Source of the DNA: Runella sp. MFBS21
Lineage (GTDB): Bacteria > Bacteroidota > Bacteroidia > Cytophagales > Spirosomataceae
Direction of reading: 5' to 3'
Assembly: GCF_029433105.1 (NCBI RefSeq)
Contig: NZ_JARNTW010000003.1
Coordinates: forward strand, 372,001 to 436,000
Length of the DNA stretch: 64,000 nucleotides
The notes under the pieces: generated by a model
Database searches by the model: none
What the model was told of the DNA's origin: nothing
The model's input: only the letters and a program-made list of their open reading frames with translations
Part shown: positions 1 to 64,000 of the stretch, piece after piece
Layout of the letters: each line of letters begins with the position of its first letter
Numbering within the stretch: the stretch's first letter is position 1
Program-made: the position numbers and the translations under genes

Positions 1-2
1 AA

Positions 3-374
3 ATCTTTGTGAAAGATAGCATTGCCATCAACGGCTATGATGCAGTGGCTTATTTTAAGCAATCAGCTCCCGTAAAAGGACAACCACAATTTACTTATCT
101 GTGGAAAGGAGGCAAGTGGCTTTTTTCGAGTGCAGAAAACATGAATGATTTCAAAGCCAATCCCGAAAAATATGCTCCTCAATACGGCGGCTATTGTGCT
201 TATGGTACCGCCGATGGTCACAAAGCCCCCACTGACCCTGAAGCATGGACAGTATTGGACGGCAAGTTGTATCTCAATTATAACAAGAAGGTATTTGGAT
301 TATGGCAAAAAGACCGTGCAAACTTTATCATAAAAGCCGACAAAAACTGGCCCACTGTCAAAACCCAAGAATAA
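3..374 (+). CDS. YHS-domain protein, 5' end outside window
   Basis: The reading frame is open to the left edge of the window, so the gene is probably cut at its 5' end; the GTG at 9 is only the first possible start inside the window. The visible part carries the pattern of small YHS proteins: INGYDAVAYF near the start, a W-x-FSS segment, a PEKYAPQYGGYCAYG core, then DPEAWTVLDGKLYLNYN. Such proteins in Bacteroidota are usually short exported proteins of unknown role with a possible metal-binding YHS core. The signal peptide expected for the group would lie upstream. Function beyond the family is not known. Confidence 0.8.
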   Translation: MFVKDSIAINGYDAVAYFKQSAPVKGQPQFTYLWKGGKWLFSSAENMNDFKANPEKYAPQYGGYCAYGTADGHKAPTDPEAWTVLDGKLYLNYNKKVFGLWQKDRANFIIKADKNWPTVKTQE

Positions 375-468
375 GCGTGGCATGGGAGTTGAAGTCATTC
401 AACCTTCTAAAAAGGTCACTCAATCACAATGATTTGGCAATCAGCCTGCCTTACTTTATATTGGGGTT

Positions 469-1590
469 GTGATAAAATCAAACCATACTGACCATCTTTC
501 GTTACGCCAAAAGGCTCAATTAGCATTGAACATATCGGTGATTTATTTTCCACTGCGCCTATATGTCAATATCCATGATTTAGAGCAAGTCTCATGGATA
601 CTCCGAATGCCTCTATGGACGATGGAATTTAGTGTTATTTTTCTATTTTTTTATCTGTGGATTATCGTAATCGAATGGGTTCAGCAACAGCTATTTGGGT
701 GGTTTGGGCGTAATTTTCTTCTTGATTTAAAGACTCCCACCCAAATAGCTACTTTTTTGATGGCATGTGGCTTGGCTGTATTGTTCAATATTGTTTTTAG
801 GATACTATGGACTACCTCCGAAGCCGCCCTTGAAAAGCAGTTTGGTATTATACAAAAACAATCTATCGAAAATACACTATCTCATTTTTATACCCGAGAC
901 CAAAAAAGAAAGTCCAACAATGGACTAACGTTTATGGCTTTGCTCTCGGCGTTTTACTTTACCTCAAATCGCCGTACCTATCGCCAACTTCAAAATATCC
1001 AAATCGAAGCCGAACGCCTCGAAAAAGAAAATATTCGCGCCCAATTTTCGGCACTAAAAAATCAGGTAAGCCCGCATTTTTTATTTAATAACTTCAGTAT
1101 TTTATCTTCATTAATTGAAACCAATTCAGATTTGTCAGTAACTTTTGTCAATCGCCTTTCAAAAGCTTATCGTTATATTTTAGAACAAAACGAACATGAA
1201 TACATTAGCTTAAAATCAGAACTTGATTTTATTGAAATTTACGTTTTTTTGCTTCTTACACGTTTCGATAAAAAACTCCAAGTCAATATCTCTATCTCAA
1301 CCGAAGAAGCCACTCAATGCTATATTGCTCCTTTGACGCTACAGTTGCTGATTGAAAATGCCGTAAAGCACAATCGAATGTCGGAAATGATGCCTCTAGT
1401 AGTCGATATTTTTTTAGAAAAGGGCTATATCGTAGTCAAAAACCCTCTACAGCTCAGGCTACAGCCCGAAACCTCCACGGGGGTAGGATTACACAATATT
1501 GTCAATCGGTATAAACTATTAACCTCATTCCCGGTTATGATTGAAAAAACAGAAAGTTTTTTTGAAGTACGTATCCCCTTACTCTCATGA
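469..1590 (+). CDS. LytS/YehU-type membrane sensor histidine kinase
   Basis: A GTG-started protein of 373 residues. The N-terminal half has several hydrophobic stretches (about residues 18-35, 50-70, 93-115 and 150-165), then a short coiled linker, then a His_kinase domain with QVSPHFLFNN; the phospho-accepting histidine is residue 203. An N-box-like LIENAVKHN and a GVGLHNIVNRY glycine-rich segment form the ATP-binding part. It should autophosphorylate and pass the phosphate to the next gene product, whose start overlaps this stop by four bases (ATGA). No separate sensory domain is visible, so the signal is unknown. The family call is secure from the motifs. Confidence 0.9.
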   Translation: MIKSNHTDHLSLRQKAQLALNISVIYFPLRLYVNIHDLEQVSWILRMPLWTMEFSVIFLFFYLWIIVIEWVQQQLFGWFGRNFLLDLKTPTQIATFLMACGLAVLFNIVFRILWTTSEAALEKQFGIIQKQSIENTLSHFYTRDQKRKSNNGLTFMALLSAFYFTSNRRTYRQLQNIQIEAERLEKENIRAQFSALKNQVSPHFLFNNFSILSSLIETNSDLSVTFVNRLSKAYRYILEQNEHEYISLKSELDFIEIYVFLLLTRFDKKLQVNISISTEEATQCYIAPLTLQLLIENAVKHNRMSEMMPLVVDIFLEKGYIVVKNPLQLRLQPETSTGVGLHNIVNRYKLLTSFPVMIEKTESFFEVRIPLLS

Positions 1591-2357
1591 ATGTATTGAT
1601 TGTAGAAGACGAAAAACTCACAGCCTCTCGCTTAGAAAATCTACTACTCAAATACGACTCCTCGATCAGAGTTTTAGCAATACTTCCCTCTGTTATAGAA
1701 ACTGTGAGTTGGTTTAGGAATACCGCCAATCCAAAACCAGACCTGATCTTTTTGGACATCCATCTCGAAGACGACCTTGGTTTTCGAATCATCGAAATTT
1801 TGAACCTGACTACTCCTATTATATTCACTACTGCCTTCAACGAATACATGCTGAAGGCATTTAAAGTAAACAGCATAGACTATTTGCTCAAGCCCATTGA
1901 TGCCGACGAACTAGCCGCCGCTTTACAGAAGTTTGAACGAATATGGGGAAGTGTTACTACTCCTACTCCTCGTTTCAACGAAATGCTGGAGTTTTTCGAA
2001 AAAAACGCTTCTCCTACCTACAGAGACCGCTTCATGGTCACAGTAGGTACAAAACTGCTCATCATCAAAACGACAGAAATAGCTTATTTTCAATTTGAAG
2101 ACAAAGGCACTTTCCTCATCACTCATTCAGGTCAACGCTTCGCTCTTGATTATAGCCTCGATAAACTCATGCAGCTCCTAGACCCTCATGCGTTTTTTAG
2201 AATTAATCGTTCGTTTTTGATTGCTTTATCTAGCATAAAACTTGTGCATATGTACACCGGAAGTAAACTAAAAATAGAGCTAGTCCCTCCATGTAAGCAT
2301 GAAGTTTTTGTGAGTGGCGACCGAATCAGCAGCTTTAAAGAATGGCTCGGCAAATAA
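1587..2357 (+). CDS. LytTR-family response regulator
   Basis: 256 residues: an N-terminal receiver domain (acidic pair near residues 7-9, phospho-acceptor D57 in FLDIH, T and K positions around 84 and 106) followed by a C-terminal LytTR DNA-binding domain (about 145-250, with the HAFFRINRSFLIAL segment typical of the fold). It is the partner of the overlapping histidine kinase gene and would bind direct repeats upstream of its targets. No target is evident from sequence. The next gene downstream is 406 bases away and has its own promoter-like sequence, so it is probably not in the same unit. Confidence 0.92.
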   Translation: MNVLIVEDEKLTASRLENLLLKYDSSIRVLAILPSVIETVSWFRNTANPKPDLIFLDIHLEDDLGFRIIEILNLTTPIIFTTAFNEYMLKAFKVNSIDYLLKPIDADELAAALQKFERIWGSVTTPTPRFNEMLEFFEKNASPTYRDRFMVTVGTKLLIIKTTEIAYFQFEDKGTFLITHSGQRFALDYSLDKLMQLLDPHAFFRINRSFLIALSSIKLVHMYTGSKLKIELVPPCKHEVFVSGDRISSFKEWLGK

Positions 2358-2628
2358 TCAAACACATCCCCATTCAACCCTCAAATATCCCGATTTAGCT
2401 ACTAAAAGAGGTCATTTGTATTTTTTTGTTTCTCTATCTCACTCTGATTATCTACTTTTAAGGCACTCAACCACCCATTTTAGTTTTTCTATGCTTCTGT
2501 AAGTCTAGCCAAAATTATTTGGTGGTTGTTTCATCATCTTTACTAAAAGACATTATCCTAGCTGATATATATTCAGGATTTAGTCCTGCATTCAAAGATT
2601 TTTTTTAGATAAATTAAGTGAGTAAAGC

Positions 2629-2655
2629 CACGCGGGAAGCAATGCCTCCCGCGTG
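2629..2655 (+). terminator. GC-rich hairpin
   Basis: A perfect 9-bp inverted repeat, CACGCGGGA / TCCCGCGTG, separated by nine bases. With a one-base bulge the stem extends into flanking AAG/CTT. It is followed by a T-rich but interrupted stretch, so it could terminate the two-component operon; it could also be a REP-like extragenic element. Confidence 0.45.
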
Positions 2656-2704
2656 CTTCATTTTCAGGGACCGTCACTCAGGCTAACCCCAAAATAAATC
2701 GACA

Positions 2705-2735
2705 TTGGATATATCATAAAGTCGATGTATGTTTG
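2705..2735 (+). promoter_or_regulatory. Candidate Bacteroidota promoter for lipoprotein gene
   Basis: The -7 box TATGTTTG (2728-2735) fits the TAnnTTTG consensus exactly. A TTG at 2705-2707, 20 bases upstream, fits the -33 element. Transcription would start near 2742, about 20 bases before the ATG at 2764. Confidence 0.5.
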
Positions 2736-2763
2736 ACACCATACTTACTCAACTCATATATCC

Positions 2764-3537
2764 ATGAAATATATTTTATTTTTAACATTTGTTTTGTTTT
2801 TGGGGGGTTGTACTTTCAACGAAAAACAAGATGCAACTATCTCTAGTACAGATTTCAAAAAACTTGACACTACACTCTCATTTGCGGGATATTGGTTGAG
2901 CGAAAGTTATCTCAAAGATATTCAGCAACATAAATCTCCTCAAAAATCTCAAGAAGGGAGTGAAGATTGCATGGTCATCATTCCTGAGCGGACTCTTCAA
3001 CCTACTTCTCTGATTTGGAATTTCCATGAAGGCAGCCCCGAAATGAGAGTAGTCAAAAATGGCAATCAATACCAGCTTTATGAATCCATTGAAGATTCGC
3101 TTACGCAGTTGTACAACAACATTAAAATTCTATCTCCTACCAAAATCAGCATTGGCGAAAAAGACTTTGTCAAAATCACCCCTCATATAAACCCTGACGA
3201 AGCCGGCAATCCACTTATTTTGGAAGAAATACTCTTTAAAGGTACTTATACCCTACCCGACGGCCAAAAAGTAATATTTAAAAACAATGGGCAAGTGAGT
3301 GGCTTAGAAGATTATCAATTTTATGAAGCGGCTATCGACTACATAGGTCCGGGTATGCAAGTAGATCAACTCAGCCTAAGTGCTACTAAAGACAAAAAAA
3401 ACTGGATGGGCTTTCAATTTCAAGGCGATACTTTATTGGTTTTCAATCTTAAGTGTGTTGAATACGACAAAGCCAACGAAACCTGCGGGTGGGTAGATTT
3501 TGGCGAGTTGAAATACACTTTGGTCAAACAAAAGTAA
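2764..3537 (+). CDS. Lipoprotein of unknown function
   Basis: 257 residues. A short hydrophobic leader ends in the lipobox LGGC, with the lipidated cysteine at residue 16, so the mature protein should be membrane-anchored. The body is beta-rich, with two similar halves: an about 80-residue segment containing FAGYWLSESYL, and a second part with a GTYTLPDGQKVIF strand pattern. This recalls lipocalin-like proteins of Bacteroidota, but no signature residue confirms it. It stands alone, with its own promoter and a strong terminator at 3549-3580. Confidence 0.65.
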   Translation: MKYILFLTFVLFLGGCTFNEKQDATISSTDFKKLDTTLSFAGYWLSESYLKDIQQHKSPQKSQEGSEDCMVIIPERTLQPTSLIWNFHEGSPEMRVVKNGNQYQLYESIEDSLTQLYNNIKILSPTKISIGEKDFVKITPHINPDEAGNPLILEEILFKGTYTLPDGQKVIFKNNGQVSGLEDYQFYEAAIDYIGPGMQVDQLSLSATKDKKNWMGFQFQGDTLLVFNLKCVEYDKANETCGWVDFGELKYTLVKQK

Positions 3538-3548
3538 AACTACTTTCA

Positions 3549-3580
3549 TCAAAAAAGCGGCTAAAAAGCCGCTTTTTTGA
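3549..3580. terminator. Bidirectional rho-independent terminator
   Basis: The inverted repeat TCAAAAAAGCGGCT / AGCCGCTTTTTTGA with a four-base loop has an A-run on one side and a T-run on the other. It lies between the convergent lipoprotein gene and GMC oxidoreductase gene and should serve both. Confidence 0.9.
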
Positions 3581-3608
3581 TGAAAATAAATACTTATGCG
3601 TCCAAAAA

Positions 3609-5324
3609 TCAAAGGCTCTTTTTCTTCAATTGATCTACTGCAAAAGCTGCCGCACGAGCCGTGAGCGCCATATAAGTCAATGAAGGATTGACACAAGAGG
3701 CTGAAGTCATCGCAGCGCCATCGGTCATAAAGACGTTTTTGCAAGTATGAACTTGGTTATGGGCATTGAGTACCGACGTTTGGGGATCTTTTCCCATGCG
3801 GGCTGTTCCCATTTCGTGAATACCAATTCCTAGATTAGCCTTCGTATTGTCGTAAGTGCTGATATTTTTGATACCCGCAGCTTCGAGCATTTCGGCGGCG
3901 TCGTTTTTCATATCTACGCGCATTTTGAGCTCATTCTGGCCATAAGCTGCATCAAATACCACAATAGGCATTCCCCATTTGTCTTTTTTGGTAGGGTGCA
4001 ATGTAAAGCGGTTGTTTTCATTAGGCAATACCTCCCCAAAACCTCCGATACCCATTGTCCAACCACCTACTTGACTCATTTCTTCTTTGAAAGAGGCACC
4101 GAAGCCTTCCATACCAGTACCACGTCCCCAGCCTGAGCGACCTGCACCTCCTTGATACCCAAATCCACGGACATAGTCACGCTTGTCTTTGCCCCAATTG
4201 CGATAACGTGGGATATACACACCATTGGGACGACGGCCAAAATAATACTGGTCATTAAATCCTTCAAATGTTCCTGAAGCTCCTACGCCTAAGTGGTGAT
4301 CCATAATATTGCGGCCTAGTTGGTCGCTATCATTGCCAAGGCCATTGGGAAAACGGCTCGATTTGGAATTCATTAGAATAGAAGCCGAAGGAATCGCCGA
4401 CGCATTTAGGAAGATGATTTTGGCATAATATTCTTTGACTTCGAGGGTATTTTGATCGATAGTACGCACACCTGTGGCTCTACCTTTTTTCTCATCATAA
4501 ATTACCTCTGATACTATTTTATCATTGACCAAAGTCAGGCGCTTGGTTTTCATCGCCGCTGGCAGGGTAGCTGCCTGCGTACTAAAATACGCTCCAAATG
4601 GGCATCCTCGCATACACATATTACGGTATTGGCAAGAAGCACGTCCCAGAGCTGTATGAACACCTTGGGGTTTGGTAAGGTGAGCCACTCGACCTACGGT
4701 AATCACCCGCCCCATTTTTTTCATTACTTCCGATTTTACGTGTTTTTCAACACAATTAAGCTCCATCGGAGGAAGGAATTGGCCATCAGGCAATACCGAA
4801 AGTCCATCTTTAGAACCGCTAATTCCGGCAAAACGCTCTACATAATCGTACCACGGGGCTAGGTCTTTGTAGCGAATTGGCCAATCGATAGAAATCCCTT
4901 CCTTGGCATTGGCCATGAAGTCTTCTTCATTCCAACGATAACTCTGGCGTCCCCACAAAAGAGAACGACCTCCCGTATGATACGCTCGAATCCAGTCAAA
5001 AGGGCGGGTTTCGAGATAAGGGTTTTTGCTATCGTTTTCAAACAAATAACGGTGTTCTTCATTGACAGTATAGCCAGTCCGAATCCCTGCCCAATACTCC
5101 TCTGCGGCCTGAATCGTAGGACGCCCACGGTGCGCAAACTCCCACGGAGCTTTCATGGCTGTTTCGTAGCCTTCTACGTGCTTGATGTCTCGTCCGCGCT
5201 CCAAACACAACACTTTCAAGCCTCTTTCTGTCAATTCTTTGGCTGCCCATCCGCCACTTATGCCTGAACCTACCACTATAGCATCGTAGGTCAGTTCTTT
5301 TTGAGCATCAATATTTAGATACAT
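3609..5324 (-). CDS. GMC-family FAD-dependent oxidoreductase
   Basis: 571 residues. The N terminus has the Rossmann dinucleotide motif GSGISG (about 19-24) in a YDAIVVGSG context. The C-terminal GMC domain has GIHEMGTARMG, with the catalytic-type histidine near residue 503, and SCVNPSLTYMALTARAA with the second conserved polar residue. Such proteins oxidise alcohol groups of sugars or polyols. The gene lies 42 bases downstream of a gluconate 2-dehydrogenase subunit 3-like gene that carries a twin-arginine-type leader; the large subunit has none, so it may be exported with the small subunit. In related systems the pair oxidises the C3 hydroxyl of glucosides. Substrate is inferred only. Confidence 0.88.
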   Translation of the reverse strand: MYLNIDAQKELTYDAIVVGSGISGGWAAKELTERGLKVLCLERGRDIKHVEGYETAMKAPWEFAHRGRPTIQAAEEYWAGIRTGYTVNEEHRYLFENDSKNPYLETRPFDWIRAYHTGGRSLLWGRQSYRWNEEDFMANAKEGISIDWPIRYKDLAPWYDYVERFAGISGSKDGLSVLPDGQFLPPMELNCVEKHVKSEVMKKMGRVITVGRVAHLTKPQGVHTALGRASCQYRNMCMRGCPFGAYFSTQAATLPAAMKTKRLTLVNDKIVSEVIYDEKKGRATGVRTIDQNTLEVKEYYAKIIFLNASAIPSASILMNSKSSRFPNGLGNDSDQLGRNIMDHHLGVGASGTFEGFNDQYYFGRRPNGVYIPRYRNWGKDKRDYVRGFGYQGGAGRSGWGRGTGMEGFGASFKEEMSQVGGWTMGIGGFGEVLPNENNRFTLHPTKKDKWGMPIVVFDAAYGQNELKMRVDMKNDAAEMLEAAGIKNISTYDNTKANLGIGIHEMGTARMGKDPQTSVLNAHNQVHTCKNVFMTDGAAMTSASCVNPSLTYMALTARAAAFAVDQLKKKSL

Positions 5325-5366
5325 CTTAGGTTAATTGGTTAATGTTTTTGTCAAAATCTACCTATT

Positions 5367-6002
5367 TTACAAAGCATATGCTTTTTGACCCGGTTTGAGC
5401 GGAATACACCCTTCGTATTTTCCCGGAATAGGTACATAATCAAGTGCTTGTGTAGCACCTTTTTCAGAAGTAAAATACCCAAACAAGGTCAATTCTTTTA
5501 TCAAACGCCAGAAAGGCGTGCCTTTGATTTTTTTAGAATCTACTACTTCTTTGTCTACATTATCACCTACTTTGACTTGCTGCACGTTGGCATTTTTCAT
5601 CATTTCGATGGTCTCTTTTTCTACTTGCTTCAAGATAGCCACTTGCTCCGCCGAAGTAGTATCTAAGAATTTTTTGCCATGAGCTTTGGTAGCTTTTTCG
5701 TCCAAATCGGCCAAGCCTTCCAAAAAATTTTGCTGCTCTTGCGCACGATAACAATCTTTTAGCATTAGCTCGATAAAAGGACCAACTTCGGCGTCTTTGG
5801 CTCCAGGAGTAGAGGTACGGGGAATAATGTGCTCTGCTACTTCTGCCACTAAAGCGCGTTGAGCAGAAGTAAGGCTGAAATCAGCACCCATTTTGGGGGA
5901 AAGATTCGGCTCTGCACCAAAAGCCATTAAAGACGGGGCAGAAAGAGTCCCACCCATCAAAAGGGCTACTCTCGACAATGCTTCTCTGCGGTTCATGTTC
6001 AT
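5367..6002 (-). CDS. Gluconate 2-dehydrogenase subunit 3 family protein
   Basis: 211 residues. The N terminus MNMNRREALSRVALLMGG has paired arginines (5-6) before a hydrophobic stretch, as in twin-arginine leaders. The mature part begins with LTSAQRALVAEVAEHIIPRT, typical of the small subunit family, and includes KGTPFWRLIKELTLFGYFTSE. The role is accessory: export and assembly of the flavoprotein partner encoded just downstream. No cytochrome c gene follows, although three-subunit forms usually have one, so the electron acceptor must be encoded elsewhere or differ. Confidence 0.85.
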   Translation of the reverse strand: MNMNRREALSRVALLMGGTLSAPSLMAFGAEPNLSPKMGADFSLTSAQRALVAEVAEHIIPRTSTPGAKDAEVGPFIELMLKDCYRAQEQQNFLEGLADLDEKATKAHGKKFLDTTSAEQVAILKQVEKETIEMMKNANVQQVKVGDNVDKEVVDSKKIKGTPFWRLIKELTLFGYFTSEKGATQALDYVPIPGKYEGCIPLKPGQKAYAL

Positions 6003-6300
6003 AGGATAGTCTTTGTAATTTTATTGGGGAGATGTAAAAATACGTTAGAATTATACAATTTTTACTTTTGCCTAACGGTTTTTTAGCACAAATCGTATAA
6101 AAACCATAATACATAATCTATCCTGTAAAATAACCTTCTGACAATCAAAGCGTTCTTAAGCATTATTTAGACTCCCTCATTCTCTCCAAAAAAGCCATGA
6201 GTAAAATCTCCCTCTTAAATAAAAAGTTTTCCCTTTAAATAAAAGCTACTCTCTTCTTAGCAAAATATATAATACCTTTCTTGTCCAAAACTTCGAAACC

Positions 6301-9300
6301 ATGAAATTATATTTTACTGTATGCTTAGTGTCATTGCAATTTTGCTCATGGGCTCAGACCAATTTCACTGAACAAAAACCTCGCAAAGGCACTCCGCAGG
6401 AACTACCTTCCTCTCTCAAAAATACCACACAAATTGACGGACAACGCGCCCTAAAAAAATCGGCACGGGTAGCTTCTGTTTCGCCACGACCGCTATTGGC
6501 TAAGGTCGTAAGAGACTCCTCTGGGGTGGCTGTTTTTATCGAATATCGTCAAGCTATCAATACAAATACCAAAGGAAGAGCCGCACTCTCTTTGGCTGCT
6601 CTTGGGTATGTTTCACAACTAAAGCCACTGCTCCAGCTACAGCGCCCTGAAGAAGAATTGGACATAACTACTATCGAAGAAGATGAATTAAAACAGACCC
6701 ATATCCGTCTCCAACAGCATCACCAAGGTGTACCCGTCTACGGTGGGGAGCTGATTCTTCATCTTCAAAACAACCAGTTTACGAGTATAAATGGACAACA
6801 TTTCAAATCACCTATTTTAAGTAAAATCACCCCTACTCTCTCTCTACAAGATGCGACTCAGTATGCCCTTGCCGACCTAAAACAAGAAACAATTGTACGA
6901 GAACTAAGTAAAGGCGAATTGAGCATTTTGAAAAAACAAATCGCTGAAACCGAGCTGGTAGTTTACCATCCCGAAACCTCCCCTCAAGTGGCTCATTTGG
7001 CTTGGCACATGGTAGTTCGCCCCAACTTTATCGAACGTTGGAACTATTTTGTGGATGCCCATACGGGCGAAATACTCTCCAAAACCAACCATACATGTGC
7101 TTTGGATGGCCCTGTCAAGGCTACGGCTCGTGACTTGAATGGGGTAAATCAAACAGTCAATGCTTATTTGAAAGGTACCACTTATTTTTTGTTGGATGCG
7201 ACTAAGCCTATGTTCAACAATAGCCTCTCTAAAATCCCCGATGACCCTATTGGAGGCATCTGGACAGTAGACGCTCGCAACTCAAAAGCTGACGATATCT
7301 CACTTTGGCAAGTTACTTCCTCCAACAATACTTGGTCGCCTCTGGCGGTATCGGCTCATCACAATGCTGGCATAGCTTACAATTATTTCAATCAAGTTCA
7401 CAAACGAAACTCGCTCGATGGCAAAGGCGGCACGGTGATTTCGGTCATTAATATGCGTGACGAAGACGGCAAAGACATGGACAATGCCTTCTGGAATGGC
7501 GGCATCATGGCCTACGGCAATGGCTCGACCGCTTTTAGTCCCCTAGCCGGTGGACTCGACGTAGCCGCTCACGAGATGACCCACGGTGTCATTGAAAATA
7601 CCGCCAAATTAGAATATCAAGGTCAGTCAGGTGCTATTAATGAATCAATAGCCGATATATTTGGCGTATTGGTAGACCGTACCAATTGGACAATCGGCGA
7701 ATCGGTAGTCAAAAAAAGTAGCTTCCCTTCTGGTGCTTTGCGCGATTTATCAAACCCCAATCAGAGTGGTATCAACACCAACGGCTATCAGCCTCGCAAC
7801 ATGAGTCAGTACGTAAATACAACCAAAGACAACGGTGGCGTACATATTAATAGCGGTATTCCTAATCACGCGTTTTTTCTGTTTGCCAACAGTGCCAACG
7901 TGGGCAAAGACAAAGCAGAAAAAGTGTATTTCCGAGCAATGACCACTTATCTCACCCGATTTTCCAAATTCATTGATTTAAGAATAGCCGTCATCAAAGC
8001 CACTACTGACCTTTTTGGAGCAAACTCCTCGGAAACAACTGCCGCCCGCAATGCCTTTGATCAAGTGGGGATTACCGAATCCAATACCCAAACACCACAG
8101 AAACCCACTACTTTACCCACCAACACTGGCCAAGACTTCTTGCTTGTGTATGGTTCTGATCAAAAATTATATTCGACTTCAACCACTGGCGGAAATATCA
8201 CCGTAAAATCAACCCGCCCTATCATCAATCGCCCTAGCGTAACCGACGACGGAAAATATGCCTACGTGGTCAACAACGACCGCCGTATACGCGCCATTAG
8301 CTTAACCGGAACAGCCGAAGAATCATTGATTTCGGACGAAACTATCTGGAACAAAGTCGCCATCTCGAAAGATGGACGCAAACTTGCCGCTCTCACCAAC
8401 CAAGCCGACAAGACGATTTATGTTTATAGTTTTGACCTCAAAAAATGGGTCAGATTCAAACTCTACAATCCTACCTATACCAGTGGTGTAAGTACGGGGG
8501 ATGTCCAGTATGCTGATGGTTTGGAATGGGATGCCTCCGGCGAATACCTCGTTTATGATGCATTCAATCAACTCAATACTTCCAACGCCACCTCTATCAA
8601 TTACTGGGATGTGGGTTTTATTAGGGTTTGGGACGCAGTCAAACAAGATTTTGCCGATGGCAACATCCAAAAACTGTTCAATAACCTAGATGCGGGAGAG
8701 AGCATCGGTAATCCTGCTTTCGCCAAAAACTCAACGGCTATTTTGGCCTTCGATTATATATATGAACCCAGTAATGAGTACGGTATTTTAGGCGTGGATT
8801 TAGAAAAAGGTAATGTCAATGCCATTGCCAACAACAATACCATCGGCTACCCTGACTACTCTCGACTTGATGACCGAGTGGTATTTACTACTAAAGGAAG
8901 TGGAACTACGCAAACAGTAGCCGTAGCAGGTGTAGAAGCGGACAAAATTACGGGTAAAACCAGCCCTACAACAATCCTCAACAATGCCACTTGGCCGCTT
9001 TGGGTGTCACAAGGTACTCGCCAATTGCCCACAATCAATTTTACGGCGATTGCCGATAAATTTGAATATGAAGGTCCCTTTGATCTTCGCGCTACAGCTT
9101 CCAACGGCGACGCTGTATCTTTTGTGGTGGTTTCTGGGCCCGCTCAAATCAATGGAAATAAGCTAACTATGACTGGGGCAGGTACCGTAACAATCAAAGC
9201 TTATACCAATCCTGAGCGTCCTTTCTATCCTATTGCTACGGCAGAGCGGTCATTTAAAGTGATACCTGTTTTGAGCGCCCCGATTACCACTACGGAGGCT

Positions 9301-9534
9301 TTAGAAGTATATCCTAATCCCGCCGTGGATGAGGTGCGAATCAAACTCCCCTCCAAGCTTCAAGCTCACTCTTTACGATTGATTGATATCAACGGAAAAG
9401 TGCTCTTACCACAATCTTATCAGGTACCTTTTCAGGAGACCAACCTCAATTTAAAGCACTTAAATACGGGGACTTACATCCTTTCTATTGAGACAAACGA
9501 AGGAGTTTTACAACAAAAAATCGTCAAGCAATAG
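6301..9534 (+). CDS. Secreted M4 metalloprotease with propeller and T9SS sorting domain
   Basis: 1077 residues. Order of parts: signal peptide (about 1-18); FTP/PepSY-like propeptide (about 100-265); thermolysin-type M4 catalytic domain (about 270-595) with zinc motif HEMTH (424-428), third ligand E448 in NESIADIFG and catalytic H515 in GVHINSG; then a region of repeated short blades (about 605-900) resembling a TolB/WD-type propeller; an Ig-like segment (about 915-990); and a C-terminal sorting domain beginning EVYPNPAVDE and ending in GTYILSIET...KIVKQ. The tail directs export by the type IX system. It should be an extracellular neutral protease that is activated by propeptide removal. Confidence 0.93.
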   Translation: MKLYFTVCLVSLQFCSWAQTNFTEQKPRKGTPQELPSSLKNTTQIDGQRALKKSARVASVSPRPLLAKVVRDSSGVAVFIEYRQAINTNTKGRAALSLAALGYVSQLKPLLQLQRPEEELDITTIEEDELKQTHIRLQQHHQGVPVYGGELILHLQNNQFTSINGQHFKSPILSKITPTLSLQDATQYALADLKQETIVRELSKGELSILKKQIAETELVVYHPETSPQVAHLAWHMVVRPNFIERWNYFVDAHTGEILSKTNHTCALDGPVKATARDLNGVNQTVNAYLKGTTYFLLDATKPMFNNSLSKIPDDPIGGIWTVDARNSKADDISLWQVTSSNNTWSPLAVSAHHNAGIAYNYFNQVHKRNSLDGKGGTVISVINMRDEDGKDMDNAFWNGGIMAYGNGSTAFSPLAGGLDVAAHEMTHGVIENTAKLEYQGQSGAINESIADIFGVLVDRTNWTIGESVVKKSSFPSGALRDLSNPNQSGINTNGYQPRNMSQYVNTTKDNGGVHINSGIPNHAFFLFANSANVGKDKAEKVYFRAMTTYLTRFSKFIDLRIAVIKATTDLFGANSSETTAARNAFDQVGITESNTQTPQKPTTLPTNTGQDFLLVYGSDQKLYSTSTTGGNITVKSTRPIINRPSVTDDGKYAYVVNNDRRIRAISLTGTAEESLISDETIWNKVAISKDGRKLAALTNQADKTIYVYSFDLKKWVRFKLYNPTYTSGVSTGDVQYADGLEWDASGEYLVYDAFNQLNTSNATSINYWDVGFIRVWDAVKQDFADGNIQKLFNNLDAGESIGNPAFAKNSTAILAFDYIYEPSNEYGILGVDLEKGNVNAIANNNTIGYPDYSRLDDRVVFTTKGSGTTQTVAVAGVEADKITGKTSPTTILNNATWPLWVSQGTRQLPTINFTAIADKFEYEGPFDLRATASNGDAVSFVVVSGPAQINGNKLTMTGAGTVTIKAYTNPERPFYPIATAERSFKVIPVLSAPITTTEALEVYPNPAVDEVRIKLPSKLQAHSLRLIDINGKVLLPQSYQVPFQETNLNLKHLNTGTYILSIETNEGVLQQKIVKQ

Positions 9535-9568
9535 AGAAATAGCCACAACTTAGATGGGTCATTATACC

Positions 9569-9611
9569 ATAATAGATCTTCCAAGTTTCAGAAACTTGGA
9601 AGGCCTATTAT
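9569..9611. terminator. Hairpin of the CCAAGTTT type
   Basis: Inner stem CTTCCAAGTTT / AAACTTGGAAG (9578-9602, 3-base loop), extended by ATAATAG / CTATTAT. It lies between the convergent M4 protease and DinB-like genes and probably terminates both. The core CCAAGTTT/AAACTTGG recurs in two hairpins near 52205-52326. Confidence 0.7.
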
Positions 9612-9615
9612 GCTT

Positions 9616-10068
9616 TTACCTTTCATCCAACAATCGGCGATGATAATTTACTTGCCCTAGGTGATACGCCAAATGTGCTACCAAATGAGTAAGGAAATAT
9701 CCAGTTGAAGTTTTTTTATCAAAGACCAAAATCGGATACTCTTCTTCAAAATCCTCTGTCGATAATCTTGGAAGAGTTTCTTTAATCACCTGAATAATAT
9801 CATCAATATCTTTGAGTAGTTTGGTTCTTGGCACATTCTTGTCACTAAACTCCAAAGGTCGGTTGCGTACATAGCCCGTTTTGCCTATTCCGGCCCCGAT
9901 ATAAGTATTCAAATTTCCAATCAGATGCAATACCAAGTTGCCCGCCGAATTGGCGATATTGCCTTCTACTTTCCAGATATTTTCTTCAGATTGATAAGCC
10001 CAAAGCTCCTCTTTGAGCTCGTTTAGGTCTCTTTCAAAAAGGGTGATTAAAGTTTGGGTCATCATCAT
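9616..10068 (-). CDS. DinB/DUF1572-like four-helix protein
   Basis: 150 residues, all helical by eye. Conserved histidines in HLIGNLN (about 48) and in HLVAHLAYHLGQVNYHRR near the C terminus fit the three-histidine metal site of the DinB/YfiT superfamily. Members are putative metal-dependent enzymes, some of them thiol transferases; the reaction here is unknown. The start overlaps the stop of the upstream permease gene by four bases (ATGA), so the two are co-transcribed. Confidence 0.75.
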   Translation of the reverse strand: MMMTQTLITLFERDLNELKEELWAYQSEENIWKVEGNIANSAGNLVLHLIGNLNTYIGAGIGKTGYVRNRPLEFSDKNVPRTKLLKDIDDIIQVIKETLPRLSTEDFEEEYPILVFDKKTSTGYFLTHLVAHLAYHLGQVNYHRRLLDER

Positions 10069-11384
10069 GATTGTGTATCTCTTTTTCTTTTAAAATACAA
10101 AAAAGCCAAGCCTCCTAATCCCAAAAAGAATAATCCCGCCAAAGCTTGTTCGGGCTTTTCAATGAGGGTATTGACCACCACAAATGCCGATAAACCCATG
10201 AAAATCAAAGGTGTAACAGGATAAGCTAAGGTGCTATAATTGCGCGCTAACCCTTGTTTCCTAAATTTAAAAATGGTAGCCGCCGTCAGGAAGAAAAAAG
10301 CAGTATCCACAAACACTACATAAGTGATAAGATTGGAGAATGTTTTCCAAAAAACAAGCAGCAGGATTGTCCAAAAAGACTGGAAAATAATTGCCCAAAA
10401 AGGAGTCTGATAACGCGGATGAATCTCGGCAAATTGTTTAAAAAACAGGCCATCTTGGGCCATAGCAAAGTAAATACGGGGTGCCGTCAGAATATAAATA
10501 CCAATCGTACCCAAGACCGACAATACAATCAAAAAAGAAATAAACTTCGCGCCCCATCCCCATACACTTCCTACTGCTTCGGAAGCTACGCCTTTTGAAG
10601 CAGCGATTTGTTCGATAGGAATGAGTTTCAAATAAGCAAAATTGACACTCAAATACGCCAAACACACAATTCCGATTCCCAACAGCATGGCACGTGGTAC
10701 TAGCCGATTGGCATCTTTGACCTCCGCCGCAATAAAAGTGGCATGTTGATAACCACCATACGAAAACGCCACCCCAATCAACGCCAAACCAAAAGACGAT
10801 ACCAGCGGTAAATTTTCGGCATTGCTACTCCACGAAAAATCAGTAATATCCACCGCATTTACACCCGCTATGAGTCCTATCACTACCACCACTGCAATCC
10901 CTATCAGTTTGGCCAAGGTAAAAACTGACGCAAATACCCCTCCCCACTTCACTCCCAGTACATTCATGAGGGTCAACAAAGCAATAGTGCCAACGGCCAC
11001 CACAAGCTGTATGGACTCAGACATGGGAATCAGCTCATTGAGGTAAGAAGTAAAAACCAAAGTAAGTGCTGCCAAAGAGCCTGTGTTAATAACCAATAAC
11101 ATCGACCAACTGTATAAAAAAGCGGGAAGCTCGCCAAAAGCTTCCTTCAAAAACACATAAAACCCACCCGCTTTTGGAAAAATAGAAGCAATCTCTGCGA
11201 AGGTCAAAGCACCACACAAAGCCACCAAACCGCCTGCCACCCACACCGCAAGCATCCATCCTGTAGTGGGCAAATAGCCCGCAATCTCCGAAGGCGTCCG
11301 GAATATCCCTGAGCCAATGCTCGACCCCACAGCAATCATCGTAAGGCTAAAAAGAGTAATTTGTTTTTTAAGTTGATCCGACAT
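10065..11384 (-). CDS. APC-family amino acid permease
   Basis: 439 residues with about 12 hydrophobic helices. The first helix has SSIGSGIFRTPSEIAG, the unwound substrate-binding segment of amino acid/polyamine/organocation transporters. Helix 6 carries AFSYGGYQHA. It should be an inner-membrane amino acid transporter or antiporter. Specificity cannot be read from sequence. It is first in a two-gene unit with the DinB-like gene. Confidence 0.88.
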   Translation of the reverse strand: MSDQLKKQITLFSLTMIAVGSSIGSGIFRTPSEIAGYLPTTGWMLAVWVAGGLVALCGALTFAEIASIFPKAGGFYVFLKEAFGELPAFLYSWSMLLVINTGSLAALTLVFTSYLNELIPMSESIQLVVAVGTIALLTLMNVLGVKWGGVFASVFTLAKLIGIAVVVVIGLIAGVNAVDITDFSWSSNAENLPLVSSFGLALIGVAFSYGGYQHATFIAAEVKDANRLVPRAMLLGIGIVCLAYLSVNFAYLKLIPIEQIAASKGVASEAVGSVWGWGAKFISFLIVLSVLGTIGIYILTAPRIYFAMAQDGLFFKQFAEIHPRYQTPFWAIIFQSFWTILLLVFWKTFSNLITYVVFVDTAFFFLTAATIFKFRKQGLARNYSTLAYPVTPLIFMGLSAFVVVNTLIEKPEQALAGLFFLGLGGLAFLYFKRKRDTQS

Positions 11385-11465
11385 GAAGAAAGGTAAATTA
11401 AAAAGGGAAGGTAGTTAGGTTTGTTGCTTTTGGGGGCGGAAAAAGTATTATCCAAAACAAGGGTT

Positions 11466-12170
11466 TTAGAGTAGTCCTTCATCCATAAAACTAAAATAGC
11501 CAGTATCCGCAAATATCAAATGGTCTAACACTGGAATATCAAGCAGCTTGCCCGCAGCACATATACGCCTTGTAAGGTCTTTGTCGGCCTCACTAGGGCG
11601 TAGATTGCCCGAGGGGTGATTATGAGCCAATATCATCCCACTCGCCAAATGCTCAATCGCTGCTTTAAAAATAATTTTAGAATCAGCCACTGTACCCGAC
11701 ACTCCCCCTTGGCTTATCTGCACGGGCCGAATGATTTCATTGGCGCGATTGAGGAGCAATACCCAAAACTCTTCGTGCGACAAATCCAGCAAATAAGGCC
11801 GAAGCTGCTCATAGCAATCTCTCGAACTTGTGATGCGAGGTTTACGTACTACTTCACTTTCTTTGCGACGGCGCCCCAATTCCAGCGCCGCCATTATCGT
11901 AATCCCTTTGGCTTCGCCAATGCCCCGTATTTTAGTTAAATCTTTGAGAGAAAGTTTAGCCAATTCGTTTAGGTTATTGCCTGCTTTTTGCAAAATTACT
12001 TTGGCCAAATCTACCGCCGACAACTCCACCGTACCCGACCCAATCAAAATCGCAATCAACTCTGCATCAGAAAGCGCCGCTTTGCCTTTCAACATCAATT
12101 TTTCGCGTGGGCGGTCTTCTTCGGCCCAGCTCAGGATTTTTCTAGAAGATAAGTAATCGTCGTTTGTCAT
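11466..12170 (-). CDS. radC: RadC/JAMM-family protein
   Basis: 234 residues. An N-terminal helical part with a helix-hairpin-helix segment (LTKIRGIGEAKG, about 78-89) is followed by the MPN/JAMM domain with LAHNHPSGN (H183, H185) and downstream D196, the metal-binding pattern. RadC proteins were once linked to DNA repair, but the role is not established. The gene is divergent from the glycosyltransferase gene, with 62 bases between start codons. Confidence 0.9.
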   Translation of the reverse strand: MTNDDYLSSRKILSWAEEDRPREKLMLKGKAALSDAELIAILIGSGTVELSAVDLAKVILQKAGNNLNELAKLSLKDLTKIRGIGEAKGITIMAALELGRRRKESEVVRKPRITSSRDCYEQLRPYLLDLSHEEFWVLLLNRANEIIRPVQISQGGVSGTVADSKIIFKAAIEHLASGMILAHNHPSGNLRPSEADKDLTRRICAAGKLLDIPVLDHLIFADTGYFSFMDEGLL

Positions 12171-12232
12171 GGTATCTCATAGATGTCGTTCGGGGTAAAA
12201 ATACTAACTTGCTGCCGAAATCAAAGCAAATC

Positions 12233-13243
12233 ATGCGCAAATACAGCATCATTATTCCTGTTTATAACCGTCCCGATGAGTTAGCTGAGCTACTGAATTG
12301 CCTAGCACAGCAGACTTTCAAAAACTTTGAGGTCATTATTGTAGAAGATGGTTCACGCATCAAATGCGACCAAGTAGTGACTTCTTTTGCAAAAACACTT
12401 GAAATTTATTATTTCTACAAGGAAAATGGCGGGCAAGGTTTTGCCAGAAATTATGGATTTGAACGCGCCAAAGGAGATTACTTCATTTTGCTGGATTCAG
12501 ATGCTTTATTAGAATCCAACTACCTCCAAATCGTCGATACTCGACTCAACACTCAGTATGTAGACCTATACGGTGGCCCCGACACCGACCATCCAAGTTT
12601 TACCCCTATCCAAAAAGCTATCAGTTATTCGATGACATCTCTCTTTACAACGGGAGGAATCAGAGGTAAAAAAAACAATCTTGGTGGTACTTTTCATCCC
12701 AGAAGTTTCAACATGGGCCTATCGCGGGAGGTTTGGAAACGTACAGGTGGATTTCAAATCAGCCGCATGGGCGAAGATATCATTTTTAGCATCTCGGCTC
12801 TTACACTTGGTTTCAAGTCGGCGTTGATTCCAGAAGCTTTTATTTATCACAAACGCCGTACAGGATTTGGGGCTTTTTTTCGCCAATTGAAATTTTTCGG
12901 ACGCGCCCGTATCAACATTGGTCGGTTTTATCCCAAAGAATTAAAACTAGTACACGCTTTTCCGTTGCTTTTCACCCTTGGCTGCGTGAGTATTCCTTTC
13001 CTAGGATTGATTCACCCTTGGCTTTTGTATGCTGGAATTGGCTTCTTGGCCTTGTATGTAAGCCTGCTTTATATAGATGCGACCCGCCAATCTGGCAGTG
13101 TGCAAGTAGGAGTCTTGAGTGTTTGTGCGGCCTTTGTACAATTGTTTGGCTACGGTATTGGTTTCTTGCAAGAAGGTATGCGACGACTCTTTGAACCCAA
13201 AACCCATCGCGAAACAGGCGCAGCCGTAGAATACCCCTCATAG
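12233..13243 (+). CDS. Family 2 glycosyltransferase with C-terminal membrane segments
   Basis: 336 residues from the ATG at 12233. The longer frame from 12164 would overlap the radC start and adds no family-like residues, so I reject it. The N terminus YSIIIPVYNRPDEL and LDSDALLE (DxD-type) are GT2 features; GEDIIFSISALTLG fits the acceptor-side ED motif. The last 80 residues hold two hydrophobic helices (about 235-290), as in membrane-associated GT2 enzymes. It probably adds a sugar to a lipid-linked or envelope glycan; donor and acceptor are unknown. Confidence 0.85.
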   Translation: MRKYSIIIPVYNRPDELAELLNCLAQQTFKNFEVIIVEDGSRIKCDQVVTSFAKTLEIYYFYKENGGQGFARNYGFERAKGDYFILLDSDALLESNYLQIVDTRLNTQYVDLYGGPDTDHPSFTPIQKAISYSMTSLFTTGGIRGKKNNLGGTFHPRSFNMGLSREVWKRTGGFQISRMGEDIIFSISALTLGFKSALIPEAFIYHKRRTGFGAFFRQLKFFGRARINIGRFYPKELKLVHAFPLLFTLGCVSIPFLGLIHPWLLYAGIGFLALYVSLLYIDATRQSGSVQVGVLSVCAAFVQLFGYGIGFLQEGMRRLFEPKTHRETGAAVEYPS

Positions 13244-13255
13244 GGATACTCTACG
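13225..13255. terminator. Imperfect hairpin over the glycosyltransferase stop codon
   Basis: CGTAGAATACCCCT / AGGGATACTCTACG pairs at 12 of 14 positions around a CAT loop and includes the stop codon at 13241-13243. It lies between convergent genes. There is no clean T-run, so termination is plausible, not certain. Confidence 0.4.
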
Positions 13256-13267
13256 ACTTAATATTCT

Positions 13268-13714
13268 CTATAAATCTAATACTGCCGAATACAAATCTAT
13301 ACCCGGAGCCCAATAATCTGACTCCTGCCCCACTAGTTTAAAGCCAAATTTTTCGTAAAAACCAAACGAATGTTGTGAGGTCTCGACCATGATGGTCTTA
13401 GCTTTTCCCGAAGCTTTGATTTTGTCAATACGATAAACCGCCAAGGCTTTCCCTACGCCAGTACCCTGAGAATCAGGATGTAAAAAAGCCCATGACAGGC
13501 CTCCTTGCTGATCAGACTCACGAATCCAGTAGCCACCGCCTCCCACAATCTGTCCATCAATCGCAGCTACTACATAGTCATCGCCAAATAAGTCTAAATA
13601 TTCTAAGAAATCGCCGAGTTCTTCGGGGGCAAAATATTTTGGGGTATTCAACATAAAAATCTCTTCCAAAATAGTGCGGTCGCTCAACTCATAAGGGCGT
13701 ATTACAATTTCCAT
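13268..13714 (-). CDS. GNAT-family N-acetyltransferase
   Basis: 148 residues with the GNAT fold: LSWAFLHPDSQGTGVGKALAVY contains the acetyl-CoA pyrophosphate-binding Q-G-T-G-V-G-K-A loop, followed by HSFGFYEKFGFKLVG, the usual motif B region. Substrate is unknown. Single gene, convergent with the glycosyltransferase. Confidence 0.85.
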   Translation of the reverse strand: MEIVIRPYELSDRTILEEIFMLNTPKYFAPEELGDFLEYLDLFGDDYVVAAIDGQIVGGGGYWIRESDQQGGLSWAFLHPDSQGTGVGKALAVYRIDKIKASGKAKTIMVETSQHSFGFYEKFGFKLVGQESDYWAPGIDLYSAVLDL

Positions 13715-13776
13715 GGTATATGCTTGAATCGTTCAATCAAAAAAAGACAAAAAAAGTGCCAACCTATGGCATTGAC

Positions 13777-14841
13777 TTATTCTATTTCTATCACCACATC
13801 CTTTGAAAGAGGGTGCGCCACACAAGTGAGAATGTACCCAGCCGCCAATTCCGACTTAGTAAGCCCGTCGTCTTCATCCAAATGAACCTTTCCAGAGATA
13901 CACTTACCCATACATGCCGTACACATTCCTGCTTGGCACGAATAGGGCAAATCTATATCCATCTCCAATGCAGCCTCCAACACTGTTTGATGAGGCTCTA
14001 CCGTAAATTTATATTCGGATCCTTCGTACAACACGGTCACTTCTTGGGTCTTGAGACTGCCATCATCCTCTTGTTCGGTCACCTCTCCGTGGGTATGTGA
14101 TGTGATAAAACTTTCTTTATGAATCAAATCAGGATTTACTTTCAAGATTGCTAAAGCACTCTTGGCTTCCTCCATCAGACCTTCAGGACCACATAGGTAA
14201 TATTCGGCTTGATTTGGTTGTAAATCAGAGATTTCTTCCAAAAACTTCAGAATTTGGGATTGGTTCAAACGGCCCGCTGCTCCTTGCCATTCTCCCAACG
14301 GTTGGCTCAATATATGTTTTATTTCAAAACGCCCCGCAAATTGGGTTACTAATTCTTCCAATTTGTCCTTAAATATGATACTGTTTTCGTGGCGATTACC
14401 ATACAATAAAATCACTCTGCTGTCGGCTTCCACTTTCAGAATAGACTTAGCCATCGAAATCAGCGGTGTAATACCACTACCCGCTCCTATCAATACTACC
14501 GTACGGGCATTGCGAGCATCAGGCTGCACCATAAAATGCCCCATGGGTTCCATTACTTCTATAAAATCTCCCTCTTTGATGTGGTCAATCAACCAATTAG
14601 AGACCAAGCCTCCGGGCACTCGCTTTACCGTTACGGCCGGAGCGGTATCCATATGAGGTGAACTACACATCGAATACGAACGCCTTACTTTTTGTCCTTC
14701 TGGACTCACAATCAACGTCAGAAACTGCCCCGGATGGTACTTAATCATTTCACTTAAAGGATGCCAAAACGAAATGGTAACTGCTTCTGGCGTTTCCTTG
14801 ATTACTTCTTTTACCTTGAGATGATAATATTTGACAGACAT
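13777..14841 (-). CDS. Ferredoxin-NAD(P)H reductase fused to a 2Fe-2S ferredoxin
   Basis: 354 residues from the ATG at 14841; the frame extends upstream, but the family-like sequence begins with MSVKYYHLKVKEV. Order: FAD-binding barrel with RRSYSMCSSP (flavin), NAD(P)-binding domain with GAGSGITPLISM, and a C-terminal plant-type 2Fe-2S domain with the four cysteines of CQAGMCTACMG...LTC. The layout is that of PaaE/HmpX-type reductases, which feed electrons to an oxygenase or desaturase. No oxygenase lies nearby, so the partner is unknown. Confidence 0.9.
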   Translation of the reverse strand: MSVKYYHLKVKEVIKETPEAVTISFWHPLSEMIKYHPGQFLTLIVSPEGQKVRRSYSMCSSPHMDTAPAVTVKRVPGGLVSNWLIDHIKEGDFIEVMEPMGHFMVQPDARNARTVVLIGAGSGITPLISMAKSILKVEADSRVILLYGNRHENSIIFKDKLEELVTQFAGRFEIKHILSQPLGEWQGAAGRLNQSQILKFLEEISDLQPNQAEYYLCGPEGLMEEAKSALAILKVNPDLIHKESFITSHTHGEVTEQEDDGSLKTQEVTVLYEGSEYKFTVEPHQTVLEAALEMDIDLPYSCQAGMCTACMGKCISGKVHLDEDDGLTKSELAAGYILTCVAHPLSKDVVIEIE

Positions 14842-15066
14842 GCTTTTGTAGATATATTCTCCTAAGTTTTCTAACCGACAAAGGTACGATTTGTTTTCTA
14901 ACTCAGTCTCTCTTCCGAAAAAACCAAGCCAACTGACTCTCATAATGAAACTTTTGAAAGAAGGGTTTGGTTTTAAGGATAGCTATTTATTGAAACAAAA
15001 CATCCGTTTATTCACTCATAGTTTTGAACACTATCAGCTATAAACATTAAAATATAACTCATCGCA

Positions 15067-15393
15067 ATGGTAACGGTAACTGACAAAGCCAAAGACAAAA
15101 TTTTGGAACTTCGCCAAGTAGAAGGCAAAACGGACGAAAACCATATTCGGGTAGGTGTGGTAGGTGGAGGGTGCTCAGGGTTGATGTACAACCTTGAGTT
15201 TGACAGTTCAAAACTACCCACTGATATGGAGTTTGAAGACAAAGGCATTAAAATCGTCGTTGACAAAAAAAGTATTCTTTATTTGGCAGGGACTGTATTA
15301 GACTTCTCAGACGGGCTCAATGGCAAAGGGTTTCAGTTTGTGAATCCCAACGCTACTCGTACATGTGGCTGTGGCGAAAGCTTCGCGGTATAG
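15067..15393 (+). CDS. IscA/SufA/ErpA-type iron-sulfur carrier
   Basis: 108 residues with the three conserved cysteines C36 (GGGCSGL), C100 and C102 (TCGCGES), the pattern of A-type carriers that bind a 2Fe-2S cluster or iron and pass it to client proteins. A TAGTTTTG box at 15019-15026 matches the Bacteroidota -7 consensus, but no -33 element sits at proper spacing. A strong terminator follows. Which A-type member it is cannot be decided from sequence. Confidence 0.93.
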   Translation: MVTVTDKAKDKILELRQVEGKTDENHIRVGVVGGGCSGLMYNLEFDSSKLPTDMEFEDKGIKIVVDKKSILYLAGTVLDFSDGLNGKGFQFVNPNATRTCGCGESFAV

Positions 15394-15420
15394 GTCTCCT
15401 GACAATATAATTGAAAGTGA

Positions 15421-15464
15421 AAAAAGAAAGCGTCTTGCTCAAACGGGCAAGACGCTTTCTTTTT
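15421..15464. terminator. Strong bidirectional terminator
   Basis: A perfect 18-bp stem, AAAAAGAAAGCGTCTTGC / GCAAGACGCTTTCTTTTT, with an 8-base loop between convergent genes. Its right arm reaches the stop codon of the alditol-oxidase-like gene at 15463. Confidence 0.93.
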
Positions 15465-16827
15465 AAGCCTGACTTTCTTCAAAAAGATTCAGGTCTATAA
15501 ATTCATTCCTAAATTTTCCTTCGGGGTCATGTTTAGCCATCAGATTTTTAAAATCGGTTAGTTTTTGGATGCGATATTGAAGCACCGAGGGTTTGAGTCG
15601 AAAGAGTTTTCCCCAGTGAGGCCGAGGCTCATAGGGTGCCAAAGCTTCTTCAATAAGAGGGAGCAATTGGGTTACTTCTTCTACCTCTTGCTTCCAAGTA
15701 AAGTGAAAAGCCACGCATGTTTTTTTGTAAAAAGGACTCATCCACAAATCATCTTCGGCAATAGCCCTGATTTCGGTGATTAGCAAATGAGGCGAGACTT
15801 TCTCGTGCAATTTTTCGATAGCAAGCAATCCCGCATAAGCATGTTCAAAAGCCACAAAATATTCAGATTGCAACTCTTTGCCACTGCTTGGCGTAAATCC
15901 CATTTTAAAATGAGGCATCCGTTCGTACCACGGCCCTTCTACTCCCATTTGTTCGGTACAGTTTACGGCATCTAGCGCTTCGATAGGGTGAAGATGCTTG
16001 GTAGCCAATGTAGCACCAAAAAATTCGGGAGCTACTTCTTTCATCTCTGCTGCTTTGCTTTTAATCCATACTTCGCTGATGTTTTGACGGGTCCAATCCG
16101 TGAATAAACTCACGCTGTATCCACTCGACATGATCTGCTCAAAATCTTTCTCAAGCGCACTCATCGGCATATTTTGGTATACGACTTGCTTCATTTTAAA
16201 AGTAGGCTGTAAGGCAAGCGTCATTTTGGTGACAATTCCCAATGCTCCTAAGCCTACTACTGCGCCAAAAAATTCATCCCCGTCTTTGTCACGCGAAAGA
16301 TTCACGATTTCGCCTTTGCCGTTTACCATTTCTAGAGCAACCACTCCCGTGGCTAAGCTTCCATTTCGCAGCCCCGAGCCATGCGTAGAAGTAGCGCACG
16401 CACCAGCTACCGAAATATGAGGCAAAGAGGCCAAATTGTGCAGAGCATAGCCATTATCATCTAGATATTTACAAAGCTCACCGTACTTGATACCCGCTTC
16501 TACGGTGACAGTATGGTTGTCTTTATCAAGCGATAAGATTTTGTTGAAAGCTGCCGTAGAAATTTGGTTTTCGGGACTATCCGCGATGGTATTGAAGCAG
16601 TGCTTAGTGCCAAGGCCTCGCACTTTTTTACATTTTTTGATAAGCTCTTGAAGCTCACTCACGCTTTGGGGAGTATATAAATTGTCGGTGCTGTAGGTGA
16701 GATTCCCAGCCCAATTGGTACGAGGAGTGGCCTTTTCTTTACAGGCCATGAGATTGGATAGCATACTTCCAGTAATCAGAACGGATGAGGTTTTAAGAAA
16801 AGTTCGCTTATTCATAAGTAGTTTCAT
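15463..16827 (-). CDS. Alditol/sugar-lactone oxidase-like FAD protein, probable lipoprotein
   Basis: 454 residues; an ATG four codons in (16815) is an equally good start and gives MNKRTFLK before the hydrophobic leader. The leader ends at LMAC (C29), a possible lipobox. The FAD domain (about 45-215) has GLGTKHCFNTIADS, where H76 aligns with the histidine that binds FAD covalently in alditol and xylitol oxidases, and the PHISVAGACATSTHGSG pyrophosphate motif. The C-terminal half matches the D-arabinono-lactone oxidase fold (RPHWGKLFRL). It should oxidise a polyol or sugar lactone in the periplasm. Substrate is unknown. Not in an operon. Confidence 0.87.
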   Translation of the reverse strand: MKLLMNKRTFLKTSSVLITGSMLSNLMACKEKATPRTNWAGNLTYSTDNLYTPQSVSELQELIKKCKKVRGLGTKHCFNTIADSPENQISTAAFNKILSLDKDNHTVTVEAGIKYGELCKYLDDNGYALHNLASLPHISVAGACATSTHGSGLRNGSLATGVVALEMVNGKGEIVNLSRDKDGDEFFGAVVGLGALGIVTKMTLALQPTFKMKQVVYQNMPMSALEKDFEQIMSSGYSVSLFTDWTRQNISEVWIKSKAAEMKEVAPEFFGATLATKHLHPIEALDAVNCTEQMGVEGPWYERMPHFKMGFTPSSGKELQSEYFVAFEHAYAGLLAIEKLHEKVSPHLLITEIRAIAEDDLWMSPFYKKTCVAFHFTWKQEVEEVTQLLPLIEEALAPYEPRPHWGKLFRLKPSVLQYRIQKLTDFKNLMAKHDPEGKFRNEFIDLNLFEESQA

Positions 16828-17178
16828 TTTTCAACCAATAGATACTCATTTAATCCCTTAAATATTTCAGCCTCACAATGTGGTTTTAAGAAGATGAGTG
16901 GAAGCATATGCCTATTAATCAAAAATTTAATCATTTCTTAAAAAGAGGAATAAAGAAGTATAATTAAGAGTTTAGTACAATAAAAGTAAGGAATATTACC
17001 GCAAAATCTCCTCTTTTGTTTTGATAAATAGTCAGATATAGGTCTTGTGGTTTCTATCTAACTTGGTTAGGATTTGGTATTTATTAAAGTTTCGTGAAAC
17101 ATTTAACAAATTTTACGTGGAACATTTTGGGTTATTCCGAATAAAGACGGATATTTGAAGGCGATAAACCTAACAACA
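16828..17178. other. 351-bp divergent intergenic region before parA
   Basis: AT-rich, with no gene seen. It contains two short palindromic sites near its right end (17089-17124) that resemble parS. The promoters of the divergent oxidase and parA genes must lie here, but no exact TAnnTTTG box stands out. Confidence 0.6.
17089..17124. promoter_or_regulatory. Two degenerate parS-like sites
   Basis: GTTTCGTGAAAC (17089-17100) is a shortened form of the parS palindrome. AATTTTACGTGGAACA (17109-17124) agrees with TGTTTCACGTGAAACA at 12 of 16 positions, and on the other strand starts with a perfect TGTTCCACGT half-site. They lie just upstream of parA, where ParB loading or autoregulation sites are common. 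Known parS sites tolerate few changes, so binding is not assured. Confidence 0.45.
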
Positions 17179-17982
17179 ATGGGCAAAATCATAGCTATAG
17201 CCAATCAAAAAGGCGGCGTTGGAAAGACAACCACTGCAATCAACTTAGCGGCAAGTTTGGCAGTATTGGACTATAAAACTTTAATTGTAGACGCTGACCC
17301 TCAGGCAAATTCAACCTCAGGATTGGGTTTCAACCCCAAAGAAATTGAGTACAGTATCTATGAATGTATGGTAGAGGGGGTGATTCCTCAAGATGCCATC
17401 GTAGAAACTACTTTTGAGAATTTGTATTTGCTTCCTTCCCACATCGACTTGGTAGGTGCGGAGATTGAGATGATCAATCTCAAAAATCGCGAAGAGAAAA
17501 TGAAGGAAGCATTACGCCCTATCAAAGATGATTATGACTTTGTGGTGATTGACTGCTCGCCTTCTTTGGGCTTGATTACCATCAACAGCCTCACCGCCGC
17601 CGACTCGGTGATTGTGCCTGTACAGTGTGAATATTTTGCGTTGGAAGGTCTTGGAAAACTCCTTAATACCATCAAGATTATTCAGACACGTCTCAATACC
17701 AACCTAGCTATTGAGGGTATTTTACTTACCATGTACGATATGCGGGTTCGTCTATCCAATCAAGTAGTAAACGAAGTAACGGCTCATTTTAAACACATGG
17801 TATTCAATACCATCATCCCGCGCAATGTACGCCTGAGCGAATCTCCTAGCTATGGTGTACCTACCATCGCCCAAGACTCCGACAGCAAAGGGGCGATTAG
17901 TTATCTTAATTTGGCTCGGGAGATTTTGAGCAAAAACGGGCTGCTTGAACAAGACGAACAAATCGCCCGAAAAAGCCACTAG
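17179..17982 (+). CDS. parA: ParA/Soj chromosome-partitioning ATPase
   Basis: 267 residues from the ATG at 17179 (MGKIIAIANQKGGVGKTT). The deviant Walker A KGGVGKTT (11-18, with signature lysine 11), the Walker A' region VDADPQANST and the Walker B region DFVVIDCSPS are all present, and the length is normal for chromosomal ParA. It binds DNA nonspecifically when loaded with ATP and moves ParB-parS complexes. parB follows after 116 bases. The frame extends upstream to a TTG at 17155, but that start has no family support. Confidence 0.95.
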   Translation: MGKIIAIANQKGGVGKTTTAINLAASLAVLDYKTLIVDADPQANSTSGLGFNPKEIEYSIYECMVEGVIPQDAIVETTFENLYLLPSHIDLVGAEIEMINLKNREEKMKEALRPIKDDYDFVVIDCSPSLGLITINSLTAADSVIVPVQCEYFALEGLGKLLNTIKIIQTRLNTNLAIEGILLTMYDMRVRLSNQVVNEVTAHFKHMVFNTIIPRNVRLSESPSYGVPTIAQDSDSKGAISYLNLAREILSKNGLLEQDEQIARKSH

Positions 17983-18098
17983 TTTGAAGTAGGCTTTTTG
18001 GCTAATAGCCGATTTTTTAAAAATGATTTTCAGTAGTTGAGATAGAAGAATTTTAGATAGCTCTAAAATTTCCACAATCTATAAACATTCAATATGAC

Positions 18099-19019
18099 AT
18101 GGAAAATATCGGAAAAGTTGCTCCAAAAAAAATGACTGGTTTGGGACGAGGCTTAGGGGCATTGCTCCATGATAGCGACAACGTAAATCGCTCTACTCGC
18201 CCTTCTCCTTACGAAAACGTGAGCATGATGACCGAGATTCACGTCGAGCAGATAGATACCAATCCCTATCAGCCCCGTACTCGTTTTGATGAAGATGCCC
18301 TCAACGAACTAGCCGAATCGATTCGTGTTCAGGGCATTATTCAGCCCATTACGGTACGTCAGATTGGGCGTGACCGCTATCAGTTAATTTCGGGAGAGCG
18401 CCGTCTTCAAGCATCGAAGCTCGCCGGCCTTACTCATATTCCTACTTATATCCGTACCGCCAACGACCAGCAAATGCTGGAAATGGCCCTTATTGAAAAC
18501 ATCCAACGTGAAAACCTTAACGCCATAGAGATTGCGCTAAGTTATCAGCGATTGATTTCAGACTGTGGACTCAAACAAGAAGAATTGGGAGAACGGGTAG
18601 GTAAAAATCGAACTACGGTCAACAACTACATTCGCCTCTTGAAACTCCCTCCAATGATACAGGCATCTTTGCGGGATGACCAAATCACAATGGGGCACGC
18701 ACGGGCAATCATCAATATCGAAAACCCTGAAGTGCAACTCAAAATCTTCCGCAAAACTATCGAAGAGGCGTGGTCGGTTCGTAAGGTAGAAGAAGCAGTA
18801 CAAGCCCTCAAACTCAACAACGAAGACACCAATAGCAAAGATCGCCGCCCCACTGCATTGAAACAGGAGATTCGTTCGTTACAGTTTAAACTTTCGTCTT
18901 ATTTTGGAGCCAAAGTGTCAATCAAAACCGATGACAAACAAAAAGGAGAAATCAAAATCCCCTTTACCTCACAAGATGAGCTAGACCGTATCTTAAAAGT
19001 GCTAAAATTTGAGTCTTGA
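18099..19019 (+). CDS. parB: ParB chromosome-partitioning protein
   Basis: 306 residues. After a short N terminus (GLGRGLGALL, typical of chromosomal ParB) come the ParB/Srx CTPase domain with ISGERRLQASKLAGL (GERR motif) and NPYQPR, the helix-turn-helix region (LKQEELGERVGKNRTTVNNYIRLLKL) that reads parS, and a C-terminal dimerisation tail. It forms the partition complex with parS and ParA. Its stop overlaps the start of the DUF5683 gene (TTGA). Confidence 0.95.
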   Translation: MENIGKVAPKKMTGLGRGLGALLHDSDNVNRSTRPSPYENVSMMTEIHVEQIDTNPYQPRTRFDEDALNELAESIRVQGIIQPITVRQIGRDRYQLISGERRLQASKLAGLTHIPTYIRTANDQQMLEMALIENIQRENLNAIEIALSYQRLISDCGLKQEELGERVGKNRTTVNNYIRLLKLPPMIQASLRDDQITMGHARAIINIENPEVQLKIFRKTIEEAWSVRKVEEAVQALKLNNEDTNSKDRRPTALKQEIRSLQFKLSSYFGAKVSIKTDDKQKGEIKIPFTSQDELDRILKVLKFES

Positions 19020-19705
19020 AAAAGCTAGGTATCATCATAGGTTTGTTGTGGTTAGGGATAGGAGCATTGGGGGTGAAGGCACAGCAAATCACTACCGATT
19101 CTTTGGCAAAACGACTCTCCAAAATAGCGGCGGTAGCAGATACGATACGCCCAGATACGCTCCAAACAAAAACCCTCAAAAGTGCCGTAGCCAAAGCTGA
19201 AACGCCAAAATCTACTACTAAGCACAGTCCTCGCAAGGCTGCATTGTATTCATTGGTAGCTCCCGGGCTTGGTCAAGCTTATAACAAGCAGTATTGGAAA
19301 ATGCCCTTTGTGTATGCAGGTTTCGGAACGGTGATATTCTTTATCAAATATTATGACATACGTTATAAGGATTTTTTAGGTCCTTATGTTGCCAGTTACA
19401 ATCCCGAAACAGGAGCTCAGCTACGCACAGAAGCAGAGGTATATCTGCGAGGTCAGAAAATAACCCGTACCTTAACGCTTGATAGAATTACCCAAGGAAA
19501 AGAATTTTATCGGCGCTACAGAGATCTCAATTATATTCTTTTGACGGCCGTATGGGCGCTCAACGTAGTAGAAGCCAACGTAGCAGCCCACCTCAAAACT
19601 TTTGATATGTCAGAAGATATATCGCTGCGTTTTCAGCCCGATGCTAGTTACAATCAGTTTACGGGTGGGGTTGTAGGCGCAAAATTAGTCATTGGGATTA
19701 AGTAA
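19016..19705 (+). CDS. DUF5683 exported protein
   Basis: 229 residues, TTG start overlapping the parB stop. A signal peptide (about 1-22, ending in VKAQ) is followed by a low-complexity linker and the DUF5683 core: SPRKAALYSLVAPGLGQAYNKQYWKMPFVY, then a hydrophobic helix (FGTVIFFIKYY) and a second one near 165-185. It is probably an envelope protein of unknown function. The order parB-DUF5683-dapB-lepB is, as far as I recall, common in Bacteroidota and supports the call. Confidence 0.85.
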   Translation: MKKLGIIIGLLWLGIGALGVKAQQITTDSLAKRLSKIAAVADTIRPDTLQTKTLKSAVAKAETPKSTTKHSPRKAALYSLVAPGLGQAYNKQYWKMPFVYAGFGTVIFFIKYYDIRYKDFLGPYVASYNPETGAQLRTEAEVYLRGQKITRTLTLDRITQGKEFYRRYRDLNYILLTAVWALNVVEANVAAHLKTFDMSEDISLRFQPDASYNQFTGGVVGAKLVIGIK

Positions 19706-19776
19706 ATTACCACTGGTATTTGGTTTAGATAGGAAGCTATCACATATTTTATCATCATCTTTTTAGTACGTTTATA

Positions 19777-20496
19777 ATGAATATTCTTCTGCTTGGCTAT
19801 GGCAAAATGGGAAAAGTGATTGAACAAATCGCCCTGAGCCGTGGTCACCAAATCGTGGGTAGAATTGATGTCTCCAATCGCCACGAATTAGATACATTTA
19901 ATCGCGGAAATGTCGATGCCGTGATTGAATTTAGTGCTCCAGAAGCCGCTTACGAAAACCTAAAATGGTGTATGAGCAAGGGGCTTCCTACCGTATGTGG
20001 TACTACGGGATGGCTACATCATCGCCCAGAAATTGAAGAGCTTTGCCTCCAACACAAGGCTGCTTTTTTTTATGCTTCTAATTACAGCATTGGCGTCAAT
20101 CTTTTTTTTCGTTTGAACAAATACCTCGCCCTCCTCATCGGCAATTATCCGCAGTACAATGTTCACACGACCGAAATTCACCATATTCACAAACTTGATG
20201 CTCCTAGTGGCACGGCCATTACGCTAGCTGAAGGGCTTATTGAAAGTCTGCCTACCAAAACCGAGTGGATTAACCAATCCGAAGTTGCCGAAAATCAAAT
20301 CCCAATTGTATCTTTGCGCGAAGGTGAAGTTCCTGGAACCCACATCATTCGGTACGATTCTGAAGTAGATAGTATCGAAATTCAGCACGTAGCCCATAGT
20401 CGTCAAGGATTTGCCCTGGGTGCCGTAATAGCCGCCGAATGGCTGTCTACTCGCCAAGGCGTTTTTGGTATGGACGATATGCTTGGAGAAGGATAA
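19777..20496 (+). CDS. dapB: 4-Hydroxy-tetrahydrodipicolinate reductase
   Basis: 239 residues. The N-terminal Rossmann motif LLGYGKMGK, the CGTTGW segment and the signature EIHHIHKLDAPSGTA (H135, H136 and K139, catalytic and substrate-binding) identify DapB, which makes tetrahydrodipicolinate in the lysine/meso-diaminopimelate pathway with NAD(P)H. It sits in the parAB-DUF5683-dapB-lepB block. Confidence 0.96.
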   Translation: MNILLLGYGKMGKVIEQIALSRGHQIVGRIDVSNRHELDTFNRGNVDAVIEFSAPEAAYENLKWCMSKGLPTVCGTTGWLHHRPEIEELCLQHKAAFFYASNYSIGVNLFFRLNKYLALLIGNYPQYNVHTTEIHHIHKLDAPSGTAITLAEGLIESLPTKTEWINQSEVAENQIPIVSLREGEVPGTHIIRYDSEVDSIEIQHVAHSRQGFALGAVIAAEWLSTRQGVFGMDDMLGEG

Positions 20497-20535
20497 TTCG
20501 CTATTTGTTATTCGTTGTAAAAAAGAATTTTATTT

Positions 20536-21675
20536 ATGTCAAAACCCAAACCTAAAAAGTCGGCCTTTAGAGAGTGGCTCGATTCGATTGTATTTGCCGT
20601 AGTAGCAGCTACACTTATTCGGTGGCTATTCTTAGAAGCCTATACCATTCCTTCTTCTTCGATGGAAAAAAGCCTGTTGATTGGCGATTTTCTGTTTGTA
20701 AGTAAACTTCATTATGGGGCTCGCACACCCGGCACTCCTCTGCAAGTCCCGCTTACCCACCAAACCATCTGGGGGACAAATATTCCTTCTTTCTCTACGC
20801 TCATCCAACTCCCGATGTATCGCCTACCGGGCTTTTCGGATGTGAAGCGCAACGACGTAGTGGTATTCAATTATCCCGGTGACCCCGACGAGCCTTTCGA
20901 AGACCCGCTTCAAGGAAATGGTGGCTACAAGGCTTTTCCAGTGGACTTGCGTACCAACTTCATCAAACGTTGTATCGGAGTGGCAGGAGATGTGATTGAA
21001 ATCAAAAAAGCAGTAGTATATGTCAACGGGAAAGAAGCCGAAATTCCTCCAAGAGCTCAATTCTTTTACCGTTTAGAATCCAATGATTTGTTGGATGACC
21101 GTTTTTTTGAAAATGAAGATATTCAAGCCTATAGTGCTTATCCAGCCGACTCTATTACTACGAGCAAGTACGTTTATCAAATCCGTACAACCCCGCAAAT
21201 CGTGGATGGGCTGAAAAAACATAGTTTTATCAAAAGTGTAACCCACGAAAGCCCCTATACCTCTACAAGTACCGAAAATGGGCTTTTTCCGGTAACGGCC
21301 AAACAAAATCTGGACTATTGGGGGCCAGTACAAGTGCCCAAAGAAGGACTCACAATCCAGCTTGACTCGGCCAATGTCGCTAAGTACGCTAATGTAATTA
21401 AGTATTTTGATCATAACGACGCCGATAAAGTAGTGATTGCGAATGGAAAAATAAGCATTGATGGCAAAGCCATTACAAGCTATACTTTCAAGCAAGATTA
21501 CTATTTTATGATGGGCGACAACCGCTACGAATCGGCAGATTCTCGTTTTTGGGGATTTGTACCCGCCGACCATATTGTAGGCAAAGCGGTCTTTATTTGG
21601 ATGTCGATAGATCCTAATCCCAAATCAGTTCTCAACAAAATTCGTTGGAATCGACTCTTCAGACTTATCCATTAA
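20536..21675 (+). CDS. lepB: Signal peptidase I
   Basis: 379 residues, longer than the Escherichia coli enzyme. One N-terminal membrane helix (about 15-33) is followed by IPSSSMEKSLLIGD with the serine nucleophile S42 and by NFIKRCIGVAGD with the general base K144. A long insert (about 165-275) of the kind seen in Bacteroidota precedes the C-terminal MMGDNRYESADSRFWGFV box. It cleaves signal peptides at the outer face of the inner membrane. A terminator follows. Confidence 0.96.
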   Translation: MSKPKPKKSAFREWLDSIVFAVVAATLIRWLFLEAYTIPSSSMEKSLLIGDFLFVSKLHYGARTPGTPLQVPLTHQTIWGTNIPSFSTLIQLPMYRLPGFSDVKRNDVVVFNYPGDPDEPFEDPLQGNGGYKAFPVDLRTNFIKRCIGVAGDVIEIKKAVVYVNGKEAEIPPRAQFFYRLESNDLLDDRFFENEDIQAYSAYPADSITTSKYVYQIRTTPQIVDGLKKHSFIKSVTHESPYTSTSTENGLFPVTAKQNLDYWGPVQVPKEGLTIQLDSANVAKYANVIKYFDHNDADKVVIANGKISIDGKAITSYTFKQDYYFMMGDNRYESADSRFWGFVPADHIVGKAVFIWMSIDPNPKSVLNKIRWNRLFRLIH

Positions 21676-21757
21676 GTGCTGATTATTAAGCAGTATCTTG
21701 TATTTGCTTTTTATTGGCATTTTTGACTGATGTACTTGTTTCGACTAAATTGAGTTC

Positions 21758-21809
21758 AAAACAATAGAATGGTAAAACTGTACTTTCAGTTTTACCACTC
21801 TATTGTTTT
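21758..21809. terminator. Strong bidirectional terminator after lepB
   Basis: A 23-bp stem with one mismatch (AAAACAATAGAATGGTAAAACTG against its complement) and a six-base loop, ending in a T-run, between lepB and the convergent ATPase gene. Confidence 0.9.
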
Positions 21810-21832
21810 TCGTTACTCCGCACGGTCAGTTT

Positions 21833-23029
21833 TTAATACAAAAATCCAAACAACCACATTGGTACTACGTTGGTATAGCCCATCTCAATGTTGTCTTTGA
21901 CTACCCAAGCATCGGATAAGCCGATGATTTGCTTCTTTTTTTTGTTTTTTCCTCCCACTTCCAAGGTAAATTGGTTGTTTACTATAAAATCTCCTTGGTC
22001 GGCCAAAAACAGATGATGTCCCGCGTTACTCAATTGATTAGCGATGAATGTTTCCCGCAAAGTACCTTCGTTGGGATTTTGTCCCAATACATAATTAAAA
22101 TTGGTGTTTTCTAGTACAATTTTATCGGGTTTCTGTAGCATAGATGTCCCATGTCCTTCTTTATGGATATTGCGAATAATAGCCCCCTGCTCTAGATGTT
22201 GTAGCCACATCAATACTGTATTACGACTTACTTGTAAAGTGGTGGCTAACTCTTGAATATTGGGGATATAAGGAACTGCATCGGCCAAAATTCCTAACAA
22301 ACGACGGATTTTGGATTGGTGAGAAGCTGAATAGTCATGTAAAAAGGCCAAATCAAATCCGAGTACGGCATCAATCAAACGAAAAGTGCGAGTGCTATAT
22401 TCCTGAGCAGAGGTGGTTTGAATACCCAAAGGAAGATAGCCTGTCTGTAGGTATTTTTTGAAATAAACCAATGGGCTTTCCAGTTGTTCCATGATTTGCA
22501 TGGCTAACATTTGGTGATTAGTGAGTAAGTGTTGGAGCGAAAAAGCCGGAAAATCAGCAACTTGATATAGCGACAAGTATTCACGAAAAGACATCCCATG
22601 AAGGGTAAAACTCAAAGCTCTCCGGCTCAAATCCGCCTCACCTCGGTAAATATCTAAGGCCGAAGATGCTGTAAATAAAACCCGCATGGTAGGGAGACCA
22701 TCATAGATATTTTTTAACTCTGCCGACCAATTAGCGTATTTGTGTACCTCATCAATGACCAACAGCCGTCCTCCCTGCTTGTGCCATTCTTCGGCGGTTT
22801 CGAGCAGAGAATGCTGATAAAACCAAGGGTGATCGGCAGTGATATACAAGGAAGTAGCTAAGGATTGGGTTTTGAGGTATTGCAAAAGCAGGGTCGTTTT
22901 GCCTACACCTCGAATACCTCTAATCCCTACCAAACGACTCTCAAAGGGAACTTGCTCATACAGATACCTCTTAAATTCAACAGGGGTATTTTGCAAAATA
23001 CTGTTTTGAAATAAAAACAACTTTTCCAT
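21833..23029 (-). CDS. AAA-family ATPase with DUF4143 C-terminal domain
   Basis: 398 residues from the ATG at 23029. The N-terminal AAA_14-type ATPase has Walker A GIRGVGKTTLL and Walker B LLVIDEVHKY; the C-terminal half matches DUF4143 (winged-helix-like IQELATTLQVSRNTVLMWLQHLE, then a nuclease-like fold). These proteins are common and often strain-variable in Bacteroidota; the cellular role is unknown. Single gene. The frame upstream of 23029 has no family support. Confidence 0.88.
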   Translation of the reverse strand: MEKLFLFQNSILQNTPVEFKRYLYEQVPFESRLVGIRGIRGVGKTTLLLQYLKTQSLATSLYITADHPWFYQHSLLETAEEWHKQGGRLLVIDEVHKYANWSAELKNIYDGLPTMRVLFTASSALDIYRGEADLSRRALSFTLHGMSFREYLSLYQVADFPAFSLQHLLTNHQMLAMQIMEQLESPLVYFKKYLQTGYLPLGIQTTSAQEYSTRTFRLIDAVLGFDLAFLHDYSASHQSKIRRLLGILADAVPYIPNIQELATTLQVSRNTVLMWLQHLEQGAIIRNIHKEGHGTSMLQKPDKIVLENTNFNYVLGQNPNEGTLRETFIANQLSNAGHHLFLADQGDFIVNNQFTLEVGGKNKKKKQIIGLSDAWVVKDNIEMGYTNVVPMWLFGFLY

Positions 23030-23116
23030 TCTTTTGTTCTCATTAGAGGACAAAATTAACAAAACTTTGTTTCTAGTACAAAACCATTTTGTATTCCAAT
23101 AAAGCTCTAATAATCT

Positions 23117-24151
23117 TTAATTTTCCAAAATCACTACTTCTACCCGTCGATTTTTCTTTCGTTCTTCCTCTTTTAGGTTCGTTGTCAAAGGCCGGGTTTG
23201 ACCATAGCCTCGGTATTTTAGTCGTTTGGCATCAATCCCTTTTTCTAGCAGGTAATTAAATACGACACGAGCGCGATTTTCGGACAAAGCAAGGTTGAGC
23301 CGCGCGTCACCTATACGATCGGTGTGTCCACTAATTTCTATCTTCAGTGCGGTGTTTTGCTTCAAAACTTCCGTCAATTCATCCAACTGTGGATATGATT
23401 CGGGTTTTAAGACGTAGCTACTTTGGTCAAAGTATATCTTTTCTAAGTTGATATGCTTGCCCACTACGAGATTGAGATTGCTAAAAGAGTTTTCCTCTTT
23501 TTTAGGGGTTATATTGGCATTCGGAATGGTTTCTACAGGAATCAGCGTTGGGTTTAAGACGGTGGCGTTGCTAATTTCGTGGCTTTCTTGAGCTATATTT
23601 TGTGTATGATTCTTAATATCTTCTACCTTCGTTACCAAAGTTTCTTTCACAAGATTGGCCGTACAGTTGAAACTCCGATTGTCTTCTCCTAATTCTATAT
23701 TTTCATCTTCCAGAGCTTTTGTGTAGCCTTCTGCAATTACCTCTACCCGAAGCATAGAACCTTTGCTTATGGCAAACCGAAATAGATTTGTTTCAGAACT
23801 AATTCCTTCAAAAAATTCGCCTGCATCAGTTGTAATTTTAAAAATTGCTTTTATAGGAAGGCGTGTATGACGGTCAAAAGCCTGACAAGTGATGAGATTC
23901 ATTGGCCTTTTGCTTCCTGTAATAGCGATCTGCATGGAGGGGGGCAAAGCCAGCAATTCTTTTCCAAAATTGTTTTTGGTCAGATTTAATTGCGGCAAAA
24001 TCTTCGTTTCGTTTAGAGGGTCGGATAAAGGAGAACTTAATTGAGGAATTGAAAATTCGTTGGAAGACTGTGACCACACAGTACTTTGCCCCCATAAAAT
24101 AATGGAACTAAAGCTAATGGTAGCCTGTAACAAAAAAGCCCAAAAACGCAT
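23117..24151 (-). CDS. OmpA-family peptidoglycan-binding outer-membrane protein
   Basis: 344 residues: signal peptide (about 1-28), a central part (about 75-170) with a beta-sandwich look (a carboxypeptidase-regulatory-like segment starting near MNLITCQAFDRHT), a linker, then an OmpA C-terminal domain (about 230-344) with the peptidoglycan-binding pattern ISGHTDRIGDARLNLALSENRARVV. It probably links the outer membrane to the cell wall. There is no beta-barrel domain before the OmpA module. Confidence 0.9.
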   Translation of the reverse strand: MRFWAFLLQATISFSSIILWGQSTVWSQSSNEFSIPQLSSPLSDPLNETKILPQLNLTKNNFGKELLALPPSMQIAITGSKRPMNLITCQAFDRHTRLPIKAIFKITTDAGEFFEGISSETNLFRFAISKGSMLRVEVIAEGYTKALEDENIELGEDNRSFNCTANLVKETLVTKVEDIKNHTQNIAQESHEISNATVLNPTLIPVETIPNANITPKKEENSFSNLNLVVGKHINLEKIYFDQSSYVLKPESYPQLDELTEVLKQNTALKIEISGHTDRIGDARLNLALSENRARVVFNYLLEKGIDAKRLKYRGYGQTRPLTTNLKEEERKKNRRVEVVILEN

Positions 24152-24220
24152 GAAGGTAAAACTGTCCGAAATAGTAAATCGATTAGGTTTGGCACAATAT
24201 ACAACATCTATTGGTGTTTT

Positions 24221-27200
24221 TCAACCCACAATTTCCATGGTACTAAGTCCGTTGGCATTCTTAAAAAGGCGGATTTGGGTTCCTATCCGTTCTTTGAGGG
24301 CTTCCACGTGCGAAATGATACCAATCGTTTTTTGGCTTTCGGACTGCAAGCGTTCAAGCATCCCCAAAGCCATATCAAGCGAATCGGGGTCGAGTGTTCC
24401 AAATCCTTCATCAATAAAAAGGCTTTCAATGCTTACATTTTGTGATGCCAAATCTGATAATGCCAACGCCAACGCCAAACTCAGCGTGAAGGTTTCGCCA
24501 CCCGAAAGCGTATTGACGGCCCGTTGGGCATTGCCCTGATAAGTGTCTATTACAAAAAGGCTGTCGGTATCTTCTTTGGGTTTGTCTAAGATATAACGGT
24601 CTGAAAGGTGACGCAGACGCTGATTGGCCAAACCGATGAGGTTGGAAAGAGTTAAGTTTTGGGCAAAGTTGCTGAATCTGTTTCCAGTACTATCACCAAT
24701 ATATCGATTGAGCAAATCCCATTTACGTCGCTGCTGTCGTAGTTGTTCAAGCTCAGTTTGCAGTCCTGCAAATTTTAATTTTTGTTGGGCATGGTTATTT
24801 AAACTAGCTGATATTTCTGATGATTCTTTCAAATACTGATTGCGTAGGTCAAGACAAGACTTTAGTTTAAAATCGACTTCTTCGTCCGAAAAAGCAGTTT
24901 GACGCATTTGCACTGTTTGCAGCAGCTCCTCAGCCCAAGACTTATGATTTATTGAAAGTTCTTTATCTTTGTCTTCCAGTTGTTTACGGGTATTTTTAAG
25001 CTTTTCTACTTCTTGGCTTGACAATAATAGCTCATCAGCAATCACAATACTTTCTATGCCTTTGGCTTGTAATTGTTGGGTCAACAAAACCTCCAGACCT
25101 TCCATAGCTTCAGTCTCAGTTTTGAGGGCTTCCCTAATCTCAGACTGTTGTTTTTGAGCAATCAGCAACGTAGTCTGTGCTTGAGAAAAAGTTTCTTTCA
25201 AATACTGACTATCTTTCCTCACGTCTCTTCCTGCATAGCGTTTTTGTTTTTGCTGCTCTTTCTCTATTTTCTTGATACGCAACTCAAACAATTGCGAATA
25301 TTGAAGCAACAAGCGTTGAATCACATCCTCCAATTCTTTGATTTTCATCCAATTATCAACAACTAGCTGACGCTCTTGCAGTTGCTTTTTTACCTCTGCC
25401 AATTGCTCAAGGGTTGTTTTAGGAGGCAAAGCTACTACTTCCAGCAGCTTCTCACATTCGGTATTGGCGTCTTTGTAAGCCTCTCGCAACTTACCCAAAT
25501 CCCCCTCAGCTTTTGCCTTTAATGCCTCCGCTTTGCTGATTTCAGTAGCTAGGTTTTTATATTGAGAATCTATATCTCGGTATTTTTTTTCTAATAAATC
25601 CAATTCCACCTGAACCTCCGACAAAGCATTGACATAAGCATGAACATAGGGATGATGCGTAGACCCGCAAAGGGGGCACTCTTCTCCATTTTGAAGGGCA
25701 TTGCGAAGGTCTTCTAAATTAAACTTCTGCTGCTCTTTTTCTTTTTTCTGTTGTAGCTGTTTTAGTTTGAGTTCTGCTTGTTGGAGGGCCTGTTGCAGTT
25801 GTTCAGCCTTTGGTTTATTTTCGTTAAGGTACTGCGTATTTTCTGTGAGTATATTTTTTTGTTCTTGCCCTCGTATCATTAGCTCGTGGCGATAGCCTAG
25901 CTTTGCAGATAGTTCAATCAATGTTTTTTCTTGAGTACCGAGGCGAGCAAGTTCGTCTTTTGCATCAAAATTTGCCGCAAAAAGGCTCAATTCTTTTTGA
26001 TTTTCAAGGCTTTTCTGCCGAAGGCTTTCATAAGTATCATCAAGTTTTTCGAGCATTAATCCTTTCACCCAAGGATGCGAAGCCCCCGCAGCATTTTGTT
26101 TGATAGTACCAAATACAGGTCGGATTTCAACATTTAGATTTTCTATTTCTTTTTCTAAATTTAAAATCTCACTTTCAAATTCAGTCAGTTTTTCTACCAA
26201 ATTCTCGATTGTCACTTCCTGCTGAATCAGAGCTTGGGTTTGGGTCAGCGTCTCAGCAATGCTTTTTTGTTGAAGGGCAATTTGGTGATTAGTATTTTGT
26301 AATCTTGCTTCCAAACTTACCACTTGATTTTTTTGCGCTTTGAGCGTAGCTAGGTCGCCCACCCATTCACTTACTTGTTCGTGTTGTTGAAGTCGCTGCG
26401 CTTGTAGTTCAAATGCTTCTTTTTGTTGCGCTAGGGCTTTTTTTTCAGTCTCGGCTTTTTCGAGTTTTTGTTGAAGCTCAAAGCAGCGCAATAGTGTATT
26501 TTTTTCTTTTTCCCAAAATTTCAAATCATCATCGGCCTGTTTTCGCTGCGTTTCGGCAATTCCCCATGCTTTTTCAAATTGCGCTACTTCATCCTCCGAA
26601 AGCATCGAGACGAGTTGAAGCTCTTTTTCTTTTAGTTCGAGTTTTTCCTTCCATTCTTTATCTTTCTGAAAAGCTGTACTACCTAGCTGCCGATAAATAT
26701 GTTGCCCCGTAATATCTTCAAGAAGTTTGGCACGGTCATGAGCTTTGGCTTTTAGAAATTCGGCAAAACTCCCCTGCGCCAACACTATTGACTTTACAAA
26801 TTGACCATAATTCAGCCCTATAAGCTCTTCATTTTTTTTAGGAAAATTAGACAAACCTTTAATATCCAGCAAATTACCAGAAGGCAATTCGGCAATTTCC
26901 ATTTGATAATTATTCCAATTGCCATTACGATTACGGGCAATACTCCACCGCGACCGATACTGCCGTCCTTTTACTTCGTATTCTACTTCGGCGTAGGCTT
27001 CGGCCTTGGGTTCGTCGGCAGCTTTCAGATTTACAATAGAGCCTAGCTTTTCGATTTCGGTCTTTGAAATTCCCCCAAAACGCGGAATTTCGTTGTACAA
27101 AGCCAAGGTAATAATGTCGAGTAAAGTAGATTTTCCGGCACCTGTAGGCCCCGAAATGATAAACAAGCCCGAAATAGCCAACGGATTTACGGAAAAATCG

Positions 27201-27262
27201 ACGCAGCAAGGCTCACCATAAAACGAATTGATATTTTTGAAACGGGTACGGAGTATTTTCAT
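24221..27262 (-). CDS. sbcC: SbcC nuclease ATPase subunit
   Basis: 1013 residues with Rad50-like architecture: Walker A GPTGAGKSTLLD near the N terminus, two long coiled coils, a zinc hook CPLCGS near residue 528 in the middle, and a C-terminal ABC signature LSGGETFTLSLALALALSD with Walker B SLFIDEGFGTLD. With SbcD it opens and trims hairpin or blocked DNA ends. sbcD lies upstream on the same strand, separated by 196 bases, which is a wider gap than usual. Confidence 0.95.
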   Translation of the reverse strand: MKILRTRFKNINSFYGEPCCVDFSVNPLAISGLFIISGPTGAGKSTLLDIITLALYNEIPRFGGISKTEIEKLGSIVNLKAADEPKAEAYAEVEYEVKGRQYRSRWSIARNRNGNWNNYQMEIAELPSGNLLDIKGLSNFPKKNEELIGLNYGQFVKSIVLAQGSFAEFLKAKAHDRAKLLEDITGQHIYRQLGSTAFQKDKEWKEKLELKEKELQLVSMLSEDEVAQFEKAWGIAETQRKQADDDLKFWEKEKNTLLRCFELQQKLEKAETEKKALAQQKEAFELQAQRLQQHEQVSEWVGDLATLKAQKNQVVSLEARLQNTNHQIALQQKSIAETLTQTQALIQQEVTIENLVEKLTEFESEILNLEKEIENLNVEIRPVFGTIKQNAAGASHPWVKGLMLEKLDDTYESLRQKSLENQKELSLFAANFDAKDELARLGTQEKTLIELSAKLGYRHELMIRGQEQKNILTENTQYLNENKPKAEQLQQALQQAELKLKQLQQKKEKEQQKFNLEDLRNALQNGEECPLCGSTHHPYVHAYVNALSEVQVELDLLEKKYRDIDSQYKNLATEISKAEALKAKAEGDLGKLREAYKDANTECEKLLEVVALPPKTTLEQLAEVKKQLQERQLVVDNWMKIKELEDVIQRLLLQYSQLFELRIKKIEKEQQKQKRYAGRDVRKDSQYLKETFSQAQTTLLIAQKQQSEIREALKTETEAMEGLEVLLTQQLQAKGIESIVIADELLLSSQEVEKLKNTRKQLEDKDKELSINHKSWAEELLQTVQMRQTAFSDEEVDFKLKSCLDLRNQYLKESSEISASLNNHAQQKLKFAGLQTELEQLRQQRRKWDLLNRYIGDSTGNRFSNFAQNLTLSNLIGLANQRLRHLSDRYILDKPKEDTDSLFVIDTYQGNAQRAVNTLSGGETFTLSLALALALSDLASQNVSIESLFIDEGFGTLDPDSLDMALGMLERLQSESQKTIGIISHVEALKERIGTQIRLFKNANGLSTMEIVG

Positions 27263-27458
27263 TCAATAGCTAAATTTGAAAACTTGAAAATGAGGTAATT
27301 GCTACAGCAAATCGCTTAAAAATTCCTACTGACTATCAGACACTTACCTGTCATTTTCAAATTGTTTGATTAACACTATCCCATAGTGCTTATAATTATC
27401 AATCACCAAAAACAATGATTATCAACAAGTTAATAAATTTTCCAACTTAAATCGACCC

Positions 27459-28679
27459 TCAATCGTGCTCATTCATTTCTCGCCACATTTCTTCAAAAGC
27501 TTCTACCAACAAGCTTTGGGTTTCTTGGTCTAAGTTTTCGGCCACCAGATGCTTCAAAAATACGTCTTTGGGGGTTAGGTCTTGAATAGACGTACCCGTC
27601 ATGAAAAGCTCATCAGCGCCCCGAGTGCGGTTTTCAAATGACAAACGCGGCTTAATAATCTGAAAAGGAGCTTTATCAAACTCCTGCAACAGATAATTGA
27701 AATACATTTCTTTTTGAGGGTCGGCAAAAGGCTCTGTCACGTGTACTTCTACAAAAGACGACAAAGAAGCTGAAAAGGAATACATTTTCAAGGCCGCCTC
27801 TACTTCGTCAAGCGTACCATTGAAGCACCGCAACTCTCGAAAGGTGGGCACGGCCACAGCCTCTACTTTGGTAATCTGAGCGTTGTCGAGAGTCAATTCT
27901 AGGACATATTTGGTATCATTACGCTCACTGAAACTAAGGGCAATCGGCGAGCCTGAATAACGAATCATATCTGAGCCGCCCATGCGTTGCGGCCGATGAA
28001 TATGCCCCAAGGCTACGTAGTCAAACCCTTCAGGAAAAAACTCCGCCGAAAAAGCAGCTTCCCCCCCAATAACGTGGATATCGCGCTCGCTTTCTGACAC
28101 CGAAGCTCCATTGACATACAAATGCCCCATCGCAATAGAAGGGAGGCTTTTGAACTGACTTGTTTTGAGGTCTATTAGCTTTTCATAATGCCCGCGTATT
28201 CCTTGCCGCAAGGCCGACAAGCGATCTTCGTACCCTTCCCCACTGACCGATTTTCGAAGGTCGGCTTCACGCAGGTAAGGAACCGCAGCCACTACTACTT
28301 CTCCTTTGGGGGTATGGATATGCAAAAGCTCATCGTTAAGACTTTCCAAGGCACTCCCCACCACCTTGATATTCAAAAACTTAAGCAATTCGCGGGGTGC
28401 ATTGAGTACCCCAGGCGAGTCGTGATTTCCGCCTGTCACAATCACTTGACAATCCGTCCCAATCAATTTTTTCAGGAAGCCATAATACTGAGTCAAAGCT
28501 AAATTGGAAGGATGGGCGGTATCAAAAATATCCCCCGAAATCAACAGCAAATCAATGCTACGCTGCTGAATAGTATCAGAAAGCCATTCCAAAAAAAGCC
28601 GCTGGTCTTCTTCGAGACTGTATTTATGAAGTTGTTTGCCCAAATGCCAATCGGCAGTATGAAGAATTTTCATGCTCAT
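27459..28679 (-). CDS. sbcD: SbcD nuclease subunit
   Basis: 406 residues; the second methionine (28673) gives the more usual start MKILHTADWHLG. Metallophosphoesterase motifs are all present: HTADWHLG, SGDIFDTAHPS, TGGNHDSPG, GHLYVNG and ALGHIHRPQ. The C-terminal part is the SbcC-binding cap. It forms the SbcCD double-strand nuclease with the downstream gene. Confidence 0.95.
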   Translation of the reverse strand: MSMKILHTADWHLGKQLHKYSLEEDQRLFLEWLSDTIQQRSIDLLLISGDIFDTAHPSNLALTQYYGFLKKLIGTDCQVIVTGGNHDSPGVLNAPRELLKFLNIKVVGSALESLNDELLHIHTPKGEVVVAAVPYLREADLRKSVSGEGYEDRLSALRQGIRGHYEKLIDLKTSQFKSLPSIAMGHLYVNGASVSESERDIHVIGGEAAFSAEFFPEGFDYVALGHIHRPQRMGGSDMIRYSGSPIALSFSERNDTKYVLELTLDNAQITKVEAVAVPTFRELRCFNGTLDEVEAALKMYSFSASLSSFVEVHVTEPFADPQKEMYFNYLLQEFDKAPFQIIKPRLSFENRTRGADELFMTGTSIQDLTPKDVFLKHLVAENLDQETQSLLVEAFEEMWREMNEHD

Positions 28680-28743
28680 TTTGTCAGTTTTGGCTGTTTT
28701 TGAGGTTGAAAACCTAAGGTCGTCTATCCAATTTTAGATAACA

Positions 28744-28776
28744 TTGCAAAAATGCCAAAAAGGAACGGTAAATTTG
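28744..28776 (+). promoter_or_regulatory. Candidate promoter of the mntA-hepT pair
   Basis: TAAATTTG (28769-28776) fits the -7 consensus TAnnTTTG exactly, with a TTG at 28744-28746 about 22 bases upstream. The ATG of mntA is at 28795, leaving a very short leader. Confidence 0.4.
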
Positions 28777-28794
28777 CACTAAACTTAAAAACAC

Positions 28795-29076
28795 ATGCAC
28801 ATACCTTTTGTCTTTTTTGATTCGATACGTGCTTATTTACAGCAAAAAAAAGTTACCAAAGCAGCTTTATTTGGTTCGTTTGCGCGTGGAGAACAAAATG
28901 CAGAAAGTGACATTGATTTGTTAATTGAAAAAGAAGGGATGACCTTTTTTGAAGTGTTGCAGATGGAAGAAGACTTGCAGCAGTTAACCCAACGAAAAAT
29001 TGACATTGTAGAATTTCAAGCCATCAAAAATTCATTGAAATCTTACATTTTCAAAGATTTAATCCGGTTGATATGA
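28795..29076 (+). CDS. mntA: MntA-type antitoxin nucleotidyltransferase
   Basis: 93 residues with the minimal nucleotidyltransferase pattern GSX10DXD (G27, S28, D39, D41) in LFGSFARGEQNAESDIDLLIE and a third acidic residue in RKIDIVEF. In the characterised MntA-HepT systems the protein attaches AMP units to a tyrosine of the HEPN partner and blocks it. The stop overlaps the start of hepT (ATGA), so the two are translated together. Function is inferred from family and pairing. Confidence 0.88.
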   Translation: MHIPFVFFDSIRAYLQQKKVTKAALFGSFARGEQNAESDIDLLIEKEGMTFFEVLQMEEDLQQLTQRKIDIVEFQAIKNSLKSYIFKDLIRLI

Positions 29077-29408
29077 GAGATGATAAAGTCTATTTGGGAG
29101 ATATAATTGAAAGTATAGAATTGATTTTTAGTTATATAGATAACCAGTCTGATTTTGAATTCAGCCAGAACTTATTAGTACAAGATGCAATCTATCGACG
29201 ATTTGAAATCATTGGGGAAGCCACCGCTAATATCTCTGAATCTTTTAGAACGGCTCATCCTGAAATAGAATGGCGACTAATGAGAGCGATGAGGAATAAA
29301 CTATCTCACGAATATTTTGGCATTTCGTCGCATACTATCTACAATACTATACAACAAGACCTCCCCGTTTTATTGGGCAAACTCCAGAATCTTTATATTA
29401 GTTTATAA
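29073..29408 (+). CDS. hepT: HepT-type HEPN ribonuclease toxin (DUF86)
   Basis: 111 residues, helical, with the HEPN active-site motif R-x4-H-x-Y at R74-N-K-L-S-H79-E-Y81. Family members cut RNA or tRNA; Y81 is the residue expected to be modified by MntA. It directly follows the antitoxin gene with a four-base overlap. The reading frame runs up to the serB-serA fusion gene, whose start lies 16 bases downstream. Confidence 0.88.
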   Translation: MRDDKVYLGDIIESIELIFSYIDNQSDFEFSQNLLVQDAIYRRFEIIGEATANISESFRTAHPEIEWRLMRAMRNKLSHEYFGISSHTIYNTIQQDLPVLLGKLQNLYISL

Positions 29409-29424
29409 TTATCGTAACCCACAA

Positions 29425-31329
29425 ATGCTTACCAACACGCTTGAACAGACCTACTATGTCATTGACTTCGACAGCACTTTTACGCAAGTTGAGGGCTTAG
29501 ACGAGTTGGCAAATATTGCCCTTGCAGGCAATCCCAACCGCGAAAAAATTGTGCAACAAATCAGAGACTTGACCGAAAAAGGCATGAACGGCGAGATGTC
29601 GTTTGCCGAAGGGTTGCGTCATCGCGTGAGCCTTTTGCAAGCCAATCGCTCTCATATCGACACGCTCGTTGATTTTTTACGCACCAAAATATCCGACTCT
29701 TTCATTCGCAACCGCGCTTTTTTGAAAGATTATGCCGATACCATTTTGATTGTATCAAGTGGTTTCAAAGAGTTTATTGTGCCTATCGTTACGGAGCTTG
29801 GCCTCAAAGAAGAAAATGTGTATGCCAATACTTTTCGTTTTGATGAAGAAGGAAATATCATCGGCATAGACGACGACAACGTGCTCTCGCAAGACAAGGG
29901 CAAAGTGAAGCTTCTTCAATCACTACAGCTAGAAGGTGATGTGTGCGCTATCGGTGATGGCTACACCGACTACGAGCTGCGCGAATCAGGAGTAGCACAG
30001 CATTTTTATGCCTTCACCGAAAATGTCGAACGCGCCAATGTCACCAAAGTAGCCGACCACGTGGTTCCTTCGCTGGATGATTTTCTGTTTTTGAAAAATC
30101 TTCCTCGTTCACAATCTTACCCCAAAAGTCGTATCAAGGTATTGCTCCTCGAAAATGTGCACCCAGTAGCACGCCAAGCTTTTGAAGATGAAGGCTTTAA
30201 TGTGGAATTTGTGAAAGGAGCGATGGATGAAGAGGAACTCATCGAAAAAATCAAAGACGTGACCATCTTGGGAATCCGTTCCAAAACAATGGTGACGCGT
30301 AGAGTTCTTGAAAATGCGCCTCGGTTGATTGCCATTGGAGCTTTTTGTATCGGTACCAACCAAATCGATTTGAAAACTGCCACCGAAAATGGTGTTGCGG
30401 TCTTCAATGCTCCTTATAGCAATACTCGCTCAGTGGTAGAATTGGCGGTGGGTGAGATGATTATGCTCATTCGGAATGTATTCCCGAAAAGCAGCGGGAT
30501 GCACGCTGGTAAATGGGATAAGTCGGCCAACAATAGCTTCGAAGTGCGCGGCAAAAAGCTAGGCTTGGTAGGCTACGGCCATATCGGCACGCAGCTGTCG
30601 GTGATTGGAGAAGCCTTGGGAATGGAAGTGTATTTTTATGATGTGGTAGACAAAATGCCCATCGGAAATGCCAAAAAACTCAAGTCTCTCGATGAACTTT
30701 TGCAAATTTCCGATGTTTTGAGCCTTCACATCGACGGTCGCAAAGACAACAAGAATGTAATAGGAAAGCGGGAGTTTGAGTTGATGAAAGACGGCGTGGT
30801 ATTTCTCAATCTTGCTCGCGGCCATGTAGTGGATGTAGAAGCCCTCGTAGAAGCCCTCAAAAGTGGTAAAGTATCGGGAGCGGGCGTGGATGTGTTTCCG
30901 TATGAACCCAAAACCAACAAAGAGACTTTTGAAAGTGAGTTGCGCGGCTTCCCGAATGTGATTCTGACGCCGCACATTGGCGGTAGTACTGAAGAAGCCC
31001 AAGAAGGTATCGGTCACTATGTACCCGAGCGCCTACTCGAATACATCAACAACGGTAGCACTACGGGCAGCGTCAACTTCCCTGAAGTGCAGTTGCCGCT
31101 CCTCAAAGGCTCGCACCGCTTGTTGCACGTTCACCGCAATGTACCGGGTATTTTGGCAAAGCTCAACAATATCTTTGCGCGTTATAATGTCAATATCACC
31201 GGACAATACCTCAAGACCAACGAACAAATTGGGTATGTTATCATGGATGTAGCCCGCAGCTATGCCGAAGGCTTTATCCAAGAAATCAAAGAAATGGAAG
31301 AAACCATTAAGTTCAGAATGCTGTACTAA
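29425..31329 (+). CDS. Phosphoserine phosphatase / D-3-phosphoglycerate dehydrogenase fusion
   Basis: 634 residues from the ATG at 29425 (the longer frame from 29317 would read through the hepT end and has no homology look). The N-terminal about 225 residues form a HAD phosphatase with DFDST (D14, D16), the cap glutamate E23 and GDGYTDYELRESG, as in SerB. From about residue 235 comes a D-2-hydroxyacid dehydrogenase (SerA): NAD motif GLVGYGHIGT, catalytic R in LARGHVVD region, and a GGSTEEAQ histidine loop (TPHIGGST). A C-terminal ACT domain (about 560-634) suggests serine feedback control. One protein would carry steps one and three of serine synthesis; the aminotransferase is elsewhere. Confidence 0.92.
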   Translation: MLTNTLEQTYYVIDFDSTFTQVEGLDELANIALAGNPNREKIVQQIRDLTEKGMNGEMSFAEGLRHRVSLLQANRSHIDTLVDFLRTKISDSFIRNRAFLKDYADTILIVSSGFKEFIVPIVTELGLKEENVYANTFRFDEEGNIIGIDDDNVLSQDKGKVKLLQSLQLEGDVCAIGDGYTDYELRESGVAQHFYAFTENVERANVTKVADHVVPSLDDFLFLKNLPRSQSYPKSRIKVLLLENVHPVARQAFEDEGFNVEFVKGAMDEEELIEKIKDVTILGIRSKTMVTRRVLENAPRLIAIGAFCIGTNQIDLKTATENGVAVFNAPYSNTRSVVELAVGEMIMLIRNVFPKSSGMHAGKWDKSANNSFEVRGKKLGLVGYGHIGTQLSVIGEALGMEVYFYDVVDKMPIGNAKKLKSLDELLQISDVLSLHIDGRKDNKNVIGKREFELMKDGVVFLNLARGHVVDVEALVEALKSGKVSGAGVDVFPYEPKTNKETFESELRGFPNVILTPHIGGSTEEAQEGIGHYVPERLLEYINNGSTTGSVNFPEVQLPLLKGSHRLLHVHRNVPGILAKLNNIFARYNVNITGQYLKTNEQIGYVIMDVARSYAEGFIQEIKEMEETIKFRMLY

Positions 31330-31372
31330 TCAAACGTTTAGACCTGCATTCTACTTTAATTTCATATTGTCG

Positions 31373-31411
31373 AAAGGAGCGGAAGTATCATTAAGAAACA
31401 ACCGCTCCTTT
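31373..31411 (+). terminator. Terminator after the serB-serA fusion
   Basis: AAAGGAGCGG / CCGCTCCTTT pairs perfectly over 10 bp with a 19-base loop and is followed by a short T-rich stretch. Confidence 0.65.
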
Positions 31412-31434
31412 TCATCTTTGCCAAATCAGCAATT

Positions 31435-32766
31435 ATGCTTCGTTATTTTTCTCGCGAAAAAACCCTTTTTCATTTATTAATAGCAGGGTGTGTACTCCGA
31501 ATCATGGTCTTTTTGGTCATGAATGCCTCCAATCCCGATCAGCATCACGAGGTACTGCGGTTTATCAAAGAGTTTCATCGATTGCCTCGCATCCGTGAAT
31601 TGTTTTTGGCCACTCATCCCCCCTTTTATTATTTGGTAGCCCTACCATTTTATTGGTTTGACGACCCCGTGTCGTTGAAACTTACGCAGCTTTTATCACT
31701 CCTGATTAGCACCTTTAATCTGTATTTGATTTATAAATTACACCAAAAACTAGTGGCTGATGTTTTGGTAAGAAACTTAGCTTTTTTGATAGCAGCCTTC
31801 AATCCTACCTTTTTGGCTTATTCGCTTTATGTCTCCAACGACACCATGGCATTTTTGATGGGAACGGGCATTTTGTACTTGATTTATCTTTATGTCAACA
31901 ATCCCACTAGCCAAACTGAGATTTTTCTGGCCATAGTGACAGGACTTGCATTGCTTACCAAAACCACTTTTTTGCCTTTTATTCCGTTGGTGGTATTAGT
32001 AGTGCTGCTTATGCGTTGGAAATCAAGCCCCGCCAAAGCCGACGTCGTGATTAGTTTAGTAGCCTTTGTCTCCATTGTTTTCTTTTTGGGGAGCTACAAA
32101 TTCATCGAAAACAAACACTATGAGCACAAGTTTTTTCTTCATAATCTTGACTTTTTTCCGCTCAATCACCAAGCTACTTATAAAGGCATCGAAAATTTCA
32201 TCAATTTCAATCTCTGGGATTTAATTACATTTCCGGGCGAATTCAACGACGACCATGCCACTCGATACGCCTATTTTCTGACGTTTTATGCTACTTTTTG
32301 GTATAAGCATATCGACTTCGAAAACAACCTCAACCTCGGCAACTACACGAGTTTCAAATACATAGGAAGTCTTATTTATATTTTTGGGTTATTGCCTACC
32401 CTCACTTTTTTTGGAGGTTTTTTCATCAAAATCAAAGATAGCATCCTCACCGTTTGGGATATGTTGTGGGGAAAGGGCTTTTCATCGACCGGTTTATATC
32501 AAGTTTTTTTGAACGCCGTTTTTACGCTCAGTTTCTTAGCTGTTTTCGGGGCAGGTATCAAGTACGATGGCTGGTCCTTTTTTCATGGGCGCTTTTTAGG
32601 GCACGTTATGGTCGCTTTGTTGTTTATCATGGCGGTTGGTTTTAGTTATCTCAAAAAACTCAGTACGCCTCTGTTCAATATTTCCGCTTATAGTTTAATC
32701 ATTGCCTCGTCTTTACACGTCATTTACTTTGTGGTAGAGGCGGTATGGGAGGTGATTGGAGGTTAA
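31435..32766 (+). CDS. GT-C-type membrane glycosyltransferase
   Basis: 443 residues with about ten hydrophobic helices. The first periplasmic loop has NPDQHHEVLRFIKEFHR and ATHPPFYYLV, the H-P-P pattern of PMT/ArnT-like (GT39/GT83) enzymes, which transfer a sugar from a polyprenyl phosphate to a lipid or protein. Substrate is unknown. Its stop lies just before ispE, with the ispE ribosome-binding GGAGG (32758-32762) inside the end of this gene, so the two are probably co-transcribed. Confidence 0.75.
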   Translation: MLRYFSREKTLFHLLIAGCVLRIMVFLVMNASNPDQHHEVLRFIKEFHRLPRIRELFLATHPPFYYLVALPFYWFDDPVSLKLTQLLSLLISTFNLYLIYKLHQKLVADVLVRNLAFLIAAFNPTFLAYSLYVSNDTMAFLMGTGILYLIYLYVNNPTSQTEIFLAIVTGLALLTKTTFLPFIPLVVLVVLLMRWKSSPAKADVVISLVAFVSIVFFLGSYKFIENKHYEHKFFLHNLDFFPLNHQATYKGIENFINFNLWDLITFPGEFNDDHATRYAYFLTFYATFWYKHIDFENNLNLGNYTSFKYIGSLIYIFGLLPTLTFFGGFFIKIKDSILTVWDMLWGKGFSSTGLYQVFLNAVFTLSFLAVFGAGIKYDGWSFFHGRFLGHVMVALLFIMAVGFSYLKKLSTPLFNISAYSLIIASSLHVIYFVVEAVWEVIGG

Positions 32767-32770
32767 AAAG

Positions 32771-33580
32771 ATGATTACATTCCCTAATGCCAAAATCAAT
32801 ATTGGCTTACACATCACCGAAAAACGAGCCGACGGGTTCCACAATCTAGAGTCGTGTTTTTATCCCGTAGGATGGGCTGATGTATTGGAGGCGATTCCAG
32901 CAGCTGATTTTAGCTTTAGTTCTTCGGGAATTGCCATCCCTGGCGACCCTACCAAAAACCTATGTGTGAAGGCTTATCATCTTCTAAAACAAGATTTTGA
33001 GTTGCCTCCTTTGGCTACTCACTTGCTCAAAATCGTACCCATAGGAGCCGGCATGGGAGGAGGCTCTTCGGATGCGGCGTTTATGCTCAACATGCTTAAC
33101 GAAATTGGCAACTGTAGCTTGTCAACAGCTCAATTAGAGCAATATGCCCGCCAACTCGGAAGTGATTGCGCTTTTTTTATTCAAAATCGGCCACAATATT
33201 GCTACGAAAAAGGCGACCAATTTGTAGATATTTCATTGAATCTGAAAGGCAAATCCATCGTACTGGTTTACCCCAATTTCGCTATTTCTACCGCTGAAGC
33301 TTATGCCGGTGTAAAGCCTCAATCGCCCGAAGTAAATTTGTTAGAAACATTGCAACGCCCAATGCAAGAATGGCGTCATAGTATAAAGAATGATTTTGAG
33401 GCTGGGCTTTTTCCAAAATATCCTATTTTAGCCCAAATCAAAGAAAAAATGTACGAATACGGAGCAATTTATGCAAGCATGACTGGTTCGGGTTCAACAA
33501 TTTATGGTATTTTTGACAAACCAATACATTTACAGAACAATTTCCCTTCTTCCACTGTTTGGCAAGGAGAATGCCTGTAA
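32771..33580 (+). CDS. ispE: 4-Diphosphocytidyl-2-C-methyl-D-erythritol kinase
   Basis: 269 residues from the ATG at 32771, chosen over the TTG at 32756 because of the GGAGG just upstream and the family-like start MITFPNAKINIGLHI. GHMP kinase motifs: FPNAKINIGL, P-x-GAGMGGGSSDAAF (ATP loop) and MTGSGSTIYGIF near the C terminus. It phosphorylates CDP-methylerythritol in the MEP isoprenoid pathway. Confidence 0.95.
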   Translation: MITFPNAKINIGLHITEKRADGFHNLESCFYPVGWADVLEAIPAADFSFSSSGIAIPGDPTKNLCVKAYHLLKQDFELPPLATHLLKIVPIGAGMGGGSSDAAFMLNMLNEIGNCSLSTAQLEQYARQLGSDCAFFIQNRPQYCYEKGDQFVDISLNLKGKSIVLVYPNFAISTAEAYAGVKPQSPEVNLLETLQRPMQEWRHSIKNDFEAGLFPKYPILAQIKEKMYEYGAIYASMTGSGSTIYGIFDKPIHLQNNFPSSTVWQGECL

Positions 33581-33701
33581 ATCAGTACACTTGAGAGGGC
33601 GATTACCTACCCAATTTGCTCATTCATCAACAAGCATATTTCATCAAGTGAATTAATTGTTTGCGTTCGCCCATTGAAAAGTAAGCGTAAGAAAAACTTC
33701 G

Positions 33702-34310
33702 ATGAACACCGTAAAAAAACAAAATCCGCTCACAAAAAGGCGCGAACCTTTCAATTTTATGCTTTGGATAGGCATAGGCAGCAGTGTTTTGGTATTTACT
33801 ATCCTTTTGGCAGCATATGTGGTTCGAAAAGCCAACGGAGCTTATTGGACTGATGTACCTTTGCCAAGGCTTTTTTGGGTGAGTACATTGGCTATCATGG
33901 TCAGTAGTTTTACTTTGCACTTGGCCAATCGAAGTTTCCACTCCGACCGCTATCCACAATTTCGATTATACCTAGGAGCTACTTTATCGCTTGGGTTATT
34001 ATTTGTAATTCTACAGTTTTGGGGCTGGTACCAGCTCATTGAAGCAGGAATTTCGACTCTGCGTAATCCTTCTGTGGGTTTTATTTATTTGCTCTCAGGT
34101 CTTCATATTCTACACATTGCGCTAGGTATCACGACATTATGCTGGCTGGTATTTCACTCCCTCAAAAATATCACCTATGTAGACGCCTTTGTGTTTAGTG
34201 TAAATCCTCCCAATCAGCTCAAGTTTAAGCTCATCTCCATTTACTGGCATTTTGTGGATATTCTGTGGTTGTACTTGTTCGCCTTTTTGCTTTATCACCA
34301 CGGATTTTAG
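33702..34310 (+). CDS. Heme-copper oxidase subunit III-like membrane protein
   Basis: 202 residues with five hydrophobic helices. The pattern fits the CyoC/CtaE family: SGLHILHIALGI (conserved H-x2-H helix) and KLISIYWHFVDILWLYLFAFLLY at the end (YWHFVD signature). Subunit III stabilises proton-pumping oxidases. No other oxidase subunit lies nearby, so it must join a complex encoded elsewhere. Confidence 0.85.
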   Translation: MNTVKKQNPLTKRREPFNFMLWIGIGSSVLVFTILLAAYVVRKANGAYWTDVPLPRLFWVSTLAIMVSSFTLHLANRSFHSDRYPQFRLYLGATLSLGLLFVILQFWGWYQLIEAGISTLRNPSVGFIYLLSGLHILHIALGITTLCWLVFHSLKNITYVDAFVFSVNPPNQLKFKLISIYWHFVDILWLYLFAFLLYHHGF

Positions 34311-34319
34311 CTGCTCATT

Positions 34320-35354
34320 TTACAAAGAAGCCCGTAACTTTAAGTAGAATGGCACGTGTACTTGCTCCTTCAAATTTTCTTGGATAAGTTGTGCTGTTTT
34401 TTGTCCCATAAGTTCAAAATCAGCCGATATAGTCGTAATCCCCTCCAAAATTATCTTCTTTAAGGGAGTTTCGTTGTATGAAATAATCCCGACGTCTTTA
34501 CCTACCTTCAGAGAAGTAGCCAACAGTTTTTCTACCAAACCAATCAAATCATTTTCGGTGATACTGATATAGACTTCGCCTTCGCAGATAGGTTCATTGA
34601 GAATGTTGGGAATCACTTGCATTTCAAACGAATATTGCTGGCAAAAAAGCCGCAAGCCTTCCACTATCTCTTTGGGATGGTGCGAATCTTTAGGAAAAAC
34701 AATTTTGATCGTATGATAATTGGAAAGGCGAGGAAGTGCTTCCTCTAACGCCTTATAAATATCCATTTTAAAATTCTGATACACAGCACCATATTGTCCT
34801 TTGAGGCCTACGATAGGCTTATCGACGATGATAAGCTTTTCGGCTGGAATACTGGCATTGATTACTTCGTGTGCCTTCTCTCCTCCTTCCATAAAATGAG
34901 GAATAATGACATAATGCGAATAATCGTGGCTATTGGTCTGAACGAGCTTTTTGAAGTAATTATAGTCGTTGTTGTAAACATAAAAATCAATCATCACTCG
35001 TTCGCCTAAGGAGGCTACCAACGAATCATAAATGATTTTTTTGTGAGCATTAATTTTGTTGACCAACAAAAAAATTTTTAGTTGAGAAGGGGTAGCAGTA
35101 CTTTTTACAAAATACCCTTTCCCTGGCACGGAATCTAATATCCCGATTTTTTTGAGGTATTTATAGCCTTTTTCGGCAGTATCTCTGGATATATCCGACT
35201 CAAAACTCAGCTCATTGATAGAAGGGAGGATTTCATCTTTTTCCAATTCGCCCCGCCCAATAATCTCCATAATCGAATTGGCGATTTGGAGGTACTTAGG
35301 AGTTGCCGAATAGCAGTCAATTGAGATAAGCTGAACCAAGGATTTATTTTTCAT
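34320..35354 (-). CDS. GntR-type regulator with LacI-like sugar-sensing domain
   Basis: 344 residues from the ATG at 35354; a start 10 codons upstream would overlap the kinase gene further. The N-terminal winged helix is of the GntR type (PKYLQIANSIMEIIGRGEL, then LPSINELSFESDISRDTA and GKGYFV). The remaining about 270 residues have the periplasmic-binding-protein fold of LacI-type sensors, ending VPFYLKLRASL. It overlaps the stop of the FGGY kinase gene by 11 bases, so it is the last gene of the catabolic operon and probably senses the pathway sugar or phosphorylated intermediate. Confidence 0.88.
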   Translation of the reverse strand: MKNKSLVQLISIDCYSATPKYLQIANSIMEIIGRGELEKDEILPSINELSFESDISRDTAEKGYKYLKKIGILDSVPGKGYFVKSTATPSQLKIFLLVNKINAHKKIIYDSLVASLGERVMIDFYVYNNDYNYFKKLVQTNSHDYSHYVIIPHFMEGGEKAHEVINASIPAEKLIIVDKPIVGLKGQYGAVYQNFKMDIYKALEEALPRLSNYHTIKIVFPKDSHHPKEIVEGLRLFCQQYSFEMQVIPNILNEPICEGEVYISITENDLIGLVEKLLATSLKVGKDVGIISYNETPLKKIILEGITTISADFELMGQKTAQLIQENLKEQVHVPFYLKLRASL

Positions 35355-36831
35355 AATAATGAACCGTTTCTTGCCATCCTTCATAATAAGACATCACTGC
35401 TCTATTATCTACGCATGGCACTATGGTTTCTACTTCTTTTTTTAGACTTTGGAGATGTGCAATGTTAGTAAATAGTCCACACGCCAATCCTGCCAAATAC
35501 GCTGCCCCCAAGGCCGATACATCGGGCATATTTATCTTCACGACGGGTTTTCCCAGCAAATCGGCCAAAAATTGTAGCACAAAACCATTGGAAGTCATAC
35601 CGCCATCTACCATCAATTCTTTCAATTCTAAGCCCGCGTCGGCCTCCATAGCCCCAATAATATCTTTGATTTGATAAGGGATGGATTCTAAAGCGGCTCT
35701 TACCAGATGATTTTTGGTAGCACCAAACGTAAGCCCCGTAATAGAAGCCTTTCGCTTCATGTCCCAATGTGGCGCACCTAAACCACTGAAAGCTGGCACT
35801 AGATAGACGCCATTGTTGTGCTCTACACTCCTTGCCATTGCTTCGGTATCTTTGCTGTCTTCAAAGATTCCCCATTCATTTTTGAGCCATTCGATCGTAG
35901 CTCCGCACGTCACAATCACCCCTTCTAAGGCATAATCGACGCGCTCGGCCGTACTCCAACAAATCGTAGAAACCATGCCATTGGCCGATGGTTTCCGCTT
36001 ATTTCCTACATTCATCAAAATCGAACAGCCTGTACCTAAAGTAGCCTTAGCGGTTCCTTCTGCAAAACATCCCTCTCCAAAAGCGGCTGCGTGCGAATCG
36101 CCAATCATACCCATGATAGGGACGGGTTTTGGAAAAAGTCCTTCAAAATTTGACTCCCCAAAAGCATAGGAAGAAGGCTGAGGTTGAGGCAATTGGATAC
36201 CCCTCAATCCAAACTCTCTCAGCAAATCGGCATCCCAATCCAAAGTAGAAAGATTGAAAAACAAGGTACGAGAAGCATTGGTGTAATCGGTCAAGTATTT
36301 TTCACCTTTTGTCAATCTATACAAAAGCCAAGTATCCACCGTCCCAAAATACGCCTTACCTGCTTGAATAGCCTCACGGATTTCGGGCTGATTTTGTTGA
36401 AGCCAAATGAGCTTAGAACCCGAAAAATAAGGGTCAATGAGCAAGCCCGTTTTTTCGTTGATGATAGCCCCTAAGCCTCTTTCACGGAGTTGGTCACATA
36501 TCTTTACCGAGCGCTTACATTGCCAAATGACGGCGTTGTGCAAAGACTTGCCTTGCTCATCCCACAAGATGAAGGTTTCGCGTTGGTTAGAGATTCCTAC
36601 GGCGGCGATGGAGGTCAACGAGTGCCCTTTGGCTTGAAAGTCAGCCAAACATTTTTTGACCGACGATATTACATTTTGGAAAATACCTTCGGGGTCTTGC
36701 TCAGCGAAGCCCTCTCCAAAATAGTGGGTTTTTAAGGGTTCAGAAGCCCGTGATACCACTTGCCCTTGTGCATCAAAAACGAGGGTTTTGGTACTACTTG
36801 TACCTTGGTCGATGGCTAAAATAAAAGACAT
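35344..36831 (-). CDS. FGGY-family carbohydrate kinase, glycerol-kinase-like
   Basis: 495 residues of the FGGY family: ATP motifs DQGTSSTK (8-15) and TLGTGCS (264-270), and the late VDGGMTSNGF. The residues that bind glycerol in E. coli GlpK are kept at nearly identical numbers: R84, E85, W103, Y135 and D245. The GDQQAA segment of GlpK is GDSHAA here. By sequence it could be a glycerol kinase; by context (ABC sugar transporter, FucI-like isomerase, split transketolase) it more likely phosphorylates a ketopentose such as apulose, whose branched end resembles glycerol. Function is inferred. Confidence 0.82.
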   Translation of the reverse strand: MSFILAIDQGTSSTKTLVFDAQGQVVSRASEPLKTHYFGEGFAEQDPEGIFQNVISSVKKCLADFQAKGHSLTSIAAVGISNQRETFILWDEQGKSLHNAVIWQCKRSVKICDQLRERGLGAIINEKTGLLIDPYFSGSKLIWLQQNQPEIREAIQAGKAYFGTVDTWLLYRLTKGEKYLTDYTNASRTLFFNLSTLDWDADLLREFGLRGIQLPQPQPSSYAFGESNFEGLFPKPVPIMGMIGDSHAAAFGEGCFAEGTAKATLGTGCSILMNVGNKRKPSANGMVSTICWSTAERVDYALEGVIVTCGATIEWLKNEWGIFEDSKDTEAMARSVEHNNGVYLVPAFSGLGAPHWDMKRKASITGLTFGATKNHLVRAALESIPYQIKDIIGAMEADAGLELKELMVDGGMTSNGFVLQFLADLLGKPVVKINMPDVSALGAAYLAGLACGLFTNIAHLQSLKKEVETIVPCVDNRAVMSYYEGWQETVHYYEK

Positions 36832-37170
36832 TTAGAAATTTATGTGCGGTTGAGTGTAAGTACATTGTTAAGTAAAAAGTTTTGTTTTTACCCGCAGAAA
36901 TCCGCTGAACAATACAAACGCAGATTTTCGCTAAAAAAGGGCTTTATACCGTCTCCTATCTGCGTTTTTCTGCAACTTTAAATTTGCGCCAATCGACGGA
37001 AAAAACTTAAAAAACTTAGCTAACAATGCAGTAAGTGCTTACGCACCGTTAATTTTTAATTACTGATAATCAGCAACTAACAAACAGTTATAAGCTAGTT
37101 TAACTTTGCGCATTTACTTTAAGTACTTGTGTTAAATAAGTCTTTTGCGTTAGAAAAAAACAGCCTAAAA
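36832..37170. other. 339-bp gap between ABC permease and kinase genes
   Basis: No gene seen. It contains a broken inverted repeat (36894-36973) and otherwise AT-rich sequence. The flanking genes run in the same direction, so transcription may pass through it or restart in it. Confidence 0.55.
36894..36973 (-). repeat. Interrupted inverted repeat with CGCAGA/TCTGCG words
   Basis: GCAGAAA and TTTCTGC form an outer arm; AAACGCAGAT (36916-36925) and ATCTGCGTTT (36958-36967) form an inner arm with a 32-base loop. The two arms overlap at one base, so they cannot be fully paired at once. It resembles short repeats I have seen between Bacteroidota genes; it may be a processing or partial termination signal. 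Confidence 0.4.
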
Positions 37171-38151
37171 TCAGTGGTTTTTGGTATTGGCTTTGTCGAT
37201 AACAACCGCTATCAAAATCACCAGTCCTTTGACTACTTGTTGCCAAAAAGGCGATACATTAAGCAATACCAAGCCATTGTTTAGCACTCCAATGATGATA
37301 GCCCCCAAGACGGTCCCGCCGATACTGCCCTTTCCTCCCGACAACGAAGTGCCACCAATCACCACTGCCGCAATAGAGTCAAGTTCGTAGCCTGTACCGG
37401 CGTTGGGCTGTGCAGAATCAAGACGCGAAGTTACCATCAAACCTCCTACTGCCGCCAACATACCCGCCAATGTGTACACAATCACTTTGACCCGATTGAT
37501 ATTAATTCCCGACAATCGCGCCGCATTTTCATTGCCTCCAATGGCATAGATATAACGCCCGATTTTGGTTTTGTTGGAAAGTAAAATCGCTAAACCCACC
37601 ACTAAGGCACTTATCCAAACTGGCACAGGAACACCCAAAAACCAGCCTGTACCGAAAAAAGCAAAGTCTTTGCCCAATCCACTGATGGGAAATCCCTGTG
37701 TCCAGAGCATGGTCAGACCACGCGCCACGGTCAGCATGGCCAAAGTAGCTACAAAAGGAGGTACTTTGAAACGCGTAATAGCCATACCATTGAAAAATCC
37801 CAATAACCCACCTACTACGATGCCCGCTAAAATGCCTCCCAAAAGTGTGAAACCTACAAAAAGATTTTGGGTAGGAAACTCAATGCCTGATTTGTATAAA
37901 CCAGCGGTGACCGCCCCACTCAATGCCAGTACTGACCCTACCGACAAATCAATCCCTGCCATAAGCACCACGAGGGTCATACCCGTTGAAATACAGATAT
38001 TTACTGAAATCTGGCGTAGTACATTCCAGAAATTGGAAACGGTAAAAAATTTGTCAGATAGTAAGCCTATCACCAAACACAGCACAAAAAGGGCTATCAG
38101 AGGTTGAAGTTTAGACAAAAGTTTTTTTTGTGAATCAAGGGTTGTTTGCAT
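37171..38151 (-). CDS. Ribose-type sugar ABC transporter permease
   Basis: 326 residues with about 8-10 membrane helices. GMTLVVLMAGIDLSVGSVLALSG and GTSLSGGKGSIGGTVLGA are signatures of the RbsC/BPD_transp_2 family. It forms the inner-membrane channel for the binding protein and ATPase encoded upstream. The substrate is a pentose or similar by family; context suggests a sugar fed to the isomerase-kinase-transketolase steps. Confidence 0.93.
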   Translation of the reverse strand: MQTTLDSQKKLLSKLQPLIALFVLCLVIGLLSDKFFTVSNFWNVLRQISVNICISTGMTLVVLMAGIDLSVGSVLALSGAVTAGLYKSGIEFPTQNLFVGFTLLGGILAGIVVGGLLGFFNGMAITRFKVPPFVATLAMLTVARGLTMLWTQGFPISGLGKDFAFFGTGWFLGVPVPVWISALVVGLAILLSNKTKIGRYIYAIGGNENAARLSGININRVKVIVYTLAGMLAAVGGLMVTSRLDSAQPNAGTGYELDSIAAVVIGGTSLSGGKGSIGGTVLGAIIIGVLNNGLVLLNVSPFWQQVVKGLVILIAVVIDKANTKNH

Positions 38152-38169
38152 TTCTTTTAAGTGCTAAAG

Positions 38170-38210
38170 CACAACGGGGCCACCCAGGGTTGTTTGTTTT
38201 CTCCGTTGTG
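38170..38210 (-). repeat. Inverted repeat between ABC ATPase and permease genes
   Basis: CACAACGG (38170-38177) pairs with CCGTTGTG (38203-38210) across a 25-base loop, inside a 122-base gap in an operon whose other gaps are mostly short. It might lower downstream expression or mark RNA processing. Confidence 0.4.
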
Positions 38211-38273
38211 GTTAAGTGTCCTGATTATGGTTCTTTCCGATTCAAATTATATAAATAATAGTCTCCTTCAATT

Positions 38274-39782
38274 CTATAAAACTTTGGGAATGGCGGCTTT
38301 CAATAATATATCTTCGGTGGCATTTTGGGTCAAAATCTCTAGTGTTAGCTTGCCTTCGGCCAATACCAGTACGCGGTCTGAAACCGCAAAAATTTCGGGT
38401 AATTCGGAAGAAACCATCATAATTCCCAAACCCGAGGCCGCCAATTTCAATATCAGTTTATAAATCTCACTTTTAGCATGAATATCTATTCCACGGGTAG
38501 GCTCGTCGAGCAGCAATACCTTGGGATGCGTGGCAAGCCATTTCCCCAAAATCACCTTTTGTTGATTTCCGCCGCTTAAATTTTTGATAAGTTGCTGCGC
38601 CGATGAGGTTTTTACGCCTAGTTCTTGAATGTATTTTTCGGCCAATTGGGATTCGGCTTGGTTACTCAAAAACCCATTTTTTTCGACCCGCTCCCCCAAA
38701 GAAGCCAAGCTTATATTTTGGCTCACGGTCATTCCAGGCACGATACCGTCCCTTTTTCTATCTTCGGGTACCAAGGCCAAACCTGCCTTCACTGCCTCTA
38801 CGGATGATTTAAGATGAAGTGGCTCTCCGTTGAGATGTATCTGCCCCGTAGCCTGCGCGTGATGTAGCCCAAAAATCGTTTCGAGGAGTTCGGTACGGCC
38901 TGCCCCCATCAGCCCAAAGACTCCCAACACTTCGCCTTTTTTGAGATGAAAAGAAATATCTGATAAAATAAAACTCTCTTTATGATTAGGCTTTTTCAAA
39001 GATAAACCATTGATTTCCAGTACACTTTCTTGGTTATTCAAAATAATTTTTGGCGGTGGGATGAAGATTTCGCGACCTACCATTTTCTGAATCAATTGGT
39101 CATGAGTCATTCCCTGAATATTTCCTGATTCGATAGATTTACCATCGCGCAATACAATGTAGCGATCAGCAATGCGAAACAGTTCATCGAGTTTGTGGGA
39201 GATATACGCAATGGTCTTATTGTCAGCCCTTAGCTCTTCGATGATGCCAAAGAGGGTCTCGACCTCCTGGTCGGTAATGGCGGAGGTAGGCTCATCCATG
39301 ATGATGACCTTTGGCTCTAATAGCAACGCTTTGGCAATCTCAACTAGCTGTTGCTGTCCTACTTTTAGTTCCTGAACAGGAGTAGCGGGGTCTATATCCA
39401 GCCTAAGTTTTTGGAGCAAAACCGTGGCTTGATCGCGCATTTTTTGTTTATGAAGCGTTCCCCATTTAGTCAGGATTTCTTGACCCAAAAAGATATTTTC
39501 CGTAATACTCAGGTAAGGTATCAGGTTGAGTTCTTGGTGAATGATAGCGATTCCAGCCTGTTGCGCCTCTTTGGGATTTTGAAAGCGGATAGGCTGAGCG
39601 TGCCACACAATCTGCCCTTCGTAATCATTATCTACTCCCGACAAGATTTTCATCAAGGTAGATTTGCCGGCCCCGTTTTCTCCCAAAATGGCATTTACTT
39701 TGCCTTCGTGGAGTTCGAGACACACACGGTCTAGCGCCGTAACACCCGAAAACTTTTTGGTTATGTTGTCTGCAACAAGCAC
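38274..39782 (-). CDS. Ribose-type sugar ABC transporter ATPase, two-domain
   Basis: 502 residues holding two ABC modules: the first with Walker A GENGAGKSTLMK and DEPTSAIT, the second with the degenerate loop GLMGAGRTELLE, signature LSGGNQQKV and DEPTRGIDI. This is the RbsA/MglA architecture. It energises uptake through the neighbouring permease. It lies 28 bases downstream of the DUF2291 gene. Confidence 0.94.
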   Translation of the reverse strand: MLVADNITKKFSGVTALDRVCLELHEGKVNAILGENGAGKSTLMKILSGVDNDYEGQIVWHAQPIRFQNPKEAQQAGIAIIHQELNLIPYLSITENIFLGQEILTKWGTLHKQKMRDQATVLLQKLRLDIDPATPVQELKVGQQQLVEIAKALLLEPKVIIMDEPTSAITDQEVETLFGIIEELRADNKTIAYISHKLDELFRIADRYIVLRDGKSIESGNIQGMTHDQLIQKMVGREIFIPPPKIILNNQESVLEINGLSLKKPNHKESFILSDISFHLKKGEVLGVFGLMGAGRTELLETIFGLHHAQATGQIHLNGEPLHLKSSVEAVKAGLALVPEDRKRDGIVPGMTVSQNISLASLGERVEKNGFLSNQAESQLAEKYIQELGVKTSSAQQLIKNLSGGNQQKVILGKWLATHPKVLLLDEPTRGIDIHAKSEIYKLILKLAASGLGIMMVSSELPEIFAVSDRVLVLAEGKLTLEILTQNATEDILLKAAIPKVL

Positions 39783-39809
39783 AATGAGGTCGATTTTGGG
39801 AATAGAATA

Positions 39810-40439
39810 CTACTGAATAGAAATAGGAATTACTTCGATATTATCAAGATTGAGGCGAGCGCTGTTTAGCTCCATCACTCCTGTAAAAGCCACCTTATCA
39901 CCCACTTTGGCTTTTGCCCTGAAAGGAGGAATTACCTTGTTTTTTACAATTTTATTCAACTCAGCCGATACATTATTGATATCGGCAGTATTGGTAAAAG
40001 ACGTAATGTCAAACAAACCTGTAACATCACGAATGGCATTGCCATAAATAAACTCCGTAGCCAAAGTCAGCGATTGATTGCCCATTTGAAGGCTTATTTC
40101 ATCTTCGTTGATAGCGGTAATAATCCCCGTACCTTTCACTAAAAAGTATTTGATACTTCCTACTGCCGTAGCATAGGCATATTTTTCAAAAGCTTCGTCT
40201 TTAGAAATCGTCAATAGTTGAATCAACTCCTGAATCCCTGAGGCATTGGCAAGCTGTGGGGTGAGGGTTGAGGTAAAAAATTTCTGAGCATAGGCTGCCG
40301 CGTCAAACTTCTTATTGGCCGCACTTCTGACTTCATCCAATTTTTTGAAATAAACAGAATGATACCCCAAAAACAACACGGCACCCAGCCCTAGCAAATA
40401 CTTTATGGTCAGATTATTCTTTTTTTCCGAATGCGGCAT
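39810..40439 (-). CDS. DUF2291 membrane-anchored protein
   Basis: 210 residues from the ATG at 40439 (one three codons earlier is also possible); either start overlaps the binding-protein gene by 26-35 bases. One N-terminal helix (about 13-28) anchors a periplasmic domain. The C-terminal part ([17 protein letters not shown]) has an OB-fold look. DUF2291 genes typically sit in sugar ABC operons between the binding protein and the ATPase, as here. Function unknown; possibly an accessory of the transporter. Confidence 0.75.
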
Positions 40440-41385
40440 AATCTTCAATGTTTTCTTTGGTTACTAATTCGACGGCAACGGGCAGTTTTTGAGGAAAATC
40501 TTTTTTCCCTTTCAAATATTGGTCGGCATAAATAGCAGCTGTTTGAGCCATTACTTTGGGAAATTGCATACCGGTAGCGGCAATTTTTCCGTCTTTGATG
40601 GCATCTACCACGTCGGCAGCTCCGTCAAACCCAAAAACCTTGACCTTATCGGCCTTTCCTGCTGCTGCAAGTGCTTGGTAAGCACCCATAGCCATGGCAT
40701 CGTTGCCACAAAAGACCGCATCAATATTGGGATGAGCTTGCATGATAGACTCCAAAACTTCCATGGCTTTGTTACGGTCAAAATCAGCACTTTGCTGTGC
40801 CACCATTTTTAGCCCCGTATAATTGTCCACCACACTATGAAATCCTTGTGAACGCGCCCAGGTGTTGTTGTCGCCCACCAATCCGAGGAGTTCTACATAA
40901 TTGCCTTTTTTCTTCATTTGTTTCACAAAATACTTAGCCAACGACACACAGCCCGAATAGCTATCTGATAAGATTTGGGAAGTGGCGGCATCGACCGAAT
41001 TGACTTCCCGATCCATACAAAATACGGGCACGCCCGCTGCTTTGGCTTTCTGAACATTTACTACCGAGCCTTCGGCGTCAGTTGGGTTAAAAAGAATAGC
41101 ATTGTAACCCGATACCAACGCATTTTCAAAATGGTCAGATTCTAGAGCCGTGTTATTTTGTGAATCAAAAATTTTGGTTTCATAGCCAAGTTCTTTGGCT
41201 TTGGCGGCGGCATTATCGGCCAAAAACACGAACCAAGGGTTGTTGAGCGTCGAAATGATAATAGCCATTTTCTTCGGAGTCTCCGATGTATTTTTGTTTG
41301 AACAGCTCCCAAAAAACAAGAGACAAAAAGCAAGGCTAAAAACAATCCCGCTATTATTTTTCAATTGCCACAGATAATTAATCAT
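40414..41385 (-). CDS. Ribose-type sugar-binding lipoprotein
   Basis: 323 residues from the ATG at 41385; the longer frame (41418) would overlap the upstream gene. The leader ends in LLFFGSC, a lipobox. The mature part is a class I periplasmic binding protein of the RbsB type: [20 protein letters not shown], then D-x-[23 protein letters not shown] and [16 protein letters not shown]. It captures the sugar for the ABC transporter encoded just downstream. Confidence 0.92.
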
Positions 41386-41398
41386 TGTCGATACACTT

Positions 41399-42796
41399 TT
41401 AGGGAAAAACTGTCGCAATCACCCGCTGATAACGAGTCAAAGAAGGCGTACCATTGTCGGATACCGCCAACACTATGTGAATAGTCTCCGGCTGAGTTAC
41501 TTTAGGCGCCACAAACCAAGCCTCAGCTTTGGTTTTATCATTGATTTGAATTCCGTTTTTATTGCCATAAGTACCAGGTTCGGCATAATATATCCAATCG
41601 TATTTGAGGATATTGCCGTCAGGGTCGGTGCTGCCTTTAGCACTCAGTTGTACTTTTTCGCCACTTTTTACTTTCAGAAGATGAGCATGAGAAAGTTTGG
41701 CAACGGGCGGGTGATTGGCCTCTTTGTAAGACTTTACACACCAATCCATCCTTGCGGCAAAATCGTGCTGAAATGCCTCACGCCAACGCCAAATCGTGGC
41801 TTTGTTGCTGGTTTGGTAGCTACCATCCATACCCATGACTTCATCTACGGCATCCGCCCAAAGAGGGCGGGTTTCGGGTTCATAAAACCACTTTTGAGTA
41901 CGAGGTGTATAAAACTCATAACGCCCTCCCCAGCTTCCATAGTCAGGATGCTCAGAGTCGCCCAAGCCATTGGGAATGAGGTACAAAAAAGTAGGCGTAT
42001 CTCCTTCCATCAAAAACTTCACGGCTGGATATTCTTCTCCCAACGGCCCGTGATTTTTGCGGATGTGTTGCTCTAGCCAAGGATTGTCAACGATACCGAA
42101 ATTAGCACCCGAAAATCGTCCGTGAAACTTATCGCCACTGATCCCCGACCAAGTAGCATAATGATAGGCACCATTGGCATGAAAACCGGGACTTGCGATA
42201 TAAAACAACTGTGGGAAATTTTTGCGAATCCAAGGGCCACTATCGTCTTGGTCTGAAATGGTATAAACCCGAAGTTTTGACACAAATCTTGCCACTTCAT
42301 CAGGTGTACGGGTCATTTTGACTTTCCAAAGGGCTTGCGCCAAACAATTGGCCCCACCCCAAACTGGAATCCAAAGCGGTCGAGGGTCGTTTTTGTCGGC
42401 TTGTTTGATAATCCATTCGGAGCCTTCGGAATCTTTCCCTTCGCCTACGGCTTCCATACCGCATTTGGGATAACCCGATTTAATGATACCCAGCAAAAAA
42501 GCAGTTTCAGGAAAACCTTTTTCGTGTAATAATAAATTGCTCCGTACTTTGTCGTAGGCATTCACAATCTTCCGAATACTCTCTGGAGCAGTACGGTCGC
42601 GTTGGTGAATAGAAGTCGTAGCCACAATGCCCTCAATATCCCACTGATTGCTGTAAGTCAAAAACCGCACCATCGATTGGGTATCATCGGGTTCATTTTC
42701 GATGTCGGTCAGTATCAGTACCCGAAGTTTTTCGGAAGGTTGGGCGTATAAGTACCTAATGGAAAACAACAAAAAAACATAAACGAATAGCCTCAT
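41399..42796 (-). CDS. DUF1593 nucleoside-hydrolase-like secreted protein
   Basis: 465 residues. A signal peptide (about 1-18) is followed by [23 protein letters not shown], an acidic cluster like the calcium-binding site of nucleoside hydrolases (D-x-x-x-E-P-D-D), then [12 protein letters not shown]. The last about 100 residues (from NHPPVAKL) form an Ig-like domain. Members are called Sde182-like cellulose-binding or nucleoside-hydrolase-like proteins; none I know of has a proven reaction. In the operon it may free a pentose from a glycoside in the periplasm before uptake by the ABC transporter. Confidence 0.78.
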
Positions 42797-42848
42797 TGAT
42801 TTTAGGAATAGTGGTTTAGGGAAAGGTATCTAATCATATTGAGGTGGA

Positions 42849-43823
42849 TTAAACTCGCAATAATGCTAAAGCTCGATGAGCAATGCCTTCTTCGGAAATA
42901 CCATAATGGTTAAAGATTTCGGTTTGGGAGCCCGTCACGGTGTATTCATCAGGAATACCCATAAGGTCAAAAGCTTTATGATATCTATTCTTTAAAAGCC
43001 ATGCTGCACAAGCTTCTCCCAAGCCGCCATAGACGCTGTGTTCTTCTACGGTCAAAATGGCTTTACATTTTTGCGCCACTTGAGCCAGCAATTCCTCGTC
43101 CAAAGGTTTGATGGTGTGCATACTGATAACCGTCGCTTCCACATTGTATTCACTAGCCAACTTATGTGCTGCTTGCAGGGCTGGATAGACGGTCTCTCCC
43201 GTGGCAATAAGCGCTATATCATCGCCTTCTCTTACTACCCTACCCTTTCCGATTTCGAAAGGAATAGTATCCTCTATGTCGAGCAGAGGCATTGGTTTTT
43301 TACCAAAACGTAAATAAAAAGGTTGGGAAAGAGCCGCTACTTGTTTTACGGCTTGCGCTGTTTCGAAACCATCGGCTGGGGCAATGATTGTAATATTGTG
43401 AATGGCTCTTAGCACCGCAAAATCATGAAGACTATGGTGAGTCGAACCCAAAGCGCCATAACTTACTCCTGCGCTAATACCCACGAGTTTGACAGGGTTA
43501 TTGGAATATGCCACATCATTTTTGATTTGTTCCAATGCCCTCGCCGTCAGAAAGCACGCAGGCGAAACCGCAAATACCTTTTTCCCGGTAGAAGCTAATC
43601 CTGCCGCCATTCCTACGAGGTTTTGCTCGGCTATTCCTACTTCTACTATTTGAGCAGGGTATTTTTTACCAAAGGGTACCAGTTTTCCCGAACCTCGCGA
43701 GTCGCTTGTTACTACTACGACCTGCTTGTCAAGCGCGGCCAAAGACTGAAGCGTTTCAGCAAATACCTCTTGATTGGCAATCGCCGTCCCTGCCAAGGGA
43801 ACATCTATCATTTCGTTGCCCAT
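42849..43823 (-). CDS. Transketolase C-terminal subunit
   Basis: 324 residues: the pyrimidine-binding domain of thiamine-diphosphate enzymes (VEVGIAEQNLVGMAAGLA holds the activating glutamate) and the C-terminal transketolase domain (TIKPLDEELL, VEEHSVYGGLGEA). The N-terminal subunit is the next gene upstream. This split form is normal for many sugar-specific transketolases, among them the apulose-4-phosphate transketolase of the D-apiose route (AptB). Context supports such a role, but the sequence alone does not prove it. Confidence 0.88.
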   Translation of the reverse strand: MGNEMIDVPLAGTAIANQEVFAETLQSLAALDKQVVVVTSDSRGSGKLVPFGKKYPAQIVEVGIAEQNLVGMAAGLASTGKKVFAVSPACFLTARALEQIKNDVAYSNNPVKLVGISAGVSYGALGSTHHSLHDFAVLRAIHNITIIAPADGFETAQAVKQVAALSQPFYLRFGKKPMPLLDIEDTIPFEIGKGRVVREGDDIALIATGETVYPALQAAHKLASEYNVEATVISMHTIKPLDEELLAQVAQKCKAILTVEEHSVYGGLGEACAAWLLKNRYHKAFDLMGIPDEYTVTGSQTEIFNHYGISEEGIAHRALALLRV

Positions 43824-43894
43824 TTTTATTTTAATTTCTTACTGAAAATCAAACATTTAACAAAATACTTGAACTAAAATTAAGTAGTAGATAA

Positions 43895-44719
43895 TCATAT
43901 CCCCCCTTCAGGGGCTAGAGGGCTTTCAAGCTCTGCCATTGCCAGTTTGTATTGCGCTTCGGTCGGGACGCCGTGGTGCCATTTCAATTCATTTTCCATA
44001 AAACTCACGCCTTTGCCTTTCACAGTATGTGCGATGATGACACTGGGCTTCTCCTTTTCAAAAGGCAAAGCCCCAAACGCCGCTCTCAATGCCTCAATAT
44101 CATGACCATCTACGTGGCGTACGGCCCACCCAAAGCTTTCAAATTTTTTGTCGAGGGGTTCGGTATTACATACTTCGGTAGTAGGAGCGGTGATTTGGAG
44201 ACCATTAAGGTCAACGATAGCACACAGATTATCTAACTTGTAATGCGCCGCCGACAACGCCGCCTCCCAATTGGAGCCTTCGGGCAGCTCACCATCGCCC
44301 AAAAGCGTAAAAACGCGATAAGACAAACTATCCATTTTGGCCGCCAAAGCCACGCCTGCACTGATAGGCAAGCCATGCCCCAATGCGCCGGTGTTTTGCT
44401 CCACGCCTTTGATTTTGCGCGTAGGGTGTCCGATATAATGCGACTGATATTGGCACAGTGTTTCTAAATCAGATTCAGGAAAAAAGCCTTTGTCGGCCAA
44501 TACCACATATAACGCTTCCACACAGTGCCCCTTACTCTGGATATATCGGTCACGGTCGAAGGCATCCGCATTGGCAGGATTTACATTCAGTACTTCATTA
44601 TAAAGCACATTTAGTATATCAATACACGACAACGACCCACCCGTATGCCCCGCCTTGGCCTTCAGAATATACTTCAGGATTTTGCGGCGGTATTCCCTAG
44701 ATTTTAGTTCTAAATTCAT
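43895..44719 (-). CDS. Transketolase N-terminal subunit
   Basis: 274 residues: the diphosphate-binding half, with AGHTGGSLSCIDIL near the start, YIQSKGHCVEALY, GALGHGLPISAGVALA, and the thiamine-diphosphate motif GDGELPEGSNWEAALSA...DLNGLQ. The partner gene follows after 71 bases. Together they would move a two-carbon unit between sugar phosphates; by context perhaps AptA-like, converting apulose 4-phosphate and glyceraldehyde 3-phosphate to xylulose 5-phosphate and dihydroxyacetone phosphate. The gene follows the isomerase gene by 19 bases. Confidence 0.88.
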   Translation of the reverse strand: MNLELKSREYRRKILKYILKAKAGHTGGSLSCIDILNVLYNEVLNVNPANADAFDRDRYIQSKGHCVEALYVVLADKGFFPESDLETLCQYQSHYIGHPTRKIKGVEQNTGALGHGLPISAGVALAAKMDSLSYRVFTLLGDGELPEGSNWEAALSAAHYKLDNLCAIVDLNGLQITAPTTEVCNTEPLDKKFESFGWAVRHVDGHDIEALRAAFGALPFEKEKPSVIIAHTVKGKGVSFMENELKWHHGVPTEAQYKLAMAELESPLAPEGGI

Positions 44720-44738
44720 CTTCTATATTTATTGGGCA

Positions 44739-46136
44739 CTAATGGTGATATACTTCCCAACCCATGTAGTTTTCAAAGGCTTCTTTCAAAATATGGGCCG
44801 TTTTGGAAGCATTCATCACTACGTGGTGCTCAAAGCCATTGCGACACACATACTTCATTAATCCTTGTAAATCAGGAATTTTTGCCACCGCTCGATTTCC
44901 AAAAGTGCGAAGTTCGTCATCGGTCAACATTCCTTCACCTATGTAAGCTTTTATGATGCCTTTGGGGTCGTCGGTACTGATACGGCCATAGGTAAGCGGC
45001 ATCGCAGGGGTACGCCCGGCCAATGCGCCGTAGGTATTTTCTTCTCCTACCGAAGTTCCTAAAATAGGCGCCGTACTGATTTCGATGTCGGGCAAAAACG
45101 ACTTAGCCCAGTTACCACAGTGGAAGAGCACGCATTTTTCTTCGTCGTTGGCGTAGTTGTTGTTCCAATCGACCAAGGCACTCGGCGAACCCGATGCTAG
45201 CTGCATGGCATACATACTCAAGGTGCCCGTCACATCTACTTCACAAGCACTTGGTAGCATATTTTCGCTCATGATACTCATGCTAGTACATACATTACAG
45301 CCGTAGTTTTGCTGCAAACTAGTCCAGCACTGAATCGCCGTTGCATCCAAAGCAAACTCCTCCATAAAATCGGTGAGGGCAATGTCGAGTTTGGCCATCT
45401 GCAATAAGCGACTGTCGGGCGTGCGCCCTACTGAAGCATAACCACGGATTTTGTCGATACGCTGCTTGACCACCTCATCGGTATCTTTGAGGCGATTGGC
45501 ATTTCCCAAAATCGCCGATAAATCGATAGTAGTAACCGAAATACCATTGCGTTGTAAAATTTTTTCGCTGTAACGCACCGTATTAAATGCCCCTGGACGC
45601 GCGCCCACAGCTCCGATACGTACATTGCGAAGACCACGCACTACCCTGCAAACAGCCACAAAATCTAGCAACTCTTTTTCAAAACTACTTTCGGTAAGAC
45701 GAATGACGTGCTTTTCGGTAAGGGAGTATTTGATACCGTATTGGTAGAGATTATTACAAACCGAGATTTTGCCACACCACGCATCGCGGCGGCGCGCTAC
45801 GTCGAGTTTGTCGAGGTCGTCGGGGTAGGCTTGAATCAAAACTGGCACATTAAGCCCCGACAATTTGAGGGTATCGGCTACGCCTTTTTCATCCCCAAAA
45901 TTGGGTAACACCACCAAAACCCCCATGATTTCTTCGGCATGGGCTTTGAAGAGAGTGGCACATTTTTGAGCATCACCAAACGTCTCGACTCCCCCTAGCT
46001 TAGTGTCGGCATCGCTCAATAAAATAGGTTTGATGTTGAGCTTTTTACACAACTCAATGCAATCAATGCGAGCCTCTGCTACCAACTTATCTGGAAAGAA
46101 ATCCCGGTTTCCGATAATAATTCCAATACTTGTCAT
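44739..46136 (-). CDS. FucI/AraA-like sugar isomerase
   Basis: 465 residues of the L-fucose/L-arabinose isomerase superfamily: the N-terminal Rossmann-like part (GIIIGNRDFFPDKLVAEAR), a VGARPGAFNTVRYSEKIL segment, and the metal-site region with DFMEEFALDATAIQCWTSLQ (acidic ligand) and CEVDVTGTLSMYAMQLASG. The C terminus FEHHVVMNASKTAHILKEA has the late histidines. It should interconvert an aldose and a ketose. In the operon it would supply the ketopentose to the FGGY kinase. The specific sugar is unknown; D-apiose is my leading guess from context. Confidence 0.85.
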   Translation of the reverse strand: MTSIGIIIGNRDFFPDKLVAEARIDCIELCKKLNIKPILLSDADTKLGGVETFGDAQKCATLFKAHAEEIMGVLVVLPNFGDEKGVADTLKLSGLNVPVLIQAYPDDLDKLDVARRRDAWCGKISVCNNLYQYGIKYSLTEKHVIRLTESSFEKELLDFVAVCRVVRGLRNVRIGAVGARPGAFNTVRYSEKILQRNGISVTTIDLSAILGNANRLKDTDEVVKQRIDKIRGYASVGRTPDSRLLQMAKLDIALTDFMEEFALDATAIQCWTSLQQNYGCNVCTSMSIMSENMLPSACEVDVTGTLSMYAMQLASGSPSALVDWNNNYANDEEKCVLFHCGNWAKSFLPDIEISTAPILGTSVGEENTYGALAGRTPAMPLTYGRISTDDPKGIIKAYIGEGMLTDDELRTFGNRAVAKIPDLQGLMKYVCRNGFEHHVVMNASKTAHILKEAFENYMGWEVYHH

Positions 46137-46193
46137 ATAGTCAAAAAATCAGGACTCAAGTCCCTTTATGTTCATGTTCTTTTGGTTGCGAGA

Positions 46194-46958
46194 TTATTTA
46201 GCAATGATAACTTCGATGTCGTTTTGTTTAAACAATTGCAAGTGATTGTTTTCAATACCACTATCAGTAATCAAATAGCTGATAAGCGACAGTGCCCCCA
46301 AACTTGCGAAAGCACTTTTGCCGATTTTGGTAGAATCAGCCACGAGATAGGTAGTTTCGGCGGCATCAATCATTGCTTTTTTTACCACTAAGTCGCTGAT
46401 ACTCGGGTAAGTCAATCCTGCTTTGAGGGAAATACCTGCCGTCGCCAAAAACAATTTTTGTACGTGGATTCCTTTGAAAAAATCAGCTGCTTTTTGCCCT
46501 GTCAACGACAAGGTCGGTGGCTTAAACTCTCCACCCGTCAATATCACCTCAATGTTTTGTTCTGCTCCTAGCATCAACCCAATGTTCATGGCATTGGTGA
46601 TGACCGTCAATCGACGATTACCTCTGATTTTTTTGGCAATTTCGGTGGTAGTACTACCCGAATCAAGGATGATAGTATCTCCGTTGTCGATGTAGTCCAA
46701 ACACGTAGCGGCAATACTCTCTTTTTTGTCCATGTTTTCTTGATGTACCAACGAAAACGACTGTACTTGGTCTTTAACGCTTTTGAGATAGGCACCACCA
46801 TGCTCGCGCACAAGTATTCCTTCTTTTTCTAATTTTTCTAAATCTTGCCGAATGGTTACTTCCGTAACTTTAAACAATAAGGCCAAGTCAGCTACTTTGG
46901 CCGACCCGTCTTCATGCAGCAGGTCTAGTATTTTTTCTCTTCTTTGATTAGGAAGCAT
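46194..46958 (-). CDS. DeoR-family transcriptional regulator
   Basis: 254 residues. The N-terminal helix-turn-helix (RREKILDLLHEDGSAKVADL...VTIRQDLEKLEKEGI, about 5-58) is the DeoR type; the C-terminal part is the DeoRC phosphosugar sensor, with ILDSGSTTTEIAK and VLTGGEFKP. It is first in the minus-strand run, 57 bases before the isomerase gene. It probably represses the locus until a sugar phosphate is bound, acting at TTTC-repeat sites in the divergent region. Confidence 0.92.
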   Translation of the reverse strand: MLPNQRREKILDLLHEDGSAKVADLALLFKVTEVTIRQDLEKLEKEGILVREHGGAYLKSVKDQVQSFSLVHQENMDKKESIAATCLDYIDNGDTIILDSGSTTTEIAKKIRGNRRLTVITNAMNIGLMLGAEQNIEVILTGGEFKPPTLSLTGQKAADFFKGIHVQKLFLATAGISLKAGLTYPSISDLVVKKAMIDAAETTYLVADSTKIGKSAFASLGALSLISYLITDSGIENNHLQLFKQNDIEVIIAK

Positions 46959-47230
46959 TGGTTTTCTTTTTTGATATTTTAAAAGTCACATTCTCTTCAA
47001 AGAAAAGAAATAATAAGAAAACAAAAAAGGATGTTTTAGGCTCTTCAATCTATTTCTCCCTAATCTTTATTCTTAAGACTGATTCGTAATCCTCGACAGC
47101 TTTGTTGTTGATTCACAAGTTGCTATTGCAACTCTCTTTTGTTTAACCCTTTATTTATAACTGTTGTCTTTTTTGTAGGCTTTTACCAAAGCATCATTCA
47201 ATTATGATTATCGAAACTAAATTTCAAACA

Positions 47231-47250
47231 AAAGAAACAAAAAGAAACAA
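47231..47250 (-). promoter_or_regulatory. Tandem repeat, candidate DeoR operator (left)
   Basis: AAAGAAACAA occurs twice in a row. On the minus strand it reads TTGTTTCTTT twice and gives TTTC-N6-TTTC, one helical turn apart, like operators of AgaR-type DeoR regulators. Flanking A-rich sequence weakens the specificity. Confidence 0.4.
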
Positions 47251-47462
47251 AACAAAAAAATTTTACCTAAAATTATTCTTAAAAGCAAGGTAGCACCACA
47301 GAGTTCAAAATTAAACTATTTCAATATTTTGTATTATCATTTACTCACCCAAAAACGTCATAAGCGATATTTTTCAAAAAAAATAAAACTTTTACCTCAG
47401 ATTATACAAATAACCAAAATTGAACATATCTAATATTTGGAATTTCGGAATTCGAAAATCAT

Positions 47463-47482
47463 ACTTTCGTTTACTTTCGTTT
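47463..47482 (+). promoter_or_regulatory. Tandem repeat, candidate DeoR operator (right)
   Basis: ACTTTCGTTT occurs twice in a row (47463-47472 and 47473-47482). TTTCGTTT words at 10-bp spacing match the known style of DeoR-family operators. It lies 110 bases upstream of the susC-like start codon, on the side that faces the plus-strand operon. Confidence 0.5.
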
Positions 47483-47521
47483 ATCAGGACGGTTCAGGAC
47501 AGCTATCAATAGGGCATTTTC

Positions 47522-47529
47522 TAGCTTTG
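47522..47529 (+). promoter_or_regulatory. -7-type box before the SusC gene
   Basis: TAGCTTTG fits TAnnTTTG exactly, 63 bases before the ATG at 47593. No convincing -33 TTTG is found at normal spacing. Confidence 0.35.
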
Positions 47530-47592
47530 CCTACCATAGTTCAGCATTTTTTAGCTAAAAACTTGTATTTTATCACGTCAAACTTACGCCCT

Positions 47593-50500
47593 ATGAAACC
47601 CTTTCTACCACCCAAGTACTTGAAGTACTTTTGTTTTATTTTTCTTTCATTTTGTTTTGTTCAGGTTTTTGGTCAATCGAAAGTAATTTCTGTCAAAGGA
47701 AAAATACTAGATGAAGCAGGGAAACCTGTTCCGGGGGTATCAGTCGTACTCAAATCCACGACTACGGGTACTATTTCCAATCAAGATGGACTTTATAGCC
47801 TTCCTGCTCCAGAAGATGCCATTTTGGTATTTAGTTCGGTAAGCTACGAATCGCAAGAAATCGCAATCAATAAACGTTCGGTGATTGATGTGACCCTGAT
47901 GCCCTCCAACAAAATTCTTAATGAAGTAGTGGTCGTAGGGTATGGTACTCAAAGCAAAAGAGCGGTGACGGGGGCAGTAGCGTCTATCAACAATAAGCAA
48001 TTTCAAGACCGTTCTTTCAGCAATGTGGCACAGTCGCTAGCGGGGCAAGTAGCAGGTGTAAATATTTCGCAAGCGCAAGGTGCCCCAGGGTCTTCCCCTT
48101 TTATCAAGATTCGGGGTGTGAGCTCTATCACCGCTGGCACAAACCCTCTTCTGGTAGTAGATGGCGTTCCGTTGGAAAACTTCAACCTAAATATGATTAA
48201 CCCTCAGGACATTGAGTCGGTAGAAGTATTAAAAGATGCTTCATCAGCGGCGATTTATGGGTCAAGAGGTTCGAGTGGGGTTATCATTGTTACTACCAAA
48301 TTAGGAAAAGCAGGCAAAACCAACGTCAGCGCCAACTTTGAATATGGTTCACAAAAAGTGACTCGCCAAATCAAGATGATGGACGCGCAACAATTTATCC
48401 GAACCTACATCGACGCCAAAAACAACGCGTGGATTGATGCAGGTGGTAAAGCCACCGATGGCAACGCCCTTCGTCCTACGTTGCTCAAAATCCCCGAAGA
48501 TTTTCTGACCAATCCTCAGCAGTTTGGCACAGGTACCAACTGGCAAGATGTAATGTTTAGAGGCGCACCTTCTTACAATGGTCAAATCTCTGTGTCAGGT
48601 GGTACCGAGAAAACCCAGTATATGTTTTCGGGGGCGTATTTAGACCAAACTGCCGTGCTAGACATGAATTACTACAAACGATTGGCGCTACGCTCAAATA
48701 TCAAAACTGCCGTAACCGACCGCCTTACAGTAGGACTTAATTTGGGAGTAACGACGATTTTTGACCGCACTGAAGGAACCAAAGGAAAAAGTGACGTGAT
48801 TAGCCTTGGCCTTCAAAGCAACCCTCATTTTCCAGTTTATAACGAAAATGGCAACCTCGGCTACCGTGACCCCAACTCTACTTGGTTTCGTTTTACGGCC
48901 TTTGGCGATATGAACCTTTGGCATCCGTACTCATTGACCCGCGAAGTAGACAAAGGCACCAAATCATTCAATACCTTAGGCTCGGCTTATTTGGAATACA
49001 ATATTTTGAAGAATCTAAAATTCCGCACTAGTCTGAGTGCCAATCTCTTCAATACTCGCAATCATTTTTATTGGAATGATAAACAAAAATACGGCTACTC
49101 GGCAGTGCTCGCGGCTCAAGCCAACGCAGGCAACAGCTACATGCTCAATTGGCTGAGTGAAAACACTTTGACTTACGACAAACAAATCGGTGACCACTCC
49201 TTTACGGGACTTGTAGGCTATACTTCGCAAAAACAACGCGACGAAACGATGTACGTAGCCGCCAACAATTTCCCGAATGATTTGGTACATACCCTGAACG
49301 CCGGAACCGTCACAGCTGGTAACACCACCGCTAGCGAATGGTCTTTGCTATCTTATATTGCTCGTTTGCAATACAACTACAATAGCCGTTATTTTTTGAC
49401 TGCAGCTATTCGTCGCGATGGTATGTCGCGCTTCGGCGACAACAACAAATGGGGGTATTTTCCTTCGGTATCAGCAGGTTGGCTCATTTCGGATGAAGCT
49501 TTTATGAGCAACATCAAGAGCATCAATAACTTGAAATTAAGAGTAAGCTACGGCGTAACAGGCAACAACCAAATCCCCAACTATGGTGCGATTAGCCTTT
49601 TGGCAGCCTCCAATTATGTGTACGGCAGCACCATGTCAAATGGCCTAAGAGTCAGCAACATTGCCAATCCTAACTTAAAATGGGAAAAAACCAATATGTT
49701 CAATATCGGTCTGGATTTGGGGGTACTCAACAACCGCCTTTCTGGTTCAATCGAGTACTACAACTCTCTGACCCGCGACATGCTATTGTTTGTGCCTGTA
49801 CCCGACATCACCGGCTTTTCGTCGCAGTTGACCAATATCGGGCAAATGCGCAACCGTGGTATTGAACTTAATATTACTTCCAAAAACGTAGTTGGAAATT
49901 TCAACTGGACAACAGACTTCAACTTCTCTCGCAATAGCAACAAAGTATTGCAGTTGGGTCCCGGCAATGCCCCTATCCAATACGTGGATAATGTCGTGAC
50001 CGTCAGAACCGAAGTAGGGCAACCCGTGTCTAATTTTTATGGCTATATCTTCGACGGTGTGTTTAAAAACCAAGCCGAAATCGATGCCTATCCTCACCAC
50101 GCAAGCACTACCCCCGGCGACCCTAAAGTAAGAGATGTAAATGGCGATGGAAAAATCACCGACGCCGACCGTACCATCATCGGAAACAATCAGCCCGATT
50201 TCATCGCAGGTATGACCAACACCCTGTCTTACAAAGGTTTTGAGTTTTCGTTTATGCTACAAGGCTCTTACGGTGGCGAAATCGCCAACAACAATATTCG
50301 CTATTTAGGCACTTGGGACAATGGCCGTAATTTTTATGCGAGTATGTACAACTACTGGCGCTCAGAAAGTGACCCCGGCGATGGGATTCATTTCAAACCC
50401 AATGTCAGCTACAAAGGTTTGCAAAAGCAATTTTCGTCCTATTGGGTAGAAGATGCCTCTTTCTTACGTATGAAAAACATCCGCTTGTCGTACGCGATTC

Positions 50501-50763
50501 CGAGCAAATTATTAAACAAAATTGCTTGCAAATCGGCGCGGGTATATGTCAATGCCGAAAACGTATTTATCCTAACCAAATACAAAGACGGCTACGACCC
50601 CGAAAATACCACCTACGGCACCACTACTTACAGCAGCAGCATGGAGACTTCTGGCTCTTATACAAGTGGAAATGCTCCCGTGCCGGGTGCGTTTCAGGGG
50701 GTAGATTATGGTTCATATCCACTGCCTCGCGTGATTACGGTAGGTATCAAAGCTGATTTTTAA
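47593..50763 (+). CDS. SusC/RagA-type TonB-dependent outer-membrane transporter
   Basis: 1056 residues from the ATG at 47593; the upstream frame (TTG at 47437) is AT-rich and contains the putative operator, so I reject it. Signal peptide ending in VFGQ, then a carboxypeptidase-regulatory-like domain (KGKILDEAGKPVPGVSVVL...DGLYSL), a TonB-box/plug region (EVVVVGYGTQSKRAVTGAV), the SusC signature (LKDASSAAIYGSRGSSGVIIVTTK), and a long beta-barrel ending in an aromatic-rich strand with the terminal F. It imports oligosaccharide or glycoside together with the SusD partner encoded 21 bases downstream. Confidence 0.96.
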   Translation: MKPFLPPKYLKYFCFIFLSFCFVQVFGQSKVISVKGKILDEAGKPVPGVSVVLKSTTTGTISNQDGLYSLPAPEDAILVFSSVSYESQEIAINKRSVIDVTLMPSNKILNEVVVVGYGTQSKRAVTGAVASINNKQFQDRSFSNVAQSLAGQVAGVNISQAQGAPGSSPFIKIRGVSSITAGTNPLLVVDGVPLENFNLNMINPQDIESVEVLKDASSAAIYGSRGSSGVIIVTTKLGKAGKTNVSANFEYGSQKVTRQIKMMDAQQFIRTYIDAKNNAWIDAGGKATDGNALRPTLLKIPEDFLTNPQQFGTGTNWQDVMFRGAPSYNGQISVSGGTEKTQYMFSGAYLDQTAVLDMNYYKRLALRSNIKTAVTDRLTVGLNLGVTTIFDRTEGTKGKSDVISLGLQSNPHFPVYNENGNLGYRDPNSTWFRFTAFGDMNLWHPYSLTREVDKGTKSFNTLGSAYLEYNILKNLKFRTSLSANLFNTRNHFYWNDKQKYGYSAVLAAQANAGNSYMLNWLSENTLTYDKQIGDHSFTGLVGYTSQKQRDETMYVAANNFPNDLVHTLNAGTVTAGNTTASEWSLLSYIARLQYNYNSRYFLTAAIRRDGMSRFGDNNKWGYFPSVSAGWLISDEAFMSNIKSINNLKLRVSYGVTGNNQIPNYGAISLLAASNYVYGSTMSNGLRVSNIANPNLKWEKTNMFNIGLDLGVLNNRLSGSIEYYNSLTRDMLLFVPVPDITGFSSQLTNIGQMRNRGIELNITSKNVVGNFNWTTDFNFSRNSNKVLQLGPGNAPIQYVDNVVTVRTEVGQPVSNFYGYIFDGVFKNQAEIDAYPHHASTTPGDPKVRDVNGDGKITDADRTIIGNNQPDFIAGMTNTLSYKGFEFSFMLQGSYGGEIANNNIRYLGTWDNGRNFYASMYNYWRSESDPGDGIHFKPNVSYKGLQKQFSSYWVEDASFLRMKNIRLSYAIPSKLLNKIACKSARVYVNAENVFILTKYKDGYDPENTTYGTTTYSSSMETSGSYTSGNAPVPGAFQGVDYGSYPLPRVITVGIKADF

Positions 50764-50784
50764 TCAAATAAAACCAACAAAGCA

Positions 50785-52200
50785 ATGAAGAAGTTTAAAC
50801 ATATACTGGCCGCCTGCCTCACTGGTGTAGTGATGAGCAGCTGTAGCGATTCTTTTCTCAAACTTGCCCCTGTTTCCAATCCAAATGCTGAGACATTTTT
50901 CAAAACCAAAGCTGATTTTGACTTGGCATCCAATGCCGCCTACGCTACGCTTTATACCATTTACAATCCCGAAGGACCTATCTCATACATGGGCGAACTC
51001 ATGGGCGATAACGTGACGATTCTGAATATTTCGGGAAATATGGCCGATAAGTGGCAATTCAGGGATTATACCCTTGCGCCTGCCAATACCATGGTGTATC
51101 AGTTTTGGCAAGATTTTTATCGGTCACTTTACAATATCAACATCGTGATTAGTAAAGTAGAAACAAGCGAATTAGACGCGGCTAGCAAAGACAAAATCAA
51201 AGGAGAAATGATGTTTTTACGGGCACTTTATTACTTCAATATGGTGCAGATTTGGGGAGATTTGCCGCTCGTAACTACTCCTATTACCGCCGCCGAAAGT
51301 TACGGTGTATTGCGTTCACCAGCCTCTGAAGTATATGCTCAGATTGTCAAAGATTTACAGTTTGCAGCTGATAAACTCCCCCTAGCTTCCGCAGCTGGCG
51401 TAGGAAAAGCTTCCAAAGGAGCGGCTCAATCGCTGCTCGGAAAAGTCTATTTGACCATGGGCGATAAAACCAACGCCGCCAATACCCTCAAAGAAGTAGT
51501 CAATAGTGGGCAGTACCAATTGCTTCCCAACTATGCTTCGCTTTGGGATCCTAAAAACAAAAACACCAAAGAGTCTATCTTCGAAATTCAGTTTTTAGGC
51601 GGCTCTTCTACGGCTCCTTTCAGTGATTATTATTTGGGCTTTTTTCCCAACTCCAACGCGCTTGGCTTCTACGGAAGTGGTATGAATCAAGTAGTGGATG
51701 ATGTTTGGACCGAATATGAGACAGGAGATAGCCGCCGCGTAGCCTCTATTGATACAGGCTTTACGGATGCAAAAGGCGTATTTACCAAAGTCAAATTTCC
51801 TAAAAAATGGCAAGACAAAACCGCCCCCATCATTGGGCAACGCATCGCCGCCAACAACAACTTTATGGTACTACGCTATGCCGATGTGTTGTTGATGTTG
51901 ACCGAAGCAACTGGCGATGCTCAATACTTAAATCTAGTGCGCAAAAGGATAGGTTTGCCTGAATACGGTACCGCTGCCTACCCTTCCAAATACAATAGCA
52001 TTGAGCTAGCCACCGAACACGAACGCCGCGTTGAATTGGCTTTTGAATTTCACCGTTGGTTTGACCTAAAAAGAACCAATCGCGCACTTACTGTATTGCC
52101 GAGCAAAGGTAAAGCCGTGACACAAGCTAAATTGCTGATTCCTATCCCCAATGTAGTAAGAGATCAAAATAGCAAAATCACTCAAAACGCAGGCTACTAG
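50785..52200 (+). CDS. SusD/RagB-type surface glycan-binding lipoprotein
   Basis: 471 residues. The leader ends in VVMSSC, a lipobox. TPR-like helices follow (ASNAAYATLYTIYNP, EMMFLRALYYFNMVQIWGDLPLVT), then RYADVLLMLTEA and the C-terminal HERRVELAFEFHRWFDLKRT, all hallmarks of SusD proteins. It forms the lid of the SusC transporter and binds the substrate. The next gene is 230 bases away, across two hairpins. Confidence 0.95.
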   Translation: MKKFKHILAACLTGVVMSSCSDSFLKLAPVSNPNAETFFKTKADFDLASNAAYATLYTIYNPEGPISYMGELMGDNVTILNISGNMADKWQFRDYTLAPANTMVYQFWQDFYRSLYNINIVISKVETSELDAASKDKIKGEMMFLRALYYFNMVQIWGDLPLVTTPITAAESYGVLRSPASEVYAQIVKDLQFAADKLPLASAAGVGKASKGAAQSLLGKVYLTMGDKTNAANTLKEVVNSGQYQLLPNYASLWDPKNKNTKESIFEIQFLGGSSTAPFSDYYLGFFPNSNALGFYGSGMNQVVDDVWTEYETGDSRRVASIDTGFTDAKGVFTKVKFPKKWQDKTAPIIGQRIAANNNFMVLRYADVLLMLTEATGDAQYLNLVRKRIGLPEYGTAAYPSKYNSIELATEHERRVELAFEFHRWFDLKRTNRALTVLPSKGKAVTQAKLLIPIPNVVRDQNSKITQNAGY

Positions 52201-52204
52201 ATGA

Positions 52205-52251
52205 AGACTATCCAAGTTTGATAACGAAATAAAAACAAACTTGGATAGTCT
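52205..52251. terminator. Hairpin 1 after susD-like gene
   Basis: A perfect 16-bp stem AGACTATCCAAGTTTG / CAAACTTGGATAGTCT with a 15-base loop begins four bases after the SusD stop. There is no clear T-run, so it may be a partial terminator or an RNA-stabilising element at the 3' end of the susCD transcript. Confidence 0.6.
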
Positions 52252-52279
52252 AAACCTAAAACAACGCGTCAAACTTTAG

Positions 52280-52326
52280 AGACTTTCCAAGTTGCTTAAA
52301 TCGTTGATAACAAACTTGGAAAGTCT
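52280..52326. repeat. Hairpin 2, near copy of hairpin 1
   Basis: AGACTTTCCAAGTT(G) pairs with CAAACTTGGAAAGTCT, with one base missing in the left arm and an 18-base loop. It shares the core CCAAGTT/AACTTGG with hairpin 1 and with the hairpin at 9569-9611. Confidence 0.6.
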
Positions 52327-52430
52327 ACCATGAAATAGTAGAATTAGCGCGAAATAAGATTATTAGAACAGTTTAGTGTTCGCACTTTAGTATTCAACCA
52401 AAATGAATCATCCCGACTGATTTTCAGCGA

Positions 52431-53690
52431 ATGGAAAGAATTATTGCTACCTATTTTATAGAAACGCCATTTGATGTTGAAAAAGCGGCACAAGTGCTTG
52501 CGGGTGAACAATCCAGCGGCACTTTTGTGGCAATTCCGGGCGAAACTGAGGCTTTGAAAGCGCGTTTTGCCGCCAAAGTAGAGGCCATAAATTTACTTGA
52601 GCCTGCCTATCATCCTTCCTTGCCCGGTGCAGAAGGTTATCCTGTGTACCACCGTGCCGAAATCAAAGTCTCTTGGTCGGTCGAAAACTTTGGGTATAAT
52701 CTGCCCGTTATGATTTCGACTTTACAAGGCAATTTATACGAGTTGACCCAATTTACAGGGCTCAAACTCATGGATATTGATATTCCTGACTCTTTTGCTC
52801 GGCATTTTGTAGGCCCACGTTTTGGCATAGAAGGTTGTCGGAATCTCACTCATGTGTATCAGCGACCTCTCATAGGCACCATTATCAAACCTAGCATTGG
52901 GCTTTCTCCCAACGATACCGCCGCACTTGTCAAAATCCTAGCAGAGGCGGGGATTGATTTTATCAAGGATGATGAACTCCAATCTGCATCGGCCAATTCT
53001 TCTTTTGAAGCCCGCGTAGATGCAGTTATGGAAATCATCAATCGCCATGCCGATGCCACGGGCAAAAAAGTAATGTATGCTTTCAACCTCAGCGAGGAAA
53101 TAGATAGTATGCTTCGCCGCTACGAATATTTGATAGAAGCAGGAGCGACTTGTGCTATGGTGAGCATCAATAGCGTAGGTTTGGCGGGTACCAAGAAAAT
53201 CTGCGACCAAGGCGTATTGCCTATTCATGCCCACCGCAATGGCTGGGGAATGATGACCCGTCATCCGCTTTTGGGAATAGACTTTAGGGCTTACCAAAAG
53301 CTATGGCGTTTGGTGGGAGTAGATCAGCTCCATGTCAATGGTATCCAAAACAAATTTTGGGAAAGCGACGACTCCGTGGTACGCTCCATCGAAGCTTGTC
53401 GTCAGCCCCTACTTGGTGGCTACGAAGTACTGCCCGTAGTATCGTCGGGACAATGGGGCGGGCAAGCTCCCGAAACCTACCGCCGTACCCAAACTGTGGA
53501 TTTGCTATACATGGCTGGCGGCGGTATTATGGCGCATCCTGACGGCCCCAAAGGAGGAGTGATTGCCATCAATCAAGCGTGGGAAGGAGCAGTCAAGGGC
53601 TTATCAATACAACAAACTGCTGCACTTTATCCTGAGTTTGCTAAGTCTGTTGCCAAATTTGGAAAGTCACTTTCGTTTATGTCAAATTGA
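52431..53690 (+). CDS. RuBisCO-like protein (3-oxo-isoapionate-phosphate-type candidate)
   Basis: 419 residues with the two-domain RuBisCO large-subunit fold. By RuBisCO numbering, the following are kept: K175 (K153, in IIKPS), the carbamylated lysine and metal ligands K201/D203/E204 (K179, D181, E182 in DFIKDDE), HAHR (266-269), H327 (H301), loop-6 K334 (K308, seven residues after that histidine), S379 (S339) and the phosphate loop GGG (363-365). K177 is serine (S155) and H298 is tryptophan (W272), so carboxylation is unlikely. Known relatives next to DUF1537 kinases decarboxylate or cleave 3-oxo-isoapionate 4-phosphate (OiaX, OiaT). The DUF1537 kinase gene follows. The exact reaction is inferred. 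Confidence 0.88.
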   Translation: MERIIATYFIETPFDVEKAAQVLAGEQSSGTFVAIPGETEALKARFAAKVEAINLLEPAYHPSLPGAEGYPVYHRAEIKVSWSVENFGYNLPVMISTLQGNLYELTQFTGLKLMDIDIPDSFARHFVGPRFGIEGCRNLTHVYQRPLIGTIIKPSIGLSPNDTAALVKILAEAGIDFIKDDELQSASANSSFEARVDAVMEIINRHADATGKKVMYAFNLSEEIDSMLRRYEYLIEAGATCAMVSINSVGLAGTKKICDQGVLPIHAHRNGWGMMTRHPLLGIDFRAYQKLWRLVGVDQLHVNGIQNKFWESDDSVVRSIEACRQPLLGGYEVLPVVSSGQWGGQAPETYRRTQTVDLLYMAGGGIMAHPDGPKGGVIAINQAWEGAVKGLSIQQTAALYPEFAKSVAKFGKSLSFMSN

Positions 53691-53764
53691 TTTTAGCATT
53701 TGTCTCGTTTATCACCAACCAAACCCTCAAGCGAATCGCCTTGGTGATTTGTGTATTTTCTTAA

Positions 53765-55156
53765 ATGTCATTGACAAACAGCTCTTTATTATTGGCCTAT
53801 TACGGAGATGATTTCACGGGTTCGACCGACGCCCTAGAATTCATGAGCCGCGCAGGAGCACGTACGGTGCTTTTTATCGAACCTCCTACGCTTGCTCAAC
53901 TCGCCCAATACGAAGATTTACAGGCTATTGGAGTAGCGGGGTTGTCGCGCTCGCTGTCACCCCAAGCAATGGAGCAACAACTACGCCCCGTGTTTGAAGC
54001 ACTACAAAAACTTAATTCCCGACACATTCATTACAAAGTATGTTCTACTTTCGATTCTTCGCCTACGATTGGTAGCATCGGAAAAGCCTTAGAAATAGGA
54101 GCCGAAGTTTTTGAAAGTGAATGGGTTCCGATTCTGGTAGCGGCACCTTCGTTGGGGCGTTATTGTACTTTCGGAAATCTTTTTGCTCGTATGGGTATTG
54201 GTAGCCAAGGCGTCATTCATCGCCTCGACCGCCACCCTTCCATGCGTGTTCATCCCGTGACTCCCGCTACCGAAAGTGATTTAAGATTGCATTTGGCCCA
54301 ACAAACCACCCGAAAAACGGGCTTATTGGATATTCTTCAAATCGCCCAAGCAAATGCCGTCGAGAAGCTAGCACAACTCCTCCAACAAGGCTATGATAAT
54401 GTACTATTTGATGCCCTTTACGAACAACATTTACCAATCATTGGTCAATTGATAGACCAATGTCAAAAATCTAAAAATCAAGCGTTATTCTCAGTAGGTT
54501 CTTCGGGAATTGAAATGGCATTGGGGAGTTATTGGCAAACAGAAGGTATTTTAAGCAAGCGTACGCAGTGGAATAAATTAGAACCTCAGGCAGCAATTTT
54601 GGTGATTTCGGGCAGTTGCTCTCCCGTCTCTGCCCAGCAAATTGCGTGGGCCGAACGCCACGGGTTTGTGAGTATTGGCTTAGATACTACAACTATTGCG
54701 GCGCATCCCAACGACGATTCGGTTTTAAACACTACCATTGAACAAGCACTTACTTACGCCCAAGCAGGTCGCAGTATCATCATTCATTCGAGCAGTAGCA
54801 ATCTCGACCCTCGTATCAAAGAAGCAAACGATATTTTTATACAACAAGGTTTTAGCCCCACTCAAATTCAATCCCGTACAGGTCAGCTTTTTGGCAGGGC
54901 TTTGGGTATAATAGCCAAAGAAATTCTGGCTTCCTCAGCCATTGAGCGTATCGTTGTAGCAGGAGGTGACACGTCTAGCTATGCTGCACGCGCTATGGAA
55001 ATCGAAGCAGTAGAAATGATAGCGCCACTTACGCCCGGCGCACCTGTATGCGTAGCCCATGCGCCTCACTCTGCGTTGCATCAAAAACAAATCATTTTTA
55101 AAGGGGGTCAGGTGGGTCCAGAAAACTATTATGAATTGGTTAGAGGAGTCGGTTAA
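53765..55156 (+). CDS. DUF1537 four-carbon-acid sugar kinase family protein
   Basis: 463 residues. The N-terminal domain begins LLAYYGDDFTGSTDALEF (D-D-x-T-G substrate motif). The C-terminal nucleotide domain has SGSCSPVSAQQIAWA, then IVVAGGDTSSYAARAM (the family's GG-x-TS loop) and PGAPVC. Members phosphorylate threonate, erythronate or 3-oxo-isoapionate (OiaK). Placement directly after the RuBisCO-like gene favours an OiaK-like role that makes the phosphorylated substrate of that enzyme. Substrate is not proven. Confidence 0.87.
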   Translation: MSLTNSSLLLAYYGDDFTGSTDALEFMSRAGARTVLFIEPPTLAQLAQYEDLQAIGVAGLSRSLSPQAMEQQLRPVFEALQKLNSRHIHYKVCSTFDSSPTIGSIGKALEIGAEVFESEWVPILVAAPSLGRYCTFGNLFARMGIGSQGVIHRLDRHPSMRVHPVTPATESDLRLHLAQQTTRKTGLLDILQIAQANAVEKLAQLLQQGYDNVLFDALYEQHLPIIGQLIDQCQKSKNQALFSVGSSGIEMALGSYWQTEGILSKRTQWNKLEPQAAILVISGSCSPVSAQQIAWAERHGFVSIGLDTTTIAAHPNDDSVLNTTIEQALTYAQAGRSIIIHSSSSNLDPRIKEANDIFIQQGFSPTQIQSRTGQLFGRALGIIAKEILASSAIERIVVAGGDTSSYAARAMEIEAVEMIAPLTPGAPVCVAHAPHSALHQKQIIFKGGQVGPENYYELVRGVG

Positions 55157-55182
55157 ACATCATATAAACTATTTTATTATTC

Positions 55183-55839
55183 ATGAAAAAAACACTTGGA
55201 TTAGTTCATACATCAGCCACTTTAGTTCCTGTTTTTCAGCAGCTTTGTGCACAATACTTACCTCATATCAATGTCTTTAATATTGTGGATGATAGTCTTA
55301 TCAAACAAGTCATCACGCGGGGAGAATTACAACCCGATACAGCCCGTCGCGTGGTCAATTACGCAAATTCGGCTGAAAGTGCAGGTGCCGATTTCATCAT
55401 GTTTACTTGCTCCTCCATTGGCGCGGCCGTCGAAACTGCCGCTACCTTGACCCAAGTTCCAGTGCTTCGCGTAGACCAACCGATGGCTGACAAAGCCGTA
55501 TCAATAGGCAAAAAAATAGGCGTAATTGCAACCCTTCCTACCACCCTTGCGCCTACTTCTGACCTAGTAAAACGTCGTGCGGCGGTGGCTGGTAAATCTA
55601 TTGAAATTAAATCAGTTTTGTGCGAAGGAGCCTTTGACGCACTCATGGGCGGCAACCCTACCCTACACGACCAAATGGTCGCGGCGGCACTGAAAGAATT
55701 GAGCAATGAAGTAGATGTAATTGTACTAGCTCAAGCCTCAATGGCACGAGTGGTAGATACGCTCTCTGACACAGAAAAGAAAGTACCTATTTTGGCAAGC
55801 CCTCCCATTGCGATGGAATATCTAGCGACTTTGTTATGA
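55183..55839 (+). CDS. Asp/Glu/hydantoin-racemase-like protein lacking the second cysteine
   Basis: 218 residues with the two-lobed racemase fold (LGLVHTSATLVPVFQQL at the start, PILASPPIAMEYL at the end). The first catalytic cysteine is C76 (FTCSSIG). At the place of the second cysteine the sequence reads VLAQASMARV, with A185 instead. A two-base racemase mechanism is therefore unlikely; one-cysteine relatives include decarboxylases and isomerases. The gene overlaps the next by four bases (ATGA) and lies 26 bases after the kinase gene, so it belongs to the same pathway. Role unknown. Confidence 0.78.
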   Translation: MKKTLGLVHTSATLVPVFQQLCAQYLPHINVFNIVDDSLIKQVITRGELQPDTARRVVNYANSAESAGADFIMFTCSSIGAAVETAATLTQVPVLRVDQPMADKAVSIGKKIGVIATLPTTLAPTSDLVKRRAAVAGKSIEIKSVLCEGAFDALMGGNPTLHDQMVAAALKELSNEVDVIVLAQASMARVVDTLSDTEKKVPILASPPIAMEYLATLL

Positions 55840-57131
55840 AAAAATTATCAAAAATAGCTTTATACGGTAGTGCTGTAGCTTTGGTAATCCTTTTATGGGG
55901 AATCTTCACTTCTACGCCTTCTTTGTGGCAGCCTTCGGCCCTGGGGCTAGCGGTGTGTATTGCGTTGGGCTTGGGGGCAATCCCCGCTCTCAAAGGCTAT
56001 CAATATACCGCATGGATTATGGCGGCGGTAGTGGCTGGGATGATTTATCCAGCGGCTTTTACCAAATGGGGAGACTTTGATTTACGCAACAAATGGCTCA
56101 TTCTCATCATCATACAAACAGTAATGTTTGGGATGGGCATCCACATGAGTGTGCGCGATTTTTCGAGTTTGGCTACCACAGGCAAAGGCGTGGTGATTGG
56201 GCTTTTATGCCATTTTTCGGTCATGCCTCTGATGGGTTTGCTTCTTACCAAAGTCTTTGATTTTGAACCAGAAATCGCCGCTGGCATTATCCTGATTGGT
56301 TCATGTTCGAGCGGATTAGCTTCCAATGTGATGGTCTATTTGGCCAAAGCCAATTTGGTATTGTCAGTAATCGTAACAGCAATGGCTACGCTAGTGGCTC
56401 CTTTTCTTACACCTCTGCTGATGAAATTGCTGGCCGGAACATTGATTGAAGTTCATTTTGTGGATATGATGATGGAAATCATCAAGATAATCATTGTCCC
56501 TATCGGGGCAGCCTTGTTATACGATTTTCTTACCACGGCCACACGTCCCCAATGGTACAAGGTAACACGCGTTGCTTTGATTTCTGGGCTTTGGCTTTTG
56601 GCGCTGCCCGTCGGGCTGTGGGATTTTTTCAAAGCCCATATCACTTCCCAAGCAGCATTACAGTCACTCGAAATTTTAGGATTTTTTGCGGGGGCATTTC
56701 TGGTCGGGATGGGCTATTATTTTCTAAGCCGTCGTTTTTCCAAGCTAGATGATTTGATGCCTTATTTTTCGATGTTTGGTATTATTTATTTTACCACAGT
56801 GACCACAGCCGCTGGTCGCGAAAACCTCCTTAAAGTAGGCTTTTTGCTCTTTATTTGTTCGGTGATTCACAATGCCGCAGGTTATTTTTTTGGTTATTGG
56901 CTGAGTCGTTTATTTGGATTGGATGTTAATTCTTCGCGCACTGTTGCTTTTGAAGTAGGACTTCAAAACGGAGGCATGGCATCAGGATTGGCCGGAAGTA
57001 TGGGCAAACTCGGTACGGTAGGGCTACCTGCCACGGTTTTTAGCCCGTGGATGAATATTTCGGGTTCTATTCTGGCCAATTATTGGCGCCGCCATCCCGT
57101 AGAAGAAGTCAAAGACACATTTTCAAATTAA
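55836..57131 (+). CDS. BASS-family (bile acid:sodium symporter-like) transporter
   Basis: 431 residues, with about 11 hydrophobic helices; longer than typical members because of two extra N-terminal helices (about 8-25 and 33-45). The conserved crossover helices are recognisable: GSCSSGLASNVMVYLAKANLVLSV and AFEVGLQNGGMASGLA. The family moves organic acids with sodium. In this operon it may import an acid or keto acid that feeds the kinase and RuBisCO-like protein, whereas the opposite arm carries a sugar ABC transporter. Substrate is unknown. Confidence 0.82.
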   Translation: MKKLSKIALYGSAVALVILLWGIFTSTPSLWQPSALGLAVCIALGLGAIPALKGYQYTAWIMAAVVAGMIYPAAFTKWGDFDLRNKWLILIIIQTVMFGMGIHMSVRDFSSLATTGKGVVIGLLCHFSVMPLMGLLLTKVFDFEPEIAAGIILIGSCSSGLASNVMVYLAKANLVLSVIVTAMATLVAPFLTPLLMKLLAGTLIEVHFVDMMMEIIKIIIVPIGAALLYDFLTTATRPQWYKVTRVALISGLWLLALPVGLWDFFKAHITSQAALQSLEILGFFAGAFLVGMGYYFLSRRFSKLDDLMPYFSMFGIIYFTTVTTAAGRENLLKVGFLLFICSVIHNAAGYFFGYWLSRLFGLDVNSSRTVAFEVGLQNGGMASGLAGSMGKLGTVGLPATVFSPWMNISGSILANYWRRHPVEEVKDTFSN

Positions 57132-57143
57132 CGCATTATCCTC

Positions 57144-58277
57144 ATGTTTTATCGTAAGTTTTTATTTCTAGTGTTCATTATTTGTACGGGCAAAATATGG
57201 TCTCAAAACCCTACCGTCTCTCCCCAAAAAATGCAAGAAGTATACGATGAAATAAAAACCCCGCATAAGTACGGCTTGGTAATGATTCCCTCTGACAATT
57301 CAAAAAAACTAGATTGCCCCACGGTATTTCGCAAAAACAAACAATGGTTCATGACTTATTTGGTGTTTGATGGGCGAGGTTATGAAACTTGGCTTGCCAA
57401 AAGCAAAAACCTGCTTGATTGGGAAACACTCGGCAAAATCATGTCTTTTTCGGCTGATACTCTACAATGGGATAACAACCAAAAAGCGGGTTATGTAGCC
57501 CTTCAAAACACCAAATGGGGAGGAAAGTACAATCTCCTAAAATACCAAGGTAAGTATTGGATGCCATATTGTGGGGGTAATAGCCGAGGCTATGAGGCAG
57601 GCAAACTCTCCATTGGAATGGCTTACAGCGACCAAAACCCGACCAAATTGGTAGAATGGCAACGACTCCCCAAAGCAGTACTTTCTCCCTACGATACCGA
57701 TGTAAGGTGGTGGGAAAACAAAAAACAATACAAAAGCACGGTAGTCTGGGATAAGAAAAAGACGACGGGTTATCCTTTTGTGATGTACTACAATGCCAAC
57801 GGCGACAGTAGCAACAACAACCCCAAATATCGGGAAATTGAGCGCATCGGCATGGCTGTTTCCAACGATATGAAGACATGGAAACGTTTCCAATCTGAGA
57901 CTGTACTGAATCATCACTCGGGCATCACGGGTGATGGTGTACTCCAAAAAATGGGCGATTTATGGGTGATGTTTTATTTTGGAGCATTCTGGAATGAGCG
58001 CAAAGACGCTTACAATCGTTTTGCTTGTTCGTATGACATGGTAAACTGGACTGATTGGGACGGCCCCGACCTTATCAATCCTTCCGAACCTTACGACAGT
58101 ATGTATGCCCATAAATCGTACGTCATCAAGCACAAAGGAGTGGTTTATCATTTTTATTGTGCGGTCAATAAAGACGACCAACGAGGCATAGCCGTTGCCA
58201 CTTCCAAAGAAATAGGAAAAAGTACGCTCGCTTTTGTACCGCCACCACCCAAGAAAACCAAACAGACATCCAAATAG
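57144..58277 (+). CDS. Five-bladed beta-propeller glycoside hydrolase (GH43-like)
   Basis: 377 residues: signal peptide (about 1-21), then propeller blades with the repeated W-x-M-x-Y and S-x-D-x-x-x-W pattern: CPTVFRKNKQWFMTYLVF, AKSKNLLDWETLG, YQGKYWMPYCGG, AVSNDMKTWKRF and SYDMVNWTDWD. This fits the GH43/GH117/GH130 fold group. D53 in LDCPTVF is a candidate for the blade-1 catalytic base. The exact family is unclear. It is exported and sits just before a GH127-type gene, so it probably removes furanose units such as arabinose or apiose in the periplasm. Confidence 0.72.
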   Translation: MFYRKFLFLVFIICTGKIWSQNPTVSPQKMQEVYDEIKTPHKYGLVMIPSDNSKKLDCPTVFRKNKQWFMTYLVFDGRGYETWLAKSKNLLDWETLGKIMSFSADTLQWDNNQKAGYVALQNTKWGGKYNLLKYQGKYWMPYCGGNSRGYEAGKLSIGMAYSDQNPTKLVEWQRLPKAVLSPYDTDVRWWENKKQYKSTVVWDKKKTTGYPFVMYYNANGDSSNNNPKYREIERIGMAVSNDMKTWKRFQSETVLNHHSGITGDGVLQKMGDLWVMFYFGAFWNERKDAYNRFACSYDMVNWTDWDGPDLINPSEPYDSMYAHKSYVIKHKGVVYHFYCAVNKDDQRGIAVATSKEIGKSTLAFVPPPPKKTKQTSK

Positions 58278-58350
58278 CAACTTACACTTTTATTTATCTG
58301 ATTATCAAAAATTTAAATAGACACTATCCCACCCATAAAATAGCATTGAC

Positions 58351-60369
58351 ATGACAAAAAACATTTTAATCGTTTTCCTTTTTTGGGTTTTTACATTTTT
58401 TGTAGAAGCTCAAAACAAAGGGTTGGTCAATACCAGCCAAAGTCCCTACGCCAAACTTTACACCCCCAACCTCGCCGATGTGCGTTGGACGGGAGGCTTC
58501 TGGGCCGACCGTTTTCGGGTTTGTAAAGAAACCATGGTTCCCCAACTTTGGAAAACCTACACCGACCCTAACATCAGTCATTCGTTTCGAAATTTCGAGA
58601 TTGCAGCAGGTCTCGAACAAGGCAATTTCAAAGGACCCTCTTTCCACGATGGCGACTTTTATAAAACCTTTGAAGCCGTAGCAAGCTTATACGCCACCAC
58701 CAAAGCCCCCGAACTAGACGCTATTATGGACAAAGCCATCGAAGTAATGGCCAAAGCCCAACGCGAAGATGGCTACGTTTATACCAAAGCTATCATCGAA
58801 CAAAAAAAATCGGGGCAAACAAAGATGTTTGACGACAAGCTCAGTTTTGAAGCTTATAATTTTGGACATTTGATGACCGCCGCTTGCGTGCATCACCGTG
58901 CTACGGGCAAAACCTCCCTGCTCAACGTAGCAAAAAAAGCCGCTGATTTTCTTATTGGATTTTATAAAGTTGCCACGCCAGAGCAAGCCCGCAACGCCAT
59001 ATGCCCCTCCCACTACATGGGTTTGACTGAGTTGTATCGCACTACCAACGAAAAACGCTACCTTGATTTGGTAAAATACCTTGTCAACATCAAAGGTACT
59101 ACCGAAGGTACCGACGACAATCAAGACCGCATTCCATTTCGTCAACAAACAGTGGCGATGGGTCATGCTGTACGGGCCACCTACCTTTATGCAGGAGTAG
59201 CTGATGTATATGCCGAAACAGGCGAAGATTCTCTCATGCGCTCGCTCAATCTGATATGGGACAATCTCACCCAGCGCAAAATGTATGTCACAGGCGCTTG
59301 TGGTGCCCTTTTCGACGGAGTTTCGCCTTACGGGACTTCTTATAAGCCCAACGACGTCCAAAAAACCCACCAAGCTTTTGGACGCGATTATCAATTGCCC
59401 AACGTCAGTGCCCACAACGAAACCTGTGCCAATATCGGCAATGTCCTTTTCAATTGGCGGATGTTTGCGCTTACAGGCGATGCTCGCTATACCGATGTCG
59501 TAGAGTTGGCTTTATACAATAGCGTATTGTCTGGCATAAGTTTGTCGGGAAATAAATTTTTTTACACCAATCCCCTGGCCGCTTCCAACGATTTCCCCTA
59601 TCAACTCCGCTGGATGGGCGGGCGAATTCCTTATATCCGAATCTCTAACTGCTGCCCTCCCAATACCGTCCGTACTATCACCGAAGTAAGTGACTATGCT
59701 TATAGCCTCAGCGATAATGCCGTCTGGTGTAATCTTTTTGGGAGCAGTCATTTACAAACAACCCTCAAAAATGGGCAAGCTGTAAGCCTGCAACAAGAAA
59801 GCAACTACCCTTGGGATGGTAATGTCAAAATTACGGTAGAGCAACTGCCTGCTGACGATTTTTCGCTCCGGCTTCGCCTGCCAAGCTGGTGCTCAGAAGC
59901 CAAGCTATTTATCAATGGTAAAGCTACTGCTTATACCACCGACAAAGGCTATGTCAATATCAATCGTAAATGGAAAAAAGGCGATATCATCACTTGGAAT
60001 ATGGCCATGCCGACTGAGCTCTTGGAATCTAATCCTCTTGTAGAAGAAACCCGCAATCAAGTGGCTGTCAAACGAGGCCCGATGGTTTATTGTTTAGAAT
60101 CAAACGATATGCCCTCAGGAGCGCGTGTTTTTGACGTAGCGATTCCAAGTACTGCTACCTTCAAACCTACTCCTACCACTTTAGACAATGCGCCTATTAC
60201 TGCTTTAGAAACAACGGGAGTGCGTATCAACGACCAACAATGGGACAAAACGCTGTATCGCCCTCTTTCCAAACAAAAGAAAACCATCCCACTTAAACTC
60301 ATCCCCTACTATGCTTGGAGCAATCGAGGCCCGTCTGAAATGACGATTTGGGTACCGCTAGTGCGGTGA
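58351..60369 (+). CDS. GH127/DUF1680-type secreted glycoside hydrolase
   Basis: 672 residues: signal peptide (about 1-20), an alpha/alpha barrel, then beta domains. The zinc-thiolate site of GH127 beta-L-arabinofuranosidases is complete: E357 and C359 in NETCANIGN, and C434, C435 in SNCCPPN, the first of the pair being the expected nucleophile. The position of the acid/base glutamate of the Bifidobacterium enzyme (16 residues before E357) is Q341 here, in HQAFGRDYQLPN. It may use another acid or belong to a subgroup with a different substrate. It is last in the plus-strand operon; the acylase gene that faces it ends 11 bases away. Confidence 0.87.
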   Translation: MTKNILIVFLFWVFTFFVEAQNKGLVNTSQSPYAKLYTPNLADVRWTGGFWADRFRVCKETMVPQLWKTYTDPNISHSFRNFEIAAGLEQGNFKGPSFHDGDFYKTFEAVASLYATTKAPELDAIMDKAIEVMAKAQREDGYVYTKAIIEQKKSGQTKMFDDKLSFEAYNFGHLMTAACVHHRATGKTSLLNVAKKAADFLIGFYKVATPEQARNAICPSHYMGLTELYRTTNEKRYLDLVKYLVNIKGTTEGTDDNQDRIPFRQQTVAMGHAVRATYLYAGVADVYAETGEDSLMRSLNLIWDNLTQRKMYVTGACGALFDGVSPYGTSYKPNDVQKTHQAFGRDYQLPNVSAHNETCANIGNVLFNWRMFALTGDARYTDVVELALYNSVLSGISLSGNKFFYTNPLAASNDFPYQLRWMGGRIPYIRISNCCPPNTVRTITEVSDYAYSLSDNAVWCNLFGSSHLQTTLKNGQAVSLQQESNYPWDGNVKITVEQLPADDFSLRLRLPSWCSEAKLFINGKATAYTTDKGYVNINRKWKKGDIITWNMAMPTELLESNPLVEETRNQVAVKRGPMVYCLESNDMPSGARVFDVAIPSTATFKPTPTTLDNAPITALETTGVRINDQQWDKTLYRPLSKQKKTIPLKLIPYYAWSNRGPSEMTIWVPLVR

Positions 60370-60379
60370 TTGCTTCGAC

Positions 60380-62509
60380 TTACTCAAATACCGTTTTTTC
60401 TTCTAAATGCTGCTCAGCTTCTTTTCGACTAAACCAAATAGACCGCATTTTCTTTTCGGATAAAAGCGGTAACTGATCGGTTTGATGTTTGGAATCAGGC
60501 TGGGTAGCATTGCCATAGCTGGTAAGGATTTTGGCTTTTAAGGGCTTTGAAAACTCAATAGCTGCGACGTAAGTATCTCCATGTACGGGCACAAATTTGC
60601 CATCCGTAGTAGGCCCTAAAGTCATAGTTCGAAATACTCCCATAGGCCCTGGGCCCCCATTACCTGGCAAATCCACATCATTGATTCTAAATCTGAACAC
60701 CTCTCCCCATGCAACATCTAAGCGTCCATGAGTGGCTTTTACTTCTTTGGCGGCGTCCAAAAGTGCCGTAAGTGCTGCTTTAGCGTCAGCGATTCCGCTG
60801 GGGGTACCATAAGGTTGATTCAAATCCCAAGGCTTAGCAAACAAAGTAGAGGCCGTACCGAGCGAATTAAGCTTTTCATTTCCTCCTACCCATTTTCGTA
60901 CAAAGCGGTCAAACAAAAATGCGCCTTTGCTTTCATTGTCGGTACGGTGATCCCACGCCGCCAATACTGCTACCACTTCTTTGGCTTCGGTGCTACCCTC
61001 CGCTTGTGCCAAAGCCACCAAATCCCCCACAATACGGTCGGCAAGTTCCATTTTGGTAGAGAGTTTCATTTCCACAAAATCATCTAAGGTAATCTTAGAA
61101 GCCGTCGAAAGCATTCTGACCGAGCTTTGCGTCCTAAATGACATTTGCGGCGGCGGTGCCATATAAGCCGGAAAATCTTTGTAATTGTTGACCATCGGCA
61201 CGGTAGCTGTCCACGGCGGCTCATTGGTATTTTGAAGCCAACCTGTAGGGGGATTTTTTACTTTTGGCAAATCTTGATAGGGATGCGTTTGGGTCCAAAG
61301 TGTACTGGAGGTGTCTCCCCTTACTACTCCTGACCAATACTTCCAATCACCCACGGGGCGCTTAGGTACTTCAGCATTAAAAAGATTGAAAATATTGCCT
61401 TTATTGTCAGCAAACATCAAAGTGTACATCGGAATCTGTAACCTACTCACCACCGCCTCAAACTCCTCCAAATCTTTGGCCTTGGCCATGTCCCAGTATT
61501 GTTCTATCATTCCAGATTGTTGAAGTCCTGCTACCCTCATCGCAATCGCCTTCCCTCCTTTTTCGCTCACTACTGGCCCATGAATCGAATGCTTTACTGC
61601 TATTTTTTCTTCTTTCAAACGTCCGTCAGTTTGTCGGATTTTTAAGCTTTTTTCTTTTGTCTCAAAAGCCTTCACTTTGCCATCCCAGCGATACCCCCCT
61701 TCGGCAAGCGTGAGTTCATAAAAATCTTGCCCGTCGTTGGTATTGACCGTTTGGGCATAGCCTCCAGTGGCATTGAATGCCATAGTTAGTACTGGAAATC
61801 CCATTCGGCTAATGCCGTAAGTATTGACCCCCGGTGCCACCAATTGCGCCTCAAAATACATATACAAATCTCGCCAAGGAAGGTGAGGGTTGGTCAATAA
61901 AAGGGTATTGCCCGTTGCTGATTTAGAAGGACCTACGGCCCAAGCATTTGAGCCGTTTTTATCACCTTGCACTCTTTCGGCAGCGGCCAATCGTGCATCC
62001 GAAGCCAAAAATACAAAGTGAGTGACCCGATGAGAGTGCGCAATCAAATCTACGGCATCAATCGGAAGTACACGCTTGGCTTCCTCGCTGATTTTATCAG
62101 GATTTTGGGTAGCATAGTCGTTGACACCTTGGGCAAAAGCGTCAAGATTTTTGCGCATGGCAGGTTTTTGGGCCTTGTACCATTCTTGAGCTCTTTCATA
62201 TACACTATTTAAAATCACCCAACGGTCAGCCGAAACATACTTTTCTCCCCAGTATTCCGCGCCTTTTCCTCGTCCTTGGCCATAGAGCTGTAAAATAAGA
62301 TTTCCGTGATTTTTGGACTGCGCCCAGCCATAAGCATAAAAAAGGCTCTCGTGGTTTTTGGCATAAATATGAGGTACGCCCCAAGTATCCCACAATATTT
62401 CGGCTTGTTTGTAAGAAGGTTTTCGTTGGGCGTGAGTTTCGGTAATTTGTAAAAGCAGCCCTAACACAACAATAATGTGGATAGATTTTCTGAACATAGG
62501 CTTCAGCAA
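60380..62509 (-). CDS. Penicillin-acylase-family N-terminal-nucleophile hydrolase
   Basis: 709 residues: signal peptide ending in THAQ (about 1-28), then WDTWGVPHIYAKNHESLFYAYGW and an N-terminal chain up to G186. S187 in NGSNAWAV is the expected nucleophile, freed by self-cleavage between G186 and S187. The beta chain has LLLTNPHLPW and NTNDGQDFYEL. The family hydrolyses amides such as N-acyl-homoserine lactones, penicillins or N-acyl peptides in the periplasm. Substrate is unknown. It may inactivate acyl-homoserine lactones of other bacteria. Confidence 0.92.
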   Translation of the reverse strand: MLKPMFRKSIHIIVVLGLLLQITETHAQRKPSYKQAEILWDTWGVPHIYAKNHESLFYAYGWAQSKNHGNLILQLYGQGRGKGAEYWGEKYVSADRWVILNSVYERAQEWYKAQKPAMRKNLDAFAQGVNDYATQNPDKISEEAKRVLPIDAVDLIAHSHRVTHFVFLASDARLAAAERVQGDKNGSNAWAVGPSKSATGNTLLLTNPHLPWRDLYMYFEAQLVAPGVNTYGISRMGFPVLTMAFNATGGYAQTVNTNDGQDFYELTLAEGGYRWDGKVKAFETKEKSLKIRQTDGRLKEEKIAVKHSIHGPVVSEKGGKAIAMRVAGLQQSGMIEQYWDMAKAKDLEEFEAVVSRLQIPMYTLMFADNKGNIFNLFNAEVPKRPVGDWKYWSGVVRGDTSSTLWTQTHPYQDLPKVKNPPTGWLQNTNEPPWTATVPMVNNYKDFPAYMAPPPQMSFRTQSSVRMLSTASKITLDDFVEMKLSTKMELADRIVGDLVALAQAEGSTEAKEVVAVLAAWDHRTDNESKGAFLFDRFVRKWVGGNEKLNSLGTASTLFAKPWDLNQPYGTPSGIADAKAALTALLDAAKEVKATHGRLDVAWGEVFRFRINDVDLPGNGGPGPMGVFRTMTLGPTTDGKFVPVHGDTYVAAIEFSKPLKAKILTSYGNATQPDSKHQTDQLPLLSEKKMRSIWFSRKEAEQHLEEKTVFE

Positions 62510-62745
62510 TTAGGGTTCAAAAAGAAGAATAGAATGTTGAGAAGTGATATTTTATTATTATGCAAAATACACGATTACCAATTAAAATTTTAACAATGAG
62601 TTATTTTTAAAACTATTCTTTTATAAAATCCAAAAAATACCAACAATAGTGATACCCAGCGTCAAAGCTTCTTTTAATGCCTCACCCTTAATCATTACCA
62701 AAAACAAATTATTTAGGTTTAATTGAGGTCAATTTTGCTAAAGCT

Positions 62746-63543
62746 ATGGCCTCCTTTTTCACCGTTGAGCTCTCAGATCCACGTTTTGAACGCGATTATT
62801 TACGGCTCATCACCGTCAAAAGCAATGCCCTCCAAAAACGCGCCGACATCAGTGTTTTTGTGCCCCCTGTTCCCTTTTCAGAACTAAAAGGCATGGTCAT
62901 TCTCTTGCACGGCGTCTATGGCAGTCATTGGGCTTGGACACTCAAAGGCGGCGTACATCATACAGCGCTACAACTTATCAAAGAAGACAAAATCCCTCCC
63001 ATGATTCTAGTCATGCCTTCTGATGGGCTTTTTGGCGATGGAAGTGGCTATGTACCACATCTAAGCGAAGACTATGAAAAGTGGATTGTAGAAGATGTCC
63101 CCAAAATAGTGGAAGAAGAAATAGTAGGCCGCACGCTGCCTTTATTCGTCACGGGTCTATCAATGGGAGGATACGGGGCATTGCGCTTAGGCGCTAAATA
63201 TTCAAATCTGTTTCGGGCTTTTTCAGGGCACTCTTCCATTACTGAATTCAACCAACTCCAACATTTTGTCAAAGATTTTGACGGGCTTCAGACCTCCGCC
63301 ACAATCACTGATTCGGTGCTAGATACTATTTTAGCGCATCGCCATCACTTATCTCCCTTTCAGTTTGATTGTGGACACAGCGACGTCCTGCTCGACGCTA
63401 ATCGCGTCCTTCATCAAGCCCTACAAACGCATCAGATTTCGCATCAATATTACGAGTTTGAGGGAGGCCACGAATGGCCTTATTGGGAAAAACACATTGC
63501 CGATTCTCTTCTTTTTTTCAGCCAATTTTGTAATACTATTTAA
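62746..63543 (+). CDS. Alpha/beta-hydrolase esterase (D-type, esterase family)
   Basis: 265 residues. VILLHGVYGSHWAW gives the oxyanion region and TGLSMGGYGALRLGAKY holds the nucleophile serine of G-x-S-x-G (about S143). FEGGHEWPYWEKHI supplies the histidine. It resembles the S-formylglutathione hydrolase/antigen 85 type esterase group. No signal peptide, so it is probably cytoplasmic. The start codon of the next gene follows nine bases after the stop. Confidence 0.85.
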   Translation: MASFFTVELSDPRFERDYLRLITVKSNALQKRADISVFVPPVPFSELKGMVILLHGVYGSHWAWTLKGGVHHTALQLIKEDKIPPMILVMPSDGLFGDGSGYVPHLSEDYEKWIVEDVPKIVEEEIVGRTLPLFVTGLSMGGYGALRLGAKYSNLFRAFSGHSSITEFNQLQHFVKDFDGLQTSATITDSVLDTILAHRHHLSPFQFDCGHSDVLLDANRVLHQALQTHQISHQYYEFEGGHEWPYWEKHIADSLLFFSQFCNTI

Positions 63544-63552
63544 GCAAAAAGC

Positions 63553-64000
63553 ATGAACGACCATTCAATTTCTTCCATTCCTTCGGTAGTTTCGGCGATT
63601 GACGCAGACGCCACCCAACACAATTTTGGACAGCCCTCCGACAACCTCACGGGTGCACTACTGCGTACTCTCGTAGCAAGCAAGCCCAATGGTCACTTTC
63701 TCGAAATCGGAACAGGGGCTGGCCGCGCCACGGCTTGGCTCTTAGAAGGTATGGATGAAAATTCGACGCTTATTTCGGTGGAGTTTGATGCGCAACTTAT
63801 CGAAATCGCCACCCGTCATTTGGGACATGATACACGCTTGCAGTTGATTTGTCGGCCCGGAGAAGAGGTTCTTACCACTCTCCCACCCAATCATTTCGAT
63901 TTGGTATTTGCCGACACTTGGCCGGGCAAATACAACCATTTAGAAGAAGCACTTTTGTTGGTAAAAAAAGGCGGTTTTTATATCATTGACGATATGCTTC
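63553..64000 (+). CDS. O-methyltransferase-like SAM-dependent enzyme, 3' end outside window
   Basis: An ATG-started frame (63553), open to the window edge; 149 codons are visible. HFLEIGTGAGRATAWLLEGM is the SAM-binding motif I, STLISVEFDAQLIEIATRHL fits motif II with an acidic residue for the ribose, and FDLVFADTWPGKY fits the metal/catalytic aspartate region of O-methyltransferases of the caffeoyl-CoA type. KKGGFYIIDDML follows. The substrate is unknown. Its short spacing to the esterase gene suggests one transcript. Confidence 0.85.
   Translation, partial: MNDHSISSIPSVVSAIDADATQHNFGQPSDNLTGALLRTLVASKPNGHFLEIGTGAGRATAWLLEGMDENSTLISVEFDAQLIEIATRHLGHDTRLQLICRPGEEVLTTLPPNHFDLVFADTWPGKYNHLEEALLLVKKGGFYIIDDML

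Follow-up and report, generated by a model that had tools for sequence, protein, structure and literature searches.

Organization of the locus

The window, that is the whole stretch of 64,000 nucleotides analysed, contains a locus of 19 proteins arranged in two divergent arms, from a GntR-type regulator on the minus strand to a GH127 glycosidase on the plus strand. The genes that a preliminary description of this DNA had listed for the two arms were all recovered by ORF and profile searches as intact reading frames of the expected families, at or near the places it gave them. DUF2291, DUF1593 and both regulators (GntR and DeoR) are absent from that description.

The arrangement recurs within the genus. 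With the 19 locus proteins and a penicillin-acylase-like protein downstream as queries, all 20 were recovered from a second genome (G352) and 19 from a third (G361), the order unchanged in both, and 16 were found in the stretch examined of a fourth (G335). Since the gene order is kept in these three genomes, the arrangement is no chance neighbourhood. The G335 stretch, which ends inside the minus arm, also holds a second SusCD pair.

The minus arm and D-apiose

Starting at the intergenic side, the minus arm (all genes on the minus strand) opens with an AgaR-like DeoR regulator (46194..46958) and a Fucose_iso_C isomerase (44739..46136; PF02952), the proposed D-apiose isomerase. The latter shares 54% identity with its counterpart in the Rahnella and Sodalis clusters, and phmmer returned no PDB match for it at E <= 0.01. 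Two transketolase parts follow: the N-part (43895..44719), 50% identical to AptA of E. coli SE15, is the proposed subunit A of an apulose-4-phosphate transketolase, and the C-part (42849..43823), 42% identical to SE15 AptB, its proposed subunit B. A secreted Sde182/DUF1593 nucleoside-hydrolase-like protein (41399..42796; PF07632) is encoded within the same putative apiose operon. Across 20 of the 43 isomerase loci, a DUF1593 protein is present in 14 and a DeoR relative in 16.

The transporter genes come next. The sugar-binding protein (40414..41418; PF13407), proposed to bind D-apiose, is 42% identical to its counterpart in the Rahnella cluster and 34% to that of the SE15 cluster; its PDB relatives include 4ry0 and 5ibq, which we take to be an apiose complex in the case of 5ibq. 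It is followed by a DUF2291 lipoprotein of the transporter (39810..40448; PF10054), a sugar ABC ATPase (38274..39782; 42% to the SE15 cluster ATPase) and a ribose-type ABC permease (37171..38151; PF02653; 43% to the permease of the SE15 apiose cluster). The Rahnella, Sodalis and SE15 clusters also have a DUF2291 gene between those of the binding protein and the ATPase, and blastp at 1e-5 gave no match between the window DUF2291 protein and those of Rahnella and SE15. A glycerol-kinase-like FGGY kinase (35344..36831), the proposed D-apulose kinase, shares 38% identity with AplK of E. coli SE15 and 39% with the Rahnella cluster kinase (blastp). The arm ends with the GntR-type regulator (34320..35384; PF00392, PF13377), which carries a Peripla_BP_3 sensor domain.

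The two transketolase parts thus share a cluster with the FGGY kinase and the ABC transporter, as with aptA/aptB/aplK of E. coli. This D-apiose transketolase route occurs in Pectobacterium and E. coli ST131, with similar plasmid clusters in Rahnella and Sodalis, and growth on apiose is reported for the SE15-like cluster type of E. coli. The window has the binding protein, DUF2291, ATPase, permease, split transketolase and FGGY kinase of these clusters, plus the isomerase that Rahnella and Sodalis also have. It differs from them in sequence (34-54% identity where blastp matched), in a DeoR protein that replaces their sugar-binding regulator, and in the extra secreted DUF1593 protein. With reactions assigned by homology only, the minus arm is the known non-oxidative, transketolase-type D-apiose route, and the gene set common to the SE15, Rahnella and Sodalis clusters bears out the preliminary description on this point. 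The ABC transporter would take up D-apiose, the isomerase would convert it to apulose, and after phosphorylation the split transketolase would feed it into central metabolism.

The plus arm and its glycosidases

The plus arm (all genes on the plus strand) opens with a SusC-like TonB-dependent transporter (47437..50763; PF07715, PF00593), for which an ATG at about 47593 is a likelier start than 47437, and a SusD-like lipoprotein (50785..52200; PF14322, PF07980). Two glycosidases lie at its other side. The protein at 58351..60369 belongs to GH127 and matches the aceric acid hydrolase model NF049879 with 1134 bits over residues 20-670, above the curated cut-off of 950; its family thus points to aceric acid hydrolase as the probable activity. 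The protein at 57144..58277 has a GH130/GH137-like beta-L-arabinofuranosidase domain and matches residues 4-367 of the BT0996 model NF049877 (1400 residues) with 533 bits. It falls below the cut-off of 1800, which was set for the whole multidomain protein, and only the N-part is present.

Aceric acid is one of the rare sugars of rhamnogalacturonan II (RG-II), a pectin domain conserved in plant cell walls. In Bacteroides thetaiotaomicron, BT1003 (GH127) and BT0996 (GH137) are described as enzymes for RG-II side chain B, which BT0996 trims (PMC10850190, PMC9843283). The likeness of the window to this system consists of a GH127 protein above the aceric acid hydrolase cut-off and a strong partial match to the GH137 part, which is a free-standing protein here and part of multidomain BT0996 in B. 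thetaiotaomicron.

RuBisCO-like protein and sugar-acid kinase

A RuBisCO-like protein (RLP; 52431..53690), proposed to cleave a phosphorylated ketose of aceric acid, has OiaX (NF042437) as its best NCBIfam match, at 503 bits and below the cut-off of 700; the annotated Paracoccus OiaX reaches 777 bits. On this model, three window-type RLPs score 499-515 bits, higher than the 408-469 of three RLPs encoded in apionate operons of the order. K153 and the K179-D180-D181-E182 motif are invariant across 20 aligned RLPs. The adjoining DUF1537-type sugar-acid kinase (53765..55156), for which phosphorylation of the ketose at C1 is proposed, matches OiaK (NF042436) best, with 449 bits against a cut-off of 700. 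Because the kinase encoded next to the annotated Paracoccus OiaX reaches just 441, this cut-off does not decide the identity of the window kinase. Models for 3-oxo-tetronate and D-threonate kinases are lower-scoring matches (OxoTetrKin, 185 bits).

OiaK and OiaX are the enzymes described for an oxidative D-apiose route (PMC6302742). As in that route (e.g. Paracoccus TOH), the RLP and DUF1537 kinase genes adjoin in the window. The window differs in that no lactonase or oxidoisomerase relative lies close by, that the OiaX and OiaK cut-offs are missed, and that a racemase-fold protein, a BASS transporter and the aceric acid hydrolase are added.

Racemase-fold protein and BASS transporter

The protein at 55183..55839 (PF01177) has an Asp/Glu-racemase fold and is proposed as an aldose-ketose isomerase for aceric acid. 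Its predicted model has a pLDDT of 95.9, and the nearest PDB folds found by Foldseek are racemases, with TM up to 0.81 to aspartate racemase. C76 and Gln184 are invariant in 46 aligned sequences. The second of the two cysteines usual in two-base racemisation aligns to Gln184, in a second domain where the alignment is weak, so that the protein shares with the Asp/Glu/hydantoin racemase superfamily the fold and the first cysteine (C76) but not the second. It sits in a sugar-acid cassette, whereas relatives 44-52% identical to it occur in other contexts. Aldose-ketose isomerisation would, to our knowledge, be a new reaction for the superfamily. The BASS-family (SBF) transporter that follows (55836..57131; PF01758), a proposed aceric acid importer, matches the PanS pantoate transporter best (210 bits, under the cut-off of 400).

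Conservation of the cassette and its link to the hydrolase

RLP, DUF1537 kinase, racemase-fold protein and BASS transporter recur together as a cassette in Bacteroidota, Verrucomicrobiota and Planctomycetota. Among at least 575 RLP loci, the 80 best were analysed (16 of them shorter than 20 kb). Clustering recovered the kinase in 76, the racemase-fold protein in 74 and the BASS transporter in 74; by tblastn the numbers are 77, 76 and 76, the racemase-fold gene being recovered from each of the two planctomycete loci. The cassette lies on one strand in the same order in 66/80 loci. Here and in the genome tallies below, the genomes are related and the counts are raw, ignoring kinship.

The most frequent glycosidase beside the cassette is GH127, present in 39/80 loci (the next family reaches 21/80) and adjoining the RLP gene in 26. 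These calls come from clustering and from phmmer matches to the window GH127 (39 loci at 662 bits or more), not from the curated model applied to each. GH2, GH78, GH106, GH137 and an acetylesterase are among the other frequent neighbours; they fit side chain B, given that it contains Rha, MeFuc, Ara, Gal, AceA and Api (PMC8218411). One Cytophagales bin (L084) has GH127 and RLP genes and none of the other three cassette genes in 21 kb. A Croceibacterium plasmid with GH127, RLP and kinase genes together and the racemase-fold gene elsewhere was considered as independent support and dropped: its GH127 reaches just 87 bits on the aceric acid hydrolase model, and the RLP falls among the apiose-type ones.

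At the level of whole genomes, the hydrolase exceeds its cut-off in all 20 genomes of the order whose RLP is 66-100% identical to that of the window, and in none of the four with a 51-54% identical RLP. Overall it is found in 47/390 genomes, 27 of which have no RLP, and its association with the RLP has P 6e-21, ignoring kinship. Each of 50 named cassette genomes has it at E <= 1e-200, and 48 of them exceed the cut-off; these 50 share four genomes, at identical positions, with the set of 20, and the rest of the 80 locus genomes are 29 metagenome bins, including the Opitutae bins with both arms, and the isolate L089. In B. ihuae, the sole Bacteroides control genome, the hydrolase is present and the OiaX model gave no match at E <= 1e-20. 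An apiosidase is likewise present in all 20 genomes with a window-type RLP, so that co-occurrence at genome level shows use of RG-II rather than of aceric acid in particular, and apiose and aceric acid are told apart by local linkage alone.

Local linkage was compared for the apionate-route enzymes, using oxidoisomerase, lactonase and dehydrogenase queries from an apiose-type genome (G193), with which remote relatives could be missed. Neither oxidoisomerase nor lactonase relatives lie within 10 kb in any of the 80 RLP loci, although both lie near all four apiose-type RLPs of the order (the match of G193 to itself is trivial). An oxidoisomerase relative was found in one of the 20 genomes with a window-type RLP, on another contig; a single query gave no match at E <= 1e-10 in the genome of the window itself. 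Weak lactonase relatives (E <= 1e-10, none over the cut-off) occur in 6/20 genomes, including that of the window, where the gene is on a different contig. Gfo/Idh oxidoreductases (cluster c16) lie near the cassette in 13/80 loci and weak relatives of an apiose-dehydrogenase-like protein in 9/80; a dehydrogenase step may thus exist at the loci concerned. On the oxidoisomerase and lactonase counts a plain apionate route was rejected for the plus arm, which is probably not of that kind.

A modified form of this idea is unlikely. The RLP arm would be a second apiose route, in which unrecognised enzymes, the racemase-fold protein among them, make 3-oxo-isoapionate and OiaK/OiaX-like enzymes finish it, the hydrolase being a mere neighbour as both serve RG-II. 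The nearest relatives of the RLP and kinase speak for it, as do the apiosidase in 20/20 genomes, the weak lactonase relatives in 6/20 and the operator-like repeat that Dyadobacter has at both RLP and apiose operon. In Flectobacillus (L081, G379), moreover, the kinase lies about 90 kb from the RLP locus and adjoins an apiosidase, in a search of kinase positions that covered 11 of the 24 RLP genomes of the order. Set against this are the lone oxidoisomerase relative, the local counts (lactonase/oxidoisomerase 0/80 and apiosidase 4/80 within 10 kb, against 39/80 for GH127), the minus-arm isomerase already present in 13/20 genomes, and the four apionate-type stretches of the order, which have neither a racemase-fold nor a BASS gene. 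The oxidative route itself, with OiaK and OiaX, was reportedly set out by Carter et al. in 2018.

Less probable still is that the arm degrades another pectin or plant acid, candidates being Dha, Kdo and four-carbon acids, tetronates among them. DUF1537 kinases often act on four-carbon acids, 3-oxo-tetronate and D-threonate kinases included, yet the window kinase prefers the OiaK model to OxoTetrKin (449 against 185 bits), and among glycosidases it is the aceric acid hydrolase that is linked to the cassette most often. Both Dha and Kdo belong to the 2-keto acids and lack the branched beta-keto acid split by known RLPs, which counts against them. Their place among the RG-II acids (PMC12168206) is in their favour.

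Relation between the two arms

An operator-like repeat has two exact matches in the 64 kb, both between the arms: one reads into the minus arm (47230..47247, minus strand) and one into the plus arm (47465..47482, plus strand), against a mean of 0.00 in 100 shuffles. The pattern was drawn from this region, so that its count here is circular and other genomes provide the test. Three other genomes of the genus have a similar block, and in Dyadobacter the same repeat is found at the RLP and at the apiose operon. The repeat, found only between the arms, suggests that both belong to one regulon. The arms also occur together elsewhere, apiose-arm genes lying within about 10 kb of the cassette in 10/80 loci from three phyla.

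The common repeat and the adjoining of the arms in three phyla could also mean one pathway for one sugar, with the minus-arm isomerase acting on aceric acid and the transketolase downstream of the RLP. This is very improbable, since isomerase and cassette are separable: the isomerase is present in 13 of the 20 cassette genomes of the order and absent from seven, and 27 of the 43 genomes that have it (among 390) lack any RLP match. The transketolase operon alone, furthermore, matches the E. coli apiose cluster and the Rahnella and Sodalis plasmid clusters.

With a probability of about two thirds, the two arms form one regulon for the catabolism of D-apiose and aceric acid, both unusual sugars of RG-II side chain B. 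The preliminary description had guessed at two sugars, an imported acid or new steps, all in line with this reading, and had asked whether the arms occur together elsewhere, as they do. Its oxidative apionate route for the RLP/DUF1537 arm is not supported, this arm going with the aceric acid hydrolase. It had listed both glycosidases and missed their identities and the link to side chain B; it is the identity of the glycosidases that decides the reading.

A candidate aceric acid pathway

The plus-arm reactions, that of the hydrolase included, are putative assignments drawn from gene content, protein families, the conserved cassette, the link to the hydrolase and the operator-like repeat. SusCD would take up side-chain fragments, which the GH137-like protein would trim before GH127 frees aceric acid (3-C-carboxy-5-deoxy-L-xylose) for import by the BASS protein. 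The racemase-fold protein would then turn the aldose into the corresponding 2-ketose, a beta-keto acid whose carboxylate sits on a tertiary alcohol carbon. This ketose is closely analogous to 3-oxo-isoapionate, which is why import and isomerisation are proposed to lead to phosphorylation of C1 by the OiaK-like kinase and cleavage by the RLP.

Isomerisation is assigned by elimination. The minus-arm isomerase, which goes with the transketolase, was rejected for this step, and as it is missing from seven cassette genomes the step falls to the racemase-fold protein or to none assigned. A Tat-exported TIM barrel (cluster c24) was rejected as a general isomerase, being found in just 8/80 loci.

Two outcomes may be considered for the RLP. 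Decarboxylation would give a 5-deoxypentulose 1-phosphate and CO2; no dedicated aldolase to follow the RLP was found among the eight neighbour-cluster representatives scanned. Transcarboxylation/hydrolysis, known for another RLP, would give 3-phosphoglycerate and lactate, which a stereochemical reading makes L-lactate. The complete scheme of three enzymes and one transporter, in which a one-cysteine racemase-fold aldose-ketose isomerase, an OiaK-like kinase and a carboxylate-moving RLP yield 3-phosphoglycerate and L-lactate, is put forward tentatively, as possible rather than probable.

A hydrolase that frees aceric acid is already known (BT1003; PMC10850190, PMC9843283), and no paper on the bacterial fate of the freed sugar was found in the open-licence literature. 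If correct, the scheme would be the first candidate pathway for aceric acid and would give RuBisCO-like proteins a new physiological role, a carboxylate-moving RLP performing half of the RuBisCO reaction on a plant cell wall sugar. It would likely add a new reaction to the Asp/Glu racemase superfamily, and it would provide a marker set to tell bacteria that finish RG-II from those that leave aceric acid behind.

The minus arm: a probable transketolase route for D-apiose

The locus was confirmed as described in the preliminary account: every gene named there was found in the window by open reading frames (ORFs) and family scans. The same locus is present in three more genomes of the genus, and the genome bearing the window measures 7.88 Mb. 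The minus arm (46958 to 34320) encodes, in order, DeoR, the isomerase, a split transketolase, DUF1593, SBP, DUF2291, the ATPase, the permease, FGGY and GntR. This gene set resembles the plasmid clusters of Rahnella and Sodalis as well as the cluster of E. coli SE15. According to one report, D-apiose as the only carbon source supports growth of E. coli and E. fergusonii strains with an SE15-type cluster; aplK, aptA and aptB are designated there by SE15 locus tag, and the isomerase gene apsI is absent from E. coli (PMC13001218). The N- and C-terminal transketolase parts in the window share 50% and 42% identity with AptA and AptB, respectively, the FGGY kinase shares 38% with AplK, and the isomerase shares 54% with that of Rahnella. 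Homology to these three clusters upholds the apiose reading of the arm first proposed, and the arm is taken as a putative form of the known apiose transketolase route.

The isomerase occurs in 43 of 390 Cytophagales genomes. In 20 loci sampled from these, several stretches of which stop before the operon end, both transketolase parts are always present, accompanied by SBP (18/20), DUF2291 (17/20), ATPase (16/20), DeoR (16/20), DUF1593 (14/20), FGGY (13/20) and permease (12/20). The DUF1593 gene of the window operon (41399-42796, minus strand) encodes a secreted Sde182/DUF1593 nucleoside-hydrolase-like protein, which may serve as a furanoside hydrolase on apiosides.

Two kinds of RuBisCO-like protein

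In the plus arm (47437-60369), the RuBisCO-like protein (RLP) shares 83% identity with its counterpart in Runella defluvii, the nearest named organism among the records listed, which may leave out those very near the window's genome. RLPs are found at E <= 1e-30 in 24 of the 390 genomes. Kind A (20 genomes) is 66-100% identical to the window RLP, and kind B (G193, G180, G054 and G363) is 51-54% identical. Lactonase and oxidoisomerase relatives surround the kind B RLPs in 4/4 stretches and a dehydrogenase relative in 3/4, the queries having been drawn from G193, itself one of the four and also family-scanned. By homology, these surroundings correspond to the known oxidative apiose set. Racemase-fold and BASS genes accompany the RLP in 19/19 kind A stretches but in 0/4 of kind B, and an aceric acid hydrolase (GH127) over the model cut-off is present in 20/20 kind A genomes versus 0/4 of kind B, although G180 carries a relative scoring 732 bits. 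An oxidoisomerase relative is found in 1/20 kind A and 4/4 kind B genomes.

Overall, 47 of the 390 genomes carry a hydrolase over the cut-off, 27 of them without an RLP. The probability of its presence in 20/20 kind A genomes is 6e-21, uncorrected for kinship; these genomes represent 11 genera, all among the 15 with such a hydrolase as counted from listings. Hydrolase and RLP share a contig in 17/20, separated by 1.6-148 kb. Another set of GH127 proteins, often with two copies per genome, reaches 709-770 bits on the aceric acid hydrolase model; it occurs in genomes of family f18 without a kind A RLP.

In the RLP tree, where branches are long and the 3-oxo-isoapionate-4-phosphate decarboxylase OiaX is left unplaced, kind B and a Croceibacterium plasmid RLP occupy a single branch (support 100/100), with OiaX and all 34 kind A rows outside it. 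Kind A was not recovered as one clade in this tree: two changes are needed, and one in 28% of bootstraps. On the Croceibacterium plasmid (loci L212 and L217), GH127-RLP-kinase stands at one place, and racemase-fold protein-MFS adjoins an apiosidase-like gene at another; the RLP is of the apiose type, and the GH127 is remote from the aceric acid model.

A conserved four-gene cassette

A profile scan with the kind A alignment over genome contigs retained 80 RLP loci at 65-83% identity. Most belong to Bacteroidota, others to Verrucomicrobiota (e.g., Pelagicoccus, Opitutales) and Planctomycetota (Aeoliella and a Planctomycetales bin), and a few lie outside these groups, including Fodinibius and a single bin labelled Williamsia. 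Every ORF of 100 residues or more was clustered, and clusters were named from scanned representatives. RLP (80/80), DUF1537 kinase (76/80), racemase-fold protein and BASS transporter (74/80 each) and GH127 (39/80) lead the counts, followed by GH2 (21/80), a transporter-like cluster named from its start alone (17/80), GH78 (16/80), DUF5703 (15/80), GH137, acetylesterase and GH106 (14/80 each) and a Gfo/Idh oxidoreductase (13/80). By tblastn, the kinase is found in 77/80 loci and the racemase-fold protein and BASS in 76/80 each; three of the gaps are short contigs. All three genes are missing near the RLP of a Cytophagales bin (L084), and no kinase was found across 21 kb in Flectobacillus (L081). 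At G379:C9:190889-193509, also in Flectobacillus, an OiaK-like kinase (OiaK being 3-oxo-isoapionate kinase) adjoins an apiosidase, some 90 kb away from the RLP.

The order RLP-kinase-racemase-BASS is kept on one strand in 66/80 loci, and GH127 adjoins the RLP in 26/80. A whole-genome search of 50 cassette genomes, four of which overlap the 20 kind A genomes as judged by identical positions, recovered the hydrolase at E <= 1e-200 in 50/50 and over the cut-off in 48, Pelagicoccus (917 bits) and Aeoliella (888 bits) falling below. The plus arm had been suggested to be an apionate route; this part of the interpretation was not supported, with oxidoisomerase and lactonase relatives occurring in 0/80 cassette loci. 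Weak dehydrogenase relatives occur in 9/80 and an apiosidase in 4/80. The apiosidase is nevertheless present in 20/20 kind A genomes, so the genome-level link is to RG-II and only local linkage points to aceric acid.

Just upstream of the RLP, Hymenobacter-type genomes (L085, L089 and a G255 stretch) encode a ~300-residue TIM-barrel-like protein that bears a Tat-like signal. Its cluster occurs in 8/80 loci, not always beside the RLP; this protein, assigned to its family by eye, could be a periplasmic sugar isomerase.

Side chain B and the proposed aceric acid chemistry

The plus-arm GH127 scores 1134 bits against an NCBIfam equivalog cut-off of 950 for aceric acid hydrolase, an activity that a figure legend assigns to BT1003 (PMC10850190). 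The GH130-like protein matches the residue 1-367 region of the BT0996 model (533 bits), taken as the arabinofuranosidase part; the BT0996 GH137 module cleaves terminal arabinose from side chain B (PMC9843283). Aceric acid (AceA) is 3-C-carboxy-5-deoxy-L-xylose, and side chain B comprises Rha, 2-MeFuc, Ara, Gal, AceA and apiose (excerpts of PMC8218411). The sugars proposed for the two arms thus share one side chain. Downstream of the locus lies a penicillin-acylase-family protein (60380-62509, minus strand; PvdQ model 222 bits, cut-off 950), which adjoins the locus in genome G352 too.

3-Oxo-isoapionate 4-phosphate is a beta-keto acid, with its carboxylate on a tertiary alcohol beside the ketone and its phosphate on the CH2OH beyond. 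RLPs are reported to decarboxylate this compound or to transcarboxylate and hydrolyse it (PMC6302742). The 2-ketose of aceric acid would present the same arrangement, with CH(OH)CH3 replacing CH2OH, so that a kinase and an RLP of the OiaK/OiaX type are expected for aceric acid. Dehydrogenase and oxidoisomerase would not be needed because the branch carboxylate is already there. Aldose-to-ketose isomerization would fall to the racemase-fold (PF01177) protein, the one conserved enzyme left over, and the OiaK-type kinase and OiaX-type RLP would then act on the ketose. The model of the racemase-fold protein (pLDDT 95.9) has the fold of Asp/Glu racemases, with one cysteine kept and Gln at the place of the other (the second alignment is weak). 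Racemization needs two bases, whereas an aldose-ketose shift on one face needs one; the single cysteine therefore fits, without proving, an isomerase role. That the cassette stands alone leans towards splitting by the RLP to 3-phosphoglycerate and lactate, while a decarboxylation version could be served by a housekeeping aldolase; the two are held about equal.

On a Deinococcus sp. QL22 plasmid (L214, 6998-8568), a racemase-fold relative (47% identical) has a class II fructose-bisphosphate aldolase gene and GH38/GH2 genes as neighbours. The stretch shown contains no RLP, and this is another sugar context for the subfamily.

Pairing and regulation of the two arms

Recurrence of the arms together elsewhere was borne out: apiose-arm genes lie within ~10 kb of the cassette in 10/80 loci (L079, L118, L131, L132, L144, L145, L149, L150, L156 and L158) spanning Bacteroidota, Verrucomicrobiota and Planctomycetota in several layouts, and GH127 is present in 9/10. 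In the Dyadobacter loci L118, L131 and L132, the FGGY kinase alone of the apiose arm is within reach. Flavobacterium alvei (L145) differs from Runella in layout: its apiose operon, running from the transketolase C-part to FGGY, precedes the RLP cassette in a head-to-tail arrangement. The arms are separable, which argues for two pathways for one glycan rather than one pathway.

The direct repeat TTTCKTTTNNTTTCKTTT has exactly two matches in the 64 kb, both between the arms and each reading outward, and none in 100 shuffles. As the pattern was drawn from the window itself, its test lies in other genomes. If up to one mismatch is allowed, the repeat lies upstream of 13/20 other isomerase operons (Markov controls, mean 0.07), and it is probably an apiose operator, putatively the site of the DeoR protein. 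In all four Dyadobacter loci of the 80, an exact copy precedes the start of the RLP by 216-218 bases, and the predicted operator thus seems to lie ahead of the RLP arm in two genera of differing layout. Exact matches occur in 5/80 cassette loci (controls 0, 0, 0) and matches with one mismatch in 9/80, little above controls (2, 1, 6). Co-regulation is not general, since the repeat is mostly absent from other cassette loci.

In the open-licence literature, which leaves out most subscription journals, no report of aceric acid catabolism appeared among the papers listed, and nothing connecting aceric acid with RLPs; this is a weak sign of absence. An RLP and DUF1537 kinase acting on a branched sugar acid is an already known kind of system; novelty seems to lie in the substrate, in the racemase-fold enzyme and in the minimal layout. 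The locus is best read as a regulon for RG-II side chain B that includes a candidate pathway for aceric acid.
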